Assembly: GCF_018459925.1 (NCBI RefSeq) | Contig: NZ_CP075371.1 | Span: forward strand, 1,674,001 to 1,738,000 | Source: Nocardioides aquaticus | GTDB lineage: Bacteria > Actinomycetota > Actinomycetes > Propionibacteriales > Nocardioidaceae | Length of the DNA stretch: 64,000 bases | Direction: 5' to 3' | In this document: positions 1 through 64,000 of the stretch, one piece after another | Layout of the letters: each line of letters opens with the position of its first letter | Position numbering within the stretch: the first letter of the stretch is position 1 | Notes under the pieces: model-generated | The model's database searches: none | What the model was told of the DNA's origin: nothing | The model's input: the letters and a program-made list of their open reading frames with translations, nothing else | Program-made: the position numbers and the translations under genes

Positions 1-1
1 C

Positions 2-244
2 TGGGAGCGTCCGGGTCCGCAGGTGCATGAACTGGTCGAGAACTACATCTCCGCCGCGGTCGCCGAGCTCCGGCGGGCGACCGGACCCGTGGTGCTGGTG
101 ACCAACGAGGTCGGGCTTGGGGTGGTGCCGGCGCACCGCTCGGGTCGGCTGTACCGCGACCTGCTGGGCCTCACCAACCAGCGACTCGGGGTGGACTGCG
201 ACGAGGTGCACCTGGTGGTCGCCGGATGCGTGTTGGTGCTCTGA
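2..244 (+). CDS. cobU: Adenosylcobinamide kinase/guanylyltransferase, C-terminal part
   Basis: The reading frame is open from base 2, so only about the last 80 residues are present; the P-loop half lies outside the window. The visible part has the family's conserved run VTNEVGLGVVP, then GRLYRDLLGLTNQ and DEVHLVVAG near the C-terminus. CobU/CobP phosphorylates adenosylcobinamide and transfers GMP to it before the lower ligand is attached. It converges on cobD with only 11 bases between the stops, consistent with a contiguous cobalamin locus. Confidence in family is high; completeness cannot be judged. Confidence 0.93.
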   Translation, partial: WERPGPQVHELVENYISAAVAELRRATGPVVLVTNEVGLGVVPAHRSGRLYRDLLGLTNQRLGVDCDEVHLVVAGCVLVL

Positions 245-255
245 GCCCTGCCTGG

Positions 256-1206
256 CTACCGGCGCCGGCGAAGGCGCCGCCCTCCGCAGGCCAGCGCGAG
301 CAGCACCGCCACGACCGCTGACGCCGTGTCGACGCGCCGGGCCAGGTCCAGCGCCCGGGCCACGTCGTACGGCTCGGGCGGGCGGACGGATCCGAGCACC
401 TGGCGGTGCTCGACCCGATCGCCGTAGGTGTTCGCCCCGCCGAGCTGCAGGCCGAGCGCCCCGGCGAACGAGGCCTCGACCGGGCCGGCGTTGGGGCTGG
501 GGTAGCCGGCGGCGTCGCGCCGCCACGCCTCGAGGGCCCCCCGCGGGTCTGGCCCGAGTGCCGCGGCGAGGAGGGCGGTCAGCCGGGCACCGGGGAGGTT
601 GAGCAGGTCGTCGAGCCTGGCGGAGGCCCAGCCGAACTCCTCGTAGCGCTGGTTGTGGTGGCCGACCATCGCGTCGAGGGTGTTCGCTGCCCGGTAGCCG
701 AGGAGCCCGGGTACGCCGGCCAGGCCACCGAGCACCAGCGGGGCGACGACGGCGTCGGACGTGTTCTCGGCGACTGACTCGACGACCGCACGTGCGATCT
801 CGTCGGCGTCGAGGGTGCGTGTGTCACGACCGACGAGGTGGGTGAGCTGTCGGCGCGCCTCTGGCAGCCGACCCTGCTCCAGCAGCGCCGACACCGCCCG
901 CCCCTCGCGTTCCAGCGAGGCTCCGCCGAGCACGACCCAGGTCGAGGTGGCGGTGACGACGACGTGCAGCGCGGGTCGACCCAGGGTGAGGCGCTCGACG
1001 ACCAGCCCGACGGTGACCGTGGCCCCGACGAGCACGCCGTCGTGGAGAACACCCCGCGCCCGTGTCGGCCGATAGAAGCGGGACTCCAGGGCGGCAGCGA
1101 TTGTGCCGAACCCGGCGACCGGGTGGAAGCATCGGGGGTCGGCCACGAAGCGGTCGGCGACGACGCCGAGTGCCAGGCCGGCGGCCCGCGAGAGCGCACG
1201 GCTCAT
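256..1206 (-). CDS. cobD: Adenosylcobinamide-phosphate synthase CobD (CbiB type)
   Basis: Membrane protein of 316 residues that joins the aminopropanol arm to adenosylcobyric acid. The conserved block VGRDTRTLDADEIARAVVES (about 125-144), then AENTSDAVVAPL, RAANTLDAMVGHHN (172-185) and FGWASARLDDLLN are all present. The ATG at 1206 is chosen because it overlaps the cobS stop by 4 bases (ATGA); a longer in-frame extension upstream would run through cobS and is not credible. Last gene of the minus-strand run cbtA-cobT-cobS-cobD. Ends in an arginine-rich tail. Confidence 0.95.
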   Translation of the reverse strand: MSRALSRAAGLALGVVADRFVADPRCFHPVAGFGTIAAALESRFYRPTRARGVLHDGVLVGATVTVGLVVERLTLGRPALHVVVTATSTWVVLGGASLEREGRAVSALLEQGRLPEARRQLTHLVGRDTRTLDADEIARAVVESVAENTSDAVVAPLVLGGLAGVPGLLGYRAANTLDAMVGHHNQRYEEFGWASARLDDLLNLPGARLTALLAAALGPDPRGALEAWRRDAAGYPSPNAGPVEASFAGALGLQLGGANTYGDRVEHRQVLGSVRPPEPYDVARALDLARRVDTASAVVAVLLALACGGRRLRRRR

Positions 1207-1958
1207 GCGAGCCCCACCACCAGGGCGGCCAGGCAGAGCTCGATTGCCGCCCCGTACACATCCCCGGTCACGCCTCCGAAGCGGAGCACGGCCCGCCGCA
1301 CGAGAACCAGGACGACGACGACAGCTACCCCGGCCGCGATTGGCGCTCGCCACCAGTCACCCCCGGTCCACGCGACGAGTCCGGTGATGACGCACGTGAC
1401 CGACATCCACCCCAGCACCGTCGCGAAGCGGGTGACCGCTCCGGCGTAGTCGCCGCCCAGCCCGTCGGGACGGGCACCCGGGACACCGGCCGCGCACGTC
1501 AGCAGCAGCGCGCAGCGCGAGGCACAGACGAGGGCACCGGCCAGGACCGCGCTCTCCGGCGAGGCGATGATCGAGGCGAACGCAGCGGCCTGCAGCCCCA
1601 GCACGAGGAGCACGGCCGCACCACCGGCCGGGCCCGAGGTACCCGTGCGCATCACGGCCAGCGACCGTTCGCGGTCGTAGGACGCCGTCAGCCCGTCGGC
1701 GGTGTCCGACAGGCCGTCCACGTGGAAGGCCCGGCTGCCCAGCACGAGCGCCCCGACGCACAGGAGCCCGATGACGAGGGGGGGCAGACCGGCCGCCCGC
1801 CCGAGCCCGCCGACGGCCGCGACCGCGAGCCCGAGCGGAAGCACGGCTAAGGGGGCCAGCAGTATCGCCGCGCGGGCGACGGAACGGTCGACGAACCGTG
1901 GGGGAGCGACGCGCACCACGGTCAGCATCCCGACGGCGAGCCGCCAGCCGTCACGCAT
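1203..1958 (-). CDS. cobS: Adenosylcobinamide-GDP ribazoletransferase (cobalamin synthase)
   Basis: Integral membrane enzyme of 251 residues that joins adenosylcobinamide-GDP to alpha-ribazole (phosphate). The family signature FHVDGLSDTADGLTA lies at about residues 78-92, followed by the conserved MRTGTSGPAG stretch; the rest is mostly hydrophobic helices. The ATG at 1958 overlaps the cobT stop by 8 bases and gives the usual N-terminus with an early TVVRVAPP motif. Sits between cobT and cobD in a translationally coupled run. Confidence 0.94.
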   Translation of the reverse strand: MRDGWRLAVGMLTVVRVAPPRFVDRSVARAAILLAPLAVLPLGLAVAAVGGLGRAAGLPPLVIGLLCVGALVLGSRAFHVDGLSDTADGLTASYDRERSLAVMRTGTSGPAGGAAVLLVLGLQAAAFASIIASPESAVLAGALVCASRCALLLTCAAGVPGARPDGLGGDYAGAVTRFATVLGWMSVTCVITGLVAWTGGDWWRAPIAAGVAVVVVLVLVRRAVLRFGGVTGDVYGAAIELCLAALVVGLA

Positions 1959-3003
1959 CCGGCATGAGCTCCGAGAGCATGGCAACGTCGCGGAGCACGG
2001 CGACGGCACTGCGCAGCACGGGCACGGCGCTCACGGCCCCGCTGCCCTCGCCCAACCGCATGCCGAGGTCGAGCACGGGCTCGAGGCCCAGCTTGGACAA
2101 CGCCAGCGACTGCGCGGGCTCGGTGGACCGGTGCCCAGCCGCGAACCAGGCCACAGCGCCGGGGGCGATCCGCTCCGCGGTCAGCGCGCAGGCCACCGAC
2201 ATCAGGCCGTCTAGCAGCACCGGCACTCCCGCCGTGGCGGCCTCGACGAGGTAGCCCGTGCTCGCCGCCAGATCGGCACTGCCGAGGGTAGCCAGCGTGG
2301 CCATCGGGTCGTCGGTGCGGCCGCGGGTCCGGCCAAGTGCCTGGTCAATCACCTGCTCCTTGCCGGCCAGCCCAGCATCGTCGACACCGGTGCCCCGGCC
2401 GGTGACCTCCGAGGCCGGGAGGCCGAGCGCGGCAGCGATGATGGCTGCCGCCGGGGTGGTGTTGCCGATGCCCATGTCGCCGCTGAGCAACAGCTGGGCG
2501 CCGGCCGCGATCTCCTCGCGCGCTACGGTCCGGCCGATTTCGAACGCCTGTGTCGTCTGCTCGACGGTGAGCGCGTCTTCCAGGTGGATGGCGCCGCTGC
2601 CGCGGGTCACCTTGTGGGCGATGACCTCGGACGGCACGTCGGTGAGGTCGTCGTCGACACCCAGGTCGAGCACCCGCACGTGCACGTCGTGCGCAGCGGC
2701 CAGGGCCGAGACCCCGGCACGACCGGCCACGAAGGTGCGCACCATGGCAGCGGTGATAGCTGGTGGGTACGCCGAGACGCCGTGGGCGGCGACGCCGTGG
2801 TCGCCCGCGAAGATGACCAGCCGGATGTTGTCGAGAGGGGACGGCGGGACCACGCCCTGGGCGCTGGCCAGCCAGACCCCGAGGTCGCCGAGACGTCCCA
2901 GCGCACCGGGTGGTGTGGCCAGCCCGGCGAGCCGGTCTTGCGCGAGGGACTGGGTCTCGCGGCTCGGGGGCTGCACCGGCTTCGGTGCCAGGTGTGGGGT
3001 CAC
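1951..3003 (-). CDS. cobT: Nicotinate-nucleotide--dimethylbenzimidazole phosphoribosyltransferase
   Basis: Activates the DMB lower ligand to alpha-ribazole phosphate. The 350-residue protein has the full family set: PPGALGRLGDLG (31-42), FAGDHGVAAHGVSAYP (65-80), GDMGIGNTTPAAA (about 175) and LGEGSGA near residue 318, which carries the presumed catalytic Glu. The start is a GTG overlapping the cbtA stop (GTGA). A second CobT-like domain exists at 20.9-21.8 kb fused to BluB, so the window encodes two. This copy keeps the GDHG motif that the second one lacks. Confidence 0.95.
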   Translation of the reverse strand: MTPHLAPKPVQPPSRETQSLAQDRLAGLATPPGALGRLGDLGVWLASAQGVVPPSPLDNIRLVIFAGDHGVAAHGVSAYPPAITAAMVRTFVAGRAGVSALAAAHDVHVRVLDLGVDDDLTDVPSEVIAHKVTRGSGAIHLEDALTVEQTTQAFEIGRTVAREEIAAGAQLLLSGDMGIGNTTPAAAIIAAALGLPASEVTGRGTGVDDAGLAGKEQVIDQALGRTRGRTDDPMATLATLGSADLAASTGYLVEAATAGVPVLLDGLMSVACALTAERIAPGAVAWFAAGHRSTEPAQSLALSKLGLEPVLDLGMRLGEGSGAVSAVPVLRSAVAVLRDVAMLSELMPDA

Positions 3004-3803
3004 AGGCTGGCGGCTAGCTTGCGGCGCTCAGCGTCGGCTAGGTCACGTTGGTGGAGCGACCGTGTCAGCCCGACGAGCGCCACACCGATGACGCCCCACA
3101 TGGTGGCCTGGGTGAGGATCGCAGCCCGGCGGAAGTACCAGAGGGTGTCGGCGGGGAAGTCGCCGAGCTCGTTGATCGTCGGGAGCAGCTGCCCTGCGAC
3201 GACGGTGACCACTAGGAAGAGGGCACCGCCGGCCAGCACGGCGACGTACGCACCTCGATCAGACCAGAGCCGGTTGGCCAGGACCACCGAGGCGACCGCG
3301 ACGGCGACCGAGATCAGCAGGTAGAGGAAGTAGAGCCCCGTGCGGCTGCCGATGGTTTCGGTGTTCCCGACCGCGGGCGGGGACGCGGGGTATTTCAGGA
3401 ACGGGACTATGGCGACGGAGACGAAGCCGAGGAAGGCTACGAGCGCCGTGGACTGGCCCGGGGTGAGTCGGCCCAGGCGTCCGACGACCCCGGCCGAGAC
3501 GAGGGCGACGAGGCCTCCGAGAGCGGCGCCGACGCCCAGCGAGCCAGTCACCAGTCCCCAGGTGCGTTGGGTGTGCCGGGAGACGACCGTGCTCTCATCC
3601 TCGTGGGAGTGGCCGGCCTCCTCGCCGTCGTGGGAGTGGGTCTCCTCGGCGGTGTCGGCCGGAGCCGCAGCAGCACCGGCCTCCTCGAGCTCGATGGCGG
3701 TCTGGACGTGGGGCTCAGCCACGAAGTAGGCGACCCCGAAGGCGGCGAGGCCGGCGATGAGTCCCGCCAGGAGACCCCGGACCAGGAAGGTACGTGCAGT
3801 CAT
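3000..3803 (-). CDS. cbtA: Predicted cobalt transporter subunit CbtA
   Basis: A 267-residue membrane protein with about five or six hydrophobic segments, the first at residues 6-28. A histidine/acid-rich loop (HSHDGEEAGHSHEDE, about 56-70) is a plausible metal-binding segment. CbtA is a predicted cobalt permease subunit paired with the small CbtB, which lies just upstream, and the pair follows a cobalamin riboswitch, as is typical. Stop overlaps the GTG start of cobT, so cobalt uptake and lower-ligand genes are co-transcribed. No strong ribosome site is seen before the ATG. Confidence 0.9.
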   Translation of the reverse strand: MTARTFLVRGLLAGLIAGLAAFGVAYFVAEPHVQTAIELEEAGAAAAPADTAEETHSHDGEEAGHSHEDESTVVSRHTQRTWGLVTGSLGVGAALGGLVALVSAGVVGRLGRLTPGQSTALVAFLGFVSVAIVPFLKYPASPPAVGNTETIGSRTGLYFLYLLISVAVAVASVVLANRLWSDRGAYVAVLAGGALFLVVTVVAGQLLPTINELGDFPADTLWYFRRAAILTQATMWGVIGVALVGLTRSLHQRDLADAERRKLAASL

Positions 3804-3839
3804 GGGTGGATCCGTTCAAGTGACGGCTCCGGTACGAAG

Positions 3840-3892
3840 GATCGCCCGGCGGACCGGGGCGGAGGAACGAGGCAGTCAGGGACCGGGCGATC
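3840..3892 (-). other. Inverted repeat between cbtB and cbtA
   Basis: Arms GATCGCCCGG (3840-3849) and CCGGGCGATC (3883-3892) are exact reverse complements with a 33-base loop; the right arm overlaps the cbtB stop codon. It could tune cbtA expression or RNA stability. No T-tract follows, so a strong terminator is unlikely. Confidence 0.4.
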
Positions 3893-4103
3893 AGTGGCAG
3901 GGGTAGCCCATGAGGTGGCGACCGTCGTGGACCCACTCATGGATCGCGGTGCCGGCGGGCAGCGAGACCGCGCCCTGATCCGCGCTAATGAAGAAGAGCA
4001 CGAGCACGGCCAACAGCCCGAAGAAGAGCGCCCAAGGGGCCAGCTCACGTAGCGGGATGGCCGGGATCTCGACGGCCCCGGGAAGTGCGACGGTCTGCGA
4101 CAT
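3891..4103 (-). CDS. cbtB: Predicted cobalt transporter subunit CbtB
   Basis: A 70-residue protein with one membrane segment (ALFFGLLAVLVLFFIS) and a histidine-containing C-terminus HEWVHDGRHLMGYPCH, the pattern of CbtB. The ATG at 4103 is preceded by a strong AGGAGG site 4-6 bases upstream, which decides the start against longer in-frame forms that would run into the riboswitch. Paired with cbtA 87 bases downstream. Confidence 0.92.
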   Translation of the reverse strand: MSQTVALPGAVEIPAIPLRELAPWALFFGLLAVLVLFFISADQGAVSLPAGTAIHEWVHDGRHLMGYPCH

Positions 4104-4159
4104 GTGTTCCTCCTCTGGGGATGAAAGCGTCCCCATGAATGCGGATGAATGCGCGGACC

Positions 4160-4258
4160 TTCGGGTCTGACTCCACCGCTGCCGATCGCTCGGAGGCGGT
4201 ATCACAGTAGCGCGACTGTACCGGATTTTCACCGGCTTCCTCGTGCCCGCACAGTCAG
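4160..4258 (-). promoter_or_regulatory. Cobalamin riboswitch upstream of cbtB
   Basis: Read on the minus strand, the segment has the cobalamin-aptamer core: a GAAGCCGGTG element followed by AAATCCGG, then a CGCTACTGTGA stretch, and ends near GAGTCAGACC, about 57 bases before the cbtB start. It begins immediately after the stop codon of the cobB-cobC gene. Expected to shut off cbtB-cbtA-cobT-cobS-cobD when adenosylcobalamin is plentiful. It looks short compared with the two other aptamers in the window. Confidence 0.85.
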
Positions 4259-6684
4259 CCTAGGGCATCTGACAGGGCCGCCACCAGTAGGTCGGTCTCC
4301 GGTCTTGGCCGCGCCGCGATGCGCACCCACTCAGGCCCCAAGCCCGGGAACGTGTCAGCGCGGCGTACCGCGATCCCCGCCACGCGCAGGCGGGCGTACA
4401 CGCCGTCACCGACGCGGTCCAGGACGTACGACGTAGCCGACGGCACGTGCTCGACGCCCAGCCGCTTGAGGGCGGTTTCGAGGTCTTGACGCCAGCCGAT
4501 CATGGTCTGCGCGCGTGTCGCTGTGTCAGCCGTCGCCGCGGGCGCCGTGCAGGCGGCGATCGCGGCGGCCGCACTCGTGGACACCGACCACGGCACCTGT
4601 GCCTGTCGCAGCTGCGCCAGCGTCGCGGGGTCACCGAGGAGGTAGCCGGCCCGCACGCCGGGAATGCCCCAGTGCTTGGTCAGGCTGCGCAGCACGAGCA
4701 ACCCGGGAAGCGCTTCAGAGGCGAGGCTCGCGACCTCGCCGGGAACCGTGTCCATGAACGCCTCGTCCACGACGACCATCCGTCCAGGTCGCAGGAGAGC
4801 CTGGATCGTCGCGGCGGGATGAAGGACACCGGTCGGGTTGGTCGGGTTGGTCGGGTTGGTCGGGTTGGTCGGGTTGCCGATCATCACGAGGTCGGCGTCG
4901 TCGGGCACGGCTGCGGGGTCGAGCGTGAAGCCGGTCTCTGGGGTACAGAGCACTTCGGTCACCCGGTTGCCGGCCTGCTGGAGCGCTGCGTGCGGCTCCG
5001 TGAATTGGGGATGCACCACCACCGGGTGCCTCCACGATCGGAGTCGCGCGACGAGCGAGAAGGCCTCTGCGGCACCGGCCGTGGCCAGCGCCTGGTCAGG
5101 CGGGCGTCCATGCCTGGCCGCCGCTGCGACAGAGGCCGCAGCGGCGTCCGGGTAGGTGCCGATCCGGTCCAGACTGTCTCGCAGTGCCGCGCTCAGCCAC
5201 GACGGTGGTGGGCCGGGGAAGACGTTGACCGAAAAGTCGAGCAGTCCGCCGGCCACCTCCACGTCGCCGTGATAGCGAAGGGGGTCGGTGATGGCCGCCG
5301 GGGGCGCCACGGCGCGTCGCTCCACCGCACGCACCGGGGCCGCGGAATGCGGTACCGCTGCGTGCACCGCGTCCGCGAACCGTTGGGCGAGGTGGGGATG
5401 ACCGGCCCAGTGGACGTGCAGGTACGAGGCGTGCAGTGTCGGTGACACGAAGCCGATGGTGCGGTCGTCGACGGTCCACGCCGGGCTGAGCCCGGCCGGC
5501 GGGTCGACGTGGGTGCGGTGGAACTCGTGTCCGGTCACAACCTCACCCGCGGAGGTAAGGAGCGAGTCTCCGGCCGCCGTGGCGGCGAAGTAGCCGAGGG
5601 TCAGCCGCGGTGTCATCTCGGCGGTGGCGTTCAGCGCGCCCACCATCGCCTCGCGGTCGACGCTCTGGCACAGGTACAGGAGGCCCGCACACTCGGCGAC
5701 AGTGGGAGTCCCCGACATGATGGCGGCCTTGAGGTCGGCGCGGAGAGGGACGTTGTCACCGAGCCCGGCCGCGTGCACTTCGGGAAAGCCGCCGCCCAGG
5801 TAGACGCCGGCCGTGTCAGGCGGGAGCGCCGGGTCGGTCAGCGGGTCGAAGGACACCACGTCGCAGCCCGCGGCGCGCAGCAGCTCCTCGGTCTCGGCGT
5901 ACCGGAACGTGAACGCGCGTCCGCCAGCCATCGCCACCACCGGGCGGCGGTCGCTGGGTCGGGTGACCTCGACGTGCGGGTCCCAAGGCGTAGCATCTAG
6001 GTCGGGCGCGGTGGCGGCGATCTGCAGGACGCGTTCGAGGTCGACCACCTCGGCGATCTGCTGCGCCAGCTGGTCCAGGGTGTGTGCCGCCTCGTCCCGT
6101 TCGGCCGCGGGGACGAGCCCCAGGTGCCGGGAGGGTACGCCAAAGGAGTCGTCGCGTCCGATGCTGCTAAGGACAGGCAGGGCGATCGAGGAGGCGACCT
6201 CGGCAGCGTGCCGCGGCGAGCCAGCCTTCTTCAGGATGACACCGGCGATCTCGACGGAGTCGTCGAAGGTCGCCATCCCGTGCACCACGGCCCCGATCGA
6301 CCGGGAGGCCCGCGAGATGTCCACAACCAGGACGACCGGGCTGCGAGTGAGGGCCGCGACGTGCGCCGTCGAGGCGAACCCGTGGCCGCCGACCCGGCCG
6401 TCGTAGAGGCCCATCACGCCCTCGATGACGGCCACGTCGGCCGCGGTGTCGCCGTGCAGGAGCAGTGGGACGATGCGGTCCTCGCCGACGAGGTGCGGAT
6501 CGAGGTTGCGGCCCGGACGCCCGCAGGCGAGGGCATGGTAGCCGGGGTCGATGTAGTCAGGCCCAACCTTGTGGCCGCTGACGACGTGCCCGGCGCGGCT
6601 CAACGCCGCCATCAAGCCGATGGAGACGGTCGTCTTTCCTTGGCCGGTTGCGGGTGCTGCCACGACCAACCGCGGCAGGCTCAC
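4255..6684 (-). CDS. cobB: Fused cobyrinate a,c-diamide synthase / CobC-type PLP aminotransferase
   Basis: An 809-residue two-enzyme fusion. Residues 1 to about 450 are cobyrinic acid a,c-diamide synthase: P-loop PATGQGKTT (11-19), HKVGPDYIDPGYH, and a class I glutaminase-like domain with nucleophile Cys332 in AECAGLLYL. Residues about 480-809 are a CobC/CobD-type PLP enzyme (threonine-phosphate decarboxylase or histidinol-phosphate aminotransferase fold) with PLP lysine near 670 in SLTKHWGIPGVRAGY, which would supply the aminopropanol arm. The usual NPxNPTG motif is expanded to five NPT units at 604-618. GTG start overlaps the cobO stop by one base. Confidence 0.9.
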   Translation of the reverse strand: MSLPRLVVAAPATGQGKTTVSIGLMAALSRAGHVVSGHKVGPDYIDPGYHALACGRPGRNLDPHLVGEDRIVPLLLHGDTAADVAVIEGVMGLYDGRVGGHGFASTAHVAALTRSPVVLVVDISRASRSIGAVVHGMATFDDSVEIAGVILKKAGSPRHAAEVASSIALPVLSSIGRDDSFGVPSRHLGLVPAAERDEAAHTLDQLAQQIAEVVDLERVLQIAATAPDLDATPWDPHVEVTRPSDRRPVVAMAGGRAFTFRYAETEELLRAAGCDVVSFDPLTDPALPPDTAGVYLGGGFPEVHAAGLGDNVPLRADLKAAIMSGTPTVAECAGLLYLCQSVDREAMVGALNATAEMTPRLTLGYFAATAAGDSLLTSAGEVVTGHEFHRTHVDPPAGLSPAWTVDDRTIGFVSPTLHASYLHVHWAGHPHLAQRFADAVHAAVPHSAAPVRAVERRAVAPPAAITDPLRYHGDVEVAGGLLDFSVNVFPGPPPSWLSAALRDSLDRIGTYPDAAAASVAAAARHGRPPDQALATAGAAEAFSLVARLRSWRHPVVVHPQFTEPHAALQQAGNRVTEVLCTPETGFTLDPAAVPDDADLVMIGNPTNPTNPTNPTNPTGVLHPAATIQALLRPGRMVVVDEAFMDTVPGEVASLASEALPGLLVLRSLTKHWGIPGVRAGYLLGDPATLAQLRQAQVPWSVSTSAAAAIAACTAPAATADTATRAQTMIGWRQDLETALKRLGVEHVPSATSYVLDRVGDGVYARLRVAGIAVRRADTFPGLGPEWVRIAARPRPETDLLVAALSDALG
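4831..4875 (+). repeat. Five tandem 9-bp units inside cobB-cobC
   Basis: The unit GGTCGGGTT occurs five times without error, encoding (NPT)5 on the minus strand in the substrate/PLP-binding NPTNPTG motif of the aminotransferase domain. The period is a multiple of three, so copy-number change keeps the frame. Confidence 0.95.
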
Positions 6685-7220
6685 TACTCGATGCCTCGCT
6701 GGCCCTTTTGACCTCGGTCCATCTGGTGCTTCACCTTGGTCATCTCGGTGACCAGGTCGGCTGCCTCGATCAGCTTCGGGTGTGCCCGGCGGCCGGTCAC
6801 CACCACGTACTGGCGACCCGAGCGGTTGCTCAGCGTCTCGACGACATCATCCACGTCGACCCAGCCCCACTGCATCGGGTAGGTGAACTCGTCGAGCACC
6901 AGAAGGTCGTGGGTCTCAGCCGCGAGGCGGCGCTTGATCTCCTGCCACCCCTCCGCGGCCTCGGCCGCATGGTCGGACTCCTCGCCCTCCTTACGGGACC
7001 AGGACCAGCCGGCGCCCATCTTGTGCCATTCGACGGGGCCGCCCTCGCCGGTGTCATCGTGGAGCTGGCCGAGGCGTTCGAGTACGGTCTGTTCGCCGAT
7101 GCGCCACTTGGCCGACTTCACGAACTGGAGGACGCCGACGTTCCAGCCCTGGTTCCAGCTGCGCAGCGCGAGCCCGAAGGCCGCGGTCGACTTCCCCTTG
7201 CCGTCGCCGGTGTGGACCAT
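6684..7220 (-). CDS. cobO: Cob(I)yrinic acid a,c-diamide adenosyltransferase, N-terminus frameshifted
   Basis: Transfers the adenosyl group from ATP to cob(I)alamin precursors. The 178-residue frame starts MVHTGDGKGKST with the P-loop at 5-12 and shows FVKSAKWRIGE, VEWHKMGAGWSWSRK, LDEFTYPMQWGW and TEMTKVKHQMD. The family's N-terminal arm is encoded upstream from an ATG at 7285, which overlaps the chelatase stop (TGATG): PKGKPEVTPDDGLTTRERRN. It is out of frame by 65 bases, so a base (mod 3) is missing near 7216-7226. Initiation at 7220 would keep the P-loop but lose the arm that helps close the active site. Confidence 0.85.
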   Translation of the reverse strand: MVHTGDGKGKSTAAFGLALRSWNQGWNVGVLQFVKSAKWRIGEQTVLERLGQLHDDTGEGGPVEWHKMGAGWSWSRKEGEESDHAAEAAEGWQEIKRRLAAETHDLLVLDEFTYPMQWGWVDVDDVVETLSNRSGRQYVVVTGRRAHPKLIEAADLVTEMTKVKHQMDRGQKGQRGIE

Positions 7221-7284
7221 TGGTTGCGGCGCTCTCGTGTCGTGAGGCCGTCGTCGGGCGTGACCTCAGGCTTTCCTTTGGGCA

Positions 7285-9336
7285 TCAGGCGACCCTTTCG
7301 TGGACGGTGTGGGTGAGGGCGCTGACGCTGACCTCGGCGACGGGCACGTGCTCAGCGAGGAGGTGCTCGGCCAGCGTGCGGGCGAGCCCGAGGCGCATAG
7401 GCCCGCTCTCGCAGTCGATGACCACCGCGCCGACGTTGTGCGCCGCCAACAACCGTGCTGCCTGGTGGGAACGGGCGACCGCATCCGCCCCGGCGGTGGC
7501 GCGTCCATCGGTGAGGACCACCAGGAGCGGTCGTCGCCGTGGGTCGCGGACGCGTTCGACCTCCAGCACGCGAGCAGCTTCGAGCAGCCCCTCGGCGAGC
7601 GGGGTGCGACCCCCGGCGGGAAGCTCGGCCAGCCGCCGCGCCGCAATCTCCACGGAGTGGGTCGGCGGCAGCGCGAGTTCGGCCGCACCACCCCGGAAGG
7701 TGACCAGCCCGACCTTGTCGCGCCTGCGGTAGGCGTCGAGCAGCAGCGAGAGGATCGCGGTCTTGACCTGCTCCATCCGCGTGCGTGCCGCCATCGAGCC
7801 GGAGGCGTCGACGCAGAACAGGATCAGGTTGGCCTCCTTGCCCTCGTGGCTGGCCACCCTGAGGTCGTCCCCGCGGAACCGGAGGGCACCCGTCGTGCGA
7901 CCCCGGATCGCCTGGTGCGGTGCCGCGGCCCGGATGGTCTCGATCAGGTGGATGGAGCCGCCCGAACCGTCCGGACGTGTGGTCCCTACCCGGTGTCCGA
8001 ACTGGGTGATTGCCCGACTCCGGCGGCCAGCCGCGCCGGTGCCGGTCCCGCGGACAGTGAACACCTTGGTCCGGTACGGGTCGCCCGCTGTCACGGTTGC
8101 CTGGGTCGTGTCCTCGGATCCGGTCGGTGCAGGAGCCGGATGATCCTGCACTTCGTCGGGAGTGGCCGTGGAGTCGCAGGGCGCCTCAGATGTTCCGTCA
8201 TCCAGAGCCTCTGGCTGCCCCGGTTCCGAGTGAGTGTCGTCCTCGGGCGCCTGCTCGGGGGCGTCGCCGGGGATGGGGTCGTCGTCACCCTGATCGTCGC
8301 CCTCCGGTGGTGGTTCAGGCGGGAGCTCATCGTCGCCGAGGACCTGGTCGAGCAGGTCCTCGTCCAGGCCGGGTGCGTCGAACGGGTTGCGCCGGCGCCG
8401 GTGGGGGAGCGCCAGCCGAGCCGCCGCCCGGATGTCCTCGCGCGTGACCTCGGTGCGTCCGTGCCAGGCCGCGTGGGCGACGGCGGTGCGGGCGGTCACG
8501 ATGTCGGCACGCATACCGTCCACGTCGAAGGCTGCACAGACCTCCGCGATCTTCCACAGCGCCTGCTCGGAGAGGTGCACCGTCCCGACGATCTCCTGTG
8601 ACTTGACGATGCGGGCGGTGAGGGCCCGCTCCGCATCGTCGTACGTCGCCGCGAAGCCATCCGGGTCTGCGTCGTAGGCGAGCCGGCGGCGTACGACGTC
8701 GACCCGGACCGCCGGGTCCCGAGAAGCTGCGACCTCGACGGTGAGGCCGAACCGGTCGAGGAGCTGGGGTCGGAGCTCGCCCTCCTCGGGGTTCATCGTG
8801 CCGACCAGCACGAAGCGTGCCGCGTGCTCGACCGAGACTCCGTCCCGTTCAACAGTGGATCGGCCCATGGCGGCGGCGTCGAGGAGCAGGTCGACCAGGT
8901 GGTCGTGCAACAGGTTGACCTCGTCGACGTACAGGATCCCGCGGTGGGCGCGAGCGAGCAGACCAGGCTCGTACTCGGCACGGCCTTCGGACAGTGCCCG
9001 CTCAAGGTGCAGCGACCCGAGCACGCGGTCCTCGGTGACACCGACGGGCAGCTCGACGAGACGCACCGGCCGCGCCTCGGTCTTCGCGTCCGAGGCGAAC
9101 GGGCCGTCGGGGGAGAGTGTGGTGCTTTCGCGGGGGTCGCTGGAGAACCGGTCCCCGGCCACCACGTCGATGGGGGGCAGGACGGTGGTGAGTGCGCGCA
9201 CGATCGTGGACTTCGCGGTGCCCTTCTCGCCGCGTACCAGCACCCCGCCGATGTCGGGCGAGATTGTGGTGAGCAGAAGGGCGAGCGCCATGTCGTCGGA
9301 ACCGACGACGGCAGAAAACGGGTAGTGCTGTGGCAT
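7285..9336 (-). CDS. Chelatase ATPase plus vWA subunit (ChlI-ChlD/cobaltochelatase type)
   Basis: A 683-residue fusion of an AAA+ ATPase and a von Willebrand A domain, the motor of magnesium/cobalt chelatases. Walker A is GEKGTAKST (36-44), Walker B RGILYVDEVNLL (about 132-143). An acidic, proline-rich linker follows (about 375-450), then a MIDAS motif VDASGSMAA near 508. In aerobic B12 synthesis it would drive a CobN-type subunit, which is not in this window. The ATG at 9336 follows GGGAGG. It heads the run with cobO and cobB-cobC, and a cobalamin riboswitch lies just upstream. Confidence 0.9.
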   Translation of the reverse strand: MPQHYPFSAVVGSDDMALALLLTTISPDIGGVLVRGEKGTAKSTIVRALTTVLPPIDVVAGDRFSSDPRESTTLSPDGPFASDAKTEARPVRLVELPVGVTEDRVLGSLHLERALSEGRAEYEPGLLARAHRGILYVDEVNLLHDHLVDLLLDAAAMGRSTVERDGVSVEHAARFVLVGTMNPEEGELRPQLLDRFGLTVEVAASRDPAVRVDVVRRRLAYDADPDGFAATYDDAERALTARIVKSQEIVGTVHLSEQALWKIAEVCAAFDVDGMRADIVTARTAVAHAAWHGRTEVTREDIRAAARLALPHRRRRNPFDAPGLDEDLLDQVLGDDELPPEPPPEGDDQGDDDPIPGDAPEQAPEDDTHSEPGQPEALDDGTSEAPCDSTATPDEVQDHPAPAPTGSEDTTQATVTAGDPYRTKVFTVRGTGTGAAGRRSRAITQFGHRVGTTRPDGSGGSIHLIETIRAAAPHQAIRGRTTGALRFRGDDLRVASHEGKEANLILFCVDASGSMAARTRMEQVKTAILSLLLDAYRRRDKVGLVTFRGGAAELALPPTHSVEIAARRLAELPAGGRTPLAEGLLEAARVLEVERVRDPRRRPLLVVLTDGRATAGADAVARSHQAARLLAAHNVGAVVIDCESGPMRLGLARTLAEHLLAEHVPVAEVSVSALTHTVHERVA

Positions 9337-9369
9337 GGGAGGCTCCCGCTCGTCGCCAGTGAATACGTG

Positions 9370-9505
9370 GGCGCAAGGCCGGTCTTCGGACTTGCTGGCT
9401 CGACGTCCGGGGACGCCGTCCAGACCACCGCAGCGGGCCTGTGCCGGATTCTCACCGACTTCCCAGATTCTCCCCTCAGACCGCCCGCTCCGTGTGGGAC
9501 GTCCG
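9370..9505 (-). promoter_or_regulatory. Cobalamin riboswitch upstream of the chelatase operon
   Basis: On the minus strand the core reads GGGAAGTCGGTGAGAATCCG, then CAGGCCCGCTGCGGT, and near the 3' end the B12-box-like GCCAGCAAGTCCGAAGACC (about 9380-9400), 34 or more bases before the chelatase ATG. Expected to repress the chelatase-cobO-cobBC operon in response to cobalamin. Confidence 0.93.
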
Positions 9506-9554
9506 GCACCTCGGGGCACCTCGTGCCTGTCACCGGTCACGATAGCGTGCCGTC

Positions 9555-10552
9555 GTGTCCTTCTCACTGCCCTCTCGTGTCACTGTCGTCGGCCTCGGTG
9601 CAGACGGGGGGGCGGGTCTGCCCGAACCGGCCAGGGCGCGGGTGCCGGTGCCGGCTCCGTGGGGATCGAGTGGATGCGCGCCCACCCCACCTGTACGACT
9701 GTCGCCGTCGAGGCCGACCCCGAGCGCGCCGCGCGGATCGGCCGCAACGCCGCGTCTCTCGGCGTTCCCACGCTGCGGGTTGTCCACGGCCGCGCACCGG
9801 AGGCGTTCGACAAGCTGCCAGCCCCGGATGCGGTCTTCGTAGGCGGCGCGGCGACGGTGCTCGGGGTGGTGACCGGCAGCCTCACCCGACTGTACCCGGG
9901 CACCTACCTCGATGAGGAGGTCCTCGGGCACTGCTCCCCGGACACCCAGCTCGTCGATACCCAGCATCTCGACCTCGACCAGATCATGGGTCACCTTCTC
10001 GAGACCGACCGGGACGGGCTCGAGGTCGTCCGGTTGGTGTCGGGAGACCCGTCGGTCTACTCGGCCCTGACCGAGCAGACCCGTCGCCTCGACGAGGCCG
10101 GCGTGGCCTGGGAGGTGACGCCGGGGGTGCCGGCCTACGCCGCTGCTGCCGCGCTGGTGGGTCGCGAGCTGACGGTGCCGCTGATCACCCAGTCCGTGGT
10201 GCTGACCCGCGCCCAGGCCAGATCGACGGCGATGCCTGAGACCGAGGCCCTTCGCCACTTCGCACGCACTCGCGCCACCCTCGTGATCCACCTGGCAACC
10301 ACTCGGATCCGTGAGGTGATCAGCGAGCTGGTGGGCGAGTATGGCGCTGACTGCCCGGTGGTCGTGGTCTACCGAGCCAGCCAGACGGGTGAAGTAGTGC
10401 TCCACGGCACCGTCGCCGACATCGCCGAGCAGGTCGAGCACGCGGGCCTCCGGCAGGCCGCTGTGATCATGGTCGGGCGGGCTCTGGATCCCCGCGATGG
10501 TGGGGACTCCTACCTCTACGACCCGACGCGAGACCGCTCGACGAAGTCCTGA
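9555..10552 (+). pseudogene. Compressed cobL-cobM remnant (CbiE start, partial CbiT, truncated CobM)
   Basis: Three cobalamin methyltransferase pieces are collapsed into about 1 kb. A GTG at 9555 gives the first 30 residues of a CobL/CbiE protein (VTVVGLGADG, AGLPEPARARV). The sequence then jumps frame near 9640 into a CbiT core (GAGAGSVGIEWMRAHP, AVEADPERAARIGRNAASLG, PDAVFVGG), and then without a break into CobM lacking its first roughly 35 residues (YPGTYLDEEVLGHC, SGDPSVYSALTEQ, TPGVPAYAAAAALVGRELTVP) to a normal C-terminus. Intact CobL plus CobM would need about 650 residues against 332 here. Neither precorrin-6Y nor precorrin-4 methylation can be expected from it. Confidence 0.8.
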
Positions 10553-10553
10553 C

Positions 10554-12056
10554 TCAGTCGACGAACCGCGGTGTCCACACGCTCCCGGACGCCGTACGAC
10601 GTGTGGTCGAGGCCCCCACGATCAGCAGGCACTTCATGTCGATCGACTCCGGGTCGAGCTCGGCCAGCGTGGTGACGCGCAGCGACTCCTCCTCGCGGCC
10701 GATGTCGCGACCCACCACCACGACCGTGGCGGCGGACTTGTGCTCGAGCAGCAGCTTCTGGGCGCGCACGATCTGGTCGGTCCGGGAGCGGGACGCGGGG
10801 TTGTAGATCGCCAGCACGAGGTCGGCTTCAGCGATGGCCCGCAGCCGTCGTTCGACGACCGACCAGGGCTTGAGCCGGTCCGACAGGCTGACGACCGCGA
10901 AATCTGCGCCGATGGGCGCGCCCGCCCGTGCGGCTACGGCCTGCACCGCACTCACGCCGGGCAGCACCCGGATCGTCACCTCAGCGTAGGCCGGGTCGGC
11001 GGCGGCCTCGTGGACGGCCGAGGCCATCCCGAACACCCCGGCGTCCCCGCCGGAAACGACGGCGACCTTCTCTCCGCGCAGTGCAAGGTCGAGAGCCAGC
11101 CGGGCCCGGTCGAGCTCGACGGTGTTGCCTGAGGCATGCCTGGTCAGGCCGGCGCGTTGCGGCACCCGGTTCACGTACGGCGCGTAACCCACCACGTGGT
11201 CCACCTCGCGCAGCGCTGTGGTCGCCTCGGGAGTGATCCACCCCTCCGGGCCTGGACCGAGCCCGACCACCAGGAGCTCCGCGGTGTGCTCGACCGGCTC
11301 TGGCTGGGCGTGAGCTCGTCGCCCCGTCGGTTCCTGGTGCAGCGAGTCTCCCGGCACTACGATCAGCGAGAAGTACGGCACTGTCGCAGGGTCCACGTCC
11401 GCCACCGGAAGCCACCGCTGTTCGGGCATCGAGGCCCGTTCGACATAGAGCGCGTGCTCGAGCCGGCCCGCCTGCGCCAAGGCCGACCTGACGGCCGGGA
11501 AGGTGCGGCCCAGCTTCATGATGATCGCGCCGTCGGTGTCGGCCAGCCGTCGTGCGAGCTCGGCCTCGGGCAGCGTGCCCGGCAGGATCGTCAGCACGTC
11601 GGTCTGCCGCACCAGCGGCGACGCGACGGCTGCCGTGGCCGCGGCGAACGCCGGCACACCCGGAACGACCTCGGTCAGGAACCGCTCGGAGAGACGGTCA
11701 TGCATGTACATGTAGGAGCCGTAGAACAGCGGGTCTCCCTCGGCGAGCAGCACCACCGTCCGACCGAGCTCGAGGTGCGCGGCCAGGCGGGCGGCCGACT
11801 GCTCGTAGAATTCCGCCATAGCTCCGGCATAACCCCCCGAATGTTCGGTGCGACCGGTCGTGACGGGGTAACGAAGCTCCTCCTCCAGAGCCGTTTTCGG
11901 GATCAGGCCGGAGGCGATACGGCGCGCGTTGGACTGCTTGCCCACCCCTGCGTGAAAGGCAATCACGTCGGCGCCGGCGATCAGCCGGGCCGCCTTGAGG
12001 GTCATCAGCTCGGGATCTCCGGGGCCGAGTCCGACACCGTAGAAGTGCCCGGTCAC
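10554..12056 (-). CDS. cobIJ: Fused precorrin-2 C20-methyltransferase / precorrin-3B C17-methyltransferase
   Basis: A 500-residue fusion of two SAM-dependent corrin methyltransferases, a common actinobacterial arrangement. CobI occupies about 1-240 (GVGLGPGDPELMTLKAARLI, LAEGDPLFYGSYMYMH, EVVPGVPAFAAA) and CobJ about 262-500 (VVGLGPGPEGWITPEA, VVSGGDAGVFGMA, LPGVSAVQAVAARAGAP, LAIYNPASRSR). The GTG at 12056 overlaps the cobH stop by 4 bases and gives the expected N-terminus; a longer upstream frame lies inside cobH. Both domains look complete, unlike the neighbouring cobL/cobM. It converges on the cobM remnant with one base between stops. Confidence 0.94.
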   Translation of the reverse strand: MTGHFYGVGLGPGDPELMTLKAARLIAGADVIAFHAGVGKQSNARRIASGLIPKTALEEELRYPVTTGRTEHSGGYAGAMAEFYEQSAARLAAHLELGRTVVLLAEGDPLFYGSYMYMHDRLSERFLTEVVPGVPAFAAATAAVASPLVRQTDVLTILPGTLPEAELARRLADTDGAIIMKLGRTFPAVRSALAQAGRLEHALYVERASMPEQRWLPVADVDPATVPYFSLIVVPGDSLHQEPTGRRAHAQPEPVEHTAELLVVGLGPGPEGWITPEATTALREVDHVVGYAPYVNRVPQRAGLTRHASGNTVELDRARLALDLALRGEKVAVVSGGDAGVFGMASAVHEAAADPAYAEVTIRVLPGVSAVQAVAARAGAPIGADFAVVSLSDRLKPWSVVERRLRAIAEADLVLAIYNPASRSRTDQIVRAQKLLLEHKSAATVVVVGRDIGREEESLRVTTLAELDPESIDMKCLLIVGASTTRRTASGSVWTPRFVD

Positions 12057-12718
12057 TCCTTCTCCTGAGCCAGCGCGTTGACGGCGGACGAGGTCATCGC
12101 CGAACCCCCGCGGCGCCCGCGCACCGTGACAAACGGGATGTCGATGCCGTGGTCCTGATGCAACGAGACGAGGGCCTCCTTGGACTCCGCCGCGCCGATG
12201 AAACCAACCGGGCAGCCAACGATCGCCGCGGGTCGGGGTGCCCCAGCGATCAGCATCTCCAACAGGTGGAACAGTGCCGTGGGCGCGTTGCCGATCGCCA
12301 CGACGGCGCCCTCCAGGTGGGGCTCCCACAACGAGACAGCCGCGGCCGTCCGGGTCGTGCTCCACGCGGCGGCCAGACCGGGTACGCGCTCGTCGTTAAG
12401 GAAGCAGAGCACGTCGTTTTCGGCCGACAGTCGGCCGGCCGTGATGCCCATGGCGACCATCCGAGCATCGGCGAGGATCGGCGCTCCCGTCGACAGTGCG
12501 AGCCGGGCCGCCGGGGCCAGCCCCGGGTGGATCACAAGGTCGGGCACGAGGTCCACCTGGCCACTCCCATGCACCATCCGGACCGCGATCTTCTCGGCGT
12601 CAGCGGGGATACCGCCGAGGTTCGCCTCTCGACGGATGGTTGCGAAGGACTCCACGTAGATCGACGCCCCGTGGTCGATGTAGGTGTAGTGGCGCGGGGG
12701 GCGCCGCAGGTCGTTCAT
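12053..12718 (-). CDS. cobH: Precorrin-8X methylmutase
   Basis: A 221-residue enzyme that migrates the methyl group from C11 to C12 to give hydrogenobyrinic acid. The key histidine lies in RMVHGSGQVD (His50), with ESFATIRREANLGG before it and GCPVGFIGAAESKEAL, PFVTVRGRRGGSAM toward the C-terminus. The ATG at 12718 overlaps the cobG stop (ATGA). Appears complete. Confidence 0.94.
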   Translation of the reverse strand: MNDLRRPPRHYTYIDHGASIYVESFATIRREANLGGIPADAEKIAVRMVHGSGQVDLVPDLVIHPGLAPAARLALSTGAPILADARMVAMGITAGRLSAENDVLCFLNDERVPGLAAAWSTTRTAAAVSLWEPHLEGAVVAIGNAPTALFHLLEMLIAGAPRPAAIVGCPVGFIGAAESKEALVSLHQDHGIDIPFVTVRGRRGGSAMTSSAVNALAQEKE

Positions 12719-13575
12719 CGGGCCTCCTCGGACGGGACGAGGACGCCCCGCCACGGTGTGACGACCAGCTCCCGGTCATATCCGGCGAGCAGGCTGGCAA
12801 GGGCACGGTCGATGACACCCTGGGGAGCGGCAACGTGTTCGCCACCTGCGACGGGTCCGTACGGCAGGACCGGGCAGGTGACATTGGTTGCGGCCTCGCG
12901 CGGGCAGGGATCGACCAGCGGCTGCGCGAGCTCGTCGACGTGCCACGGCGCCAAGGGTCCGGCGCCGCGCTCGTGGAGGAAGCGCAGGGTCAGCTCGGTC
13001 AGTACCTGGGCGGCCGAGGTCAGCTCGATGACCGGCCCCCAACCGGTGGACCCGACGCGGAGTTGGGCGCTGGTGGCATCAAGCGCCATCAGTCCGAGGT
13101 CGGTCGGCCGGCCGGCCAGATCACCTCGACCGTCGTCGAGGACGAACAGGAACCGGCCAGGGAGCTCAGCAAACTGCGAGTTCGCGCACAGCAGTTCGTC
13201 GAGATCGGCGGCGACCGGTCGGAGGTCGGTGCGGCCGCCGCTGAGCCCGGTCTGGGGGGAGACCATGAGGTTGCGCACGAGCTCATGGGTCCTGGACGGG
13301 AGAAGCCCGGTCTCCTCGATCGACCGCACCACCTCCGGGAGCAGGTCGCCGGCACGAGTGGGGAGCCCGCGCAGCTGCAAGTTGGCCCGGCGGGTGAGGT
13401 GGACGTCGCCGTCGCCGTACTCGCAGGCGACAGTGCTCAGGGCTGCCAGCGACTCCGGAGCCAACTGTCCACCGACCAGTCGCAGCCTGACGAGGGCGCC
13501 GTCATCGGCTGACCACGGACGGAAGACGCCAGGGCAGAGATCGGGTCGTGACCGAAGGCTCGAGGTGGTCTGCAC
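12715..13575 (-). CDS. cobG: Precorrin-3B synthase CobG, C-terminally truncated
   Basis: CobG is an oxygen-using enzyme of the nitrite/sulfite reductase fold that carries a [4Fe-4S] cluster. This 286-residue form has the ferredoxin-like N-terminal half (DLCPGVFRPWSADDGALVRL, LTRRANLQLRGLP, RNLMVSPQTGLSGG) and a second repeat ending VVTPWRGVLVP. Family members normally continue for about 80 residues with four cysteines (SACTGSPGC and GCERACG types); those are absent and the stop overlaps the cobH start. The enzyme is probably inactive as it stands. First gene after a cobalamin riboswitch. Confidence 0.85.
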   Translation of the reverse strand: MQTTSSLRSRPDLCPGVFRPWSADDGALVRLRLVGGQLAPESLAALSTVACEYGDGDVHLTRRANLQLRGLPTRAGDLLPEVVRSIEETGLLPSRTHELVRNLMVSPQTGLSGGRTDLRPVAADLDELLCANSQFAELPGRFLFVLDDGRGDLAGRPTDLGLMALDATSAQLRVGSTGWGPVIELTSAAQVLTELTLRFLHERGAGPLAPWHVDELAQPLVDPCPREAATNVTCPVLPYGPVAGGEHVAAPQGVIDRALASLLAGYDRELVVTPWRGVLVPSEEAR

Positions 13576-13637
13576 TGCTGTCCTCCGGGGGTCAGGGCTC
13601 GTGCGCGGAGTCCTCGGTTCCCGGCGGCGTTCGCCGC

Positions 13638-13822
13638 AGGGGCCAGCAGGTCTTCGGACTCGGGTTCATCCGGTGCGGAACGCCTTCCCGGATCCTTCGA
13701 TCCAGTGGCTGTCGCGAGAACATCCTCGCAATCACGTTCCGTCCGTCACCCATACCGCTGCGCGTCAGTCCCGGAGTCTCACCGGGTTCCCTGACCCGCA
13801 CAGATTCGTGCGGGTCGGCTGG
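13638..13822 (-). promoter_or_regulatory. Cobalamin riboswitch upstream of cobG-cobH-cobIJ
   Basis: Minus-strand reading gives a GGGAACCCGGTGAGACTCC core, GACTGACGCGCAGCGGT, and the 3' B12-box-like element CGAGTCCGAAGACCTGCTGG at 13642-13661. The 5' stem includes GACCCGCAC/GTGCGGGTC near 13793-13815. Expected to control the corrin-ring operon. Confidence 0.93.
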
Positions 13823-14037
13823 CGCGACGAGGGTACCAACTCGAGGCGGACCCTTGCCGCGACAGGGCGAGACTCTGCATCACCGCCTCATCTCGTCGTG
13901 CGGTGCCGTGGGCCTGCTTCTGGTGTCGACCAGCGGGAAGCCGACGCGGTGCCTACGGTGTGCGGTGACGTGCTGCGGCCGATGCGGGCGCTCACGCCTT
14001 GTCCTGGCTCTTCGACGCTGTGCAGAGGATCGACCCG

Positions 14038-14290
14038 GTGGCTTCTTCGTACCTCGTCCGACACGGTGAGTCGGAGTAGAACGTGCGTCGCCTTACCCAG
14101 GGCCAGACGTCACATCCGTTGCTCACCCACGTGGGACGCGAACAGGCACGGGCTGCCGCCGACATCATCGCGAGCGACCTCGCCGATCGACAGGAACGTC
14201 TCGAGCGGCTCGTCACCAGCGACCTGGTGCGCGCCGTCGAGACTGCGGCAATCATCAGCGACGCACTTGGTGTCCCACCTATGGGGGATC
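14038..14290 (+). pseudogene. Histidine phosphatase family fragment with internal stop
   Basis: A GTG preceded by GAGGA opens a frame reading SSYLVRHGESE, the RHGE catalytic motif of the phosphoglycerate mutase/alpha-ribazole phosphatase family. It then hits TAG at 14077, where relatives have Trp (TGG). The frame continues NVRRLTQGQTSHPLLTHVGREQ and TSDLVRAVETAAIISDALGVP, then loses similarity about 60 bases before the TPP riboswitch, so the C-terminal half is missing. A fuller paralogue lies at 21.8 kb. Confidence 0.8.
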
Positions 14291-14353
14291 GAGGGCGTAT
14301 GAGTCCTGCCTGGTGGCAGTCCCCGCGGGGCGAAGGTCTGCGACGGTCGTGCC

Positions 14354-14442
14354 GACCACACGGGAGCCCGATGGCATCGGGCTGAGATGGGGCTGTTGCC
14401 GCCCTGACCGTCGAACCTGCTCCGGGTAATGCCGGCGAAGGA
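14354..14442 (+). promoter_or_regulatory. TPP (thiamine pyrophosphate) riboswitch
   Basis: Contains the aptamer landmarks in order: ACGGGAGCCC, GGGCTGAGA, CCCTGACC, GAACCTGCTCCGGGTAATGC and GGCGAAGGAAG. It sits directly before thiE. The ATG inside GGTAATGCC at 14429 belongs to the aptamer and is not the gene start. Expected to control the whole thiE-to-phosphatase run. Confidence 0.96.
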
Positions 14443-14443
14443 A

Positions 14444-15067
14444 GTGAATCTCGACGTGTTGCCACGCATCCATCTGATCAGCGATCCGACCACGCTCGAC
14501 CGGGCGTCGCTCGACGTGGTCGTCCGGACTGCCGGGACGGTAGTGGATGCGATCCAGGTTCGGGCGAAAGGTGCGAAGGATGGCGCTGTGGCGGCCTGGA
14601 CAGCCGCGCTGGTCGCTGCCGTACGCCCCCTCGGGACCCGGGTGATCGTCAACGACCGGCTCGACATCGCCCTCATGGCAGACGCGGACGGCGTCCACCT
14701 GGGCGCCGAGGACCTGCCGGTCGATGCGGTCCGCTTCCTGGCGCCGGAGGGGTTCCTGATCGGCGCCACGTGCCGAGGGCCGGAGGGTGCCCGGGCGGCG
14801 AGGGCACAGGGTGCCGACTACGTCGGGCTCGGACCCGTCTACCGCTCGACGACCAAGGCGGACCTGCCAGACCCCGTGGGCCTGGACGTGCTCGCGCAGA
14901 CCTCGCGGGTGTTGCCGACGATAGCGATCGGTGGGGTCACGGTGGATCGTGTCCCGGACGTGATGGCCGCCGGTGCCTACGGTGTCGCCGTGGTCGCCGC
15001 CGTCTGGCAGGCATCCGATCCACCCCGAGTCGCGAAGGAGATCGCCGACCTGGTCCACGTCGCGTGA
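14444..15067 (+). CDS. thiE: Thiamine-phosphate synthase (first copy)
   Basis: Joins the pyrimidine and thiazole halves of thiamine. Motifs: IHLISDPTTLD near the N-terminus, IQVRAKGAKD, VIVNDRLDIALMADADGVHL and GADYVGLGPVYRSTTKAD, with phosphate-binding AIGGVTVDRVPDVMAAGAYGVAVV at the end. GTG 14444 is taken as start because the upstream ATG lies in the riboswitch; GTG 14456 is possible. The stop overlaps the GTG of thiO. A second ThiE-like gene follows at 17.1 kb. Confidence 0.92.
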   Translation: MNLDVLPRIHLISDPTTLDRASLDVVVRTAGTVVDAIQVRAKGAKDGAVAAWTAALVAAVRPLGTRVIVNDRLDIALMADADGVHLGAEDLPVDAVRFLAPEGFLIGATCRGPEGARAARAQGADYVGLGPVYRSTTKADLPDPVGLDVLAQTSRVLPTIAIGGVTVDRVPDVMAAGAYGVAVVAAVWQASDPPRVAKEIADLVHVA

Positions 15068-16142
15068 GCCGCCGCAGCGTGGTGGTGATCGGCGGCGGCA
15101 TCATCGGGCTGAGCTGTGCCGACGAGCTCCTCCGGGCGGGCCACGACGTGGTCGTCTGCGACCCCGCGCCCGCATCCGGTGCGACGCATGCCGCGGCCGG
15201 GATGCTCGCGCCGGCGGGAGAGGCTTGGTTCGGCGAGGGCGCCCGTCTGCGTCTCGGCCTCGACTCCCTGGAGCGGTGGCCCGGGTTCGCCGCCGGCCTG
15301 GAGCAGCGGTCCGGCATCGACGTCGACCTCCGCAGCACCGGGAACCTGCTGATCGGGATGGACCGCGACGACCTCGCCGAGGTGTTTCGCTGCTGCGCAC
15401 TGCTCGAGGGGTCCGGTGTCCAGGCCGAATCCCTTGACCGGGACGAGCTGTGGCGCCGGGAGCCCGGTCTCAGCTCGCGCGCGGCTGGTGGCGCCTGGCT
15501 TCCCCGCGACCGGCATGTTGACCCGCGACGGGTGGCGTCCGCGCTGCTGGCGGTGCTCGGCGATCGGGTGGTGCCGCACCGGGCCACTCCGGTCGCGGGC
15601 GGTGTGGCCCTCGAGGACGGTCGCGTGCTCCCGGCGGACGTGGTCGTGCTCGCCACGGGGGCGAGGGGGCTGGCCTCCGTCCGGCCGGTGCGCGGCGAGG
15701 TGATCCGCGTGCGGACCAGGGACGCGCCCTCCCACATGGTGCGCGCGCGGGTCCACGGCCAGCCGGTGTACGTCGTGCCGCGCAGCTCCGGTGAAGTCGT
15801 CGTCGGAGCCACCGAGGAGGAGCACCCGGGACACGCCGCACCCACCGTGGGTGGAGTGGCCCGGCTGCTTGACGCAGCCCGCCAACTGCTTCCCGGCCTC
15901 GACACGGCCGAGCTCGTCGACGTCGTCGCCCGGGACCGCCCCGGCACGCCCGACAACGGACCGCTCCTGGGCGTAGTGCACAGCCCGGGACCGGAGACAC
16001 GCATCGTGGCGGGAGGCCACTACCGCGGTGTGGTGCTGCTGGCCCCCGTCACCGCTGCTGTCGTCCGGGCTTTGGTCGAGGGGTCTCCGCCGCCCGACAT
16101 CGCTGATCCCTTCCGCCCCGACCGCTTCGAGAGGACAACCGC

Positions 16143-16152
<10 letters not shown>
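15064..16152 (+). CDS. thiO: Glycine oxidase ThiO
   Basis: FAD-dependent oxidase of 362 residues making the iminoglycine used for thiazole synthesis. It has the Rossmann motif VVVIGGGIIGLSCADELL (6-23), ATHAAAGMLAP, and the C-terminal FAD contacts (GHYRGVVLLAPVTA). The GTG start overlaps the thiE stop (GTGA); the stop overlaps the thiS start by 10 bases. Confidence 0.93.
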
Positions 16153-17094
<942 letters not shown>

Positions 17095-17098
17095 CGGT

Positions 17099-17665
17099 GT
17101 GAACCTGCCGCCTCTGCTGCTCCTCACCGACCGGAGCCAGCTGCCTGCCGGGCGATCCCTGGAACGCGCCGTGGCTGAGTGCGCCTCGGCGGGCCTCGCC
17201 GTCGTCGTCCTGCGCGAGCTCGACCTTCCCGAGCCGGAGCGCGCGAGCCTCGCTGCGCAACTTGCCCGCCATGTCACGGTCATCGCGGCCCGCACGTTGT
17301 TGCCGGCCACCGCCGGGGTGCACCTGGCGGCGCACCAACCGGTGGTGGCGGCCCGGCACGGCCGGTCGTGTCACGACGAGTCGCAGCTGAGGCAGGCAGT
17401 GTCCGGGGGAGCGGCGTGGGTCACGCCGGTCGCCGGTCGCGGCCTCGCCGTCCAAGCCGGGCTACGGCCCGGCCCTCGGCATCGACGGCGTGGCCAGGCT
17501 GGCCCCCGCGGCCGCCGGGGTGCCGGTCTACGCACTCGGCGGGATCGACGCGACCAACGCCGCTGACTTCCGGACGGCCGGAGCCGACGGCGTGGCCGTG
17601 ATGGGCGCGGTGATGCGTGCGGACGACCCGGCCGCCGTGGTCGAGCAGCTGCTCGGAGCGGTCGC

Positions 17666-17669
<4 letters not shown>
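17099..17669 (+). CDS. Second ThiE/TenI-like protein, frameshifted
   Basis: A second thiamine-phosphate-synthase-fold protein (TenI tautomerase or ThiE paralogue). The GTG at 17099 gives LLLLTDRSQLPAGRSL, AGVHLAAHQPVVAARHGRSC and GAAWVTPVAG. The conserved SKPGYGPALGIDGVARLAP, VPVYALGGIDATNAADFRTAG and DGVAVMGAVM follow in another frame, so one base appears to be extra (or two missing) near 17446-17452. The stop overlaps the thiD ATG (ATGA). Which of the two functions it has cannot be told from sequence alone. Confidence 0.75.
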
Positions 17670-20136
<2,467 letters not shown>

Positions 20137-20147
20137 ACTCGCGCCCC

Positions 20148-21848
20148 ATGACCTGGAACCGCCCGGTACCCCTCCTCGGTGACCAGACCTCGGCGTCCGA
20201 GCGGGCCGCCGAGGTCGAGGGCTGGGCCTTCCCGCAGACCGCCCGGGAGACGTTCTACGACGTCGTCGCTGCCCGTCGAGACGTACGCCGCTTCCGGCCC
20301 GACCCGGTCGACCCGGAGACGGTGCGCCGGGTGTTGGCGGCTGCACACATGGCACCGTCGGTCGGGCACAGCCAGCCCTGGCGGTTCATCGTGGTCTCCG
20401 ATCCGGCCACCCGGGACCGGGCCGCCCGCATGGCTGACGAGCAGCGGCTGCGACAGGCCCGCCAGATGGACCCCGAGGCGGGCCGGCGGTTGCTCGACCT
20501 GCAGCTCGAAGGCATCCGCGAGGCCCCGCTCGGCGTGGTCGTCGCCTGCGACCGGCGTACGGCGGCTGCAGGGGTGCTCGGCCGGGCGACCTTCCCCGAC
20601 GCCGACATGTGGTCGTGCGCATGCGCCATCCAGAACCTCTGGCTGGCCGCGCGGGCCGAGGGCCTGGGCGTCGGCTGGGTCACCCTGTTCGAGCAGCACG
20701 ATCTCGAGGCCCTGGTCGGGGTGCCAGACGGGGTGGTCACCCTGGGCTGGCTCTGCCTGGGCTGGCCCGACGAGCGTCCGCCGGCCCCGGGCCTGGAGCG
20801 GGCTGGCTGGTCGCGTCGGCAGCCAGTCGACGAGGTGATCTTCGCCGAGCGTTGGAGCGAGGCCACTCCGGCGCCGCCGTCGCACCTGCGGGCGCCCGCC
20901 AACGACGCAGTGGTGGGCGCCCGGGACGAGGCCGACGTGCTGCTCACCCCGCCTGGCTCGCTCGGGTTGCTAGACCGCTACGTCGACCGGGTCGAGGCCG
21001 CGATGCAGGAACGTCGCGAGAGCGCACCGACCGGCCAGCTGCTGCTTGTTGCGGGCCGGCACCCAGTAACCAGCCACGGCGTCTCCGCCTACCGCGAGTC
21101 CGTCACCGAGGACGTACTTGCGGCCAGCAAGGTCGGCGAGTCCGCTGGTGCGGTCGCAGCAGCAGCCGCCGGCCTCGACTTCGAGGTGGTTGACGCCGGT
21201 ACGGCGACCGGTGATCTCGTCACCTCCGACGCCCTGTCTGCCGATCAGGTCTCTGACCTGATCGAGCGCGGGCGTGGCCTCGGCGCGGCCGTCGGCAGCC
21301 ACCATGTCCTCCAGGCACTGGGGGAGGTCGGCATCGGCAACACCACCGTGGCCGCCACGCTCGCGGCGGTGCTGCTGGACCTGCCCGCCTCCGACGTGGT
21401 GGGGCTCGGAGCCGGTGCGGACACCGCCATGGTGCGACGCAAGACCGAGGTCGTGGAGGCCGCACTGGCGAGGGTGCACGCAGCTCGAGGTCCGGGTCAA
21501 CTGCTTCCCGAGGAAGCGCTTGCCTGCGTGGGCGGGCCCGAGTTCTGTGTCCTCGCCGGGGCTGTGCTGGGCGCCGCGTCCACCGGAGCGGTCAGCGTGC
21601 TCGACGGCCTGGCCACGAGTGTCGCAGCCCTGGCCGCAGTTCGTATCGAGCCCGGTGCTGCGGCGTACCTCGTCGCCGGCCAGCGCAGCGGCGAGCGCGC
21701 CCACGCCACGGTCCTGGAGCACCTCGGGCTCGAGCCGTTGCTGGACCTGCGGCTGCGGGCCGGTGAAGGGGTCGGTGCCACGCTGGCCTGCGCCATGCTG
21801 ATCAGTGGGCTGAAACTGCGCCGAGGGATAGGCCGAACGGCGCCGTGA
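20148..21848 (+). CDS. bluB: BluB-CobT fusion: DMB synthase plus second CobT-like domain
   Basis: A 566-residue fusion. Residues 1-240 are BluB, the flavin destructase that makes 5,6-dimethylbenzimidazole from FMNH2 and oxygen (FYDVVAARRDVRRFRPDPV, APSVGHSQPWRFIVV, DADMWSCACAIQNLWLAARAE). Residues about 265-566 resemble CobT (HGVSAYRESVTEDVL, GEVGIGNTTVAATL, AGEGVGATLA with the presumed catalytic Glu). The family's GDHG motif is GRHPV here, so substrate handling may differ from the stand-alone CobT. It lies downstream of thiC within the TPP-riboswitch run. ATG at 20148 has no strong Shine-Dalgarno. Confidence 0.9.
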   Translation: MTWNRPVPLLGDQTSASERAAEVEGWAFPQTARETFYDVVAARRDVRRFRPDPVDPETVRRVLAAAHMAPSVGHSQPWRFIVVSDPATRDRAARMADEQRLRQARQMDPEAGRRLLDLQLEGIREAPLGVVVACDRRTAAAGVLGRATFPDADMWSCACAIQNLWLAARAEGLGVGWVTLFEQHDLEALVGVPDGVVTLGWLCLGWPDERPPAPGLERAGWSRRQPVDEVIFAERWSEATPAPPSHLRAPANDAVVGARDEADVLLTPPGSLGLLDRYVDRVEAAMQERRESAPTGQLLLVAGRHPVTSHGVSAYRESVTEDVLAASKVGESAGAVAAAAAGLDFEVVDAGTATGDLVTSDALSADQVSDLIERGRGLGAAVGSHHVLQALGEVGIGNTTVAATLAAVLLDLPASDVVGLGAGADTAMVRRKTEVVEAALARVHAARGPGQLLPEEALACVGGPEFCVLAGAVLGAASTGAVSVLDGLATSVAALAAVRIEPGAAAYLVAGQRSGERAHATVLEHLGLEPLLDLRLRAGEGVGATLACAMLISGLKLRRGIGRTAP

Positions 21849-22435
21849 TGGAGCTGTTGCTGGTCCGGCACGGGGAGTCGACCTGGAATGTGGCTGGACG
21901 CATGCAGGGCCAGACCGCCTCTCCGGTGCTCACCGATCGTGGTCGCCGCCAGGCTGGCGATGTTGGGGCCCGACTGCTCGCCCTCGGGGCAGCCCGGTTG
22001 CTGACCTCGGACCTCGTCCGGGCGCGGCAGACCGCAGCGATCATTGGCAGGACACTGCGGCTCGAGCCGGAGACGGATCCGCTGCTGCGCGAGCGTCACT
22101 ACGGGACATGGCAAGGGCGCAACAGTGCCGAAGCCATACGGGCCACGCGGTCCCTGCTCGACCACGAACGGGTGCCGGGCGGCGAGTCCCTGGTCGACGT
22201 ACGCCAGCGTTGGGCGACCCTGGTCACCGCGCTGGGCGACATCCCCGAACCTGTCGTCCTGGTCACCCACGGCAACGTCATCGTCGAGGCTGCCGGGGGT
22301 CCAATCCCGGAGAACGGCTCGGTCACCCGTCTCCTGCTAGATATATGGACACACACGCTGACGCCGGTCGACCGGTCGAGCGATGCAAGCCCCTTCCTGA
22401 GTCACAGTGCACGCGACGGGGAGAGGGGGGGGTGA
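21848..22435 (+). CDS. Histidine phosphatase, probable alpha-ribazole phosphatase
   Basis: A 195-residue phosphoglycerate-mutase-fold protein: LLVRHGESTWN with the catalytic His, TSDLVRARQTAAII, EGRxGxW-like ERHYGTWQGRN, and the second His in VTHGNVIVEAAGG. Its position after the bluB-cobT fusion (overlap TGATG) argues for alpha-ribazole-phosphate dephosphorylation; this is inference. The C-terminus after PENGSVTRLLLDI is unlike the family, and its stop lies directly at the left inverted repeat of the following insertion element, so the tail may have been rewritten by the insertion. Confidence 0.85.
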   Translation: MELLLVRHGESTWNVAGRMQGQTASPVLTDRGRRQAGDVGARLLALGAARLLTSDLVRARQTAAIIGRTLRLEPETDPLLRERHYGTWQGRNSAEAIRATRSLLDHERVPGGESLVDVRQRWATLVTALGDIPEPVVLVTHGNVIVEAAGGPIPENGSVTRLLLDIWTHTLTPVDRSSDASPFLSHSARDGERGG

Positions 22436-24165
22436 CCTAGCCTCGTGCTTTCGCCGGGCACCGTGGAACTGGACCGTTTGCTGACCTGAAAAGTGCTCCT
22501 GACCTGCGACAATGAGGGTTTTCTAGGTCAACGTCGTCGTAGCTCGAGGAGCACCTTCCAGGTGAAGAACACTACCTGCTTCTACCCCCATGTCGAGGTC
22601 GACACCGCGCCGTGTGCCGCGGTCGCCCAGGCCGGTGGGATCACGTTGACCGAGACCATCGCCCTGACCTACCTGATCGGGGCGTTGAGCGGTGAGCTGG
22701 CCCCGTGGCGCAAGGACCTGGCGGTCCACGACCCCGCCAAGGTGCTGCTCGATCTCGCGTTGAGCCTGGCCCTGGGCGGGACCTGCCTGGCCGATGTTGC
22801 GGTGTTGCGCGCCGAGCCCGGCGTCTACGGCCTGGTGGCCTCCGATCCGACGATCTCGCGGACCATCGACGCCCTCGCCGCCAACGCACCGAAGGTGCTG
22901 GCCGCGATCGACCGGGCCCGCGCCGGCGCCCGTGCCCGGGCCTGGGCGCTGGCCGGGACCGAGGCACCCGACCACGCCGCGACCGCGAAGCACCCGATGG
23001 TCATCGACCTCGACGCCACCCTGATCGCCGCCCACTCCGAGAAGGAACAAGCGAGCAGGACGTGGAAGAAGGGGTTCGGGTTCCACCCGTTGTGCGCGTT
23101 AATCGACCACGGCACCGACGGGACCGGGGAGCCCCTCGTCATCGGGCTGCGCACCGGGCGGGCGGGGTCGAACACTGCCGCGGACCACATCGCGGTGACC
23201 CGCCAAGCGCTGGCCCAGCTCCCCGACCACGCCCCGGGGACCAGGCCCGGGCGCCGGGTGCTGGTGCGCACCGACGGCGCCGGCGCGACCCATGACTTCC
23301 TCACCTATCTCGCTGGGCGACGGGTCACCTACTCGGTCGGGTTGACCCTCCCGACCAACACCGCTGACCTGCTGCAACACATCCCCGAGGAGGTCTGGAC
23401 CCCGGCCTACGACGCTGGCGGCGGCATTCGGAAAGGGGCCTGGGTCGCCGAGCTCACCGGGCTGCTCGACCTGGGCGGCTGGCCTGCGGGGATGCGCGTG
23501 ATCGCCCGCAAGGAACGGCCCCACCCCGGCGCCCAGCTGCGCATCACCGACATCGAGGGCCACCGGGTCACCGCGTTCGCGACCAACACCCCCACCGGTG
23601 GCGGTCACGGCCAACTCGCCGACCTCGAGCTGCGCCACCGCCGCCGGGCCCGGTGCGAGGACCGGATCCGCATCGCCAAGGACACCGGCCTGCGTGCCCT
23701 GCCGTTGCACGACTTCGACCAGAACCAGATCTGGTGCGCCGTCATCGCCCTGGCCGGCGACCTGCTGGCCTGGATGCCGATGCTCGCACTGCCCGGCACC
23801 GAGGTCCGCCGCTGGGAACCCAAACGGCTGCGGATGCGACTGTTCACGATCCCCGCGACCCGCGCCCACCACGCCCGACGCCGCGTCGTGCACCTCGCCG
23901 AACACGCGCCCTGGGCCCACCTCGCCCAACAAGCCATCGACCGACTCCGTGAGCTACACCGACTCGGCGTACCCCTGGCCGTCCCCGGGTAGAACCCGGC
24001 CCACCCGCCCCAACGACCAGCACCAGCTTTGGACCCGTGAAACCCACGCCCACCCCGGACGACACCGGGGCCACTGTCCTACCCAGGTGCCACTATCAGC
24101 ACCACCAAGGAGCTCAGCCCGATCCTCGCGTCACGAACCCCACCCCATGAAAGCGCGAGGTTAGG
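22436..24165 (+). mobile_element. IS1380-family insertion sequence
   Basis: Bounded by imperfect inverted repeats CCTAGCCTCGTGCTTTC (from 22436) and, on the other strand, CCTAACCTCGCGCTTTC (ending 24165). One transposase gene fills most of the 1.73 kb. No clear target duplication was found (GTGA left, GCCA right), so the insertion may be old or rearranged. It separates the vitamin cluster from the diol dehydratase locus. Confidence 0.85.
22562..23992 (+). CDS. IS1380-family transposase
   Basis: About 476 residues from GTG 22562; a longer frame upstream exists inside the element's left end. DDE-fold landmarks: DLDATLIAAHSEKE with the first Asp, WKKGFGFHPLCALIDHG, RTDGAGATHDFL with the second Asp, and a C-terminal ARCEDRIRIAKDTGLRALPL with the Glu region. 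Appears intact, so the element could be active. Confidence 0.9.
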   Translation: MKNTTCFYPHVEVDTAPCAAVAQAGGITLTETIALTYLIGALSGELAPWRKDLAVHDPAKVLLDLALSLALGGTCLADVAVLRAEPGVYGLVASDPTISRTIDALAANAPKVLAAIDRARAGARARAWALAGTEAPDHAATAKHPMVIDLDATLIAAHSEKEQASRTWKKGFGFHPLCALIDHGTDGTGEPLVIGLRTGRAGSNTAADHIAVTRQALAQLPDHAPGTRPGRRVLVRTDGAGATHDFLTYLAGRRVTYSVGLTLPTNTADLLQHIPEEVWTPAYDAGGGIRKGAWVAELTGLLDLGGWPAGMRVIARKERPHPGAQLRITDIEGHRVTAFATNTPTGGGHGQLADLELRHRRRARCEDRIRIAKDTGLRALPLHDFDQNQIWCAVIALAGDLLAWMPMLALPGTEVRRWEPKRLRMRLFTIPATRAHHARRRVVHLAEHAPWAHLAQQAIDRLRELHRLGVPLAVPG

Positions 24166-24183
24166 GCCAGATCGCGATGCTGC
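23993..24183. other. Right end of the IS element and short junction
   Basis: Non-coding right flank of the IS1380-type element up to its inverted repeat at 24143-24165, then 18 bases to the pduO stop. No other signal was seen. Confidence 0.6.
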
Positions 24184-24780
24184 TCAGCTCTTGATCGGCT
24201 CCTCACCCCGACCGGCTCGCTGGCCACCCGGCACCCACATGGGGTCTTCGCCGCCGTTCTCTACCCGCGCCAGGATAAACAGCAGGTCCGATAGCCGATT
24301 GAGGTATTGGAGTGTCACCTTGTTGACCGCGTGATCCGACGTACTGAGCCAGGCGCTGCGCTCGGCCCTGCGAGACACGGTTCGAGCCTGGTGCAGCAGG
24401 GCGCCAGCGGGGCTGCCGCCCGGCAGGATGAAACTGGTCAGGGTTTGCAAAGACTCGTTGAACTCATCGCACCACTCCTCAAGTTGTTGCACCTGCTCTG
24501 GCAACATCCGCAGCTCCGTCTTCTTCCGCTGCGTGCCGATCGGGGTTGCCAGGTCGGCGCCCAAGTCGAACAGATCGTTCTGCACATGGCGGATGATCTC
24601 AGCCGTGCGCGGTGTCGGCGAGCCGAGGGCGAGGACGAGACCGAGGACAGAGTTGGTCTCGTCGCAGTCTGCATAGGCCTGGAGCCGCGGGTCACCCTTA
24701 GACGTGCGGGATCCGTCGCCCAAGTGGGTTTCGCCGTCATCGCCGGTACGGGTGTAAATGCGAGTCAGTCGGACCGTCAC
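24184..24780 (-). CDS. pduO: PduO-type cob(I)alamin adenosyltransferase
   Basis: A 198-residue trimeric adenosyltransferase that makes AdoCbl from ATP and cob(I)alamin. Motifs: YTRTGDDGETHLGDGSR near the N-terminus (ATP binding), YADCDETNSVLG, FILPGGSPAGALLHQARTVS and RRAERSAW, the conserved helix with the catalytic Arg. It supplies cofactor for the diol dehydratase encoded a few genes away. Salmonella PduO carries an extra C-terminal DUF336 domain; here that domain is a separate gene at 25.2 kb. Confidence 0.95.
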   Translation of the reverse strand: MTVRLTRIYTRTGDDGETHLGDGSRTSKGDPRLQAYADCDETNSVLGLVLALGSPTPRTAEIIRHVQNDLFDLGADLATPIGTQRKKTELRMLPEQVQQLEEWCDEFNESLQTLTSFILPGGSPAGALLHQARTVSRRAERSAWLSTSDHAVNKVTLQYLNRLSDLLFILARVENGGEDPMWVPGGQRAGRGEEPIKS

Positions 24781-24786
24781 GGCTGC

Positions 24787-24888
24787 TCAGATCGCCATCA
24801 CGAGCAGTGCCGCCGAGGCAGCACCGATAAGAGGATTGACAATCGGCAACCCCAGTGCCTCCCAGAGAATGCTATCGAGACTGGACAC
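24787..24888 (-). CDS. Possible 33-residue membrane peptide upstream of pduO
   Basis: A GTG at 24888 opens a short frame (SSLDSILWEALGLPIVNPLIG, then AASAALLVMAI) ending 6 bases before pduO. The C-terminal two thirds are hydrophobic, enough for one membrane segment. Codon use and position suggest a real peptide in an operon with pduO, but there is no recognised family. Confidence 0.35.
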   Translation of the reverse strand: MSSLDSILWEALGLPIVNPLIGAASAALLVMAI

Positions 24889-25200
24889 GCGTGGCACCTC
24901 AGGCTTTCGTCGCGGGCTCGGTTGTGAAGCCGCGGACTGCGGCGTTGCGCACTCTAGGTGTACCGAGGACCCGGGTGGAGGGTGCGGCACAGACCTGTCC
25001 CATTCCCATGTCCTCGCTGGAAGACGGACGGGCTTTACCTATCCAGCTGGTTAGGTCCGACCTGGCGCCGCGGGTGGGCAGCCGGCATGTCTCCAGCTGA
25101 CCCCTTCCGTGCACGGGTCGCGAAAACTAGGCTCCCGTTCAGACGGATCCGCTCTCGGGTCCGCAGCAGCGACGATGGTGTCGCTCGGGAGAGGAGAACC
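24889..25200. other. Divergent intergenic region between pduO and DUF336 gene
   Basis: About 310 bases with no convincing gene. It must hold promoters for pduO (minus) and the DUF336 gene (plus). GGGAGAGGAG at 25189-25198 is the ribosome site of the latter. No cobalamin aptamer motif was found here. Confidence 0.5.
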
Positions 25201-25620
25201 ATGCCGGCGAGCTTGACGTTGGAGGAGGCCGAGGCGGTGCTCGCGGCCGCCAAGGCCAAGGCCGAGGAGATCGGTCAGCCGATGAACATCGCGGTCTGCG
25301 ACGACGGAGGCCACCTCGTGGTCTTCGCGCGCATGGACGCTGCCATCAAGGTCTCGGTCGACATCTCACAAAGGAAGGCGCGGACGGCCATCATGATGAA
25401 CTTGCCTACGGACGCGCTGAGCGGGATCACCCAACCCGGTGCCGAGCTCTACGGGCTCGAGTGGACCTCGGGCGGATTGGTCAGTTTCGGCGGCGGCATG
25501 CTGCTCAGCCGTCGCGGCGACACGGTTGGCGCTATCGGGGTCAGCGCCGGGTCAGTCGCCCAAGACATGGAGGTCGCCGCAGCCGGGGTCGCTGCCCTTC
25601 CGAAGACGCGCGACAAGTGA
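25201..25620 (+). CDS. DUF336 (GlcG/HbpS/PduO C-terminal-like) protein
   Basis: A 139-residue protein of the GlcG/HbpS family: TLEEAEAVLAAAKAKAEEIG, NIAVCDDGGHLVVFARMD, SVDISQRKARTA, then FGGGMLLSRRGDTVGAIGVSAG. The ATG at 25201 follows a strong GAGGAG. The same domain forms the C-terminal half of enteric PduO, where heme/corrinoid binding has been proposed; here it is split off and lies divergent from the adenosyltransferase. Likely part of the diol dehydratase cofactor system. Confidence 0.85.
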   Translation: MPASLTLEEAEAVLAAAKAKAEEIGQPMNIAVCDDGGHLVVFARMDAAIKVSVDISQRKARTAIMMNLPTDALSGITQPGAELYGLEWTSGGLVSFGGGMLLSRRGDTVGAIGVSAGSVAQDMEVAAAGVAALPKTRDK

Positions 25621-25662
25621 GTCGCTCGGCGGCCCGGACCGTGGGGTCCGGGCCGCCGGGGG

Positions 25663-26415
25663 TCAGTCCAGGCCGAGCCGCACTGCGATAGAGACGACCT
25701 CGGCACGGTTGGTCGCGCCGAGTTTGTCGGTGATGTTGCGCAGGTGGAACTTGACAGTGGACTCGCTGATGAACAGGGTCCGGGCCACCACGTTGTTGCG
25801 TTGCCCCAGGGCCACCAGGCTGAGGACCTCGCGCTCCCGCGTTGTCAGCGAGGCACCGTGGACCGTGTGCTGGCGCCGCAGCGCGCGCATCACGGCGCTG
25901 CAGAAGTGGCGGTCCAGCGCCGGCTCACCCGCGACCACCTGATGCATCACAGCGAGCAGGTCCTCGACCCGTGAAGAGCGCGAGACCAGTGCGTCGACCC
26001 CGCCGGACACCGCTGACAGCACGTCGTCGTCCGGCAGCTCACGTGCGAGCAGCACCACGGTCAGCTCGGGGTTGGCCAGCTTGACGGCCCGTACCTCCAA
26101 GATCCCGGCGGAGCGGTCTTCCGCGCTGGGAAGATCAAGCACCACCACGTCGACCTGCCTCGCCTCCGCGAGCCGCCGCAGTGACTCCGGACGCTGATCG
26201 CCCGGAACCAGCTCGATTCCAGGATAGGTGCCGAGGACGTCGAGCAGGCCGCGGCGTACGAGCTCGTCACCGGTGAGCACGGCTGTGCGGCAGGGCTGCC
26301 GCTGAGCCTCGGTCGCCGCCGTCGCCCGTGGCTCAGGGGCAGCCCCGCGCGCGGGCAGATGAGACACCGGATGGCTCGTGCGCTCAGGCCTGGGTCTGGT
26401 GATCTGCTGCGTCAT
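25663..26415 (-). CDS. LuxR-type response regulator with degenerate receiver
   Basis: A 250-residue protein with a receiver-like domain (about 44-165) and a clear LuxR HTH at the C-terminus (LTTREREVLSLVALGQRNNV, VARTLFISESTVKFHLRNIT). In the receiver the Asp of VVVLDLPS remains, but the acidic pocket is reduced (TGDE), the Thr/Ser position reads VVLLARE, and the conserved Lys region reads ALVSRSS. Phosphorylation-dependent switching is therefore doubtful. It is tail-to-tail with the DUF336 gene and near the other cluster regulators. Confidence 0.85.
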   Translation of the reverse strand: MTQQITRPRPERTSHPVSHLPARGAAPEPRATAATEAQRQPCRTAVLTGDELVRRGLLDVLGTYPGIELVPGDQRPESLRRLAEARQVDVVVLDLPSAEDRSAGILEVRAVKLANPELTVVLLARELPDDDVLSAVSGGVDALVSRSSRVEDLLAVMHQVVAGEPALDRHFCSAVMRALRRQHTVHGASLTTREREVLSLVALGQRNNVVARTLFISESTVKFHLRNITDKLGATNRAEVVSIAVRLGLD

Positions 26416-26477
26416 CCTCACACCGTCCTGTCGAGTTCCGGGACTGTAACCATGGTCACGTTGCGCAGCGTTGCGCG

Positions 26478-27227
26478 TCACCGACGGGGGACGCGCGTCA
26501 AGACGCAGTCGCCGCACAGGCCCGCTCCTGGGATTCGGTAGAACAAGCAGCAGCTCTGGCGGCGCCACCTGATCCGCCCCGCTGGTCCATCCGGAGCGAC
26601 GACCCAGCTGCCACTCAGCTCCGAGACGGTGAGCAGGTCGCCTACCAGCTGTTCCGCGACCGAGCCGACGGCCGGCGACGCGCCGCGCAGCACAGTGACC
26701 GCACCCCGCAGCGCAGAGGCGGTGTTGCCGAGCACGATGACGGGCGTGAGGCCGGTGGTCCCAGCGAGCAGATCGCCGAAAGGCAGCAGCAGGGCACGCA
26801 CCAGCGGTCCGGTCATGGAGTCGTCCGCCCGCGCCCACGCGGCATCGTCGACGAGTCCCGCGTAGTCGAGTCTTGCCTGGAGCCGGTGCTTGTCGAAGCG
26901 GAACCACAGGTGGGCACCGAGGTCGGGGGCATGGCGCGTGAGTGCGGTCAGGGCTACGGCCGGTGAGACCAAACGGGCCAGGACGCCGAGGTGCGCCGTG
27001 GAGGCTGCGACCCGGTCCTCGACGTCAACCTCCGCCACGCTGCCACCCAGGGCCAGGCCGATCCGGGTGCGTTCCACGAGCTGCTCGATCCAGGCAGCGG
27101 AGCGCAGTAGCTCCGCGCATGGGCGCCAGCCGTCGGCGACACCGTTCGGCGGCAGCGGGTCGTGCCCCACGAAGGGTCCCAGCTCTGCCAGTCGAGCGTG
27201 GACGTGCTCAGCCTGCGTGATGGTCAT
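26478..27227 (-). CDS. FhuF-like (2Fe-2S) protein
   Basis: A 249-residue protein ending with the FhuF-type cluster motif CCLFYRIPGAGLCGDC; FhuF-family proteins are ferric-siderophore reductases with a 2Fe-2S site. No siderophore genes are nearby. The start ATG overlaps the stop of the GAF regulator (ATGA), so it is made with that regulator. A redox or iron-linked role in reactivating the corrinoid or sensing is conceivable but unsupported by homology. Confidence 0.75.
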   Translation of the reverse strand: MTITQAEHVHARLAELGPFVGHDPLPPNGVADGWRPCAELLRSAAWIEQLVERTRIGLALGGSVAEVDVEDRVAASTAHLGVLARLVSPAVALTALTRHAPDLGAHLWFRFDKHRLQARLDYAGLVDDAAWARADDSMTGPLVRALLLPFGDLLAGTTGLTPVIVLGNTASALRGAVTVLRGASPAVGSVAEQLVGDLLTVSELSGSWVVAPDGPAGRIRWRRQSCCLFYRIPGAGLCGDCVLTRVPRR

Positions 27228-28456
27228 AACCGGTGCAGCCGGTTGGGAACGCGCGGGCCCGGAGCCGCGATGCCGTACTCCGTGCGCAACCTGTGGACCT
27301 GGCTCAGCGACGCCGCCCATAGAGGGGAGTCACGGGGCAGCAGTTGGGTCTGCCGCTCCCACAGTTCGAGGTTTTCGCTGGCCCAGCGCGACCTCGTGGC
27401 CGAGGCGAGCAGGTCGGCGCTGTGGCTGGTGAGCAGCGCCTGGGTCAGCTCACGCTCGAGGACGTTGCGTTGCTCGACGACTCCGGGGGCGTCCGAAGCC
27501 GGCAGCAGCGGACCCTTATAGAGGCGCACGGCTTCATCGAGCCGTCGCCCGCGCAGCGCGGCGACTACATCGCCCCAGTCGGTTTGGATGGCGACCTCGA
27601 GCCGGTAGGGCCGCGAGTGCAGGAAGCCGGCGCCGAGGATCCCGCGCAGTCGGGTCATCTGGGCGCGCATCGTGGAGGGCTGGATGTCCTCGTCGTAGAC
27701 CGCCAAGGAGAGTTGCTCGCCGGAAACCCCGTCGGGTTGTTCAGCCAAGACAGCAACGATGTCGCTGTGGCGGCGGCTCAGCCGCCCGGTGCGTTCGCCC
27801 CACTCGACCTGGAGGTCGGGACGCCCCAATCCCGTAAGCTTCAACAGAGGCCGCTCGGCGTCCGGGTTCGGCTCGGGAGCGAGCGCGCGGCGCAGGATGA
27901 GCAGTCGACCCAGCTCGCTCTCGGCCATTCGTGCGGTGGCTTTGACCATCGCCAGTGTCTGCGGTGTGTCGATGATGCCCGTTCCCGTCACGTCGACCAC
28001 GCCTAGGACAGCGTCGGTCTCCGGATGGTGTATCGGTGCGGCAGCACACGACCAGTCCTTGACGGAGGTCGCGAAGTGCTCGCGGGAGTTGATGTGCACC
28101 GCGTCGTCGAGCCGGATCGAGGTCCCGAGGGCGTTCGTCCCGATCCGGTCCTCTGCCCAGTCTGTGCCTTCGACGAAGCGGATGGACTCCGCCTGCCGCT
28201 TGACCCCGGGGCGTCCCGCGACCCAGAGCAACCGCGTCTGCCCGTCCGAGACCGCCAGCACGCAGTCGGTCTGCACGGCGGCCCGCCCGAGGACGTCAAA
28301 GATCAGGGGGTACACCGGCGCGAGGATGTGGCCCGCCCGGTAGTCCAGGACCTCGCGCCGCTCCATCCAAGTCCGTGCCTCGGACAAGTCGGCGTCGACC
28401 CCTGCCTGGTGCGAGCGATGCCAGGACTCCGCAACCAGCGCGCGCATGGGACTCAC
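27224..28456 (-). CDS. GAF-domain regulator with winged-helix/BTAD-like C-terminus
   Basis: About 410 residues from a GTG preceded by GGAGGGGG; an ATG at 28447 is an alternative. The N-terminal half resembles the GAF/AcoR-type sensor (SWHRSHQAGVD, FVEGTDWAEDRIGTNALGTS, HFATSVKDWSCAAAPIHHPE). The second half lacks the sigma-54 AAA+ domain and instead has a winged-helix-like part (RHSDIVAVLAEQPDGVSGEQ) and a BTAD-like helical tail. Divergent from pduE by about 145 bases, it is the best candidate for the diol dehydratase operon regulator. Confidence 0.8.
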   Translation of the reverse strand: MSPMRALVAESWHRSHQAGVDADLSEARTWMERREVLDYRAGHILAPVYPLIFDVLGRAAVQTDCVLAVSDGQTRLLWVAGRPGVKRQAESIRFVEGTDWAEDRIGTNALGTSIRLDDAVHINSREHFATSVKDWSCAAAPIHHPETDAVLGVVDVTGTGIIDTPQTLAMVKATARMAESELGRLLILRRALAPEPNPDAERPLLKLTGLGRPDLQVEWGERTGRLSRRHSDIVAVLAEQPDGVSGEQLSLAVYDEDIQPSTMRAQMTRLRGILGAGFLHSRPYRLEVAIQTDWGDVVAALRGRRLDEAVRLYKGPLLPASDAPGVVEQRNVLERELTQALLTSHSADLLASATRSRWASENLELWERQTQLLPRDSPLWAASLSQVHRLRTEYGIAAPGPRVPNRLHRL

Positions 28457-28601
28457 CCTGTTCTGCCCCCTCCTGGATCCGGTCCCCACCATGCAGCGTC
28501 GACGCAACGTGGCGAGGTTCACAGTGCTGGGCACGACGATAACCCACCGCGGATCGCCCCGGTCTCGACTACCGGGCGCCCCCATTCCCAGGAGGAAGCA
28601 C

Positions 28602-29027
28602 ATGAGTCAACCCGCCCTGACAGCGGCCGACTATCCGCTCAGCGTGAAGCGGCCGGAGCTGCTGACCACACCCACGGGGAAGGCCTTCTCAGAGATCACG
28701 CTAGACGGCGTGATGTCCGGAGACGTCAGGGCGGAGGACCTGCGGGTCAGCGCCGAGACGCTTCGTCTCCAGGCGGCGCTGTCCGAGGCTGCCGGACGAC
28801 CCCAGCTCGGCGCCAATCTGCGTCGCGCCGCCGAGCTGACCGCCGTCGCCGACGAGCGCGTGCTGGGCATCTACAACGCGCTCCGTCCCAACGCCTCCAC
28901 CAAGCAGGAGCTGCTCGACATCGCGACCGAGCTCGAGGAGCAGTACAACGCCACGATCACCGCTGACTTCGTCCGCGAGGCCGCCGACGTTTACGAGCGT
29001 CGCGGCGTCCTCGCCGACGCCGACTGA
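28602..29027 (+). CDS. pduE: B12-dependent diol/glycerol dehydratase, small subunit
   Basis: A 141-residue subunit: YPLSVKRPELLTTPTGKAFS, LRLQAALSEAAGRPQLGANL and IYNALRPNASTKQELLDIA match PduE/DhaB3. The ATG at 28602 has AGGAGGAAG upstream. It is the first gene, before the large subunit, whereas the small subunit is usually last. Confidence 0.93.
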   Translation: MSQPALTAADYPLSVKRPELLTTPTGKAFSEITLDGVMSGDVRAEDLRVSAETLRLQAALSEAAGRPQLGANLRRAAELTAVADERVLGIYNALRPNASTKQELLDIATELEEQYNATITADFVREAADVYERRGVLADAD

Positions 29028-29059
29028 CCACTCAGGCCCCTGGAAGCAAAGGACACACC

Positions 29060-30763
29060 ATGACCGCCCTGGAGAACACTCCCGCCCCCATCCGGCACAG
29101 TCTGCGCACCGAGGTGCTGGAGAGCCGCCCCGTCAACCTCGACGGCTTCGTTGAGGAATGGCCCGAGAGGGGCATGGTGGCGATGGACAGCGACTTCGAC
29201 CCCAAGCCCAGCATCACCGTCGATGACGGTGTGATCACCGAGATGGACGGCACCGCGCGCGCCGACTTCGACTTCATCGACCAGTTCATCGCCGACAAGG
29301 CGATCGACGCCAGCCTCGCCGAGGCGTCGATGTCGCTGCCGGCCCAAGAGATCGCCCGGATGGTGGTCGACCCGACCACGTCGCGCGAGGACGTCCGCGA
29401 CGTCGTCAAGGGGCTGACCCCGGCGAAGCTGCTGGAGGTGGCCAACAACCTCAACATTGTCGAGATCATGATGGGTCTGCAGAAGATGCGTGCCCGTCGC
29501 ACTCCGGCCAACCAGGCCCACTGCACCAGCGCGCGTGACAACCCGGTGCAGGTGGCCTGTGACGCGGCCGAGGCCACGCTGCGTGGGTTCAACGAGGTGG
29601 AGACCACGCTCGGTGTGGTGCGCTACGCCCCGCTGGTGGCCATGGCGCAGCAGATCGGCAGCCAGGTCGGCACTGGCGGCACGTTGACACAGTGCGCGCT
29701 GGAGGAGGCGACCGAGCTGGCGCTTGGGATGCGCGGCATCACGGCCTACGCCGAGACGATCTCGGTCTACGGCACCGAGCCCGTCTTTGTCGACGGCGAC
29801 GACACCCCGTGGTCCAAGGGGTTCCTGGCCTCGTCGTACGCCTCGCGCGGCATCAAGATGCGGTTCACCTCCGGGACCGGCTCCGAGGTCCAGATGGGCA
29901 ACGCCCAGGGCAAGTCGATGTTGTTCCTGGAGATCCGCTGCATCTTGATCGCCAAGGGCGCCGGGAGCCAGGGCCTGCAGAACGGCTCGATCTCGTGCAT
30001 CGGGGTGCCCGGCGCGGTGCCGGCCGGCATCCGCGCAGTCGCGGCCGAGAACCTGATCGCCTCGATGGTCGACCTCGAGTGCGCCTCCGGTAACGACCAG
30101 TCGTTCTCGCACTCGCCGATGCGGCGCACGGCGCGGATGATGCCGCAGATGATGTCGGGCACCGACTTTGTGGTCTCTGGCTTCTCGGCGGTGCCGAACT
30201 ACGACAACATGTTCGCAGGCTCCAACGTCGACACCGACGACTTCGACGACTGGAACACGATCCAGCGTGACTTGCAGATCGACGGCGGCTTGCGACACGT
30301 GCCCGAGCCGGAGATCCTCGCCGCTCGCCAGCGTGGTGGCGACGCGCTGCAGGCGGTCTTCAACCACCTCGACCTACCACCGATCTCTGACGAGGAAGTC
30401 ACCGAGGCGGTCTACGCCAACGGCAGCAACGACTGCATCCCGCGTGACGTGATCGAGGACCTCAAGGGCGCGCAGTCGGTGATGGACCGGGGCATCACCG
30501 GCTTCGACCTGATCAAGGCGCTGGAGTCCGAAGGCTTCACCGACGTGGCGCAGAACCTGCTCGGCGTCCTCCGGCAGCGCGTCTCGGGTGACCTGCTCCA
30601 GACCTCGGCGATCCTGAAGGACATGGAGCCGCTCTCGGCGATCAACGACAACAACGACTACGCCGGGCCGGGCACCGGCTACCGCCCCTCCGGAGAGCGG
30701 TGGGAAGAAATGAAGCGACTCCGCCACGTGACCAGCGCGTCCAACCCTGAGCAGGAGGTCTGA
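29060..30763 (+). CDS. pduC: B12-dependent diol/glycerol dehydratase, large subunit
   Basis: A 567-residue catalytic subunit forming the radical-enzyme barrel that converts 1,2-diols or glycerol to aldehydes. Conserved stretches include QAHCTSARDNPVQVACDAAE, FTSGTGSEVQMGNAQGKSML, ISCIGVPGAVPAGIRAVAAE and CASGNDQSFSHSPMRRTARM. Close to full family length (about 555). Substrate preference cannot be read from sequence alone. Confidence 0.96.
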   Translation: MTALENTPAPIRHSLRTEVLESRPVNLDGFVEEWPERGMVAMDSDFDPKPSITVDDGVITEMDGTARADFDFIDQFIADKAIDASLAEASMSLPAQEIARMVVDPTTSREDVRDVVKGLTPAKLLEVANNLNIVEIMMGLQKMRARRTPANQAHCTSARDNPVQVACDAAEATLRGFNEVETTLGVVRYAPLVAMAQQIGSQVGTGGTLTQCALEEATELALGMRGITAYAETISVYGTEPVFVDGDDTPWSKGFLASSYASRGIKMRFTSGTGSEVQMGNAQGKSMLFLEIRCILIAKGAGSQGLQNGSISCIGVPGAVPAGIRAVAAENLIASMVDLECASGNDQSFSHSPMRRTARMMPQMMSGTDFVVSGFSAVPNYDNMFAGSNVDTDDFDDWNTIQRDLQIDGGLRHVPEPEILAARQRGGDALQAVFNHLDLPPISDEEVTEAVYANGSNDCIPRDVIEDLKGAQSVMDRGITGFDLIKALESEGFTDVAQNLLGVLRQRVSGDLLQTSAILKDMEPLSAINDNNDYAGPGTGYRPSGERWEEMKRLRHVTSASNPEQEV

Positions 30764-30768
30764 GGACC

Positions 30769-31338
30769 ATGAGCACGGTCGCATCCGAGAGCAGTCTGAC
30801 CCTCCTCGAGAGCGGGCCCGCCGGCCCGGGAACCCGGCCCGACGAGGTGGTTCTGGCGATCTCGCCTGCCTTCGCGGACTTCTTCTCCATGACGATCACC
30901 AGGATCGACCATGCGGTCGTGATGCGGGAGGTGCTGGCAGGCATCGAGGAGCAGGGCGTCACCGCACGGGTGATCCGGATCAAGTCGAGCGCCGACCTGG
31001 CCCTCATCGCGCACACGGCAGCGAAGCTGTCGGGCTCCGGCATCGGGATCGGGATCCTGTCTCGTGGCACGACGATGATCCACCAGCGGGACCTGCCGCG
31101 GCTCTCCAGCCTGGAGCTGTTCCCGCAGTCGCCGCTGATGGAGCCTAAGACCTACCGCAGCGTCGGCAGCAACGCCGCGCGGTACGCCAAGGGTGAGTCG
31201 CCACAACCGGTGCCGACGCTGAACGACCAGATGGCGCGGCCACGCTGGCAGGCCAAGGCGGCCCTACTGCACCTGAAGGAGACCGAGATCATCGTCCAGG
31301 GAGCCAAGCCCGTCGAAGTCCAGCCCCAGTACGCCTGA
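30769..31338 (+). CDS. pduD: B12-dependent diol/glycerol dehydratase, medium subunit
   Basis: A 189-residue subunit, five bases after pduC. DEVVLAISPAFADFF, GITARVIRIK-like GVTARVIRIKSSADLALIA, SRGTTMIHQRDLPRLSSLEL and FPQSPLMEPKTYRSVGSNAA are the family's core. The short N-terminal extension seen in encapsulated PduD is not clearly present, in line with no shell genes nearby. Confidence 0.94.
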   Translation: MSTVASESSLTLLESGPAGPGTRPDEVVLAISPAFADFFSMTITRIDHAVVMREVLAGIEEQGVTARVIRIKSSADLALIAHTAAKLSGSGIGIGILSRGTTMIHQRDLPRLSSLELFPQSPLMEPKTYRSVGSNAARYAKGESPQPVPTLNDQMARPRWQAKAALLHLKETEIIVQGAKPVEVQPQYA

Positions 31339-31448
31339 CCGGCTCTGGACGGGTCGGGTCCCCGCCATGGCGCCCGACCCGTCCACCACCACGTCCTGCG
31401 CACACCGCCGCGCAGGGCGCCACGCACACAACCACTGATGGGAGCCCC

Positions 31449-33325
31449 ATGCCCCCCGAGCCCCGCATCGTTGCCGGAGTCGACATCGGCAACTCCACCA
31501 CGGAGGCCAGCGTCGCCCGGATCCACCCCGACGGACGGGCCGAGCACCTCGCCTCCGCTCTCACCCCGACCTCTGGTGTGAAGGGCACGCCGAAGAACAG
31601 CGTTGGCGTGCTGCGCTCGCTGCGCCACGCGCTTGCCAACGCCGACGTGGCTTTCGGCCAGCTCGACACGGTGTTGGTCAACGAGGCCACGCCGGTCATC
31701 AGCGGACTGGCCATGGAGACCGTCACCGAGACCATCATCACCGAGTCGACGATGATTGGACACGATCCGCGGACCCCGGGGGGCTCGGCCTCGGCGTCGG
31801 GACCACCGTGCGGATCGAGGACCTCGAGGACGTCCCCGCCGGAGCGGAGGTGGTGGTCGTCGTGGGCGGCCAGCACGACTTCGAGGGCGCCGCGCGGCTC
31901 ATCGAGGCCGCGGTCCAGCGCGGGGTGAGCGCCAAGGCAGCCGTGCTGCGCAACGACGACGCAGTCCTGGTCGGGAACCGCATCTCGCAGCTCATGCCCA
32001 TCGTGGACGAGGTCTCGCTCGTGGAGGCCGTCCCCATCGGGATGCTCGCCGCGGTCGAGGTCGCGGCTCCCGGTCACACCGTGCGCACGCTGTCCAATGC
32101 CTACGGCATCGCCACCGTATTCGGACTTGACGCCGACCAGACCCGCACGGTCTCGCCCGTGGCGCGCGCGTTGACCGGTAACCGCTCGGCCGTCGTCGTG
32201 CGTACTCCCCACGGGGACGTGAGCGACCACACCGTGCCGGCCGGTGCGCTGCAGCTGATCGGGCGCGACCGCAGCCTCAGCATCGACGTCAACCGCGGCG
32301 CGCCGGCGATCATGGCGACCCTCGCGCGCGTCGGCGAGCTGGAGGACGCGACCGGTGAGGCCGGCACCAACGTGGGCGGCATGCTCGCCAAGGTGCGGCA
32401 GTCAATGTCGGACCTCCTCGCCCTGGCCGAGTCCGACATGCAGATCCGCGACATCCTCGCCGTCGACACCTTCGTGCCGCAGGAGGTACGAGGTGGCTTG
32501 GCCGGGGAGGTGGCGCTGGAGAACGCCGTCGCCCTCGCGGCGATGGTGAGCACCAAGCACAGCGGCATGCAGTCCGTCGCGGCCGTCATCGAGGAGCACC
32601 TGCTGGAGGCCGGGGCCGCGGACGTCAGCACCGTGATCGGGGGTGTCGAGGCCGAGATGGCCGTACGGGGGGCGCTCACCACACCGGGCACCGACAAGCC
32701 GCTGGTGGTGCTCGACCTCGGGGGTGGCTCGACCGATGCCGCCGTGATCGAGCGCAACGGCAGCATCCGAGCGACGCACGTGTCCGGTGCCGGTGACCTA
32801 GTCTCTAAGCTGATCGCCTCCGAGCTCGGCCTGGACAACCTCGAGGTGGCCGAGGCGATCAAGCAGCACCCCCTGGCGCGAGTGGAGAGCTTCTACCACT
32901 CCCGGCTCGAGGACGGCACTGTGCATTTTTCCGAGAAGCCGTTTCCGCCGAACGTGTTCGCTCGCGTGGTGACCCTCGACGGGGAGTCGATGGCGCCGAT
33001 CCCGACCAAGCACAGCGTGGAGCGCGTACGCCAGATCAGGCGCACCGCCAAGGAGCGGGTCTTCGTGGTCAACGCACTGCGTGCGCTCACCTCGGTGGCT
33101 CCCCACGGTGACCTTCGACAGGTCGGGTTCGTGGTACTGCTGGGGGGGAGCGCCCTAGACTTCGAGATCCCGCAACTGATCGCGGACGCGCTCGCCCCCT
33201 TCGGCATCGTCTGCGGCACGGGCAACGTACGCGGCACCGAGGGTCCGCGCAACGCCGTCGCCTCGGGCCTGGTCATGGCGTACGTGGAAGGCCTCGCCGA
33301 GATGAAGGAGACCGCCGATGTCTGA
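31449..33325 (+). CDS. pduG: Diol dehydratase reactivase, large subunit, frameshifted
   Basis: ATP-dependent chaperone-like protein of the DdrA/PduG family that swaps damaged cofactor. The ATG at 31449 reads VAGVDIGNSTTEASVARI (phosphate-binding loop) to STMIGHDPRTPGG, and then the frame shifts at a run of six G (31778-31783). One extra G restores LGLGVGTTVRIEDLEDVPAG and an unbroken frame to 33325 (VVLDLGGGSTDAAVIERNGS, SGAGDLVSKLIASELGL, LGGSALDFEIPQLIADAL). Total would be about 626 residues, a little over the family's usual 600-610. A homopolymer undercall is the likeliest cause. Confidence 0.9.
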
Positions 33326-33692
33326 GCTGCGCCGCGGCACGGGCCGTGGGAGCGGACAGCCCGAGCCGCCGCACGTGTTGGTAGCCGGAAGCGCCGACGA
33401 CGACCTGGTGCGCGCCGCCCTGGCCGGGATCGAGGAGGAGGGCGTACCGAGCAGGGTCGTGCCGCCGCGTGGCGACTCGGAGGCGGCCGCCCGTGCGGCC
33501 GCCCAGACGGCCCCGCTTGATGTCGGGCTTGCGGTGGTCGACGGCGCGGTCTGCCTGACTCACGCGAAGTTCCCGGACGGCCACCTGGTCGACAGGGTGG
33601 TTGACGCGAGCCCGGTCGAAGCACGCCTGCTCGGGCACGACGCAGCCCGGATCGTGCTCAGCGTCCCGCTCCATGTTGGGAACCCGCAATGA
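33318..33692 (+). CDS. pduH: Diol dehydratase reactivase, small subunit
   Basis: A 124-residue protein overlapping the end of pduG by 8 bases. PHVLVAGSADDDLVRAALAG, GIEEEGVPSRVVP and VGLAVVDGAVCLTHAKFP fit the DdrB/PduH fold, which is related to the medium dehydratase subunit and takes its place during reactivation. Confidence 0.9.
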   Translation: MSELRRGTGRGSGQPEPPHVLVAGSADDDLVRAALAGIEEEGVPSRVVPPRGDSEAAARAAAQTAPLDVGLAVVDGAVCLTHAKFPDGHLVDRVVDASPVEARLLGHDAARIVLSVPLHVGNPQ

Positions 33693-34123
33693 CGCTCGAG
33701 CGGACCATGCGCCCTCGCGTCCTGCACCCTGAGCACGACGGTGCGGCGCGCAGCGACATCATCACCCGGCTGGAGGATCTGGGGGAGACCTTCAAGGCCC
33801 AGCAAGCACTGGTACGCAGTTGCGGCGCGGGGGAGTTCGCCCCCGAGCTCAGGGCTCAGCTTGACGTGTTGCTGCGCGTACTAACCGACCTCCGCCGTCA
33901 GCAGCGCACCCTGGCGCGATTGTGGCGGACACTCCCAGTCGGCGCCCTCGCCCCCCAAGACTTGGTCGCCGACACCGACCTCCTAGTCGAGTTCCACATC
34001 GGGCTCGAGGCGCCGCTGGCCCGCTGCCGGAGCGCCGTGCTGCAGAGACAGCGTGAGGAGAGCCAGGCGACCTGGCACGAGGTAACCCAGCTCGCGCACC
34101 GGCGCCTCGCTCCCCACGCGTAA
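33689..34123 (+). CDS. Hypothetical protein at the end of the diol dehydratase operon
   Basis: A 144-residue, mostly helical, Arg/Leu-rich protein with no family I recognise. Its ATG overlaps the pduH stop (ATGA), so it is translated with the reactivase. An accessory role with the dehydratase is a reasonable guess. The genes one would expect next (aldehyde and alcohol dehydrogenases) are missing; insertion sequences follow instead. Confidence 0.65.
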   Translation: MTLERTMRPRVLHPEHDGAARSDIITRLEDLGETFKAQQALVRSCGAGEFAPELRAQLDVLLRVLTDLRRQQRTLARLWRTLPVGALAPQDLVADTDLLVEFHIGLEAPLARCRSAVLQRQREESQATWHEVTQLAHRRLAPHA

Positions 34124-34349
34124 AGCGGTCGAGTCCTTCCGCGGCACGGGCCGTCTCGATCGAGCGATCCCGACGACTATGTCGGATACTCATGCACCAG
34201 GCATGTGCGTGAGCGCGCTGCCGCTGCCCACCCCCACGGGGGGGCGAGTGCCTGTCATGGGGAGCGGGAAGGCCGCGGTCGAGGTACTTCCGGGTCACGC
34301 GTGGCTCATGGACATGCATCCTGGCGCAAGTATGGCGGCACCGCCGAAC
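34124..34349. other. Intergenic region before the IS cluster
   Basis: About 225 bases with no supported gene and no obvious terminator hairpin; it marks the edge between the diol dehydratase operon and the accessory DNA. Confidence 0.5.
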
Positions 34350-34797
34350 TAGGGGGTGTCTCCAATATCGAGCGTGATCGGGGCTTGATCCTCGGTTCAT
34401 GACCCGGATGGCGGTACTCAATGACGAGATGTGGGAGCAGATCGAGGTTGTCCTGCCGCCGGTGAAGGAAAGCCGGGGCCGGCCGATGCGTGATCACCGT
34501 CTGCTCCTCGAGGGCGCGATCTTCCGCTACCGCACAGGAGTCGTCTGGCGCGATCTACCGTCGGAGTTCGGCCCGTGGCAGACGGTCTGGAAGCGCCACC
34601 ACAGGTTCTCCACCGACGGGACCTGGGACAAGTCCTCACCGCGCTGCAGGTCCAGGCCGAACGCTCGTGGCGGTATCGACTGGCGGGTCTCAGTCGACTC
34701 CACCAGCTCGCGAGTGCACCAGCACGCGCTACTGCTGCGAGGTCGCAGGGCGGGCCCAGCTCGCACACAGGGGGCACGGTCGAATGACAAAGATCCC
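34350..34797 (+). pseudogene. Truncated IS5-family transposase
   Basis: From ATG 34399 the frame shows the IS5/DUF4096 start (LNDEMWEQIEVVLPPVKESR, GAIFRYRTGVVWRDLPSEFG, WKRHHRFSTDGTWDK). A one-base loss then changes frame (LTALQVQAE is in the next frame), and a compensating change restores GIDWRVSVDST. The catalytic remainder is cut off by the IS3 element at about 34798 and does not resume on its far side. Inactive remnant. Confidence 0.8.
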
Positions 34798-34833
34798 GGG
34801 GCCCTACCCCCGGATCTTGGACACGGGGTGTGA

Positions 34834-35733
34834 TTACGCAGCGGTTGGCAGCGTAGCGGTGGTGCGTGCTGTCTCGTAGGCGATGGGCGACTGGTAGCGG
34901 CACCAGGAATGGCGTCGTTTGGTGTTGTAGCGGGTGAGCCATCTGAAGACCTGGCGCCGGCAGGTGAGCTCGTCAGCCCAGCAGGCGGCGTCTTGGAGGA
35001 CCTCCCGCTTCAGGGCGGCGTTGAACGACTCGGCGAGCGCGTTGTCCGCTGATGACCCGACCGCACCCATGGACTGGGTGACGCCGAGGTCGGCGCAGAG
35101 TCGGGCGTAGTCCTTGGAGGTGTAGACCGACCCGTGGTCGCTGTGGAAGGTCGCCCCGGCCAGGCTGCCGCGGGTCGCGGCAGCTGCCTTGAGCGCGTCG
35201 TCGACGAGCTCGGTGCGCATGTGGTCGGCGACTGCCCAGCCGGCGAGCCGTCGTGAGTAGCAGTCGATGACGGTGGCCAGGTAGAGGTTCGTCCCGTCGG
35301 CCAGCGGCAGGTAGGTGATGTCGCCGACGTAGCGGAGGTTCGGGGCATCGGCGGTGAGGTCCCGGTTGAGCAGGTCGGGGACCTTCTGTCCCGACTGGTC
35401 AGGGATCGTGGTGCGGACACGGCGCTTCTTGGCGTAGCCGACGATCCCGGCGGCCTTCATCACGCGGGCGACGCGCTTGTGGTTGACCCGCTCCTCGGTG
35501 GCGGCGCCGTCGTTGAGCTCGGCAGTGATCCGTGGGGCGCCGACGGTGTTGTCGGCGGCGTGGATCTTGCGGATCCGGGCCTCGAGGTCGGCGTTCGCGG
35601 CGGCCCGCTCGGCCCGGGCCGCAGCTGCCTCCTTCCAGGCGTAGAACGAAGAACGCGTCACCTCGAGGAGCTCACACAGTCGCTTCACCTCGAAGGTGGC
35701 GGAGTTGTCGGCGACGAACTGGAAGCGACTCAC
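34834..35733 (-). CDS. IS3-family transposase OrfB
   Basis: A 299-residue DDE integrase-core protein: LNRDLTADAPNLRYVGDITY with the first catalytic Asp (WxTDIT position), YLATVIDCYSRRLAGWAV, TFHSDHGSVYTSKDYA with the second Asp and ADNALAESFNAALKREVL with the Glu. GTG start overlaps the orfA stop, consistent with coupling or programmed frameshifting to an OrfAB product. Confidence 0.93.
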   Translation of the reverse strand: MSRFQFVADNSATFEVKRLCELLEVTRSSFYAWKEAAAARAERAAANADLEARIRKIHAADNTVGAPRITAELNDGAATEERVNHKRVARVMKAAGIVGYAKKRRVRTTIPDQSGQKVPDLLNRDLTADAPNLRYVGDITYLPLADGTNLYLATVIDCYSRRLAGWAVADHMRTELVDDALKAAAATRGSLAGATFHSDHGSVYTSKDYARLCADLGVTQSMGAVGSSADNALAESFNAALKREVLQDAACWADELTCRRQVFRWLTRYNTKRRHSWCRYQSPIAYETARTTATLPTAA

Positions 35734-36089
35734 CAGCGCGTCTCCCCGGCGAAATACTTAGCCGCCCGTTGGAGGATCTCCCGCTCGGTGGACAGCTTGG
35801 TCGCCTCGATCTCGAGCTCGCTGACCCGGGCTTCGAGCCGGGCGACCTTCTGCTCCGGCGTCTCGTCCCCTGGCGGCACAGAGAAGGCCGTCTTGGACAG
35901 CGGGCTGGTGGTCAGCGTCCCGTCGGCAGCTGTCTTCTTGCCGGTCCCATACGCCTCGAGCCAATGGCGCAACGTGCCCCGCACGATGCCCAAGTCCTCG
36001 GCGATACCGCGGACCGTGGCCCCCGGCGTGGACTCATACAAGTCGACGGCCTGACGACGAAACTCCTCGGAGTAGTTCTTCCTGGCCAT
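35730..36089 (-). CDS. IS3-family transposase OrfA
   Basis: A 119-residue HTH protein (YSEEFRRQAVDLYESTPGAT, GIAEDLGIVRGTLRHWLEAY) with a C-terminal coiled coil (EQKVARLEARVSELEIEATK) typical of IS3 OrfA dimerisation, ending in LQRAAKYFAGETRW. Confidence 0.92.
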   Translation of the reverse strand: MARKNYSEEFRRQAVDLYESTPGATVRGIAEDLGIVRGTLRHWLEAYGTGKKTAADGTLTTSPLSKTAFSVPPGDETPEQKVARLEARVSELEIEATKLSTEREILQRAAKYFAGETRW

Positions 36090-36162
36090 AGTTCTGGATC
36101 ATCTCGCTTCCCCAGCAGCAGATGCTGGATTCAGCGTGTCCAAGAACCGGGGTCAGGCCCCC

Positions 36163-36366
36163 CTTCATGTACAGCGCGAGATCATCTTCGGCCCCGGTGG
36201 GCTTGACGCCGGCGCGTCGGTAGAAGCCGACGAGCCCATCGTTGTCGGCGTCGACGACGATGACCTTGCCACCGCCGGCGTCGGCGACGCGATCAAGGCT
36301 CAGCCACACCCCGGCCCTCCCGGGACACCCAAGAACGTACGGATCTGGGCTCAGTCAGAGGCGATG
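36163..36366 (-). pseudogene. GNAT acetyltransferase C-terminal fragment
   Basis: The minus-strand frame reads LSLDRVADAGGGKVIVVDAD, then GLVGFYRRAGVKPTGAEDDL and ALYMKG, the C-terminal part of a GNAT N-acetyltransferase (similar to the toxin-type GNATs). It runs directly into the IS3 right end, which destroys the C-terminus, and the N-terminal acetyl-CoA-binding half is missing toward 36.4 kb. Confidence 0.7.
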
Positions 36367-36448
36367 TCCCGACAACTCTGTGCCGTGCGCCGTTGAGCCC
36401 TGCACAGTCCTTTCTTGCCGGCTGAGGGGGATCAGTATGGGCGCATCC

Positions 36449-37570
36449 TCAGTCGGGTTGTTGTCTTCTGCGGCGGGCTCGGGCGAGGGCGTCGAGGTTT
36501 TTCTGGTCGGCTTCGGGGAGCGCGTGCAGGTATTTCTGGGTGGTCTGGATCTGGGCGTGTCCCATGCGTTCCATGACGCTTCTGAGGTCGGATCCTTCGG
36601 CGAGGAGCCAGGAGGCGTGGGCGTGGCGCAGGTCGTGCATGCGGACGGCGAAGTCGACGCCGCTGGCCTTGATGGCGGGCTGCCAGACGCGGGTGCGGAA
36701 GGTGTTGCGGGAGATCGGGGTGCCGGTGGTGGTGGTGAACAGGTGCTGGTCGCGGCCGATGCCCAGGGTCTTGATGTGCTGGGCGACCGCGTCGAGCCAG
36801 GCTTCGTCGACGCCGAAGGTGCGGGGTTCGTTGTCCTTGGGGTAGGGCTTAGCGACGTAGCGTCCGCCGGTGGGGGAGTGCTTGGTGGAGACCTCGATGA
36901 TGGTCTCCTCCACGGTCACCTGCTTCCTGAGGAAGTCGATGTGCCGCGGGCGGAGCGCGATCAGCTCGCCCCACCGCATGCCGGTCTCGATGGCGGTCTC
37001 GACCAGCAGCCGGTACCGGTCTGGGATCGCGGCGACGAGCTGGTCGTACTCGGTCGGGGTCAGCGTGCGGGTTTTGCGGACGATGATCTTCGGCAGCTCG
37101 GTGTGCTCACACGGGTTCGCCACGATGAGCTTGTCGCGGACCGCTCGCTTGAAGATGGAGTGGAGCATGGTCTGGTATTTCCGGATGGACCGTGGCGACA
37201 GGCCCTGGCCGGCGGCCTGGGTCACCCAGTCTTGGACCAGGGAGCCGGTGATCTGGTACATCAGCTTCCTGCCGAAGAACGGGTAGAAGTGCTTGTTCAG
37301 GTTGGAGACGTAGGCGGCCTTGGTGGTGGGCTCGATGTGCTTGCTGGGAAGCCAGTCGTTCTCGACGTAGTCGCGGAACGTGATCGCGCCGAGGGTGGCG
37401 TCGCGCCAGGCGCCGGCCAGGACCTTCTGCTCTTCGCGGTGGGCGGCCCGCTCGGCGGCGCGGCGGGTGGGGTGGGTGCCGGCGGATCGGACCCTGCCTT
37501 CGGGGTCGCGGTAGCAGGCCAGGTAGCGGGTGGTGCCGTCGTTCCTCTTTCGTTCGACCACGTACGCCAT
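36449..37570 (-). CDS. Tyrosine integrase (first)
   Basis: A 373-residue phage/ICE integrase with N-terminal arm-binding part (YLACYRDPEGRVRSAG), SAM-like core domain and catalytic domain. Catalytic residues visible: Arg199 in ETGMRWGEL, His312 and Arg315 in HDLRHAHAS, His338 in MGHAQIQTT and Tyr347. Its start lies about 170 bases from a 3' tRNA fragment, the likely attachment site. Confidence 0.94.
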   Translation of the reverse strand: MAYVVERKRNDGTTRYLACYRDPEGRVRSAGTHPTRRAAERAAHREEQKVLAGAWRDATLGAITFRDYVENDWLPSKHIEPTTKAAYVSNLNKHFYPFFGRKLMYQITGSLVQDWVTQAAGQGLSPRSIRKYQTMLHSIFKRAVRDKLIVANPCEHTELPKIIVRKTRTLTPTEYDQLVAAIPDRYRLLVETAIETGMRWGELIALRPRHIDFLRKQVTVEETIIEVSTKHSPTGGRYVAKPYPKDNEPRTFGVDEAWLDAVAQHIKTLGIGRDQHLFTTTTGTPISRNTFRTRVWQPAIKASGVDFAVRMHDLRHAHASWLLAEGSDLRSVMERMGHAQIQTTQKYLHALPEADQKNLDALARARRRRQQPD

Positions 37571-37670
37571 CGCGGTTGCCCTCCCGATCCAGGCATGTCA
37601 GCGAGATGTCAGCGAACCTTGCCGAAAGTCAGCGAAGAGTGGTGAAGGTCCGCGGAAACTAGAAAGTGCC

Positions 37671-37684
37671 TTCTGACCTGCGAC
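37671..37684 (+). repeat. Recurring TTCTGACCTGCG motif, copy at 37.67 kb
   Basis: TTCTGACCTGCGAC here resembles copies at 22498-22510, 37804-37814 and 58729-58742. This copy and the one in the IS1380 left end share a longer context, AAAGTGC before and a TAT/AAT after the motif. Confidence 0.55.
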
Positions 37685-37743
37685 TATACCTCACAGTGGC
37701 TCACTTTGAGCGTGGCCTGAACGGCTTGTATGAAGGGTGCTGG

Positions 37744-37791
37744 TTTCACTCATAACCCAGAGGTCGCAGGTTCAAATCCTGCCCCCGCTAC
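37744..37791 (+). other. 3' part of a tRNA-Met-like gene, probable attachment site
   Basis: From the CAT anticodon position (37751-37753) the sequence follows a tRNA: AACCCAGAGGTCGCAGG, TTCAAATCCTGC (T-loop TTCAAAT) and acceptor CCCCCGCTAC. No matching 5' acceptor strand or D-arm is found upstream and the anticodon stem does not pair, so this is not a working tRNA. Such fragments are left at one end when an element integrates at a tRNA 3' end; the adjacent integrase supports that. Confidence 0.75.
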
Positions 37792-37798
37792 AAGAAGA

Positions 37799-37834
37799 TG
37801 GCCCCTGACCTGCGAAAACGCAGGTCAGGGGCCA
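37799..37834 (+). terminator. Strong hairpin terminator-like structure after the tRNA fragment
   Basis: Perfect 16-bp arms TGGCCCCTGACCTGCG (37799-37814) and CGCAGGTCAGGGGCCA (37819-37834) with an AAAA loop, followed by CTTGGTTTTC. It would end transcription of the original tRNA gene. Both arms carry the recurring CTGACCTGCG motif. Confidence 0.75.
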
Positions 37835-38408
37835 CTTGGTTTTCTGAACCAGAAGCCGTTACTCCCCGTTTACTCCCCGAAAACGATTCGCGCACGTGTC
37901 TCTTCTTGGTAGCTGGACGCCGATTGGGACGGCGCCGCCGACCATGCTGCCAAGGCTAGATCGGCGTTCCTGGAGTCGAAAGCGTTCGCGGGACCCTGCA
38001 GTCTGCGACGGCCGGCCAGACCAAGATGGGTCTCAGGCTTCACAAGCGCCACTCTGGACGATCGTCGCCGGAAACGAGCAGCGCGCCTCTTCTCGGTCGC
38101 GCAGGCTCGCGTGCTGCACGCCCAGCCGCTCTCCCCCAACTACGGATCACGAGTCGAACGCCCCGACATTCATGTACGAAGGTCGATGCCAATGGGCGAC
38201 CGCCGGCCGGGTCGTGGAGAGCGTGATCGTAGCGGCCTTGGAAGCGTCCGAGGGTGATCGGAGCGGCCCCTTGTCGTCCGACAACACCCGAGACTTGTGG
38301 TCGTCATGAAACCAGTTGTCAGAGGTTCGAGCGCGCTCTGGCGACCCGCAGCGCCGTGTCATGAGACGACCCCCCGTCAAGATCATGCTGCCGCACCATG
38401 ACCGTGGG
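37835..38408. other. Junction without supported genes
   Basis: About 570 bases between the tRNA fragment and the second integrase. Several overlapping frames exist on both strands but none has a ribosome site, a recognisable domain or a protein-like composition. It may hold the second element's attachment site; no repeat supporting that was identified. Confidence 0.5.
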
Positions 38409-39584
38409 TCAGTCGTTCCTGGCTGGCGGCCTCGCCCCGGCGAAGGTCTGAAGAATCTGTGTCACGTCGGGTGTGGACCGGTTCTTCTCGATGTAGAACT
38501 CTTTCGTGATCGCGTCGGACGTGTGACCGAGGACTCGGGCTGCGGTGTCGGAGTCGACGAGGCGATCGATGAGTGTCGCGACGGTCTTCCGGAAGGTGTG
38601 GGGTGTCACCCACTCGAAGCCGGTATCTGCTCGGATGGTGCGCCACCGACGCTCGATATTGCCGACTTGGTGCCATGTGCCGTTCCGTGTGGCGAAGACA
38701 GCGTTGTAGTGGTTCGAAGGCTGCTCGATGCGTCGCCTCATCAGGACGTCGACCGCGAACGGCGGGAGAGCGATCTTGCGCTGGGACGCGTCGGTCTTAG
38801 GTTTCGGCTTCCGATAGGTCCCTTGACCGGTCTCGGTTTTGATCGTTCCTGTGACGGCAACGGTCGGTGGCGTCACTGCGAAGTCGATATCGCTCCAGCG
38901 AAGGGCAAGTATCTCCCCGATTCGGCAACCGGTCGCGAGCAGGAGATCGACGATGTCCGGCATGTCCCGGTTCGGTCGCGGGCCGGGCCGCTTCTTCGTC
39001 ATCCAAGTGTTCACGGCCGAACGCACGGCGTTGAGATCCTCCACTGACAGAGCTTGCACTTCCTTCTTCTGTCCCCGAAGGCGCGACGTCGAGGTCACAG
39101 GGTTGGCCGGAAGAGCGTCGTCGATGACAGCGGCATCGAACATCATCTTCAGGACTGTCTTGGTCTTCTTGCGTCGGCTGTGCGAGTCCTGGGCCTTGAT
39201 GAGCCGTTCAAGGCGTCCCGCCGTCGCCTCTCGCAACCGGATGTTGCCGATGGCTGGATTGATTACGTTGTCGACGATGCGCTCGTACTCGTTCGCAGTG
39301 GTCGCCTCAGATCGTTGCTCGGCACGGTAGAGCGTCAGCCAGAGCAGGGCGACTTGGTTAATCCGCATATCTGGGCCGATCAGATCCCCAGTGGGCGCGC
39401 TGCGGTCCGCGATCTTGACCTTCAGTTCTCGCTCGGCGGCGGATGCGCTTCGTCCGGTCCCCGTAATCTCGCGCGTGACTCCGTCGAGATCTCGAAAGCG
39501 CGTTCGTGCGCGGTGGACACCAGGGCGCACCTCGGTCGCCTTGATGCTTCCGAAGGTTCCGATGGGAAGCGGGGGGCGGGCCAT
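38409..39584 (-). CDS. Tyrosine integrase (second)
   Basis: A 391-residue integrase unrelated in detail to the first. Core-binding domain at about 70-150; catalytic set Arg221 (TGCRIGEILALRW), His329 and Arg332 (PHTFRKTVATL), His354 (LGHTSDAI) and Tyr364. ATG at 39584. It follows the excisionase-like gene by 28 bases on the same strand, a xis-int pair. Confidence 0.93.
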   Translation of the reverse strand: MARPPLPIGTFGSIKATEVRPGVHRARTRFRDLDGVTREITGTGRSASAAERELKVKIADRSAPTGDLIGPDMRINQVALLWLTLYRAEQRSEATTANEYERIVDNVINPAIGNIRLREATAGRLERLIKAQDSHSRRKKTKTVLKMMFDAAVIDDALPANPVTSTSRLRGQKKEVQALSVEDLNAVRSAVNTWMTKKRPGPRPNRDMPDIVDLLLATGCRIGEILALRWSDIDFAVTPPTVAVTGTIKTETGQGTYRKPKPKTDASQRKIALPPFAVDVLMRRRIEQPSNHYNAVFATRNGTWHQVGNIERRWRTIRADTGFEWVTPHTFRKTVATLIDRLVDSDTAARVLGHTSDAITKEFYIEKNRSTPDVTQILQTFAGARPPARND

Positions 39585-39612
39585 GGCGGTTTCCGTTCTG
39601 CGGTTCTGCAGT

Positions 39613-39963
39613 TTATCGCTGTCGGGGCCTCGAACGCCGTGACATGGAACCTAGCGCGCCGGATGGGGACGCAGCGCCTCGTGTGTCTGCGTGGATGTGA
39701 TCCGACTCCGGATCATCAAAGGCCTCGGCGTGTGCCTCAATCCATGCGTCGAGATCTGAGCGGCGGTAGCGCAGGGCGCCGCCCGCCTTCACCGCCCGCG
39801 GTCCGAACCCCGGTCGGCGGGTGCGCCACGTGTAGAGCGTCGATTTTGCGATCCCAAGATAGGTGGCCGCCTGGGCGATATTCATCGTTGCAGACAAGAG
39901 GGTGAGGGTCGTCTGTCTGATCGGTTGCGCGCGGACTTGTTGGATTGCCTGCTGGTCGCTCAT
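39613..39963 (-). CDS. Excisionase-like helix-turn-helix protein
   Basis: A 116-residue protein with a MerR/excisionase winged HTH: MNIAQAATYLGIAKSTLYTW, then RPGFGPRAVKAGGALRYRRS and DLDAWIEAH. ATG 39963 is chosen over an upstream one because it opens the plausible N-terminus SDQQAIQQV. Directly precedes the second integrase. Confidence 0.82.
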   Translation of the reverse strand: MSDQQAIQQVRAQPIRQTTLTLLSATMNIAQAATYLGIAKSTLYTWRTRRPGFGPRAVKAGGALRYRRSDLDAWIEAHAEAFDDPESDHIHADTRGAASPSGALGSMSRRSRPRQR

Positions 39964-40029
39964 GTCGACTCCTTGTCTCGGCCAGCGTCGGGAACGTGTC
40001 GTCCTATCCCGCGCCACTGCGTCCTGTGG

Positions 40030-41672
40030 TCACCTAGGGAGGCGAGTAGGTCGGGAGCGATCAGCGAGGTTGGAGTTCCTGTGAGCGGGCTCCATGCCCT
40101 CTACAGCCCGGCCGGTTCGGACGTTGGCGGCGCCGCGTTGGGCTTGAGTTTCGTTGCCCATTGCAGGGCAAGACGTCATCCCCTTAGTGGGCTGCTCCCC
40201 GATCACGGCCAACTGTCGGTGGGCGGCGGTCGACGCCGCCTTGGAGCTGGCTTGCTGAACCGCGCGGTTTGAAGTCCTCAACGCCTGCGTGACCGGCGCC
40301 GGGAGTTGAACCATGCGCTTGGACAAGATGTCGGCGGGGGAGACCCAGACGGCGTCGCCGGAGGGGTCTGGTGTGGTTAGGCCGGTTTCGATGTCGTTGT
40401 GGGCTCGGTGGGAGAGCGCGCGTGCTCGGCCGATGAGGCCGGGCTGGTTGACCTTCTCGGCGAGGACGTCGGCGAGCTCTGGAGCACTCTCGATCGCGGC
40501 CAAGGTCGCGCTCAGTGCGCGCTCAAGGCCGGGGTGCTGGGCGATGACGTCCGGGGGAACGTGGTCGTCGCGTCGTGGGTGAGCTCCCGGTAGGCGGCGC
40601 GCAGTTCCGCCGACGCGCGGAGCAGCTTGGAGTCGGGCCGGTCGGTGGGGGCGGGGAGGTCGTCCCATCGGCTGGCCAGGTTGTTCCAGGCTCGGCCGAC
40701 CGTGGCGAGGGACGAGGCGAGTCGGTCTGTCGGCGGGTCGCCGGCGGCAGAGGTCGGGGCTGCGTGGTTGCGGGAGTCGGCGTCGACCAGGAGCAGACCG
40801 ACGCCGGCGATGAGGGCTTGGGTGCGACTCGCGGTGACGTTGTCGGCGGCCGAGGATCGGGCGGCGAGGGTGCGGTGGGCCTGGATGTCCCAGCCGGCCA
40901 GGGCGCGCGCGATGCGGTTGTGGTCGGCTGCGGGTGGGCGCGCTTCGCCGGTGACGCCGGCGACGAATCCGCCGGCAAGGTATCGGCCAGCGATCGCCTC
41001 CGCGGTGGCGAATCGGCCCACCCACGTTGCGGTCGGTGCGACGACGTAGGGGGACTGGACCGTGGACAGCGCGACCTTACGGCCGGCCTGACGGGCCTCG
41101 CGGTACCGGTCGCGACCGTGAGCGTAAAGAGCGACGCTGCCGGCGTGCGCGGCGACGTAGAGCGCGTGCATGGTCCTGGACCGGGCTGCCTGCAGGTCCA
41201 GGCGTAGCGCGGGGCCGTGGCCGGAGATCCCGGGGCCGTAGCGGCGGACCAGGCTGCCTGCGGCCTGCAGCGTCTCGGCCATGTGGGCCAGGCGGGGATC
41301 AGGGACTCCGCGGCCGGGCCACCCGGCGGTCAGGCTGTTGTCGATGTTGGCCGCGTGGGCGACCAGGCGCTCCATGGGCCGGTCGTGCGGCTCGTGGGTG
41401 TATCTGGTGCGGGGGAGGGCCGTCCAGAGGTCGCTGGCGGCCGTCACGAGGGCCGGCCACCCCCGAACCAGGCTGCCGGCGTTGTCTCCGTCGACGTCGA
41501 GCAGCAGAAGCCGCGCCTGGTGGTCGACGTCGGCGAGCATCTCGCCCACAGTGCGGATGTCGCCTGTCGTGAAGGGGATGGCATCGACGTCGAACAGCTC
41601 CGCCTCGGCTGCGGCGAACTCAACGCCGAGGGTGCCGGTCGCCGGGGTTGGTGGTCGCGGGTTAGCAGCCAA
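40030..41672 (-). CDS. Large helical hypothetical protein, frameshifted
   Basis: Two minus-strand frames join into one protein of about 547 residues. The first runs from TTG 41672 (which overlaps the upstream stop) with ELFDVDAIPFTTGDIRTVGE and many alanine-rich helices. It breaks at a run of five C (40553-40557 on the plus strand as G); one extra base would continue FPPDVIAQHPGLERALSATL to 40030. No family recognised; a Gln/Ala-rich C-terminus. Companion of the next upstream gene and likely part of the mobile element's backbone. Confidence 0.6.
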
Positions 41673-42261
41673 GGTGCTTGGCCTCCCGTAGCAGGTCGCA
41701 CACATCGACCACCAGCTGCGAGCCGTGCACCAGGTCGGCACGCCACAGAGGCAGTGGCCGGCTCAGCTCCTCCACTTCGGTGAGCAGCTGCGCTGCGGTG
41801 TGCACGTCGACCGCGTCAACGTCCATCTCGAGGTCCATCTCGAGGTCCATCTCGAGGTCCATCTCGAGGTCCATCTCGAGGTCCATCTCGAGGTCAGTGT
41901 GGTCCTTGGGGAGCATCAGTTGCGTCTGGCTGTGAGCGAGGTAGATGCCCAAGCCGAGGGAGTGCAGGGGTGATGTCGGCCCTTCCTCATCTGCGCGGGC
42001 CCAGACCGTCCTGGCGGCCTGGTGGAGCAGCTGCGATATCGAGTCCAGTCGACGCCAGACCTCCTGTGGGGTCTCGTCGGGGCCGTGCCCGAGGACCTGG
42101 CTCGAGGGATCGGTGCTGGGGTTGATGGTCGTTCCTCCGGATCTCGTCTCGGTCGGCGGCCCGGACGAGCCGCCGTCCTCATCAAGCCACGTCGGGACGA
42201 CCCGGCGCCGGCCGGCAAGTCGGGCCTGTGGATAACCGGGGTGATGTCGGTGGCAGGGCAC
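41662..42261 (-). CDS. Hypothetical protein with (DLEM)6 repeat
   Basis: About 199 residues. The start is uncertain: GTG 42261 is used because no in-frame ATG lies nearer. Recognisable parts are PQEVWRRLDSISQLLHQAAR and LGIYLAHSQTQLMLPKDHTD, followed by six DLEM units and then VHTAAQLLTEVEELSRPLPL. The acidic repeat would form a highly charged segment. The stop overlaps the TTG start of the following gene, so the two are coupled. No family recognised. Confidence 0.6.
   Translation of the reverse strand: MPCHRHHPGYPQARLAGRRRVVPTWLDEDGGSSGPPTETRSGGTTINPSTDPSSQVLGHGPDETPQEVWRRLDSISQLLHQAARTVWARADEEGPTSPLHSLGLGIYLAHSQTQLMLPKDHTDLEMDLEMDLEMDLEMDLEMDLEMDVDAVDVHTAAQLLTEVEELSRPLPLWRADLVHGSQLVVDVCDLLREAKHLGC
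41821..41892 (+). repeat. Six perfect 12-bp tandem repeats
   Basis: GTCCATCTCGAG is repeated six times without error, encoding (DLEM)6 on the minus strand. The period keeps the frame; perfect identity suggests recent expansion. Confidence 0.95.
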
Positions 42262-42374
42262 AAACTGGACACGGTCGCCTAGGGCGCGCCGAGGTCGTCG
42301 GACGATCACCGACACGCCAAGTCGGCCAACAAGCACTAGTGGCAACAGCCACGGGCGACAGGAGGCTGGTGGCG

Positions 42375-43274
42375 ATGAAGATGCCGATGACGGTGTTGAA
42401 GGCAACGACGTTCTGGCCGGCCGCGCTGGTCAGTTTTGTGCTGTTCATGGTGGTCCTGGCGCTCGCGCCACCGTTTTTGTCGCTGCCGCTGGTGCTGGCG
42501 GCGACGGCCCTGCTGGTGGTGCTGGGCATTGGTCGACTTGAGGGGCCGACGGTTGAGCTGCTGACCGCCTCCAGGGCCGCGACCGTGGGGGAGCGGCAGG
42601 TGGTGGTGAACGTCGTCGACGGCTTGGGCCAGGTCGGGATCACCGACCTCGAGCTGCTGGTGCGTCGTCGCCAGCGTGCCTCGACGCCGGCGGTGATGGT
42701 TCTCGGTCGACGCTCTGTGGTGCTGACTCTTGGGCTGGTCGAGGCCGTGTACCGCGGCTGGGTGGACACCGAAGAGGTGGCGGCGCTTGTGGCGCAGGCG
42801 GTCGCGGCGCGACGTGCACGCCAGCCCCGCGCCGAGCTCGCGGGCCTGGTGGCCACGAGTCCGTGGCGCGCGGTCGTCACGGTCTTCCGAGGGGTAGGGG
42901 CGGCGTTCGCCTGGCTGCCGTTCGTGGGGATGGCCTGGGCGCTGCGCGGCGTGGTTGCGGTGATCTGCGTGCTGCAGTCGGTCGTCGAGGGACGAGCGAC
43001 TGTTGGCCTGCTGGGCGGCGCCGTGATTGCCCTGACCTACGTGGTGCCGGCAGCCGGGCGAGCCCTGCAGGCGCGCACCGAGGCGATCGGGGACCAGTTC
43101 GTGGTCGAGCAGGGCCTGGGCGGCGTGCTCGCGCGGTTCCTGACTCGCTACGGCCACCCGACCACCGTCGAGCGGCTCCGCCACCTCGAGCAGCAGCCCC
43201 CGCCGCCCGTGCCGAGCCCGTCCACGCCTTTGGCGACGCAGCTCATGCCCCTGACGTCGTTCTCGCTGAACTGA
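42375..43274 (+). CDS. Membrane protein with M48-like features but no HExxH
   Basis: A 299-residue protein with two N-terminal membrane helices (about 10-55) and another pair near 190-240. The segment VVLTLGLVEAVYRGWVDTEE, then VAALVAQAVAARRA, and later AIGDQFVVEQGLGGVLARFL, resembles the layout of M48 peptidases, where the helix after the DEE would carry HExxH; here it reads AQAVA, so no metal site. Possible pseudo-peptidase. ATG 42375 follows GGAGG. Divergent from the DLEM gene. Confidence 0.6.
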   Translation: MKMPMTVLKATTFWPAALVSFVLFMVVLALAPPFLSLPLVLAATALLVVLGIGRLEGPTVELLTASRAATVGERQVVVNVVDGLGQVGITDLELLVRRRQRASTPAVMVLGRRSVVLTLGLVEAVYRGWVDTEEVAALVAQAVAARRARQPRAELAGLVATSPWRAVVTVFRGVGAAFAWLPFVGMAWALRGVVAVICVLQSVVEGRATVGLLGGAVIALTYVVPAAGRALQARTEAIGDQFVVEQGLGGVLARFLTRYGHPTTVERLRHLEQQPPPPVPSPSTPLATQLMPLTSFSLN

Positions 43275-44412
43275 TCGGGCCGCACGAGCTCGCAGCGCCA
43301 GCCGTGGCTACTCGCCGCCTCCGTAGTCGGGGCAGTCGGGTACGCCCGAGGTTGAGTAGTGGACGCAGCCGCGGCCGTCGCCGGCGTTGGGGTGGTGGTT
43401 CATGCACGGCAGCACGGAGAGGGCGTGGGAGCACTCCACCCACCTGGTGAGGGGCCGACCGAGCCGGCCAGGAGAGCTGGTGCGCGTGGGCGCCGTCTGA
43501 GGCGGTGCCAGGGCCACGGAGGCCGGCGTGGAGGGCGCCCCGGCCGGGGCAGCGGTGGTCAACATGGCCGGGGCCCCCTAGCGTCGCGGGCCGCCGCGGC
43601 GGCGCCGATCAACGGCTGCGGGCTGCTGCTGGTTGTAGGCGGCGGTGTCGGTTATTCATGTTGCCGGCCGGAGCGCTCCAGCTCGGCGATCTCGGCGTCG
43701 GGGGAGCGGTCCTCGTCCATGACAGCCGCCCGCTCCGCGGCTGCCTCGCCGGCGCTGATCTCCTCCGTGCGCCTGCGGGCCTGTTCCTCGAGTTCGGCTC
43801 GTGACGAGATGCATCGTCGCTCATGATCTTCCGCCCATGCTGGCCGATGCGCGTCCGCCGGCGCCACTGGATGCCGGCATCGCTGACCTGGAGACGGCAC
43901 TTCGTCGACGAGCTCGGACAACCCTGTCCTATGCACGCACCGGGACGGATCCCGGGTGAGACCCGGGAGACGCAATGGGTGACGCGAGCCGGTCGGCGCA
44001 ACCCTCCTGCCGACGCTCGAGCTGCTACGGCCTGCCCCGGGGGGGTGGTCTCGTCGACATCGATGCCGACGAGGACCTCGCTTCGCCCTCGCCCTCGCCC
44101 TCGCCCTCGCGCCCGGGTCGGGTCCGCGACGTCCAGCGCGGCCGCCAGGTCGGCGACGTCGGTCGTGAGCACCTGCTCGAGGATCGAGGTGATGCTTGTG
44201 GTGGTGCCGTCTTACTCAGCCGCCAGGCGGCCGCCGCAGAGGTACGCGCACCGCCCAGGCGCGTCGCCGGCAGCCGCAAGCCCGAGGGCCCACGTTCAAG
44301 TCCCGGTGACGGTGGCGTGGCTGGTGAGGTGGGCAGCCTGCTGGTGCGCGGCGTCCAAGAGCCGGTATGGCAGCCCGCTGCCCCAGTGGCTGCCCGCTAG
44401 AATTCGCTGCCA
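43275..44412. other. 1.1-kb stretch with only doubtful coding remnants
   Basis: No firm gene. On the minus strand a piece from GTG 44172 reads LTTDVADLAAALDVADPTRA then degrades through a (GCCCTC)n run at 44083-44109. Another minus-strand piece near ATG 43824 starts SDDAS and resumes one frame over as RAELEEQARRRTEEISAGEA to a stop near 43652, which looks like a small frameshifted gene. Composition is protein-like in patches, suggesting decayed element genes. Confidence 0.45.
43308..43565 (-). CDS. Possible small Cys/His-rich protein
   Basis: An 85-residue frame from ATG 43565 whose C-terminal half has a compact pattern CSHALSVLPCMNHHPNAGDG then CVHYSTSGVPDC, plausible as a metal-binding knuckle. 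The N-terminal half is Pro/Ala/Thr-rich and unremarkable. No family recognised. Confidence 0.4.
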   Translation of the reverse strand: MLTTAAPAGAPSTPASVALAPPQTAPTRTSSPGRLGRPLTRWVECSHALSVLPCMNHHPNAGDGRGCVHYSTSGVPDCPDYGGGE

Positions 44413-44832
44413 ATGAGTTGCGTCGACCCCCCGGCAATTAGGGCAGCCCGGGAAAGACTTGGATTGACCCAGCACAGGTTGGCGCGCCTCGTCGGGGTCG
44501 CTGGCGGGGAACGCATTTCGCGTTGGGAGCTCGGTCTCGACGAGCCCCGACCAGATCTGCTGGTCCGTCTCGCTACCGTCCTCGAGTTACCTCCAGCCGA
44601 CCTCCTTGTTGGCGCGCGCCGCGACCTGCGGAAGCTGCGTTACTGCGCTGGCCTGTCCTCACCCGAACTCGCTGCCGCGGTGCACGTGTCGACCCGCAGC
44701 TACGTGCGATGGGAGTCAGGCGCCTGGGTGCGACCGCCCAGTGCCGAGATCCTTCGAGCGCTCGCCCGGGCACTCAACGTCCCCGTGGGGGCCGTCTGCG
44801 ACGCACTGGATCTTGCTGAGCATCCCAAGTAG
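44413..44832 (+). CDS. Tandem XRE helix-turn-helix protein
   Basis: A 139-residue protein made of two XRE domains: RLGLTQHRLARLVGVAGGER then ISRWELGLDEPRPDLLVRLA in the first half, and CAGLSSPELAAAVHVSTRSY then VRWESGAWVRPPSAEILRAL in the second. Two HTH units in one chain could bind adjacent half-sites as a monomer. Likely an element regulator; tail-to-tail with the following ArsR-type gene. Confidence 0.85.
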   Translation: MSCVDPPAIRAARERLGLTQHRLARLVGVAGGERISRWELGLDEPRPDLLVRLATVLELPPADLLVGARRDLRKLRYCAGLSSPELAAAVHVSTRSYVRWESGAWVRPPSAEILRALARALNVPVGAVCDALDLAEHPK

Positions 44833-44837
44833 TCCCG

Positions 44838-45176
44838 TCAGCCGCGCCCGGACGCGTAGCGGGCCCACACCTGGGCGTAATCGGTGATGGTCGCCGTGTC
44901 AGTGCGCCACAGCACCATCTGGCCTCGACGCTTGCTGCGGTCGACATCGGTCCTCACCAGGTCGTGTTGCTCTAGGACCACTAGGTGCCGGTGGATGCTG
45001 GCCACGTGCACACCGATCTGTGCAGCCAGATCGTGCGCGGTCGAGGCGCCCTGCGCCAGTTGACGCAAAATCTCGGTGCGCACGTTGTTGCCGATGATGT
45101 CGATGGCGGCGAGCACATCCTCGGGCATGTCTACGGGCATTGACAGTCGTGGCACGACCGCATTCTGCCCGACCAT
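44838..45176 (-). CDS. ArsR-like winged-helix regulator
   Basis: About 112 residues (ATG 45176; 45140 is possible). The winged helix reads VRTEILRQLAQGASTAHDLA, AQIGVHVASIHRHLVVLEQH, DLVRTDVDRSKRRGQMVLWR. No metal-binding cysteine motif is visible. An inverted repeat CGCAC-TTA-GTGCG lies 16 bases upstream of the start and may be its operator. Confidence 0.8.
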   Translation of the reverse strand: MVGQNAVVPRLSMPVDMPEDVLAAIDIIGNNVRTEILRQLAQGASTAHDLAAQIGVHVASIHRHLVVLEQHDLVRTDVDRSKRRGQMVLWRTDTATITDYAQVWARYASGRG

Positions 45177-45191
45177 GCCGCGTGTCGCTTT

Positions 45192-45204
45192 CGCACTTAG
45201 TGCG
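45192..45204. promoter_or_regulatory. Candidate operator upstream of the ArsR-like gene
   Basis: CGCACTTAGTGCG is an inverted repeat with 5-bp arms and 3-bp centre, within a wider TTTCGC...GCGAAA frame, placed where an autoregulated promoter would lie. Position and symmetry are the only evidence. Confidence 0.4.
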
Positions 45205-45598
45205 TTAGAATGAGCGCGAAACCGCACTCCCGTCGGTGGCGCCGGTTGCCAATTCGGGTGGCGGAGGAGTTTGCATCAGCTCGAACGAACGGACGGGGTG
45301 GGAGTAACGGTGAGTTCCCCGGGGAGTCGAATACGCCGAGCGCCAGCATCGGTCGCCACTAGTGGCGATCAGCCAACTTCTATCAGGGTGATCGCTCCGC
45401 CGCGCTAAAGCGTCCTAGGAGACCAGGGCGGGTTGGGCCGTCCGCCGGACATGCGCAACGGAAGCGAGGGGCGCAAGCCAATGACGGTGCCGACATCCGC
45501 TCAGTCGGTGCCCCGCCCTACCAACTGGACCGGGCCGCCGTCCCCGAATCGCTATACCATACCTAACTACGGAGTCATTACTCGGGAGGTCGCTTCTG
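45205..45598. other. Gene-free region with a 16-bp palindrome
   Basis: About 390 bases upstream of the pilus cluster. It holds a perfect palindrome TCGCCACTAGTGGCGA at 45353-45368. GCTATACCAT near 45550-45560 could be a -10 region for the lipoprotein gene, which has GGGAGGT as ribosome site. No gene is supported. Confidence 0.5.
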
Positions 45599-46228
45599 AT
45601 GCTGTCCCCACGACGAATCGCAGTCACGACCGTCTCGATCGCCCTGCTCGCCACCACGGCCGCCTGCGGGGGAGGTGACGACGAGCCTGAGGCCACACCC
45701 ACCTCGTCGAGCGCCCCCACCACGCAGAGCCCGTCGCCGACGCAACCTAGTCCCACGGAGACCGCCTGGCAGGACCAGTACGCCCCCGCCCAGCTCGACG
45801 CCTACGAAGCGGCGCTCTCGCGGTACGAGGAGTACGAGACCCGCAGCGAACCCATCTGGGCCGCAGGAGAGGCCACCGATCGCGCCGAGGCGCTCTTGAA
45901 GCAGTACTTCCCCTCGCCGCTCTGGCAGGGCCGGCTCCGAATGCTGTCCAGCTACGAGCAGGTAGACGTGCAGGTGGAGGGATTGGCCGACGTCTACTGG
46001 TCCCGAGCCAAGTCCATCAGCGACACCGGCCTGTCTGTTGTGATCAACCAGTGCGTGGACTACACGACCGTGAAGGTGACGCAACGCCGCGAGGCGGCGC
46101 AGCCCGTGGAGTGGCAGCAGAAACCGAACCTTCGGACAATCACGCTCGAGAAGCCCGAAGGAAGTGACTGGCTGATCTACGGCGTGGTCGACGCTTCGAG
46201 CGGGAAGCCCCGGCCATGCGCGCCTTGA
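45599..46228 (+). CDS. Predicted lipoprotein at the head of the pilus cluster
   Basis: A 209-residue protein with a signal peptide (RRIAVTTVSIALLATTAAC) and a lipobox-like TAAC; cysteine 23 would be lipidated. A Thr/Ser/Pro-rich linker follows, then a folded domain (YEAALSRYEEYETRSEPIWA, DVQVEGLADVYWSRAKSISD) of the kind found in small actinobacterial lipoproteins. The ATG is preceded by GGGAGGTCG. Its end overlaps the next gene by 13 bases. Confidence 0.8.
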   Translation: MLSPRRIAVTTVSIALLATTAACGGGDDEPEATPTSSSAPTTQSPSPTQPSPTETAWQDQYAPAQLDAYEAALSRYEEYETRSEPIWAAGEATDRAEALLKQYFPSPLWQGRLRMLSSYEQVDVQVEGLADVYWSRAKSISDTGLSVVINQCVDYTTVKVTQRREAAQPVEWQQKPNLRTITLEKPEGSDWLIYGVVDASSGKPRPCAP

Positions 46229-47157
46229 AGTCGGTTGTCGCAGCGGCCGCCCTACTCGCAGGCGTTCTGGTGGTGTCGGCAGCGACTGGAACGCCTGCCG
46301 CCGCAGATCCACCGGCATGCCCGCCGGGGGAGTCGCCGTCGGAGATCCCGGGTGGCTGGATCTGCATTCCTGTCTCTGATCCCGGCGAGCCCGGTGGAGA
46401 GGACCCAGGTGACGCCGGCGGGAACGGCGGCACCCTGCCGGCTGGCTGCTTCGAAGGTGATGAGGAGGTGTCCTGCAACGATGAGTACGGGGGCACCTGG
46501 GACGCCGGCCGCGGGTGCTATGCCTTTCAGGTTCAGCCCCAGCCGCCGGCTGGGTCGCCGCTGTGGGAGGGCCACGATCCATCCGAGGGCAGCGTGTGGA
46601 GTTGCGACTACACGGTGACGATCCCGGAGACCTCGTGGTTCGTGCCCACCGGTGAGGATCCGTTGGTCGACCCCGCGGTCTTGGCGCAGGAGGCGCTGGG
46701 GCGGATGAAGCTCGAGAACGCGAGCGCGCAGATCGCGCCAGGTCCAGGCTTCCACACCTATGTGCACATCGAGAACTGGCTTTGGTTGCCCGAGGCGCAG
46801 TGGCACGACCTGACCGAAACGGTCACCGCTGGACCCGCGTCGGTCACGGTCACCGCCGAGCCCATCCGGGTGGACTGGGACATGGGCACCGAGACGACCA
46901 GTTGCTACGACGTCGGACGGGTCTGGATCAAGGGCATGACAGACGCGGCGAAGACGACTTGCTCGTACGCCTACGAGTGGATCGAGAACCCCGCCGGCGA
47001 CACCCACAGTGTCTCCGCCCAGCTGGTCTACGGCGTCACCTGGGACTGCGACGGAGCCTGCCTGACTCCCAACGGCGACCTCGGCGAGATCGACGCCCCG
47101 GCCGGCGACCCGACAACGATCGAGGTGCGACAGCGCCAGACAGTGGTGATCCAATGA
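46216..47157 (+). CDS. Secreted protein of unknown family
   Basis: A 313-residue protein with a cleavable signal (ALKSVVAAAALLAGVLVV... ending PAAADPP). Mature part begins Cys/Pro-rich (ACPPGESPSEIPGGWICIPV), is glycine-rich to about 80, then has scattered cysteine pairs and beta-type sequence (GFHTYVHIENWLWLPEAQWH). Such proteins are seen in actinobacterial Tad/conjugation-type loci, but I do not recognise a named family. Four-base overlap with the next ATG. Confidence 0.75.
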   Translation: MRALKSVVAAAALLAGVLVVSAATGTPAAADPPACPPGESPSEIPGGWICIPVSDPGEPGGEDPGDAGGNGGTLPAGCFEGDEEVSCNDEYGGTWDAGRGCYAFQVQPQPPAGSPLWEGHDPSEGSVWSCDYTVTIPETSWFVPTGEDPLVDPAVLAQEALGRMKLENASAQIAPGPGFHTYVHIENWLWLPEAQWHDLTETVTAGPASVTVTAEPIRVDWDMGTETTSCYDVGRVWIKGMTDAAKTTCSYAYEWIENPAGDTHSVSAQLVYGVTWDCDGACLTPNGDLGEIDAPAGDPTTIEVRQRQTVVIQ

Positions 47158-47869
47158 CGATGACCTCCGGACGGAGTAACACCCAGCGGTCCGGCTCCCG
47201 CGGCTCGCGAGACCAGGGCCTGGACCTGCGCTCGACCCTGGGCGGAGTGCGTCAGCGTGCTCCGCGCCGTCTGGGCCAGTGGGCGGGTGCGGTGCTGTTC
47301 GTGGTCATCGTGGTGATCGGGCTGCTGGCCTTGTTCCAGTCTCAGAGCGACCGGGTCGAGGTCCTCGCCGTCACTGACGCCGTACCGGCCGGCCAGGTGA
47401 TCGAGAAGGGCGACGTGCGACCGGTTGAGGTGGCAGGCGTAGCCGGTGCGATTGCGGCCACCGACATCGACTCGGTGGTGGGCAAGCGAGCCGCGGCCGG
47501 CCTCGTCGAGGGCCAGGTGCTCACCGACGCCGCGCTGACCGACGAGCTGGTCCCCGGCGAGGACGAGCGGGTGGTGGCCATCGCGTTGCCGAACGGCCGC
47601 GTTCCGGGCGGCCTGTCAGCTGGGGACGTCGTGTCGGTGATCGTGGTGCCCGTCGAGGGTGCCGAGGGCTCTAGCGAGCAGCTCCAGGCGCCGACGGTGC
47701 TCTCCCAGGCCGCGTCCGTGCAGTCGGTGGGGGACACCCCGAAGGCGGACGGGTGGTCACGGTCCTTGTCGACGCCGGCGAGGCTGAGCAGGTCGCCGCC
47801 TACAGCGCGGCTGGTCAGGTCACGATCATCCAGGCGCCGCTCACCAACCGCGATGCAGCGGGGGAGTGA
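47154..47869 (+). CDS. cpaB: CpaB/SAF-domain pilus assembly protein, frameshifted
   Basis: Membrane-anchored SAF protein: N-terminal cytoplasmic tail, one TM (WAGAVLFVVIVVIGLLALFQ) and a SAF domain (VLAVTDAVPAGQVIEKGDVR, RAAAGLVEGQVLTDAALTDE, DERVVAIALPNGRVPGGLSA). At 47752-47754 a run of three G breaks the frame; a fourth G would continue VVTVLVDAGEAEQVAAYSAA, GQVTIIQAPLTNRD to a stop at 47869. Without that, translation would read into the next gene. CpaB/RcpC proteins link the Tad secretin or envelope to the pilus machine. Confidence 0.8.
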
Positions 47870-47877
47870 GGCCTTCA

Positions 47878-49055
47878 TGCTGTTCGCCATCTGCGCCGAC
47901 CGCGGTGCTCCCGGGTCGACTACCACCGCGCTTGCACTGGCGGCTGCCCGGGGCCTGCCGGCTGTTGTCGTCGAGGCCGACCCCTACGGCGGCGACCTCG
48001 CGCTGCGGATCCGCCACGACGGCAACCCGCTGCCCACGACCCCGACAGTCCTCAGCGTCAGTGCCGGCTGGTCTGTCCAGGGGTCGACATTGGGACCGCG
48101 AACCTCGCCTGGAGGGCCCTCAGAACGACGTCATCGCGACCTGTGGCGGGACGGCTCGCACGGACTGTCGGAGCTCGTGCGGGTTGTTCCCGGGTTTATG
48201 GCCGCCGAGCGCGGTAGATCGCTGGCTTGGCCCGTGCTGGCCAGTGCGCTCGAATCGCAGTCGGTGCCGGTCTTCGCCGACCTCGGCCGCATCCACACCG
48301 GTTCGCCCTCGCTGGCAGTGGCGGCCGCCGCCGACGCGCTGATTCCGGTGTGCCGCAGCGACATGGCCTCGGTCCAGCACATGGTCGACCGCCTCGAGCT
48401 CCTCGTGCCGGCGATCGTCGACCGGAACGGCCGACCCCCGGTCGTGCTGCCGGTGGTCATCGCGCCCCGCCAACACGGCGGCACCATCGCCAACAGCGTC
48501 GCGGAGATCCTCGGCGAGACCGCCGTGGGGCCCACCCTGCGCGGGGTCAGCTGGCTGGCCTGGGACCCGGCCGCGGTCGCACACCTCGAGAACGGCGCCG
48601 ACCCCTGGACCAAGCCCCTGCGCAAGTCGCCGCTGATGAAGTCGGCCCGCAAGGTGATGTGGATGGTCGGCCTGGCCACCGGGCTCTCGCACGCCGACCC
48701 TTCCGCCAAGAGCGGCGACAAGCTCGGTGCGCGTCGTCGACGTCGGGACGAGCCGGGGACTCAGGAGCAGCCGCAGTCCTGGGCGTCGCCCTACGTACCC
48801 CACGACGCGCCAGGTTCCGCCGACGGACCTCGCGGGGAGGGTCAGCAGGACGCACCCACCCAGGCGGCTACTCGGCCTCTCGGTGCCCCGCCTGCCTTGA
48901 TACCGAACCACGGCGCTGAGACGCCGCCCGCCCCCACTGGCAGCGAGCAGAACGGCCACCTGAACGGCCAGGCCGACAGCCGGGCCGACCAGGCCGAAAG
49001 CCAGGACGCCGGGGTTGGCCGCTGGGAGACCGCAGCACGACAGGAGCGCCGCTGA
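47878..49055 (+). CDS. CpaE/MinD-like protein with altered P-loop
   Basis: A 392-residue protein; ATG 47878 follows the corrected end of cpaB. The N-terminus LFAICADRGAPGSTTTALAL has the shape of a MinD/CpaE Walker A but without the signature lysine, and VEADPYGGDLALRI matches the following Asp motif. The C-terminal 100 residues are Pro/Gln/Gly-rich and probably disordered. Position between cpaB and tadA argues for a CpaE-type localiser of the pilus. Overlaps tadA (TGATG). Confidence 0.75.
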
Positions 49056-50416
49056 TGGAGCGATCCGAAGCACGCTCAGATGTACTCAGCCTCGACCACG
49101 CGCTGCTGCGCCGGCTCCAGGTCCGCGTCGGTGACCTGCTCGAGGCGGACCTCTCCGAGCGCCGGCGCCGCCATCAGCCGCCGCTGTCGGAGGAGGACAC
49201 CGACGCCTTCAAGGCCGAGCTGGCCCACCGCGTCGTTGACGAGCACGCCCGATCCCAGGCCGAGGGCGGGCTGGGCCAGATGTCGTGGGAGGACACCCAG
49301 GACCTGGTCAACGCCCTGAAGAACCGGCTCTACGGCGCCGGGTCGCTGGAAGCGCTGCTGCGTGACGAGCGGATCGAGGAGATCGACGTTAACGGCTGGC
49401 AGAACGTCTTCGTCGACTACACCAACGGTGTGAGGGCCAAGGTCGCGCCGGTGTTCGCCTCCAACGAGGAGCTGATCGAGACCATCCAGACCCTCGCTGC
49501 CCACGAGGGCCTCTCGGGCCGCAGCTTCGACTCGGCCAACCCGCACGTGAACTTCCGGCTCGGCTCGGCGCGCGTCCAGGCCGTGATGGCCGTCAGTACC
49601 GCCCCGGTGATCGCGATCCGCCTGCACCACCGGCACATGCGATACATGCTCAAAGACCTGGTGGCCAACGGCACCATCGACCAGCCGCTGGCCGACTTCT
49701 TCGCCGCGGCTGTCCGCGCGAAGAAGAACCTCATGATCGGTGGCGAGACGAGCGCCGGGAAGACCGTGCTGCTGCGGGCCCTGGCCGCTGAGATAGGTCC
49801 CGAGGAGCGGCTGATCACCATCGAGCGGGCCCTGGAGCTGGGCCTGGAGGACGACGTCGAGGCCCACCCGGACACCGTGGTGATGGAAGAGCGTCTGGCC
49901 AACGCCGAGGGTGAAGGTGCTGTGCCCATGCGAGAGCTGGTCACCATCTCCAAGCGCATGCGGCCCGACCGGGTCATCGTCGGGGAGGTCTTGGGCGATG
50001 AGGCCCTGGTGATGCTCAACGCGATGATGCAGGGCAACGACGGCAGCCTGTCCACGATTCATGCCAACAGCTCCGAGGGCATCGTGGAGAACATCATCGC
50101 CTACGCGGTGCAGGCACCCGAGCGGCTCCCGCGTGCCGCGACGGTGAGCATGATCGCCAGCGGTCTGGACTTCCTCGTCTTCGCTCGCCGCTACCGCGGT
50201 GAGGGCGCCCAGCGCCGGGTCGTGCACTCGGTGCGCGAGATCGTCGGCTACGACGAGCACGGGTTGAAGACCAACGAGATCTTCCGGCCCGGGCCCGATG
50301 GGATGGCGGTGCGCGACGAACCGGTAGCGATCAACTGCATCGAGGCGCTGCGCGAGGTCGGCTACCGCGACCCAGGCCAATGGGACGACCTCGGCAGCTC
50401 GAGAGGGTGGGTCTGA
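49055..50416 (+). CDS. tadA: CpaF/TadA secretion ATPase
   Basis: A 453-residue type II/IV secretion ATPase: N-terminal domain with LYGAGSLEALLRDERIEEID, Walker A GGETSAGKT (229-237), Asp box LITIERALELGLEDD, Walker B region RPDRVIVGEVLGDEAL and His box GSLSTIHANSSEGIVENII. Powers pilus extension or transfer. Starts at an ATG overlapping the previous stop. Confidence 0.93.
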   Translation: MERSEARSDVLSLDHALLRRLQVRVGDLLEADLSERRRRHQPPLSEEDTDAFKAELAHRVVDEHARSQAEGGLGQMSWEDTQDLVNALKNRLYGAGSLEALLRDERIEEIDVNGWQNVFVDYTNGVRAKVAPVFASNEELIETIQTLAAHEGLSGRSFDSANPHVNFRLGSARVQAVMAVSTAPVIAIRLHHRHMRYMLKDLVANGTIDQPLADFFAAAVRAKKNLMIGGETSAGKTVLLRALAAEIGPEERLITIERALELGLEDDVEAHPDTVVMEERLANAEGEGAVPMRELVTISKRMRPDRVIVGEVLGDEALVMLNAMMQGNDGSLSTIHANSSEGIVENIIAYAVQAPERLPRAATVSMIASGLDFLVFARRYRGEGAQRRVVHSVREIVGYDEHGLKTNEIFRPGPDGMAVRDEPVAINCIEALREVGYRDPGQWDDLGSSRGWV

Positions 50417-50417
50417 C

Positions 50418-51338
50418 ATGGTCGCGCTTCTTGGGATCGCGCTGGCCCTCGGCCTGCTCGGCATCGCACGCCTGATCCGAGGCCTGCCGTTGCTTCCCTC
50501 CCTCCGAACCGGGGAGCGGGTCCGCAACAGCTCCAGCCGGCTGTCGGCCCACGAGCAGCGGACGCTGATAGCCGGTGGGGCGGTCGGCCTCGTGGTCGTG
50601 CTGGTGAGCCGCAACCTCGTGTTCGGCGTCATCGCCGGCGCCGCGGTGGTGCTGTGGCCGATGGTGGTGGGCGGCGGGAGGGCCGAACGTGCCGCCTTGG
50701 CCAAGCTGGAGGCGCTGGCCCAGTGGACCGAGGCGCTGCGCGACCTGGCGCAGAAGGGCTCCGGCCTGGAGTCGGTCATCCCCCGCACGGTCGACACCGC
50801 CTCCGACGTCCTGATCGTCCCGCTGCGGCTGATGTCGCGGCGGCTTAGTGTCAAGGTCCCGCTGCCCGAGGCGCTGAGTTTGTTCGCCGACGAGGTCGAC
50901 GACGCCAGCGCCGACACCGTCGTCGCAGCACTCGCGCTCTCGGCCCGCCAACGCCGCGGCCGGCTGTCCGATGTGCTCGGCACCCTGTCGGAGGCACTGC
51001 GCGACGAGCTCGAGCAGCGCACCAAGATCATGCGCGAGCGCAACATGATCCGCCGCGAGGCCGCCCAGGTCGCCGCCCTGACCGCGGTGCTGGTCATCGG
51101 CGCCAGCCTCTTCGCACCGCCCAGCCTTCCCAACGAGGCCGACAGCGCCGCCCAGGTTCTGCCGCTGCTCCTCGCGGTCGCGTTCGTGCTCGTGTTTAGC
51201 CGGGTCCGCAAGCTCGCAGAACCGGAGATCGAGCCGCGGTTCTTGTCCTCTGCGACCGAGGTCCTCGAGGCCGCGACCTACCGGCCCAAGACACGGCCGG
51301 GTGCAGCTCGTAAGCCGCTCGAGGAGGGGACCCGATGA
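50418..51338 (+). CDS. tadB: TadB-like inner-membrane platform protein
   Basis: A 306-residue type II secretion F-domain protein: TM segments near 1-20 and 50-85, the cytoplasmic F domain (ALAQWTEALRDLAQKGSGLE, LFADEVDDASADTVVAALAL, RDELEQRTKIMRERNMIRRE) and C-terminal TMs. Follows tadA by one base and overlaps tadC by 4. Confidence 0.88.
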   Translation: MVALLGIALALGLLGIARLIRGLPLLPSLRTGERVRNSSSRLSAHEQRTLIAGGAVGLVVVLVSRNLVFGVIAGAAVVLWPMVVGGGRAERAALAKLEALAQWTEALRDLAQKGSGLESVIPRTVDTASDVLIVPLRLMSRRLSVKVPLPEALSLFADEVDDASADTVVAALALSARQRRGRLSDVLGTLSEALRDELEQRTKIMRERNMIRREAAQVAALTAVLVIGASLFAPPSLPNEADSAAQVLPLLLAVAFVLVFSRVRKLAEPEIEPRFLSSATEVLEAATYRPKTRPGAARKPLEEGTR

Positions 51339-52258
51339 ACCACGTAACGACGGGCGTGATGGTCCTCGGCGCGCTGCTCGCGCTCGGGTTGCTGCAGCTG
51401 CGCTGGCTGCTGTTTCCACCGGCCCCCGACCTGGTCGCCGAGATCGACCACTGGCGCCGCGGCCGCGAGCGCGCCACCGAACGAGCCGACTCACCCCAGC
51501 AGCTCTCACCCATTGGTCGCATCGCCCGCTGGGTCGTCGACCTCCTGCGGGCGCACCGGCCCGACTTCCTCGACAACCTCGCACCCGACCTGGCCATCAC
51601 TCAGCGCGACCTGCAGTCCTGGCTCACCCGCGTCACCGGTCTGGCTCTCGGCTTCGGTCTGGCCCCCATTGTGCTGGTCTTGGCCCGCCGTCTGCGAGGC
51701 GACGAGGTCAGCGTGCAGTGGGCGCCGATCGTCGGCGTTCTCCTGGCCGTGGCGGCGGTGGTGCTCTCGGTCAGGGATCTGCGCAACCAGGCAGCCAGTG
51801 CCCGTGAGGAGTACATCCGAGCGCTCTCGATCTACCTCGACCTCGTCGCCATGAGCATGGAAGCCGGCCAAGGACACGCCCAGGCGTTGCCCGCGGCCTC
51901 ACAGATCGGCACCCGACGCGTCTTCGACGAGATCCGCACTGCGATCGACCTGGCACCTTCGCGCGGCATCACCGCCTGGGAGGCGCTCGGCCAGCTGGGG
52001 GAGCGGTACCGCATCGTCGAGCTCATCAGCCTGCGGTCCAGCATCGAGCTGGCCCAAGACGACGGCGCCCGGGTCAAGGCGTCACTGATCGCCCGAGCCA
52101 AGACGATGCGCTCCTCAAGGCTGGCGGGCGCGGTCGAGCGGGCCAACAAGGCCACCGAGTCGATGCGCCAGCTGACCCTCGTCGCCGCAATGCTCGCCTC
52201 GGTCTACATCGCGGCGCCAAAAATCCTCGCGCTCCGATCCGCCGCGGGAGCCCCATGA
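51335..52258 (+). CDS. tadC: TadC-like inner-membrane platform protein
   Basis: A 307-residue F-domain protein with N-terminal TM (VMVLGALLALGLLQLRWLL), a central TM pair (about 95-150), and the F domain (YIRALSIYLDLVAMSMEAGQ, GHAQALPAASQIG, ELISLRSSIELAQDDGARVK). Partner of TadB; overlapping start ATGA. Confidence 0.87.
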   Translation: MNHVTTGVMVLGALLALGLLQLRWLLFPPAPDLVAEIDHWRRGRERATERADSPQQLSPIGRIARWVVDLLRAHRPDFLDNLAPDLAITQRDLQSWLTRVTGLALGFGLAPIVLVLARRLRGDEVSVQWAPIVGVLLAVAAVVLSVRDLRNQAASAREEYIRALSIYLDLVAMSMEAGQGHAQALPAASQIGTRRVFDEIRTAIDLAPSRGITAWEALGQLGERYRIVELISLRSSIELAQDDGARVKASLIARAKTMRSSRLAGAVERANKATESMRQLTLVAAMLASVYIAAPKILALRSAAGAP

Positions 52259-52347
52259 ACCCATCCTTGATCCCAGCCGAACTCGGCACCCGCCCCGTAG
52301 CGGTCATCGGCCCACATGCACCACACGATCCTGCAAGAGGAGTCTAG

Positions 52348-52572
52348 ATGTTCAAGCTGATCCGTGTTCTCAACGTCCTGATCCTGACCCTGATGCTGCG
52401 CATCCGGGGGTCCGCCACGGCGTTCATCTATCAGCCGCGTAAGCGCGACGAGCGCGGTGCGAGCGCGGTCGAGTGGCTGGTCATCCTCGGCGCTGGCATC
52501 GCGATCGCCTACTTCGCCGGTGACTCCGTCATGGCGTTCGCCAAGAATCTCGTCGGCCAGCTCGGCCAGTAG
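52348..52572 (+). CDS. flp: Flp-type pilin
   Basis: A 74-residue protein with a class III prepilin signature: long cytoplasmic leader, cleavage site ERG/ASAVE (Gly37, Glu at +5) and hydrophobic helix WLVILGAGIAIAYFAG. After processing the pilin would be only 37 residues. Ribosome site AGAGGAG lies upstream. Subunit of the fibre built by TadA/B/C. No prepilin peptidase gene is visible in the window. Confidence 0.85.
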   Translation: MFKLIRVLNVLILTLMLRIRGSATAFIYQPRKRDERGASAVEWLVILGAGIAIAYFAGDSVMAFAKNLVGQLGQ

Positions 52573-52660
52573 ACCCGCTCGCCCACCGCCCCACCCAACC
52601 GGACACACAGGCCGGCCCACGCCGGTAGCCCCGTCCCCCTACCAAGGAGGTGCGACCCGC

Positions 52661-53083
52661 ATGAACACCAGTCAGCTGCAGCGCGGCCGCCGCACCCTCC
52701 GGCCGCACCGGGGCGAGCGAGACGGGCGGGGCGCCGCTGGTGTGGAGTTCCTGATCGTGGCGGCGGTGCTGATCTTCCTTTTCACCACGCTGGTCCAGTA
52801 CGGCATCGGGTTCCACGCCCAGCGTGTCGCTGAGGCCGCGGCACGCGAGGGCGCGGTCGCCACAGCTCGCCACGACGGAACCGAGGGCGCCGGCAGCAGC
52901 ACCGCCAAGGAGTACGTCAACGACGATGGCAAGCCGGCGGTCACCGGCTCGAGCGTCTCGGTCAGCCGCTCGGCGACCGAGGCCCGAGTCACCGTCACGG
53001 TCGACGTCGTCACCCTGGCGCCGTGGCTGGGGGGCTCGATCACCTCCACCGCGACGGCACCCGTGGAGAGGTTCGTCGAATGA
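52661..53083 (+). CDS. tadE: TadE-like pseudopilin
   Basis: A 140-residue protein with prepilin-like signal GRG/AAGVE (Gly24, Glu at +5) and TM FLIVAAVLIFLFTTLVQYG, then RVAEAAAREGAVATAR, the TadE pattern, and a beta-rich exterior part. Strong AAGGAGG upstream. Overlaps the next gene by 4 bases. Confidence 0.85.
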   Translation: MNTSQLQRGRRTLRPHRGERDGRGAAGVEFLIVAAVLIFLFTTLVQYGIGFHAQRVAEAAAREGAVATARHDGTEGAGSSTAKEYVNDDGKPAVTGSSVSVSRSATEARVTVTVDVVTLAPWLGGSITSTATAPVERFVE

Positions 53084-53595
53084 CCAGCTGCGCCACGCAG
53101 CTGCCCCGCCGTCTGCCTCGCCGTCTCGTCGCCCTGGCCGTCGTGGGCCGGCACCGGCTGCGCCGGCTCGCACCTGCGCGCGACGAGCGGGGATCGGCGG
53201 GCCTTGAGACGCTCGTCATGGCGACCGCCGCACTCAGCATCGTGCTGGTCGTGGTCGCCGCCGGCCGATATGTCGACGGCTCAGCGCAGGCCAACGACGC
53301 CGCGTACGCCGCTGCCCGTGCCGCGTCGCTGGAATCCGGGATGGGCCAGGGCACCATCGCGGGCCGTCAGGCCGCAGAGAAGTCGCTTGCCGAGCGCGGC
53401 AAGAGCTGCCAGAACCTCACCGTCTCCTTCGCCGGCAGCGACTTCACCTCCGGCGGGCAGGTCGTCGCCGAGGTCACCTGCACTGTCACGCTCATCGACA
53501 CCGGCTCCCTCGGCAAGCAGCTGGGGCTGCGCCCGAACACTCAGTTCACCGAGCGCGCCGTCGTGCCGATCGAGACCTACCGGAGCGAGTCGTGA
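53080..53595 (+). CDS. Second TadE-like pseudopilin
   Basis: A 171-residue protein: basic 38-residue leader, signal ERG/SAGLE with Glu at +5, TM TLVMATAALSIVLVVVAAG, then DAAYAAARAASLESGMGQGT and a C-terminal domain with two cysteines (SCQNLTV, EVTCTVT) that could form a disulfide. Overlaps tadE and the next gene (GTGA). Confidence 0.83.
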   Translation: MTSCATQLPRRLPRRLVALAVVGRHRLRRLAPARDERGSAGLETLVMATAALSIVLVVVAAGRYVDGSAQANDAAYAAARAASLESGMGQGTIAGRQAAEKSLAERGKSCQNLTVSFAGSDFTSGGQVVAEVTCTVTLIDTGSLGKQLGLRPNTQFTERAVVPIETYRSES

Positions 53596-54167
53596 CCACG
53601 CCACGCAGTGCGCGTACCCGCGGCGTGACGGGATCGCGATCGAGACGGATCGCGATCCCGTCACGCCGACGGGCGCTCGCGCGGGTCCCCGAGTGCGTCG
53701 CACGGGGCCTCGCCCTGATGGTTGCCCGCCTGATCTCAGCGTCGAACCGGTGCCCTCACTGGCGCGCGCGCGAAGAGCGAGGCGCCGCCGCGGTGTGGAC
53801 GATGATCATCGCCACCACCGCGTTCGTCGCGCTCATGGCTCTCGTCGGCGGCGGAGGCGAGCTCATCAACGAGCGCGTCGAGGCCAAGCGCGCAGCCGAG
53901 CAGGCCGCGAGGGCCGGCGCCGACGAGCTCTCCGCCTCGGCAGTGCGTTCGGGGACTGACCAGGTCGACGCCGGTGAGGCCATCGTCCGAGCCAACAGCG
54001 TGCTGCACCAGGCGGGCTGGTCCGGCTCCGTCAACGTCCAGGGCAGCCGCGTCGTCGTCACCGTCAATGACAGCCGCAGCCCGCAGTTCCTCAGCCTCAT
54101 CGGCGTAGGAGCAATTCATGTCAACGAGACCGGCTCCGCCGACGCCATCTCGACACCAGACGGCTGA
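53592..54167 (+). CDS. TadG-like pseudopilin with Trp at the +5 position
   Basis: A 191-residue protein with an unusually long, Arg-rich 64-residue leader, a signal EERG/AAAVW and TM TMIIATTAFVALMALVGGGG. The Glu at +5 found in its two neighbours is Trp here. The exterior part (AEQAARAGADELSASAVRSG, SVLHQAGWSGSVNVQGSRVV) is TadE/TadG-like. GTG start overlaps the preceding stop. The leader region contains a 20-bp perfect inverted repeat. Confidence 0.78.
   Translation: MTTPRSARTRGVTGSRSRRIAIPSRRRALARVPECVARGLALMVARLISASNRCPHWRAREERGAAAVWTMIIATTAFVALMALVGGGGELINERVEAKRAAEQAARAGADELSASAVRSGTDQVDAGEAIVRANSVLHQAGWSGSVNVQGSRVVVTVNDSRSPQFLSLIGVGAIHVNETGSADAISTPDG
53622..53667. repeat. Perfect 20-bp inverted repeat inside the TadG-like gene
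   Basis: Arms GGCGTGACGGGATCGCGATC (53622-53641) and its exact reverse complement (53648-53667) flank the 6-base loop GAGACG. It lies at codons 11-26 of the coding region and would form a very stable RNA hairpin just after the start, or could be a binding or recombination site. Confidence 0.95.
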
Positions 54168-54236
54168 GACGCCGCTTAGAGCACCGAAAGCGGCGACGGT
54201 GCGCAACGCGACGCCGACCCGAGGAGGAGGATCACC

Positions 54237-57200
54237 ATGCTGAACAGGCTGATACGCGGGGTAGGAGCCCTGATCGTGTTGGTGGCGCTTGTGGTGGGCG
54301 CGCCCCTGGTCCTGCTCGCGTGGGTCGGGAACCCGTGGCCGGCGGGCGGCTGGTCGGAGGTCCAGCTGCTCACCAACCGCAGCATCCTCGGGGCCCTTGC
54401 CGTAGTCGGGTGGCTGGCCTGGGCGCAGATGGCCGCGTGCATCCTGATCGAGCTGGCAGGCGCAGTAGGAGGGAAGGCGCCCCAGCGCGTCAGGTTCGCC
54501 TCTGGCGGGCAGCAGCAGTTCGCCCGCGTGCTCGTCACGTCGGTGATTGCCCTAGGCATCGGCGGGGGCATCGGCGCCAGCATCGTGGCACCCTCGCTGG
54601 CCGCCACCACCGCGGCCACGCCGCAGCCCGAGACGGCGCCGACGACCAGCCACACAGTCGAGCGCCGCGACGTCGGCCAGGTCGCGCCCGGGCCCACCGT
54701 CACCATCGACCGCGACACCACGGTGTGGAAGCTCGCCGAGGTCTACCTCGACGACGGATCGCGGTGGCGTGAACTCCTCGACCTCAACCGCGGCGAGGCC
54801 CTCAGCGACGGCACCGTCCTCACCCAGGCCACCCAGACCGTCCCAACCGGCTCTACCCTCCGCCTGTCCGCCGACGCGCACGTCAACGACGCGCCCACCT
54901 CGCAGCGCGACCAGAAGGACCACCGGGACCGGCAGGATGGCATTTACACCGTCAATCCGAACGACACCCTGTGGGACATCGCCGAGGCCAAGCTCGACGA
55001 CCCCGCCCGTTACATGGAGCTCTACGAGGCATCGACCGGCACCCTCCAGCCCGGCGGTGATCACCTCGTCGACCCCGACCACATCGAAGTCGGATGGAAG
55101 ATCACGATCCCCGGTGGCGGGACGGCACATGACGGCGGAGACCGCGACCACGGCAACCGGGGCGGTCAGGACGAGCACGGCGACCGGGGTGATGACGGGT
55201 CCGGCGAGCAGACTCCTGAGACTCCCGACGTCGTGCCCGAGGACCAGGATGACCAAGGGGACCAGGGACAGCAGGGCGGTGAGGCTGACGCCACCGAGGA
55301 GCAGAACCCAAGCGCGGAGACGGCGGCGGGGGACCAGAGCGTCGACGAGGCGGTCGACGAGGCAGGCGACGAGAGTGTTCTTGATGCCGGCTGGGTGCTG
55401 CCCGGCCTGACCGGTGGGGGAGTGCTTCTCGCCGGTGCGCTCTACCTCGGGCTGCAGCGTCGGCGCCGGGCGCAGTTCCGGGCGCGCCGTCCCGGCCGCG
55501 CGGTCGCGGCGCCGCCGGCCGAGCTCGCGCCGACCGGGATGACGATCAGTGCCGCCGGTGGACCCGTCGCAGCGACGGTGGCATTCATGGATGTGGCCCT
55601 TCGACGTCTCGCCGAGCATGCCCGCACCCACCAGGCCGAGATGCCGCCCCTAGCGGCGGTGCAGCTCCGTGAGGATCTGGTGACCCTTCACCTCAGCGGC
55701 GCGGTTGACCTGCCCGCCCCCTGGGAGGGGAGCCCGGATCGGCTGCACTGGTCGTGCTCGACTGCCGCGGTCGTCGAGGACCTTGGTCCGGACCACGGGT
55801 GGGCCGAGGCTCCCTACCCGATGCTCGTCACGATTGGCGTCGACGACCGACGCGACGCGGCCGCGGTGCCGCCGGTCGGTGACAGCGATGACCGCAGTGA
55901 GCACCAGGGCGGTTTGTGGTTGCTCAACTGTGAGGAGCTCGGGACGCTCGAGGTTGTGGGCGACCCGATCCGGGCCGGGGACTTCGCGCGGCACCTGGCC
56001 GTCCAGCTGGCGGTCAACCCGTGGTCGCAGCAGGTGAGCGTCGATTGCGTGGGCATCGCGCAGGAGGCCGAGGGTCTGGGCGACCGGATTCGCTACTACG
56101 ACGCCGGGTGGGAGGGCGACCGCGCCGCCTCGGAGGTCCTCGCCGAGGCGGTGTCGATGGTCGACCGTGCCATTAGACACGACACCGACGTCAGCACCGG
56201 CCGTACCGGAGGCCTCGACGATGACGTGTGGCCCGCCCGGATGCTCGTGGTCACCGCCGAGGGCAACACCGACAGCGGCGCGCTGCACGAGCTACGGCGC
56301 CTGATCGCCACGCACGTCGGGCGCACGGGCACCGCCATCGTGGTCACTGCGACGTCTCCGGCCGCGCGGGCCTCGGGCGGTGACCAGAACGCGTCCTCCG
56401 GGACTGGGCAGACGGTGACAACCGTCGTCGAGGTGACCAGTACCGGCCGGGTGCTCCTCGGCGACCAGGGGCTCGACCTGGCGGCGGTCGAACTGACCAG
56501 GGAGGAGGCGCATGGCTGTGCGCTGCTCTACGCCCACAGCGAGATCCTCGACGACGTCGCGGTTCCCGTCGACGAGGAAGCCACCGAGGGGTGGCAGGCG
56601 CTGGTCGACCAGACCGGCGCGCTGCGGCGCGAGCTCACCTTGGCGCGCAGCACCCCAGTGGAGGACCTCGACGAGCCGGCGACCAGTCTGCTGGCCGGCA
56701 CGGACGAGGAGTACGTGACGGCCGCGCCGGTGGTCCCTGAGGACCTCGAAGTGATCGCGCCGAAGGTGCCGGAGAGCGTGCTGGCTAAGGTCAAGGCCGA
56801 GGACCCGGCCCTGGACGCCGACCTGGCCGACTGGTTCGACCCGCACTGCCCGCGCCCCAAGCTCACCCTGCTCGGCCCGGTCGCGGTCCGTACGCACGGC
56901 CGGCCCCTGGCCAAGTACAAGGCGCTGGGCACCGAGATCGTCGCCTACCTCGCGCTCCGGCCCCGGAACGGCGCAACCCGCGACGAGCTGGCCGAAGCCG
57001 TGGGATGGGACGACCCCGCCCGCGTCCGCAAGTACATCGACCTCGTCCGGCACTGGCTGGGTGAGGACCCGGAGACCCACGAGCACTACCTGCCCCACGC
57101 CAACAAGTCGCCCGCGGCCAAGTCCCGAGGCGTGAACGTTTACCAGGTCACCGGCGGCCTTCTCATCGACTGGGACCTCTTCCGCCGCCTGCGGGCCCGA

Positions 57201-57605
57201 GGCGCGCACAGCGACCTCCTGCAGGCACTAGAGCTGGTCACCGGCCGGCCCTTCGACCATCTGCGCCAAGGGGGCTGGAGCTGGCTATACCAGGGCGACC
57301 CGCACGATCAATACGCCGCCCACGCCATCGCCGACGTCGCCTTCACCGTCGTCACGCACTGCCTGCGCGGAGGGGACCTGGTCCGCGCCCGGGCGGCCAC
57401 CGAAATCGCCATCCTGGCGGTCCCGGACGAGCAGATCGTGCAGCTGTGCCAAGTGGCACTGACCGAGGCCGAGGGCAACAACACCGAAGCGATGCGCATC
57501 CTGCTCGGGGACGTCTGCAACCGCGCCGAGGACGGTGAGGCACCCCTCGACCTCCCCGAGCGCACCCAGGAGATCATCCGAAACCACCAGTGGATAGCCA
57601 GTTGA
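54237..57605 (+). CDS. Large membrane protein with LysM domains and C-terminal winged-helix/BTAD
   Basis: A 1122-residue protein. Three TMs in the first 125 residues, two LysM-like repeats outside (DRDTTVWKLAEVYLDDGSRW at about 160; YTVNPNDTLWDIAEAKLDDP at about 237), a long acidic Gln/Asp/Gly linker, a fourth TM near 388-408 followed by basic residues, then a large cytoplasmic part ending with a winged helix (LALRPRNGATRDELAEAVGW) and a BTAD-like helical domain (LLQALELVTGRPFDHLRQGG). It could link the cell wall to a cytoplasmic regulatory or scaffolding domain. GGAGGAGG ribosome site. Similar proteins occur in actinobacterial pilus/conjugation loci. Confidence 0.85.
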   Translation: MLNRLIRGVGALIVLVALVVGAPLVLLAWVGNPWPAGGWSEVQLLTNRSILGALAVVGWLAWAQMAACILIELAGAVGGKAPQRVRFASGGQQQFARVLVTSVIALGIGGGIGASIVAPSLAATTAATPQPETAPTTSHTVERRDVGQVAPGPTVTIDRDTTVWKLAEVYLDDGSRWRELLDLNRGEALSDGTVLTQATQTVPTGSTLRLSADAHVNDAPTSQRDQKDHRDRQDGIYTVNPNDTLWDIAEAKLDDPARYMELYEASTGTLQPGGDHLVDPDHIEVGWKITIPGGGTAHDGGDRDHGNRGGQDEHGDRGDDGSGEQTPETPDVVPEDQDDQGDQGQQGGEADATEEQNPSAETAAGDQSVDEAVDEAGDESVLDAGWVLPGLTGGGVLLAGALYLGLQRRRRAQFRARRPGRAVAAPPAELAPTGMTISAAGGPVAATVAFMDVALRRLAEHARTHQAEMPPLAAVQLREDLVTLHLSGAVDLPAPWEGSPDRLHWSCSTAAVVEDLGPDHGWAEAPYPMLVTIGVDDRRDAAAVPPVGDSDDRSEHQGGLWLLNCEELGTLEVVGDPIRAGDFARHLAVQLAVNPWSQQVSVDCVGIAQEAEGLGDRIRYYDAGWEGDRAASEVLAEAVSMVDRAIRHDTDVSTGRTGGLDDDVWPARMLVVTAEGNTDSGALHELRRLIATHVGRTGTAIVVTATSPAARASGGDQNASSGTGQTVTTVVEVTSTGRVLLGDQGLDLAAVELTREEAHGCALLYAHSEILDDVAVPVDEEATEGWQALVDQTGALRRELTLARSTPVEDLDEPATSLLAGTDEEYVTAAPVVPEDLEVIAPKVPESVLAKVKAEDPALDADLADWFDPHCPRPKLTLLGPVAVRTHGRPLAKYKALGTEIVAYLALRPRNGATRDELAEAVGWDDPARVRKYIDLVRHWLGEDPETHEHYLPHANKSPAAKSRGVNVYQVTGGLLIDWDLFRRLRARGAHSDLLQALELVTGRPFDHLRQGGWSWLYQGDPHDQYAAHAIADVAFTVVTHCLRGGDLVRARAATEIAILAVPDEQIVQLCQVALTEAEGNNTEAMRILLGDVCNRAEDGEAPLDLPERTQEIIRNHQWIAS

Positions 57606-57623
57606 GGGCGAGGGGGCGGCGTG

Positions 57624-57908
57624 ATGTTCGACGACGGGCCGCTGCGGGATTGCCTCCACGACCACGAGCGGGCAATCCTCGACCAGCACGAAGACATGGA
57701 CGGCACGCCGTTTCCTTCGCTCGCCCACGCGAGCGACGCCGTCGAGCGCATCCTGACCCAGCTCGGCATCGACTGGCTCTACAGCTCCGGGCTGGAGCGC
57801 AAGACCCGCTGGGGTGGCGATGAGAGCAACCGGGTGGTGACCCAGGTAGTGGGTGTCGCAGAAGGGGTCACTCAAGAGGCAGTCCCGAGGCGCTGGCCCG
57901 CACAGTGA
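57624..57908 (+). CDS. Small hypothetical protein
   Basis: A 94-residue protein (ATG 57624, or GTG 57621) starting FDDGPLRDCLHDHERAILDQ, with LAHASDAVERILTQLGIDWL later. No family recognised. It follows the LysM/BTAD gene by 18 bases and ends in a hairpin. The C-terminal third is less convincing. Confidence 0.5.
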   Translation: MFDDGPLRDCLHDHERAILDQHEDMDGTPFPSLAHASDAVERILTQLGIDWLYSSGLERKTRWGGDESNRVVTQVVGVAEGVTQEAVPRRWPAQ

Positions 57909-57923
57909 CGCCTCAGGCGTCAC
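57905..57923. terminator. Hairpin between convergent genes
   Basis: GTGACGCCT and AGGCGTCAC form perfect 9-bp arms around one base. It overlaps the stop of the small hypothetical gene and lies before the end of the convergent PIN gene. No T-tract on the plus strand, so terminator function is tentative. Confidence 0.45.
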
Positions 57924-57943
57924 CGTCCGGCGACAAGACGGGC

Positions 57944-58360
57944 TCACACGCCGACGACGTCGACGAGCTCCTCGAGGCCGGCGAAGTCGACCGGGTTGCG
58001 GGTGTACAGCCGGGCGCCGTGCGCGTGGGCAGTGGCCGCGATCAGGAGGTCCATCACACGGCCCCGGGGGCGTCGCCCGGCGTCGACGACGGCCGCCGAC
58101 AGACGGCCGTAGCTGGCGGCGACCGCGTCATCGACCGGCAGGGCGTCGAAGCGCTGCTGGAGCACGCTGAGCCGACGCAGCCGCTCCGCGCGCACCTCGG
58201 TGGTCTTGGCAACCAGGACGCCGAAGTGCAGCTCTGCGAGTGTCACCGCACTGATGGCCAGAACGCCGGGAATCGGAGATGCGCCCTCGTCGATGACCAC
58301 GCTGGTGTCCAAAATCGCCCGCTCAGCCGGCGCCTCGATCGGGCCCGGGTTCGAGGTCAC
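57944..58360 (-). CDS. vapC: PIN-domain toxin, VapC type
   Basis: About 138 residues; GTG 58360 is chosen because it overlaps the antitoxin stop (GTGA), though ATG 58372 is possible. The PIN acidic residues are all there: AILDTSVVIDEG, SAVTLAELHFGVL, GRVMDLLIAATAHAHGARLY and TRNPVDFAGL. Expected RNase whose activity is blocked by the upstream antitoxin. Likely helps keep the element in the cell. Confidence 0.92.
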   Translation of the reverse strand: MTSNPGPIEAPAERAILDTSVVIDEGASPIPGVLAISAVTLAELHFGVLVAKTTEVRAERLRRLSVLQQRFDALPVDDAVAASYGRLSAAVVDAGRRPRGRVMDLLIAATAHAHGARLYTRNPVDFAGLEELVDVVGV

Positions 58361-58605
58361 CGACCGGCCCAAGGGTCACACAGCTCGTCGTCGACGAGCG
58401 CTCGGTCCTGCGCCCAGTCTGGGTCGGCGGGACCGCGAAACAGATCCTCGACCTCCCGCCAGGTCCTCCAGCGGGTGGGCCGCACGGGCACCAAGACAGC
58501 GCTGGGACGTCCAGAGACGGAGATCGTGATCTCCTCGCCTGCCTCGACGCGACGGACGAGTTCGGACGCGTCCTGCCTCAGCTCACGCAAGCCGACGGTC
58601 GTCAT
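58357..58605 (-). CDS. vapB: Antitoxin of the Phd/YefM type (VapB partner)
   Basis: An 82-residue protein: TTVGLRELRQDASELVRRVE, then EEITISVSGRPSAVLVPV is the Phd/YefM DNA-binding fold, followed by a toxin-binding tail (WREVEDLFRGPADPDWAQDR). Upstream of and overlapping the toxin gene; autoregulation is expected of the family. Confidence 0.92.
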   Translation of the reverse strand: MTTVGLRELRQDASELVRRVEAGEEITISVSGRPSAVLVPVRPTRWRTWREVEDLFRGPADPDWAQDRALVDDELCDPWAGR

Positions 58606-58859
58606 GCGCCCATCTTAATAGCACGTGTGCTACCCCGGCCAGCCTGGAGCAGCCTTGTGCGGCACACCGGGCGAGACGAAGCCCGCGCAACCCCTTCCCA
58701 GAAGTTCCTGCAACTTTCGGGGGGACGCCTTCTGACCTGCGCAAACGCTCGGCCTCCCGCCGTGTCCCCCCACCGATCTGATGTGGGGGGGACACCGAGA
58801 GGGACACCCGAGAGCCACCTTCCTGCCGTGCAGCGACACGACGGAAGGGAGGCCCCGGC
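58606..58859. other. Divergent intergenic region with a recurring motif
   Basis: Separates the antitoxin and the next plus-strand gene. GCCTTCTGACCTGCGCAAAC at 58728-58747 is nearly the same as one arm plus loop of the hairpin at 37.8 kb. Near the right end, GGGAGG is the ribosome site of the next gene. Confidence 0.5.
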
Positions 58860-59810
58860 ATGAGTGTGGGCGACCAGCTTGGACTGGAGGAGAACAGCGA
58901 GCTGCTGGACAAGGCGCGACGGATGTGGCCCCGCTGGGTGGCCGCCAACAGCCGCCTGGGAGTCGTCGAGAGATTCGACGACCTGCGGCCCTGGCTTCCC
59001 ACGGTGACCCGCGAGGAAGCCGACGAGGTCCTCCTCGCCTTGGCGATGCTCGCCGCCCCCGACGGCGGTGACGACATCGCGGCCGCGGCGGCGCTGGCCA
59101 AGTGCCTGCTCCCCGGCGCGTGCCGGCTGGCCGGCTGGCTGAGCTCGCTGCCGACCAAGGAGGTCTTCCGCGATAGCCAGCCGATCCAGGCCGGAGCCTG
59201 GTGGGCCGTCGAGCGGATCGACGAGCTGGTGGCCTCGCAGCTGTGGATCGAGGTCCGCTCGTTCCCGTGGCGCCGACTGACCAAGGTCGCGGCCAACATC
59301 ATCGTCAACACCAAGGTCGGGGTCCTGCGGGAGGTCGGCGACTTCTTCTACGTCACACGCGCCGACCGGACCTGGGCGCACACCGACCTGGTCGAGTCCT
59401 TCTCCTTCGGCGACTTGCCGAGCGGCGGCAGCGAGTGGGCCGACGGCGAGCGGCCTCCCAGCAAGCGCCGTGCCAGCGCCCTGGGCCACCAACCCCAGGT
59501 ACTCGCGGCCCCCGACCCGGCCGAGCCGGACACGTCGCCGGCCGAGGAGCTGCTCGAGCTGCTCACCTGGGCGTGCGAGCAGGACGTGATCAGCGAGTCC
59601 GACCGGCGCCTGCTGCTGTGCCTGGTGCACGAGGCCGACCGGGTCCAGACCCGCAACCTCGGCCGGGGCTGCGGCGGGCTGATCGCCAACGAGCTCTCGA
59701 TGCGGGTCGCCCCCCAGCTCGGGGTCTCCCAAGCCACCGTGCGACGCAACGCCTCACGCAGCGTCCGCGCTCTGGCGCAGGCGGCCGGGAGGTTCGGCCA
59801 TGACGAATGA
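58860..59810 (+). CDS. Hypothetical protein with C-terminal helix-turn-helix
   Basis: A 316-residue protein. The middle part WIEVRSFPWRRLTKVAANII, VNTKVGVLREVGD and the C-terminal RVAPQLGVSQATVRRNASRS look like a DNA-binding regulator with an HTH; the ends resemble sigma-factor-like ICE proteins but I cannot assign a family. ATG preceded by GGGAGG. First of a plus-strand run leading into the transfer genes. Confidence 0.65.
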   Translation: MSVGDQLGLEENSELLDKARRMWPRWVAANSRLGVVERFDDLRPWLPTVTREEADEVLLALAMLAAPDGGDDIAAAAALAKCLLPGACRLAGWLSSLPTKEVFRDSQPIQAGAWWAVERIDELVASQLWIEVRSFPWRRLTKVAANIIVNTKVGVLREVGDFFYVTRADRTWAHTDLVESFSFGDLPSGGSEWADGERPPSKRRASALGHQPQVLAAPDPAEPDTSPAEELLELLTWACEQDVISESDRRLLLCLVHEADRVQTRNLGRGCGGLIANELSMRVAPQLGVSQATVRRNASRSVRALAQAAGRFGHDE

Positions 59811-59894
59811 GCCGAACAACAAGCCGGCCAGCGATCGCTCCCGAGCCTCCCACGGCCCTAGGCGACAGCCATGAACAGGGAGGTGGTGAAGGAC

Positions 59895-60203
59895 ATGGCA
59901 AGTACCCAGCGCACCCAGCACACCATCGGGATGGACGCAGCGCAGCTGCAGCGCTCCGCGCAGGAGATCTCACAGCTCTTCGACATCGCCGGCCGTGAGG
60001 GGAAGATCATCGCCGGCCTCACCGGCGGCATGGACCAACTACGCGCGGTCCACGCGGTCAAGCACGCACTGGCGACCCTCACCCCGGCCGAGGTCCGCGC
60101 CGCCATGGCTTATCGACATGCCTACCGGCGCACGATGCAGCCCGGTCCGGCCAACCAGTCAGTCGGCCAGCCAAGCGGGCGGCCCGCGGCAAAGCTGTCA
60201 TGA
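59895..60203 (+). CDS. Small helical hypothetical protein
   Basis: A 102-residue protein from ATG 59895, chosen over ATG 59871 because GGGAGGTG lies 10 bases upstream of it. Mainly helical (AAQLQRSAQEISQLFDIAGR, LRAVHAVKHALATLTPAEVR). No family recognised. Its stop overlaps the following ATG (ATGA). Confidence 0.6.
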   Translation: MASTQRTQHTIGMDAAQLQRSAQEISQLFDIAGREGKIIAGLTGGMDQLRAVHAVKHALATLTPAEVRAAMAYRHAYRRTMQPGPANQSVGQPSGRPAAKLS

Positions 60204-61225
60204 GCAGCGGCACCCTGAGCGCCGGCACCGGCTCGCCCGCGCGTCCCTTCGCGCTGGAGGAGGTGCAGGCTGCCGTGCGCGCCCTTCGGGCCGGGGAGTT
60301 CCGAGACGCCCGCCCCACCACCCGACGGACCGGTCCGGGTGCACACCCGGAAGAGCCGCGCACAGCGGGCCGAGCCGCGGCACGGACCGGAGGCGGCGAC
60401 CGCCACCGCGCCGCCGACGCAGCCGACTGGACCCCCCAGGCGGGGGAGCGAGTCCTTGCCGTGATCGGGACCTCCGGCTCGAGCGGAGCCAGCACCGTGG
60501 CCCTCGCCGTCGCGCTCAGCGCCGAGCTACCCGCTCGCGTCATCGAGTGCTGCTCAGCCAGCGCGTCCGGCCTGGCCGCCGCCACCACCGCCGAGCTCGG
60601 CCTGCACCCCGCCGGATGGCGACTGGGCCGGCGCGAGCAGGTCCTCATCGAACGCGTCTGCGAGGTCCTCGCCGGCGTCGACGAAGTCCCCACCCCCACA
60701 CCAGCAGAGCACACCACCCAGCTGACCGTGCTGGACGTCGGCTGGGAGGTCGGTCAGCTGACGACCACCGACTCCTGGGTCAGCGACGCCGTCGCCAGCG
60801 CCGACCAGGTCCTCCTGGTCAGCACCTCCACGGTCCCCGGCATGCGCCGACTCGAAGGCGCCCTCGAGCTCCTTGTCAACCACGCCGGGGTACACATCAC
60901 TGACCGGACCTGGGTGGCCGTGGTCGGCCCCCGGCGCAAGAAGTGGACCCGGGGCGTCGAGCACGCCGGCGGACCGCATGCCCGGCGTGCGCTGAACAGC
61001 GGACGTCTGGTCGAGATCCCTGAGGACCGTGGCCTGTCGATCCACGGCCTGGACTCCCGCCCGGTGCCGCAGGCCCTGCTCGCCGCAGTCGCCCACGCCC
61101 ACGCCGTCGAACAGGACGCCGACCACGACGCCAACCGCGACGGCGACGACGAAGCGGCGGCTGACGAGCTCGACCTCTTCACCGATCACGACCTCACCGA
61201 CCAGCCGACCGACCAGCCCGGCTGA
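60200..61225 (+). CDS. ParA/MinD-like protein with altered P-loop
   Basis: A 341-residue protein. After a 75-residue disordered N-terminus, VLAVIGTSGSSGASTVALAV takes the place of the Walker A of MinD/ParA proteins but lacks the lysine; RVIECCSASASGL, VLDVGWEVGQL and ADQVLLVSTSTVPGMRRLEG continue the fold. The C-terminal tail is strongly acidic. Probably a localisation or coupling ATPase-like factor of the transfer system, or a non-hydrolysing relative. Confidence 0.7.
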   Translation: MSSGTLSAGTGSPARPFALEEVQAAVRALRAGEFRDARPTTRRTGPGAHPEEPRTAGRAAARTGGGDRHRAADAADWTPQAGERVLAVIGTSGSSGASTVALAVALSAELPARVIECCSASASGLAAATTAELGLHPAGWRLGRREQVLIERVCEVLAGVDEVPTPTPAEHTTQLTVLDVGWEVGQLTTTDSWVSDAVASADQVLLVSTSTVPGMRRLEGALELLVNHAGVHITDRTWVAVVGPRRKKWTRGVEHAGGPHARRALNSGRLVEIPEDRGLSIHGLDSRPVPQALLAAVAHAHAVEQDADHDANRDGDDEAAADELDLFTDHDLTDQPTDQPG

Positions 61226-61294
61226 CACCGCAACACGAGTCGCAACACCACCAGTCCGCAACACCAGTTCGTATCACTCGAAAGGAACCGACCG

Positions 61295-61588
61295 GTGAAC
61301 CTGATGATCCGCACCACCGAGATGGCCGTCAAGGTGTGCCCGAAGGCACCGCCCGGCGCCGAGGGGCCGACCAACGAGATCACCGGCTACGTGCTCTGGG
61401 GGGTGATCATCCTCTTCGGTCTCGCCATCATCATCGGGATCGGCGCCGTGATCGCCGGCCGGATGTTCGCCCTGCCCCACGCCTCGAAGGTCGGCGTGAT
61501 CTCGCTGGTCGTCGTCTTCGGCTGCGCGATCGCCTACCTGGTCCTGCCCGGGATGCTCAACGGCATCCTCGGCAACGGCTGCATCTGA
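61295..61588 (+). CDS. Small two-TM membrane protein, VirB2/TrbC-like
   Basis: A 97-residue protein from GTG 61295 (AAAGGA upstream) with two hydrophobic segments (YVLWGVIILFGLAIIIGIGA and VGVISLVVVFGCAIAYLVLP) around a short basic loop. Size, topology and place before other transfer-type genes fit a VirB2/TrbC-type or actinobacterial ICE membrane protein. Two cysteines (CPKAP, NGCI) could pair outside. Confidence 0.65.
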   Translation: MNLMIRTTEMAVKVCPKAPPGAEGPTNEITGYVLWGVIILFGLAIIIGIGAVIAGRMFALPHASKVGVISLVVVFGCAIAYLVLPGMLNGILGNGCI

Positions 61589-61601
61589 TCGGAGTTCGCC
61601 G

Positions 61602-62570
61602 GTGGGTGCCATGCAGTCCAAGAGCACGGGTCGTTCCGGTCAGGAGACCTCGGGGGTCCGCGAGTGGAGTCGCGGGCGCCTGATCACGATCCTGACCGGA
61701 GCGGTCGTCGTCGCCCTCGCATTGCTCGTCGGGCTGGGGTACGCCATCTACCTGGCGGTGTCCGGGCTCAACGGCGACCCCTCGGCCGCCGGCGGCGTAG
61801 CCACCGGCGAGACCGAACGCTCCACCGTCGCCCGGGGCGCCAGCCACCGCGACGAGATCGCCGCCGAACCGATGCTGAGCGTCCCCTCGAGCGCAGCGTT
61901 CCCCGACGACCCCAACGACCCCGACGGAAGTGGGGACGCAGGCGCCGGTCAGGACAGCATCAAGATCCCGACCGGCACCGGCATCAACGGCCCTGGCCTG
62001 GTCATGACGGGCTTCCCCCACACCCCCGAGGGCGCGATTGGGCAACTCGCGCAGATCGACACCGCGGTGCTGCAGTCGATGAGCCTGCAGACCGCTCAAG
62101 AGGTCTACGCGAGCTGGGCGTTGCCCGGCGGCGTCAGGGCCGACGACTGGTGGATCACCTCGAGCGTCGCGGCCTTCCTGAGCAGCAGCGAGATGGGCAG
62201 CGTCAAGAGCGCCACAGCGTCGGTAGCCGTGGAACCGGCGGCAGCTCTGGTGAAGGGCACAGACGGACCCGACTGGGCCACGGTCTGCGTCCTGATCAAG
62301 GTCACCGCGACCTACCGTTCCGAGGGCCATGCCGCGTTCGGCCACTGCGAGCGCATGCAGTGGGTCGGGGGTCGCTGGATGCTCGCGCCAGGTGCGCCCC
62401 CGGCGCCCGCACCGGCCACATGGCCCGGCACCGAGCTGGCCGTCGAGGCGGGCTGGCGCACCTGGACTACGGACCCGTCGGCGGGCGTGCCCGAGGACGA
62501 GCAGGCGGTCGAGCAGGGCGAGGACCGCAGCCAGGACCACAGCGACGAGCAAGGAGGAGCACACTCATGA
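61602..62570 (+). CDS. Single-TM conjugation-type protein
   Basis: A 322-residue protein with a short cytoplasmic N-terminus, one TM (RLITILTGAVVVALALLVGL) and a large exterior domain (GFPHTPEGAIGQLAQIDTAV, WALPGGVRADDWWITSSVAA) with two cysteines. This layout is common in transfer clusters of actinobacterial ICEs, where it resembles VirB8/TcpC-like scaffolds; that assignment is inference. GTG 61602 start, ATG 61611 possible. Confidence 0.65.
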   Translation: MGAMQSKSTGRSGQETSGVREWSRGRLITILTGAVVVALALLVGLGYAIYLAVSGLNGDPSAAGGVATGETERSTVARGASHRDEIAAEPMLSVPSSAAFPDDPNDPDGSGDAGAGQDSIKIPTGTGINGPGLVMTGFPHTPEGAIGQLAQIDTAVLQSMSLQTAQEVYASWALPGGVRADDWWITSSVAAFLSSSEMGSVKSATASVAVEPAAALVKGTDGPDWATVCVLIKVTATYRSEGHAAFGHCERMQWVGGRWMLAPGAPPAPAPATWPGTELAVEAGWRTWTTDPSAGVPEDEQAVEQGEDRSQDHSDEQGGAHS

Positions 62571-63445
62571 GCAGCCGCAGCACATCCACCACTCCCACCC
62601 CGTCCGGCAACCTGGCCCGCATCGCCGTCCTGGTGGTCATCGCCGTGGTAGCCGCCACCGCGGTGTGGCTCGGAACCCGCGGAGATGACGGGGCCGCAGA
62701 TCGCGACGGCGGAACCGGAATCGCTGCCGGCACCTCGGGTGAGTCGGCAGGGGACTCATCGGGCCGCTCCACAGGTGGCTCGGGAAGCGAGCAGCTGGCA
62801 CCCGAGAGCGCCGCGGCCGCGCCGGTCGGCGGCATCACCCTCCCGACCGGGTCGACCCAGACCGACGGCTACGCGGCCGGCTTCCCCTACACCGACCTCG
62901 GGGCGGTGGCGCTCCAGGTGGAGCTGGCCAGGGCCCAGGTCGGCTTCGACTACGACCAGGCCGCCACGGTCGCCCAGCTGTACTCCGACCCCGCCGACCA
63001 GGCCGTCTTCGAGCAGCGCTCCCACGACGCCGTGGCGCTACGGCGCCAGCAGGCGGGAGTGCCGGCCGAGGGCCAGGTGCCCGCACCCGCCTCGTACGCG
63101 GTCACGCCGGTCGCCTACACGCTCGAGGAGCTCGACACCGACTACTACGTGGTCAACCTGCTGAGCTACGTCACGCTGACCGACGTCGACGGCGAGGCCC
63201 GCGACGGCCTCTACGCAGGCACCCAGCTGGTGCGCTGGATGGCCGACCCCGACGCCGACTCCGACAACAGCAGCGGCGGTGACTGGAAGGTCGTCGAGGG
63301 CAGCACCGCCGACCTCGAGAACCTCATCGCACAGGGACAGCCCCAGGCCGTCGCGCCCGAGACCAACGATTTCGAGGACGCCAACTGGATCATGATCGAC
63401 CCCACCAGCGGCAACTCCTCAGCCGAGGCCGGTGAGTCCTCGTGA
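62567..63445 (+). CDS. Second single-TM conjugation-type protein
   Basis: A 292-residue protein, ATG 62567 after AAGGAGG and overlapping the preceding stop. One TM (IAVLVVIAVVAATAVWLG), a Ser/Gly-rich linker, then an exterior domain (GFPYTDLGAVALQVELARAQ, YTLEELDTDYYVVNLLSYVT) that parallels the previous protein's (both have a GFPxT stretch), so the two may be related partners. Family not firmly identified. Confidence 0.65.
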   Translation: MSSRSTSTTPTPSGNLARIAVLVVIAVVAATAVWLGTRGDDGAADRDGGTGIAAGTSGESAGDSSGRSTGGSGSEQLAPESAAAAPVGGITLPTGSTQTDGYAAGFPYTDLGAVALQVELARAQVGFDYDQAATVAQLYSDPADQAVFEQRSHDAVALRRQQAGVPAEGQVPAPASYAVTPVAYTLEELDTDYYVVNLLSYVTLTDVDGEARDGLYAGTQLVRWMADPDADSDNSSGGDWKVVEGSTADLENLIAQGQPQAVAPETNDFEDANWIMIDPTSGNSSAEAGESS

Positions 63446-64000
63446 CCAGCGACCTCCTCCCGCGCCTGCGCTGCCCCCGCCGGGCTGGCGCCCTGGCCCT
63501 GTTCACCGGCCTTCTGGTGGGCCTGCTGAACGGGCTTATTGGCCCCGCCGCAGCGATCCAGCCGGCCACGTCCACGCCGGCCGCCGGCAAAGCCACCATC
63601 AGCTCCATCAGCACAGCGGCCGCACTCGACACCCGGCTCGCCGCCGCCGCCCCCGAACTCAAGCAGGGATGCCCAGGCCCCGACGCGCTGTGCGACCTCG
63701 GCGGCGACGTCCTGGACTGCGCCGCCGGCCCCGTCGACTGCGTGGAAGACGCCGGCGGAGCCGTCGCCGGCGACGTCAAGGACGGTGTCTTCAACGGCGT
63801 CGAGGGGGTGGCCGGCGCGGCCGGCGGGATCGCCGAGGGCGGCTGCGGCGTCCTCGACGCGGTCTGCGACGTAGCCGGCGGCGGACTGCCCGGAACCCCG
63901 GGAATCCTGGGCATCCCGGGACTGCCCGACGTCGGCGACATCTTCGGCGGCGGGTTCCCCGGCCTGGGCGACATCCCTAACCCCATGGCCGAGCTCGGCG
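63442..64000 (+). CDS. Secreted/membrane transfer-type protein, cut by window end
   Basis: GTG 63442 overlaps the previous stop; the frame is open to the last base (186 residues seen). A signal-like TM (GALALFTGLLVGLLNGLIGP) with AAAI cleavage region is followed by a Cys/Gly-rich exterior (GCPGPDALCDLGGDVLDCAA, GPVDCVEDAGGAVAGDVKDG) and a Pro/Gly segment. In actinobacterial ICEs such N-termini head long TrbL/VirB6-like proteins, which would fit here, but the diagnostic part lies outside. Confidence 0.65.
   Translation, partial: MTSDLLPRLRCPRRAGALALFTGLLVGLLNGLIGPAAAIQPATSTPAAGKATISSISTAAALDTRLAAAAPELKQGCPGPDALCDLGGDVLDCAAGPVDCVEDAGGAVAGDVKDGVFNGVEGVAGAAGGIAEGGCGVLDAVCDVAGGGLPGTPGILGIPGLPDVGDIFGGGFPGLGDIPNPMAELG

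Follow-up and report, generated by a model that had tools for sequence, protein, structure and literature searches.

How do the type IV secretion systems (T4SSs) of monoderm bacteria, for which we know of no conjugative pilus that has been well described, find and hold their recipient cells? An element combining a pilus, a T4SS and a relaxase bears on this question, and the window analysed here, a stretch of 64,000 nucleotides of the Nocardioides aquaticus chromosome, brings it up with a Tad/Flp cluster (45,599-57,605, plus strand) that stands ahead of a type IV secretion block on the same strand. We describe both modules, their linkage in other genomes and plasmids, and the state of this particular copy. 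Our preferred explanation, which we consider probable, is that the family consists of actinobacterial conjugative plasmids and integrative and conjugative elements (ICEs) whose own, dedicated Tad pilus establishes contact between mating cells, and of these the window holds a chimeric and probably relaxase-less copy.

The Tad/Flp Module

The initial annotation had a Tad core and T4SS-like genes running in one direction, and this is confirmed by Pfam, NCBIfam and the gene order. All on the plus strand, the operon opens with a lipoprotein-like gene (45599..46228; 58% identity to its pTC1 counterpart, annotated as a putative lipoprotein) and a secreted-looking protein (46216..47157; 58, 47 and 43% to the pTC1, pNOCA01 and locus A homologues), followed by CpaB/RcpC (47154..47869, end approximate; SAF domain PF08666, 9e-6), a CpaE-like P-loop protein (47877..49055; assigned by position, sequence and same-position counterparts in related clusters), the TadA/CpaF ATPase (49055..50416; T2SSE 2e-23, and TIGR03819 5e-61, below cut-off), TadB (50418..51338; T2SSF 2e-4, 70% to pTC1) and TadC (51335..52258; 67% to the pTC1 counterpart). 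Next come the Flp pilin (52348..52572; Flp_Fap 0.0019), a TadE-like pseudopilin (52661..53083; TadE 2e-8), a TadF-like pseudopilin (53080..53595; 76% to pTC1) and a TadG-like protein (53592..54167; Tad PF13400, 2e-5). The SAF, T2SSE, TadE, Tad and LysM matches pass the curated Pfam cut-offs and the T2SSF and Flp_Fap matches fall short of them; three further proteins, TadC, CpaE and the second pseudopilin, had no Pfam match and were identified via gene order and homology to annotated clusters. A prepilin-type site (...RG|xxxx) can be read in all four pilin-like proteins, the Flp pilin included. With TadA, TadB/TadC, Flp, pseudopilins, CpaE and RcpC/CpaB, the cluster belongs to the Tad/Flp (type IVc) class. 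The prepilin peptidase TadV/CpaA was not found inside the Tad cluster, and the sole Peptidase_A24 match in the genome lies at 2,829,208.

The Junction and the T4SS Block

At the junction of both modules, a LysM protein is encoded (54237..57605, plus strand; LysM 4e-5); of the LysM/BTAD anchor proposed initially, Pfam supports the LysM part above its cut-off and gave no BTAD. We infer that this protein links the Tad and T4SS modules in the cell wall. A cargo pair of PIN toxin and Phd-YefM antitoxin follows on the minus strand (57944..58605; PF01850 5e-10, PF02604 5e-11), so that the toxin-antitoxin pair identified here sits between Tad and T4SS; the initial annotation had named a pair ahead of Tad.

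The T4SS block itself, again on the plus strand, starts with a conserved gene of 316 aa (58860..59810; 72% to the homologue in locus C of the same genome), followed by a P-loop protein (60200..61225; 57% to C, in 67 of the 84 loci searched), a small protein with two transmembrane (TM) segments by eye (61295..61588; 78% to C, 68/84 loci), which is possibly a VirB2-like subunit, a VirB8-like protein (61602..62570; 70/84 loci), a second single-TM protein (62567..63445; present in 29/84 loci), and the start of TrbL/VirB6 (63442..64000; PF04610 3e-9, above cut-off), which bears out the TrbL-like start noticed initially. TrbL has 699 aa, ends at genome position 1,739,541 and is 69% identical to that of C over 572 aa. 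In the continuation beyond 64 kb, TrbL/VirB6 is accompanied by SCO6880 (NF042935 1e-135, above cut-off), VirB4, an M23 hydrolase and a VirD4-type coupling protein (TraG-D_C 5e-25; this and M23 both above the Pfam cut-off). The VirB4 and coupling protein sought past the window are therefore both present, and the outcome that would have spoken against the initial annotation, a lack of transfer genes past 64 kb, did not occur.

Scanned across every alignment member, Pfam yielded weak hints at most for the SCO6880 set (PrgI 2/23, TraC_F_IV 2/23) and no informative match for the VirB8-like set, and we therefore turned to predicted structures. The VirB8-like model (AlphaFold pLDDT 84) has one TM helix and an NTF2-like domain; its best structure matches are NTF2-like, with a best E of 4e-3 and none reaching 0.001, VirB8 itself is absent among the 50 structure matches listed, and a sequence-only PDB search of this protein gave just two chance-like matches (E 0.66 and 0.74); we call it VirB8-like solely from the predicted NTF2-like fold. 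In the case of SCO6880, the sequence-only PDB search found no relative, and the structure search with a low-confidence model (mean pLDDT 62) returned R388 T4SS structures, which contain VirB4, as all of its best 14 PDB matches (query TM-scores 0.33-0.39). The separate VirB4 has an NCBIfam match below the model cut-off and a VirB4-like match to 4ag5 (4e-9). From the predicted fold of SCO6880, VirB4 appears to be split into two genes, SCO6880 (the VirB3/VirB4 N-terminal part) and a separate ATPase. With VirB4, VirB6/TrbL, a VirB8-like protein, a wall hydrolase and VirD4, the block has the components of a monoderm conjugative T4SS.

Linkage of Tad and T4SS in Other Genomes

Tad clusters beside such T4SS genes, which the initial annotation proposed to look for among Actinobacteria, were found in several actinomycete genera. 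The survey covered 49 genomes, reached via loci that were picked because they resemble the SCO6880 of the window. Of their 96 SCO6880 genes, a count that leaves aside four matches below the family cut-off, at least 63 have a TadA gene in the same orientation no more than 55 kb upstream (median 16.6 kb); random placement links a mean of 2.18 of 96, with a maximum of 8 in 1000 runs. The searches behind these counts, those for TadA and TrwC included, covered 50 of the 80 similarity-selected loci. Of the 36 loci whose contig extends 30 kb or more upstream, at least 34 have TadA, and among the matches listed, none of the 61 TadA matches of 300 bits or less is linked. Besides TadA, a MobF relaxase (TrwC, counted from 199 bits upwards) is found within 90 kb of at least 52 of the 63 linked loci, on the opposite strand in 52/52. 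The linkage is not, in turn, a trait of every SCO6880 T4SS, a notion we rejected because in a class-wide sample TadA lies within 60 kb of at least 12 of 116 SCO6880 loci, 5 of these downstream, and so most loci there have no linked Tad among the matches listed (a first pass scored 7-8 candidates per genome, and three second fragments of split matches were dropped).

In N. aquaticus itself, all three SCO6880 loci are linked to Tad, namely the window copy (locus B) and two further loci, A and C, of which the latter two both have a TrwC/MobF relaxase. Copies A and C, which carry relaxase, coupling protein and VirB4 together, thus have the gene set of self-transmissible elements. In locus A, a transposase-like pair separates the M23 gene from that of the coupling protein, and the M23 matches there are partial. 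Locus C lies beside an integrase and next to glnA, as in genome G235, and six relatives share DNA with it up to the glnA stop. A search for repeats at the glnA end of C and at a tRNA-Met near A gave no convincing att sites. A Tad cluster at a fixed chromosomal site in relatives without integrases, which would have spoken against a mobile element, did not occur as written.

The association is indeed mobile, being also found on plasmids: the closest six all carry both Tad and T4SS, and in pNOCA01, pTC1, pCHL, pA-N39 and pINDO-MA30-4, Tad is followed by T4SS on one strand. These five are circular plasmids, in contrast to the chromosomal window copy, which has no TrwC relaxase. Typing or annotation gives a MobF relaxase for pNOCA01, pTC1, pCHL and pINDO-MA30-4; none is annotated in the parts viewed of pA-N39 (all but 40,000-60,830). 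MOB-suite, via PLSDB, calls pCHL, pA-N39 and pINDO-MA30-4 non-mobilizable despite their annotated T4SS genes and, for two of these three, an annotated MobF; typing tools thus miss part of the family. The conserved element occurs on pTC1 and pNOCA01, which we take to be catabolic plasmids, and on the resistance plasmid pCHL, and is open to direct genetic test.

Module Exchange and State of the Window Copy

Locus B shares 55-91% identity with C in the T4SS and only 27-36% in TadA/B/C/E/F/G, while its Tad proteins are 47-76% identical to those of pTC1. The identity switches within the LysM protein at about residue 200 (about 54,690-54,990), with residues 1-200 pTC1-like and residue 201 onwards C-like. 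Judged from these identities, the window copy is a chimera joined within the LysM gene, its Tad module exchanged with its place kept. More generally, 64 TadA/SCO6880 pairs fall into three by three clades, of which six combinations were seen, and full agreement of both trees was rejected, with a Mantel r of 0.226 that was reached in 7 of 2000 permutations (computed over 59 of the 63 linked pairs).

On the left side, the integrase first noticed ahead of Tad corresponds to two tyrosine recombinases on the minus strand, both with NCBIfam matches below the curated cut-offs (36449..37570, at the left side of the island, XerD/XerC-type 1e-27; 38409..39584, Xer-type 4e-16). Backbone genes follow on the minus strand (40261..42261), homologous in two frames to the C genes at 3073413-3075252 (49-62% identity), and then a plus-strand homologue (42375..43274) of the C gene at 3072328-3073197 (57%). 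In this copy, a present-day loss of self-transfer, that is, a decaying relic, is somewhat favoured; this concerns the window copy only and is compatible with the preferred explanation of the family. The genome-wide search, which covered the TrwC/MobF family, matched only at 1,644,915, 3,085,399, 2,920,487 and 20,168, with none within the island of the window copy, and B thus lacks, by this search, the relaxase on the element that self-transmissibility calls for. In addition, cpaB is shifted in frame near 47,750, as read from the window sequence, the larger backbone gene is interrupted, its frame gone after about 355 residues, and a search for exact direct repeats of at least 15 bases around B, where integrases are present, gave no convincing att sites. 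For the window copy, these features do not support the initial interpretation, and this copy seems incomplete and may be defective. Against a relic, TadA-C and the T4SS genes retain open reading frames with good conservation, and another window gene outside the element also looks split (31,449-33,325), which suggests that sequencing indels may contribute and makes sequence errors possible for the cpaB interruption.

Proposed Role of the Tad Pilus and Alternatives

The family would combine three modules, a Tad pilus, a minimal monoderm T4SS (VirB2-like, VirB8-like, TrbL/VirB6, split VirB4, cell-wall hydrolase and VirD4) and a MobF (TrwC) relaxase. In the proposed mechanism, Flp fibres that TadA extends and retracts would draw donor and recipient together, and the T4SS would then pass the relaxase-bound DNA. 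The initial annotation assigned the Tad fibre to attachment or mating-pair formation; the gene linkage behind this holds in the survey and on plasmids, and genes of a grappling-type pilus directly ahead of transfer genes suggest that the pilus brings mating cells together. The gene content and the Tad-T4SS linkage are direct observations, from which we infer that the pilus takes part in transfer.

The Tad module could also be retained for adhesion alone, which counts against the mating reading. It would then be colonisation or adhesion cargo riding on conjugative elements with no part in transfer, as might be expected from Tad being the commonest type IV filament on plasmids (PMC6668835, available text), from a link between tad and colonisation of the host in Bifidobacterium (a finding that PMC5696575 cites in its available text) and from the other cargo that occupies the Tad-T4SS interval. 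We regard this as unlikely, given that the interval cargo varies among the records viewed, yet Tad recurs in nearly every locus with enough sequence, that Tad keeps one orientation even after exchange, and that the recombination in the window joins the modules inside one gene. Far less probable is a Tad pilus serving DNA uptake by the host beside an unrelated T4SS: transformation of Micrococcus luteus does require a tad locus, according to the available text of PMC4322843 and PMC5696575, but an order and orientation fixed with T4SS and MobF, and the plasmid location, are hard to explain by host uptake.

Returning to a Tad pilus that serves mating, a broader generalisation, whose chances we put slightly short of even, is a class of hybrid machines widespread in Actinomycetes, with Tad as the dedicated mating pilus of a minimal split-VirB4 monoderm T4SS, joined to it by the LysM protein and with the pilus cassette swapped between elements. 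If so, such swaps would possibly change which recipients are contacted.

Comparison with Known Systems

The unusual transfer system in Gram-positive cells that the initial annotation envisaged has a precedent in a Cutibacterium acnes linear plasmid with tad and conjugation genes (PMC5696575, available text). As in the window family, this Gram-positive actinobacterial plasmid has tad next to transfer genes, VirB4-like ones among them, and its authors call the functional link between tad and conjugation unclear; it differs in the TcpC- and FtsK-like proteins named and in having the conjugation genes upstream of tad, and the term "relaxase" does not occur in that text. The 57 PLSDB records that match SCO6880 at 1e-10 include no Cutibacterium. 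The actinobacterial T4SS-type ICEs of Ghinet 2011 (PMC3218068) share integrase, VirB4, coupling protein and TrwC relaxase with our family, and "Tad" and "Flp" do not occur in the available text.

In diderm hosts, the IncI plasmids R64 and TP114 likewise are mobile elements joining a T4SS with a pilus of the type IV superfamily, which stabilises mating pairs (PMC9045228 and PMC12857230, available text). Theirs is a Dot/Icm-like T4SS and a type IV pilus with a PilV shufflon, in contrast to the Tad (type IVc) pilus, monoderm T4SS and MobF of the window family. In the available text of PMC12857230, the Pseudomonas element PAPI-1 also combines VirB4 and VirD4 with a type IV pilus, essential in all mating conditions, and these two are its only clear T4SS homologues, whereas the family described here has a fuller T4SS.

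Gene Content of the Window Copy

The genome is a single contig of 4,580,814 bases with the window at 1,674,001–1,738,000, and the named relatives closest to the SCO6880 gene, a T4SS family gene used here as survey marker, are mostly Nocardioides. Pfam, the sequence, and the gene calls place a Tad operon at window 45,599–57,605 (+ strand), in the order lipoprotein-like protein, secreted-looking protein, CpaB (SAF), CpaE-like protein, TadA, TadB, TadC, Flp, TadE, TadF, TadG, and finally a LysM protein of 1,122 aa, the BTAD label of which has no Pfam match. Past a PIN/Phd toxin–antitoxin pair on the − strand, the T4SS block starts at window 58,860 in the same direction as the Tad operon (+), and its genes inside the window encode, in turn, a protein of 316 aa, a small protein, a P-loop protein, a second small protein with two TM helices, two proteins with a single TM helix each, and the start of TrbL. 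Beyond the window edge follow SCO6880 (genome 1,739,656), an ATPase of the VirB4 type (1,741,212), a protein with an M23 peptidase (1,742,758), the coupling protein (1,746,880–1,748,394), and an M48 peptidase. The Tad and T4SS gene list of the initial annotation was right in substance according to Pfam and the gene calls, and the VirB4-type ATPase and coupling protein that it sought beyond 64 kb are present.

The ATPase matches the VirB4-like PDB entry 4ag5 (4e-9) through its Walker A part, in the C-terminal half, with the NCBIfam VirB4 models below cut-off. A PDB sequence search gave no match for the SCO6880 protein, and the 14 best fold matches of its low-confidence predicted structure (mean pLDDT 62) are all R388 T4SS entries holding VirB4 (E 1.5e-6 to 1.3e-3). 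Given the C-terminal position of the ATPase match and these VirB4-containing entries, we read both proteins together as a split VirB4 (genome 1,739,656–1,742,717; 4657–7718 of L010, the stretch beyond the window), with the SCO6880 family apparently supplying its N-terminal part; weak PrgI matches suggest that the SCO6880 N-terminus is perhaps VirB3-like. The predicted structure of the single-TM protein at window 61,602 combines a single long helix at the N-terminus with an NTF2-like domain (pLDDT 84; best match E 4e-3), which is the fold class of VirB8/TcpC; VirB8 is absent among the 50 matches listed for this model.

Three Loci in One Genome

All three SCO6880 genes of this genome have TadA 14.2–18.1 kb upstream on the same strand, in the window copy (B), in locus A (1,613–1,646 kb), and in locus C (3,085–3,124 kb). 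Downstream, on the opposite strand, A and C carry a TrwC/MobF relaxase gene (1,640,820–1,646,144 and 3,085,378–3,091,281, respectively). A genome search for the TrwC family found no TrwC/MobF relaxase near B. The proposal of an element joining a pilus to conjugation is supported in part, as to the Tad–T4SS association.

Locus A appears to be damaged in part, with a transposase-like pair separating its M23 gene from the coupling-protein gene and a LysM homologue split over two frames. By eye, two IS-transposase-like gene pairs lie inside and after this locus (genome 1,634,378–1,635,570 and 1,663,284–1,664,476), with equal protein lengths and like protein starts in opposite orientation. Locus C starts directly past glnA with an excisionase-like HTH gene, followed by a tyrosine integrase. 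In six relatives, compared over 7–12 kb past glnA, the DNA common with C ends at the glnA stop, except for one 130-base match in one of them (G200). In a seventh relative (G235), the integrase of C recurs past glnA, and a 91%-identical Tad region lies further along the same contig. ARAGORN also calls a tRNA-Asn antisense within the SCO6880 gene of C (L014:17335–17410), probably a false match.

Linkage across Actinobacteria

The idea that Tad clusters stand beside T4SS genes elsewhere in Actinobacteria was borne out by whole-genome searches of 49 genomes, representing 50 of 80 named loci, mostly on longer contigs. Among the matches listed, 63 of 96 SCO6880 genes above cut-off were linked, defined as a same-strand TadA no more than 55 kb upstream; another 3 had TadA within 60 kb in a different arrangement, and 30 had none listed within 60 kb. 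Random placement gave a mean of 2.18 linked genes of 96, with a maximum of 8 (1000 runs). TadA matches above 300 bits were linked in 63 of 89 cases, and those of 300 bits or less, which belong to other Tad systems or to related ATPases in these genomes, in none of 61. For the chosen loci only, 41/50 were linked, and where the contig extends 30 kb or more upstream, 34/36 (30 within 30 kb), the exceptions being L070, with TadA 24.8 kb off on the other strand, and L040, where TrbL, M23, and coupling-protein matches are all absent in the stretch examined.

Among the matches listed, TrwC lies downstream at 42 of the 63 linked loci, elsewhere within 90 kb at 10, and is missing at 11; its strand is opposite in all 52 loci having it. 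Nine of the 10 non-downstream loci share a second layout, with a shorter TrwC open frame (1,161–1,258 codons) upstream of Tad, observed on the opposite strand in G004, G007, G010, G011, G015, G016, G019, and G023.

A class-wide sample of 197 genomes held 116 SCO6880 loci in 81 genomes, and only 12 had TadA within 60 kb, all on the same strand, 7 upstream (three from the Nocardioides aquaticus genome itself) and 5 downstream. Tad coupling is thus a trait of some lineages of the SCO6880 T4SS, not of all. The downstream cases (G126, G198, G215, and G233, of one genus, and G060) represent a different layout. One element-type TadA (G182:C1:541844), whose genome gave no SCO6880 match at 1e-40, is possibly a relic.

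Module Exchange, Cargo, and Plasmid Relatives

Between B and C, the T4SS proteins are 55–91% identical and TadA, B, C, E, F, and G only 27–36%; the Tad proteins of B share 47–76% with plasmid pTC1, and its TadA 90% with one from genome G013. Along the LysM protein of B, residues 1–100 match pTC1 at 65/100 positions and C at 28/84, residues 101–200 at 43/87 and 28/93, and from residue 201 onward C is closer in every block. The closest partner changes from pTC1 to C, which makes B a chimera joined within LysM near residue 200. Among 64 TadA/SCO6880 pairs, from 59 of the 63 linked loci and five further ones, the two proteins form three clades each, and these occur in six combinations. Exchange of the Tad module has taken place repeatedly with its position kept, which suggests that the element requires a Tad module at this site.

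The closest SCO6880 proteins in PLSDB come from six records (42.9–85.0% identity), pCHL, pA-N39, pTC1, pNOCA01, pINDO-MA30-4 (with fragmented gene annotation), and NZ_CP096277. In all six, TadA lies upstream on the same strand, for NZ_CP096277 as judged by coordinates alone and with the record treated as circular. The Tad–T4SS interval is a cargo site; in this locus (interval at window 57,621–58,860) it holds the toxin–antitoxin pair, in pCHL (interval at L230:23600–40000) resistance genes, and in pA-N39 (interval at L116:1–13800) McrC and methylase genes. PLSDB/MOB-suite types pCHL, pA-N39, and pINDO-MA30-4 as non-mobilizable; T4SS genes are annotated in all three, and MobF in pCHL and pINDO-MA30-4 despite this typing.

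Proposed Mechanism and Comparison with Known Systems

Gene content, order, linkage, and family mobility are observed, and the Tad–T4SS association is real and conserved; with its putative mating role, it would represent a new form of pilus-assisted conjugation. In the proposed mechanism, Flp fibres would be built by TadA–TadB–TadC and matured by the host prepilin peptidase, which has one match in the whole genome; the fibres would contact the recipient cell and pull it closer, the LysM protein would hold pilus and T4SS parts in the cell wall, the hydrolase would open this wall, and VirB4/VirD4 would pass the MobF-bound DNA. The missing TrwC/MobF relaxase and shifted cpaB of the window copy suggest a defective or dependent element. 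As with cpaB, the gene calls at window 31,449–33,325 break what is probably a single protein into two overlapping frames, and since this second split gene lies outside the element, sequencing errors may contribute.

The word Tad is absent from the text of a 2025 T4SS review (PMC12857230) and from a 2011 actinobacterial ICE survey (PMC3218068). The matches listed gave no further papers on a Tad–conjugation link, and most subscription papers fall outside the search coverage, so the link may already be described elsewhere. According to the available parts of the sources, type IV pili are used in conjugation by IncI and PAPI-1 elements (PMC12857230, PMC9045228), and a 2026 Rhodococcus genome paper counts chromosomal tadE and tadA as conjugal transfer genes, its available part not mentioning a T4SS beside them (PMC12915292). 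The nearest precedent is a C. acnes plasmid with Tad plus transfer genes, the link between which its authors call unclear in the part of the paper available (PMC5696575).
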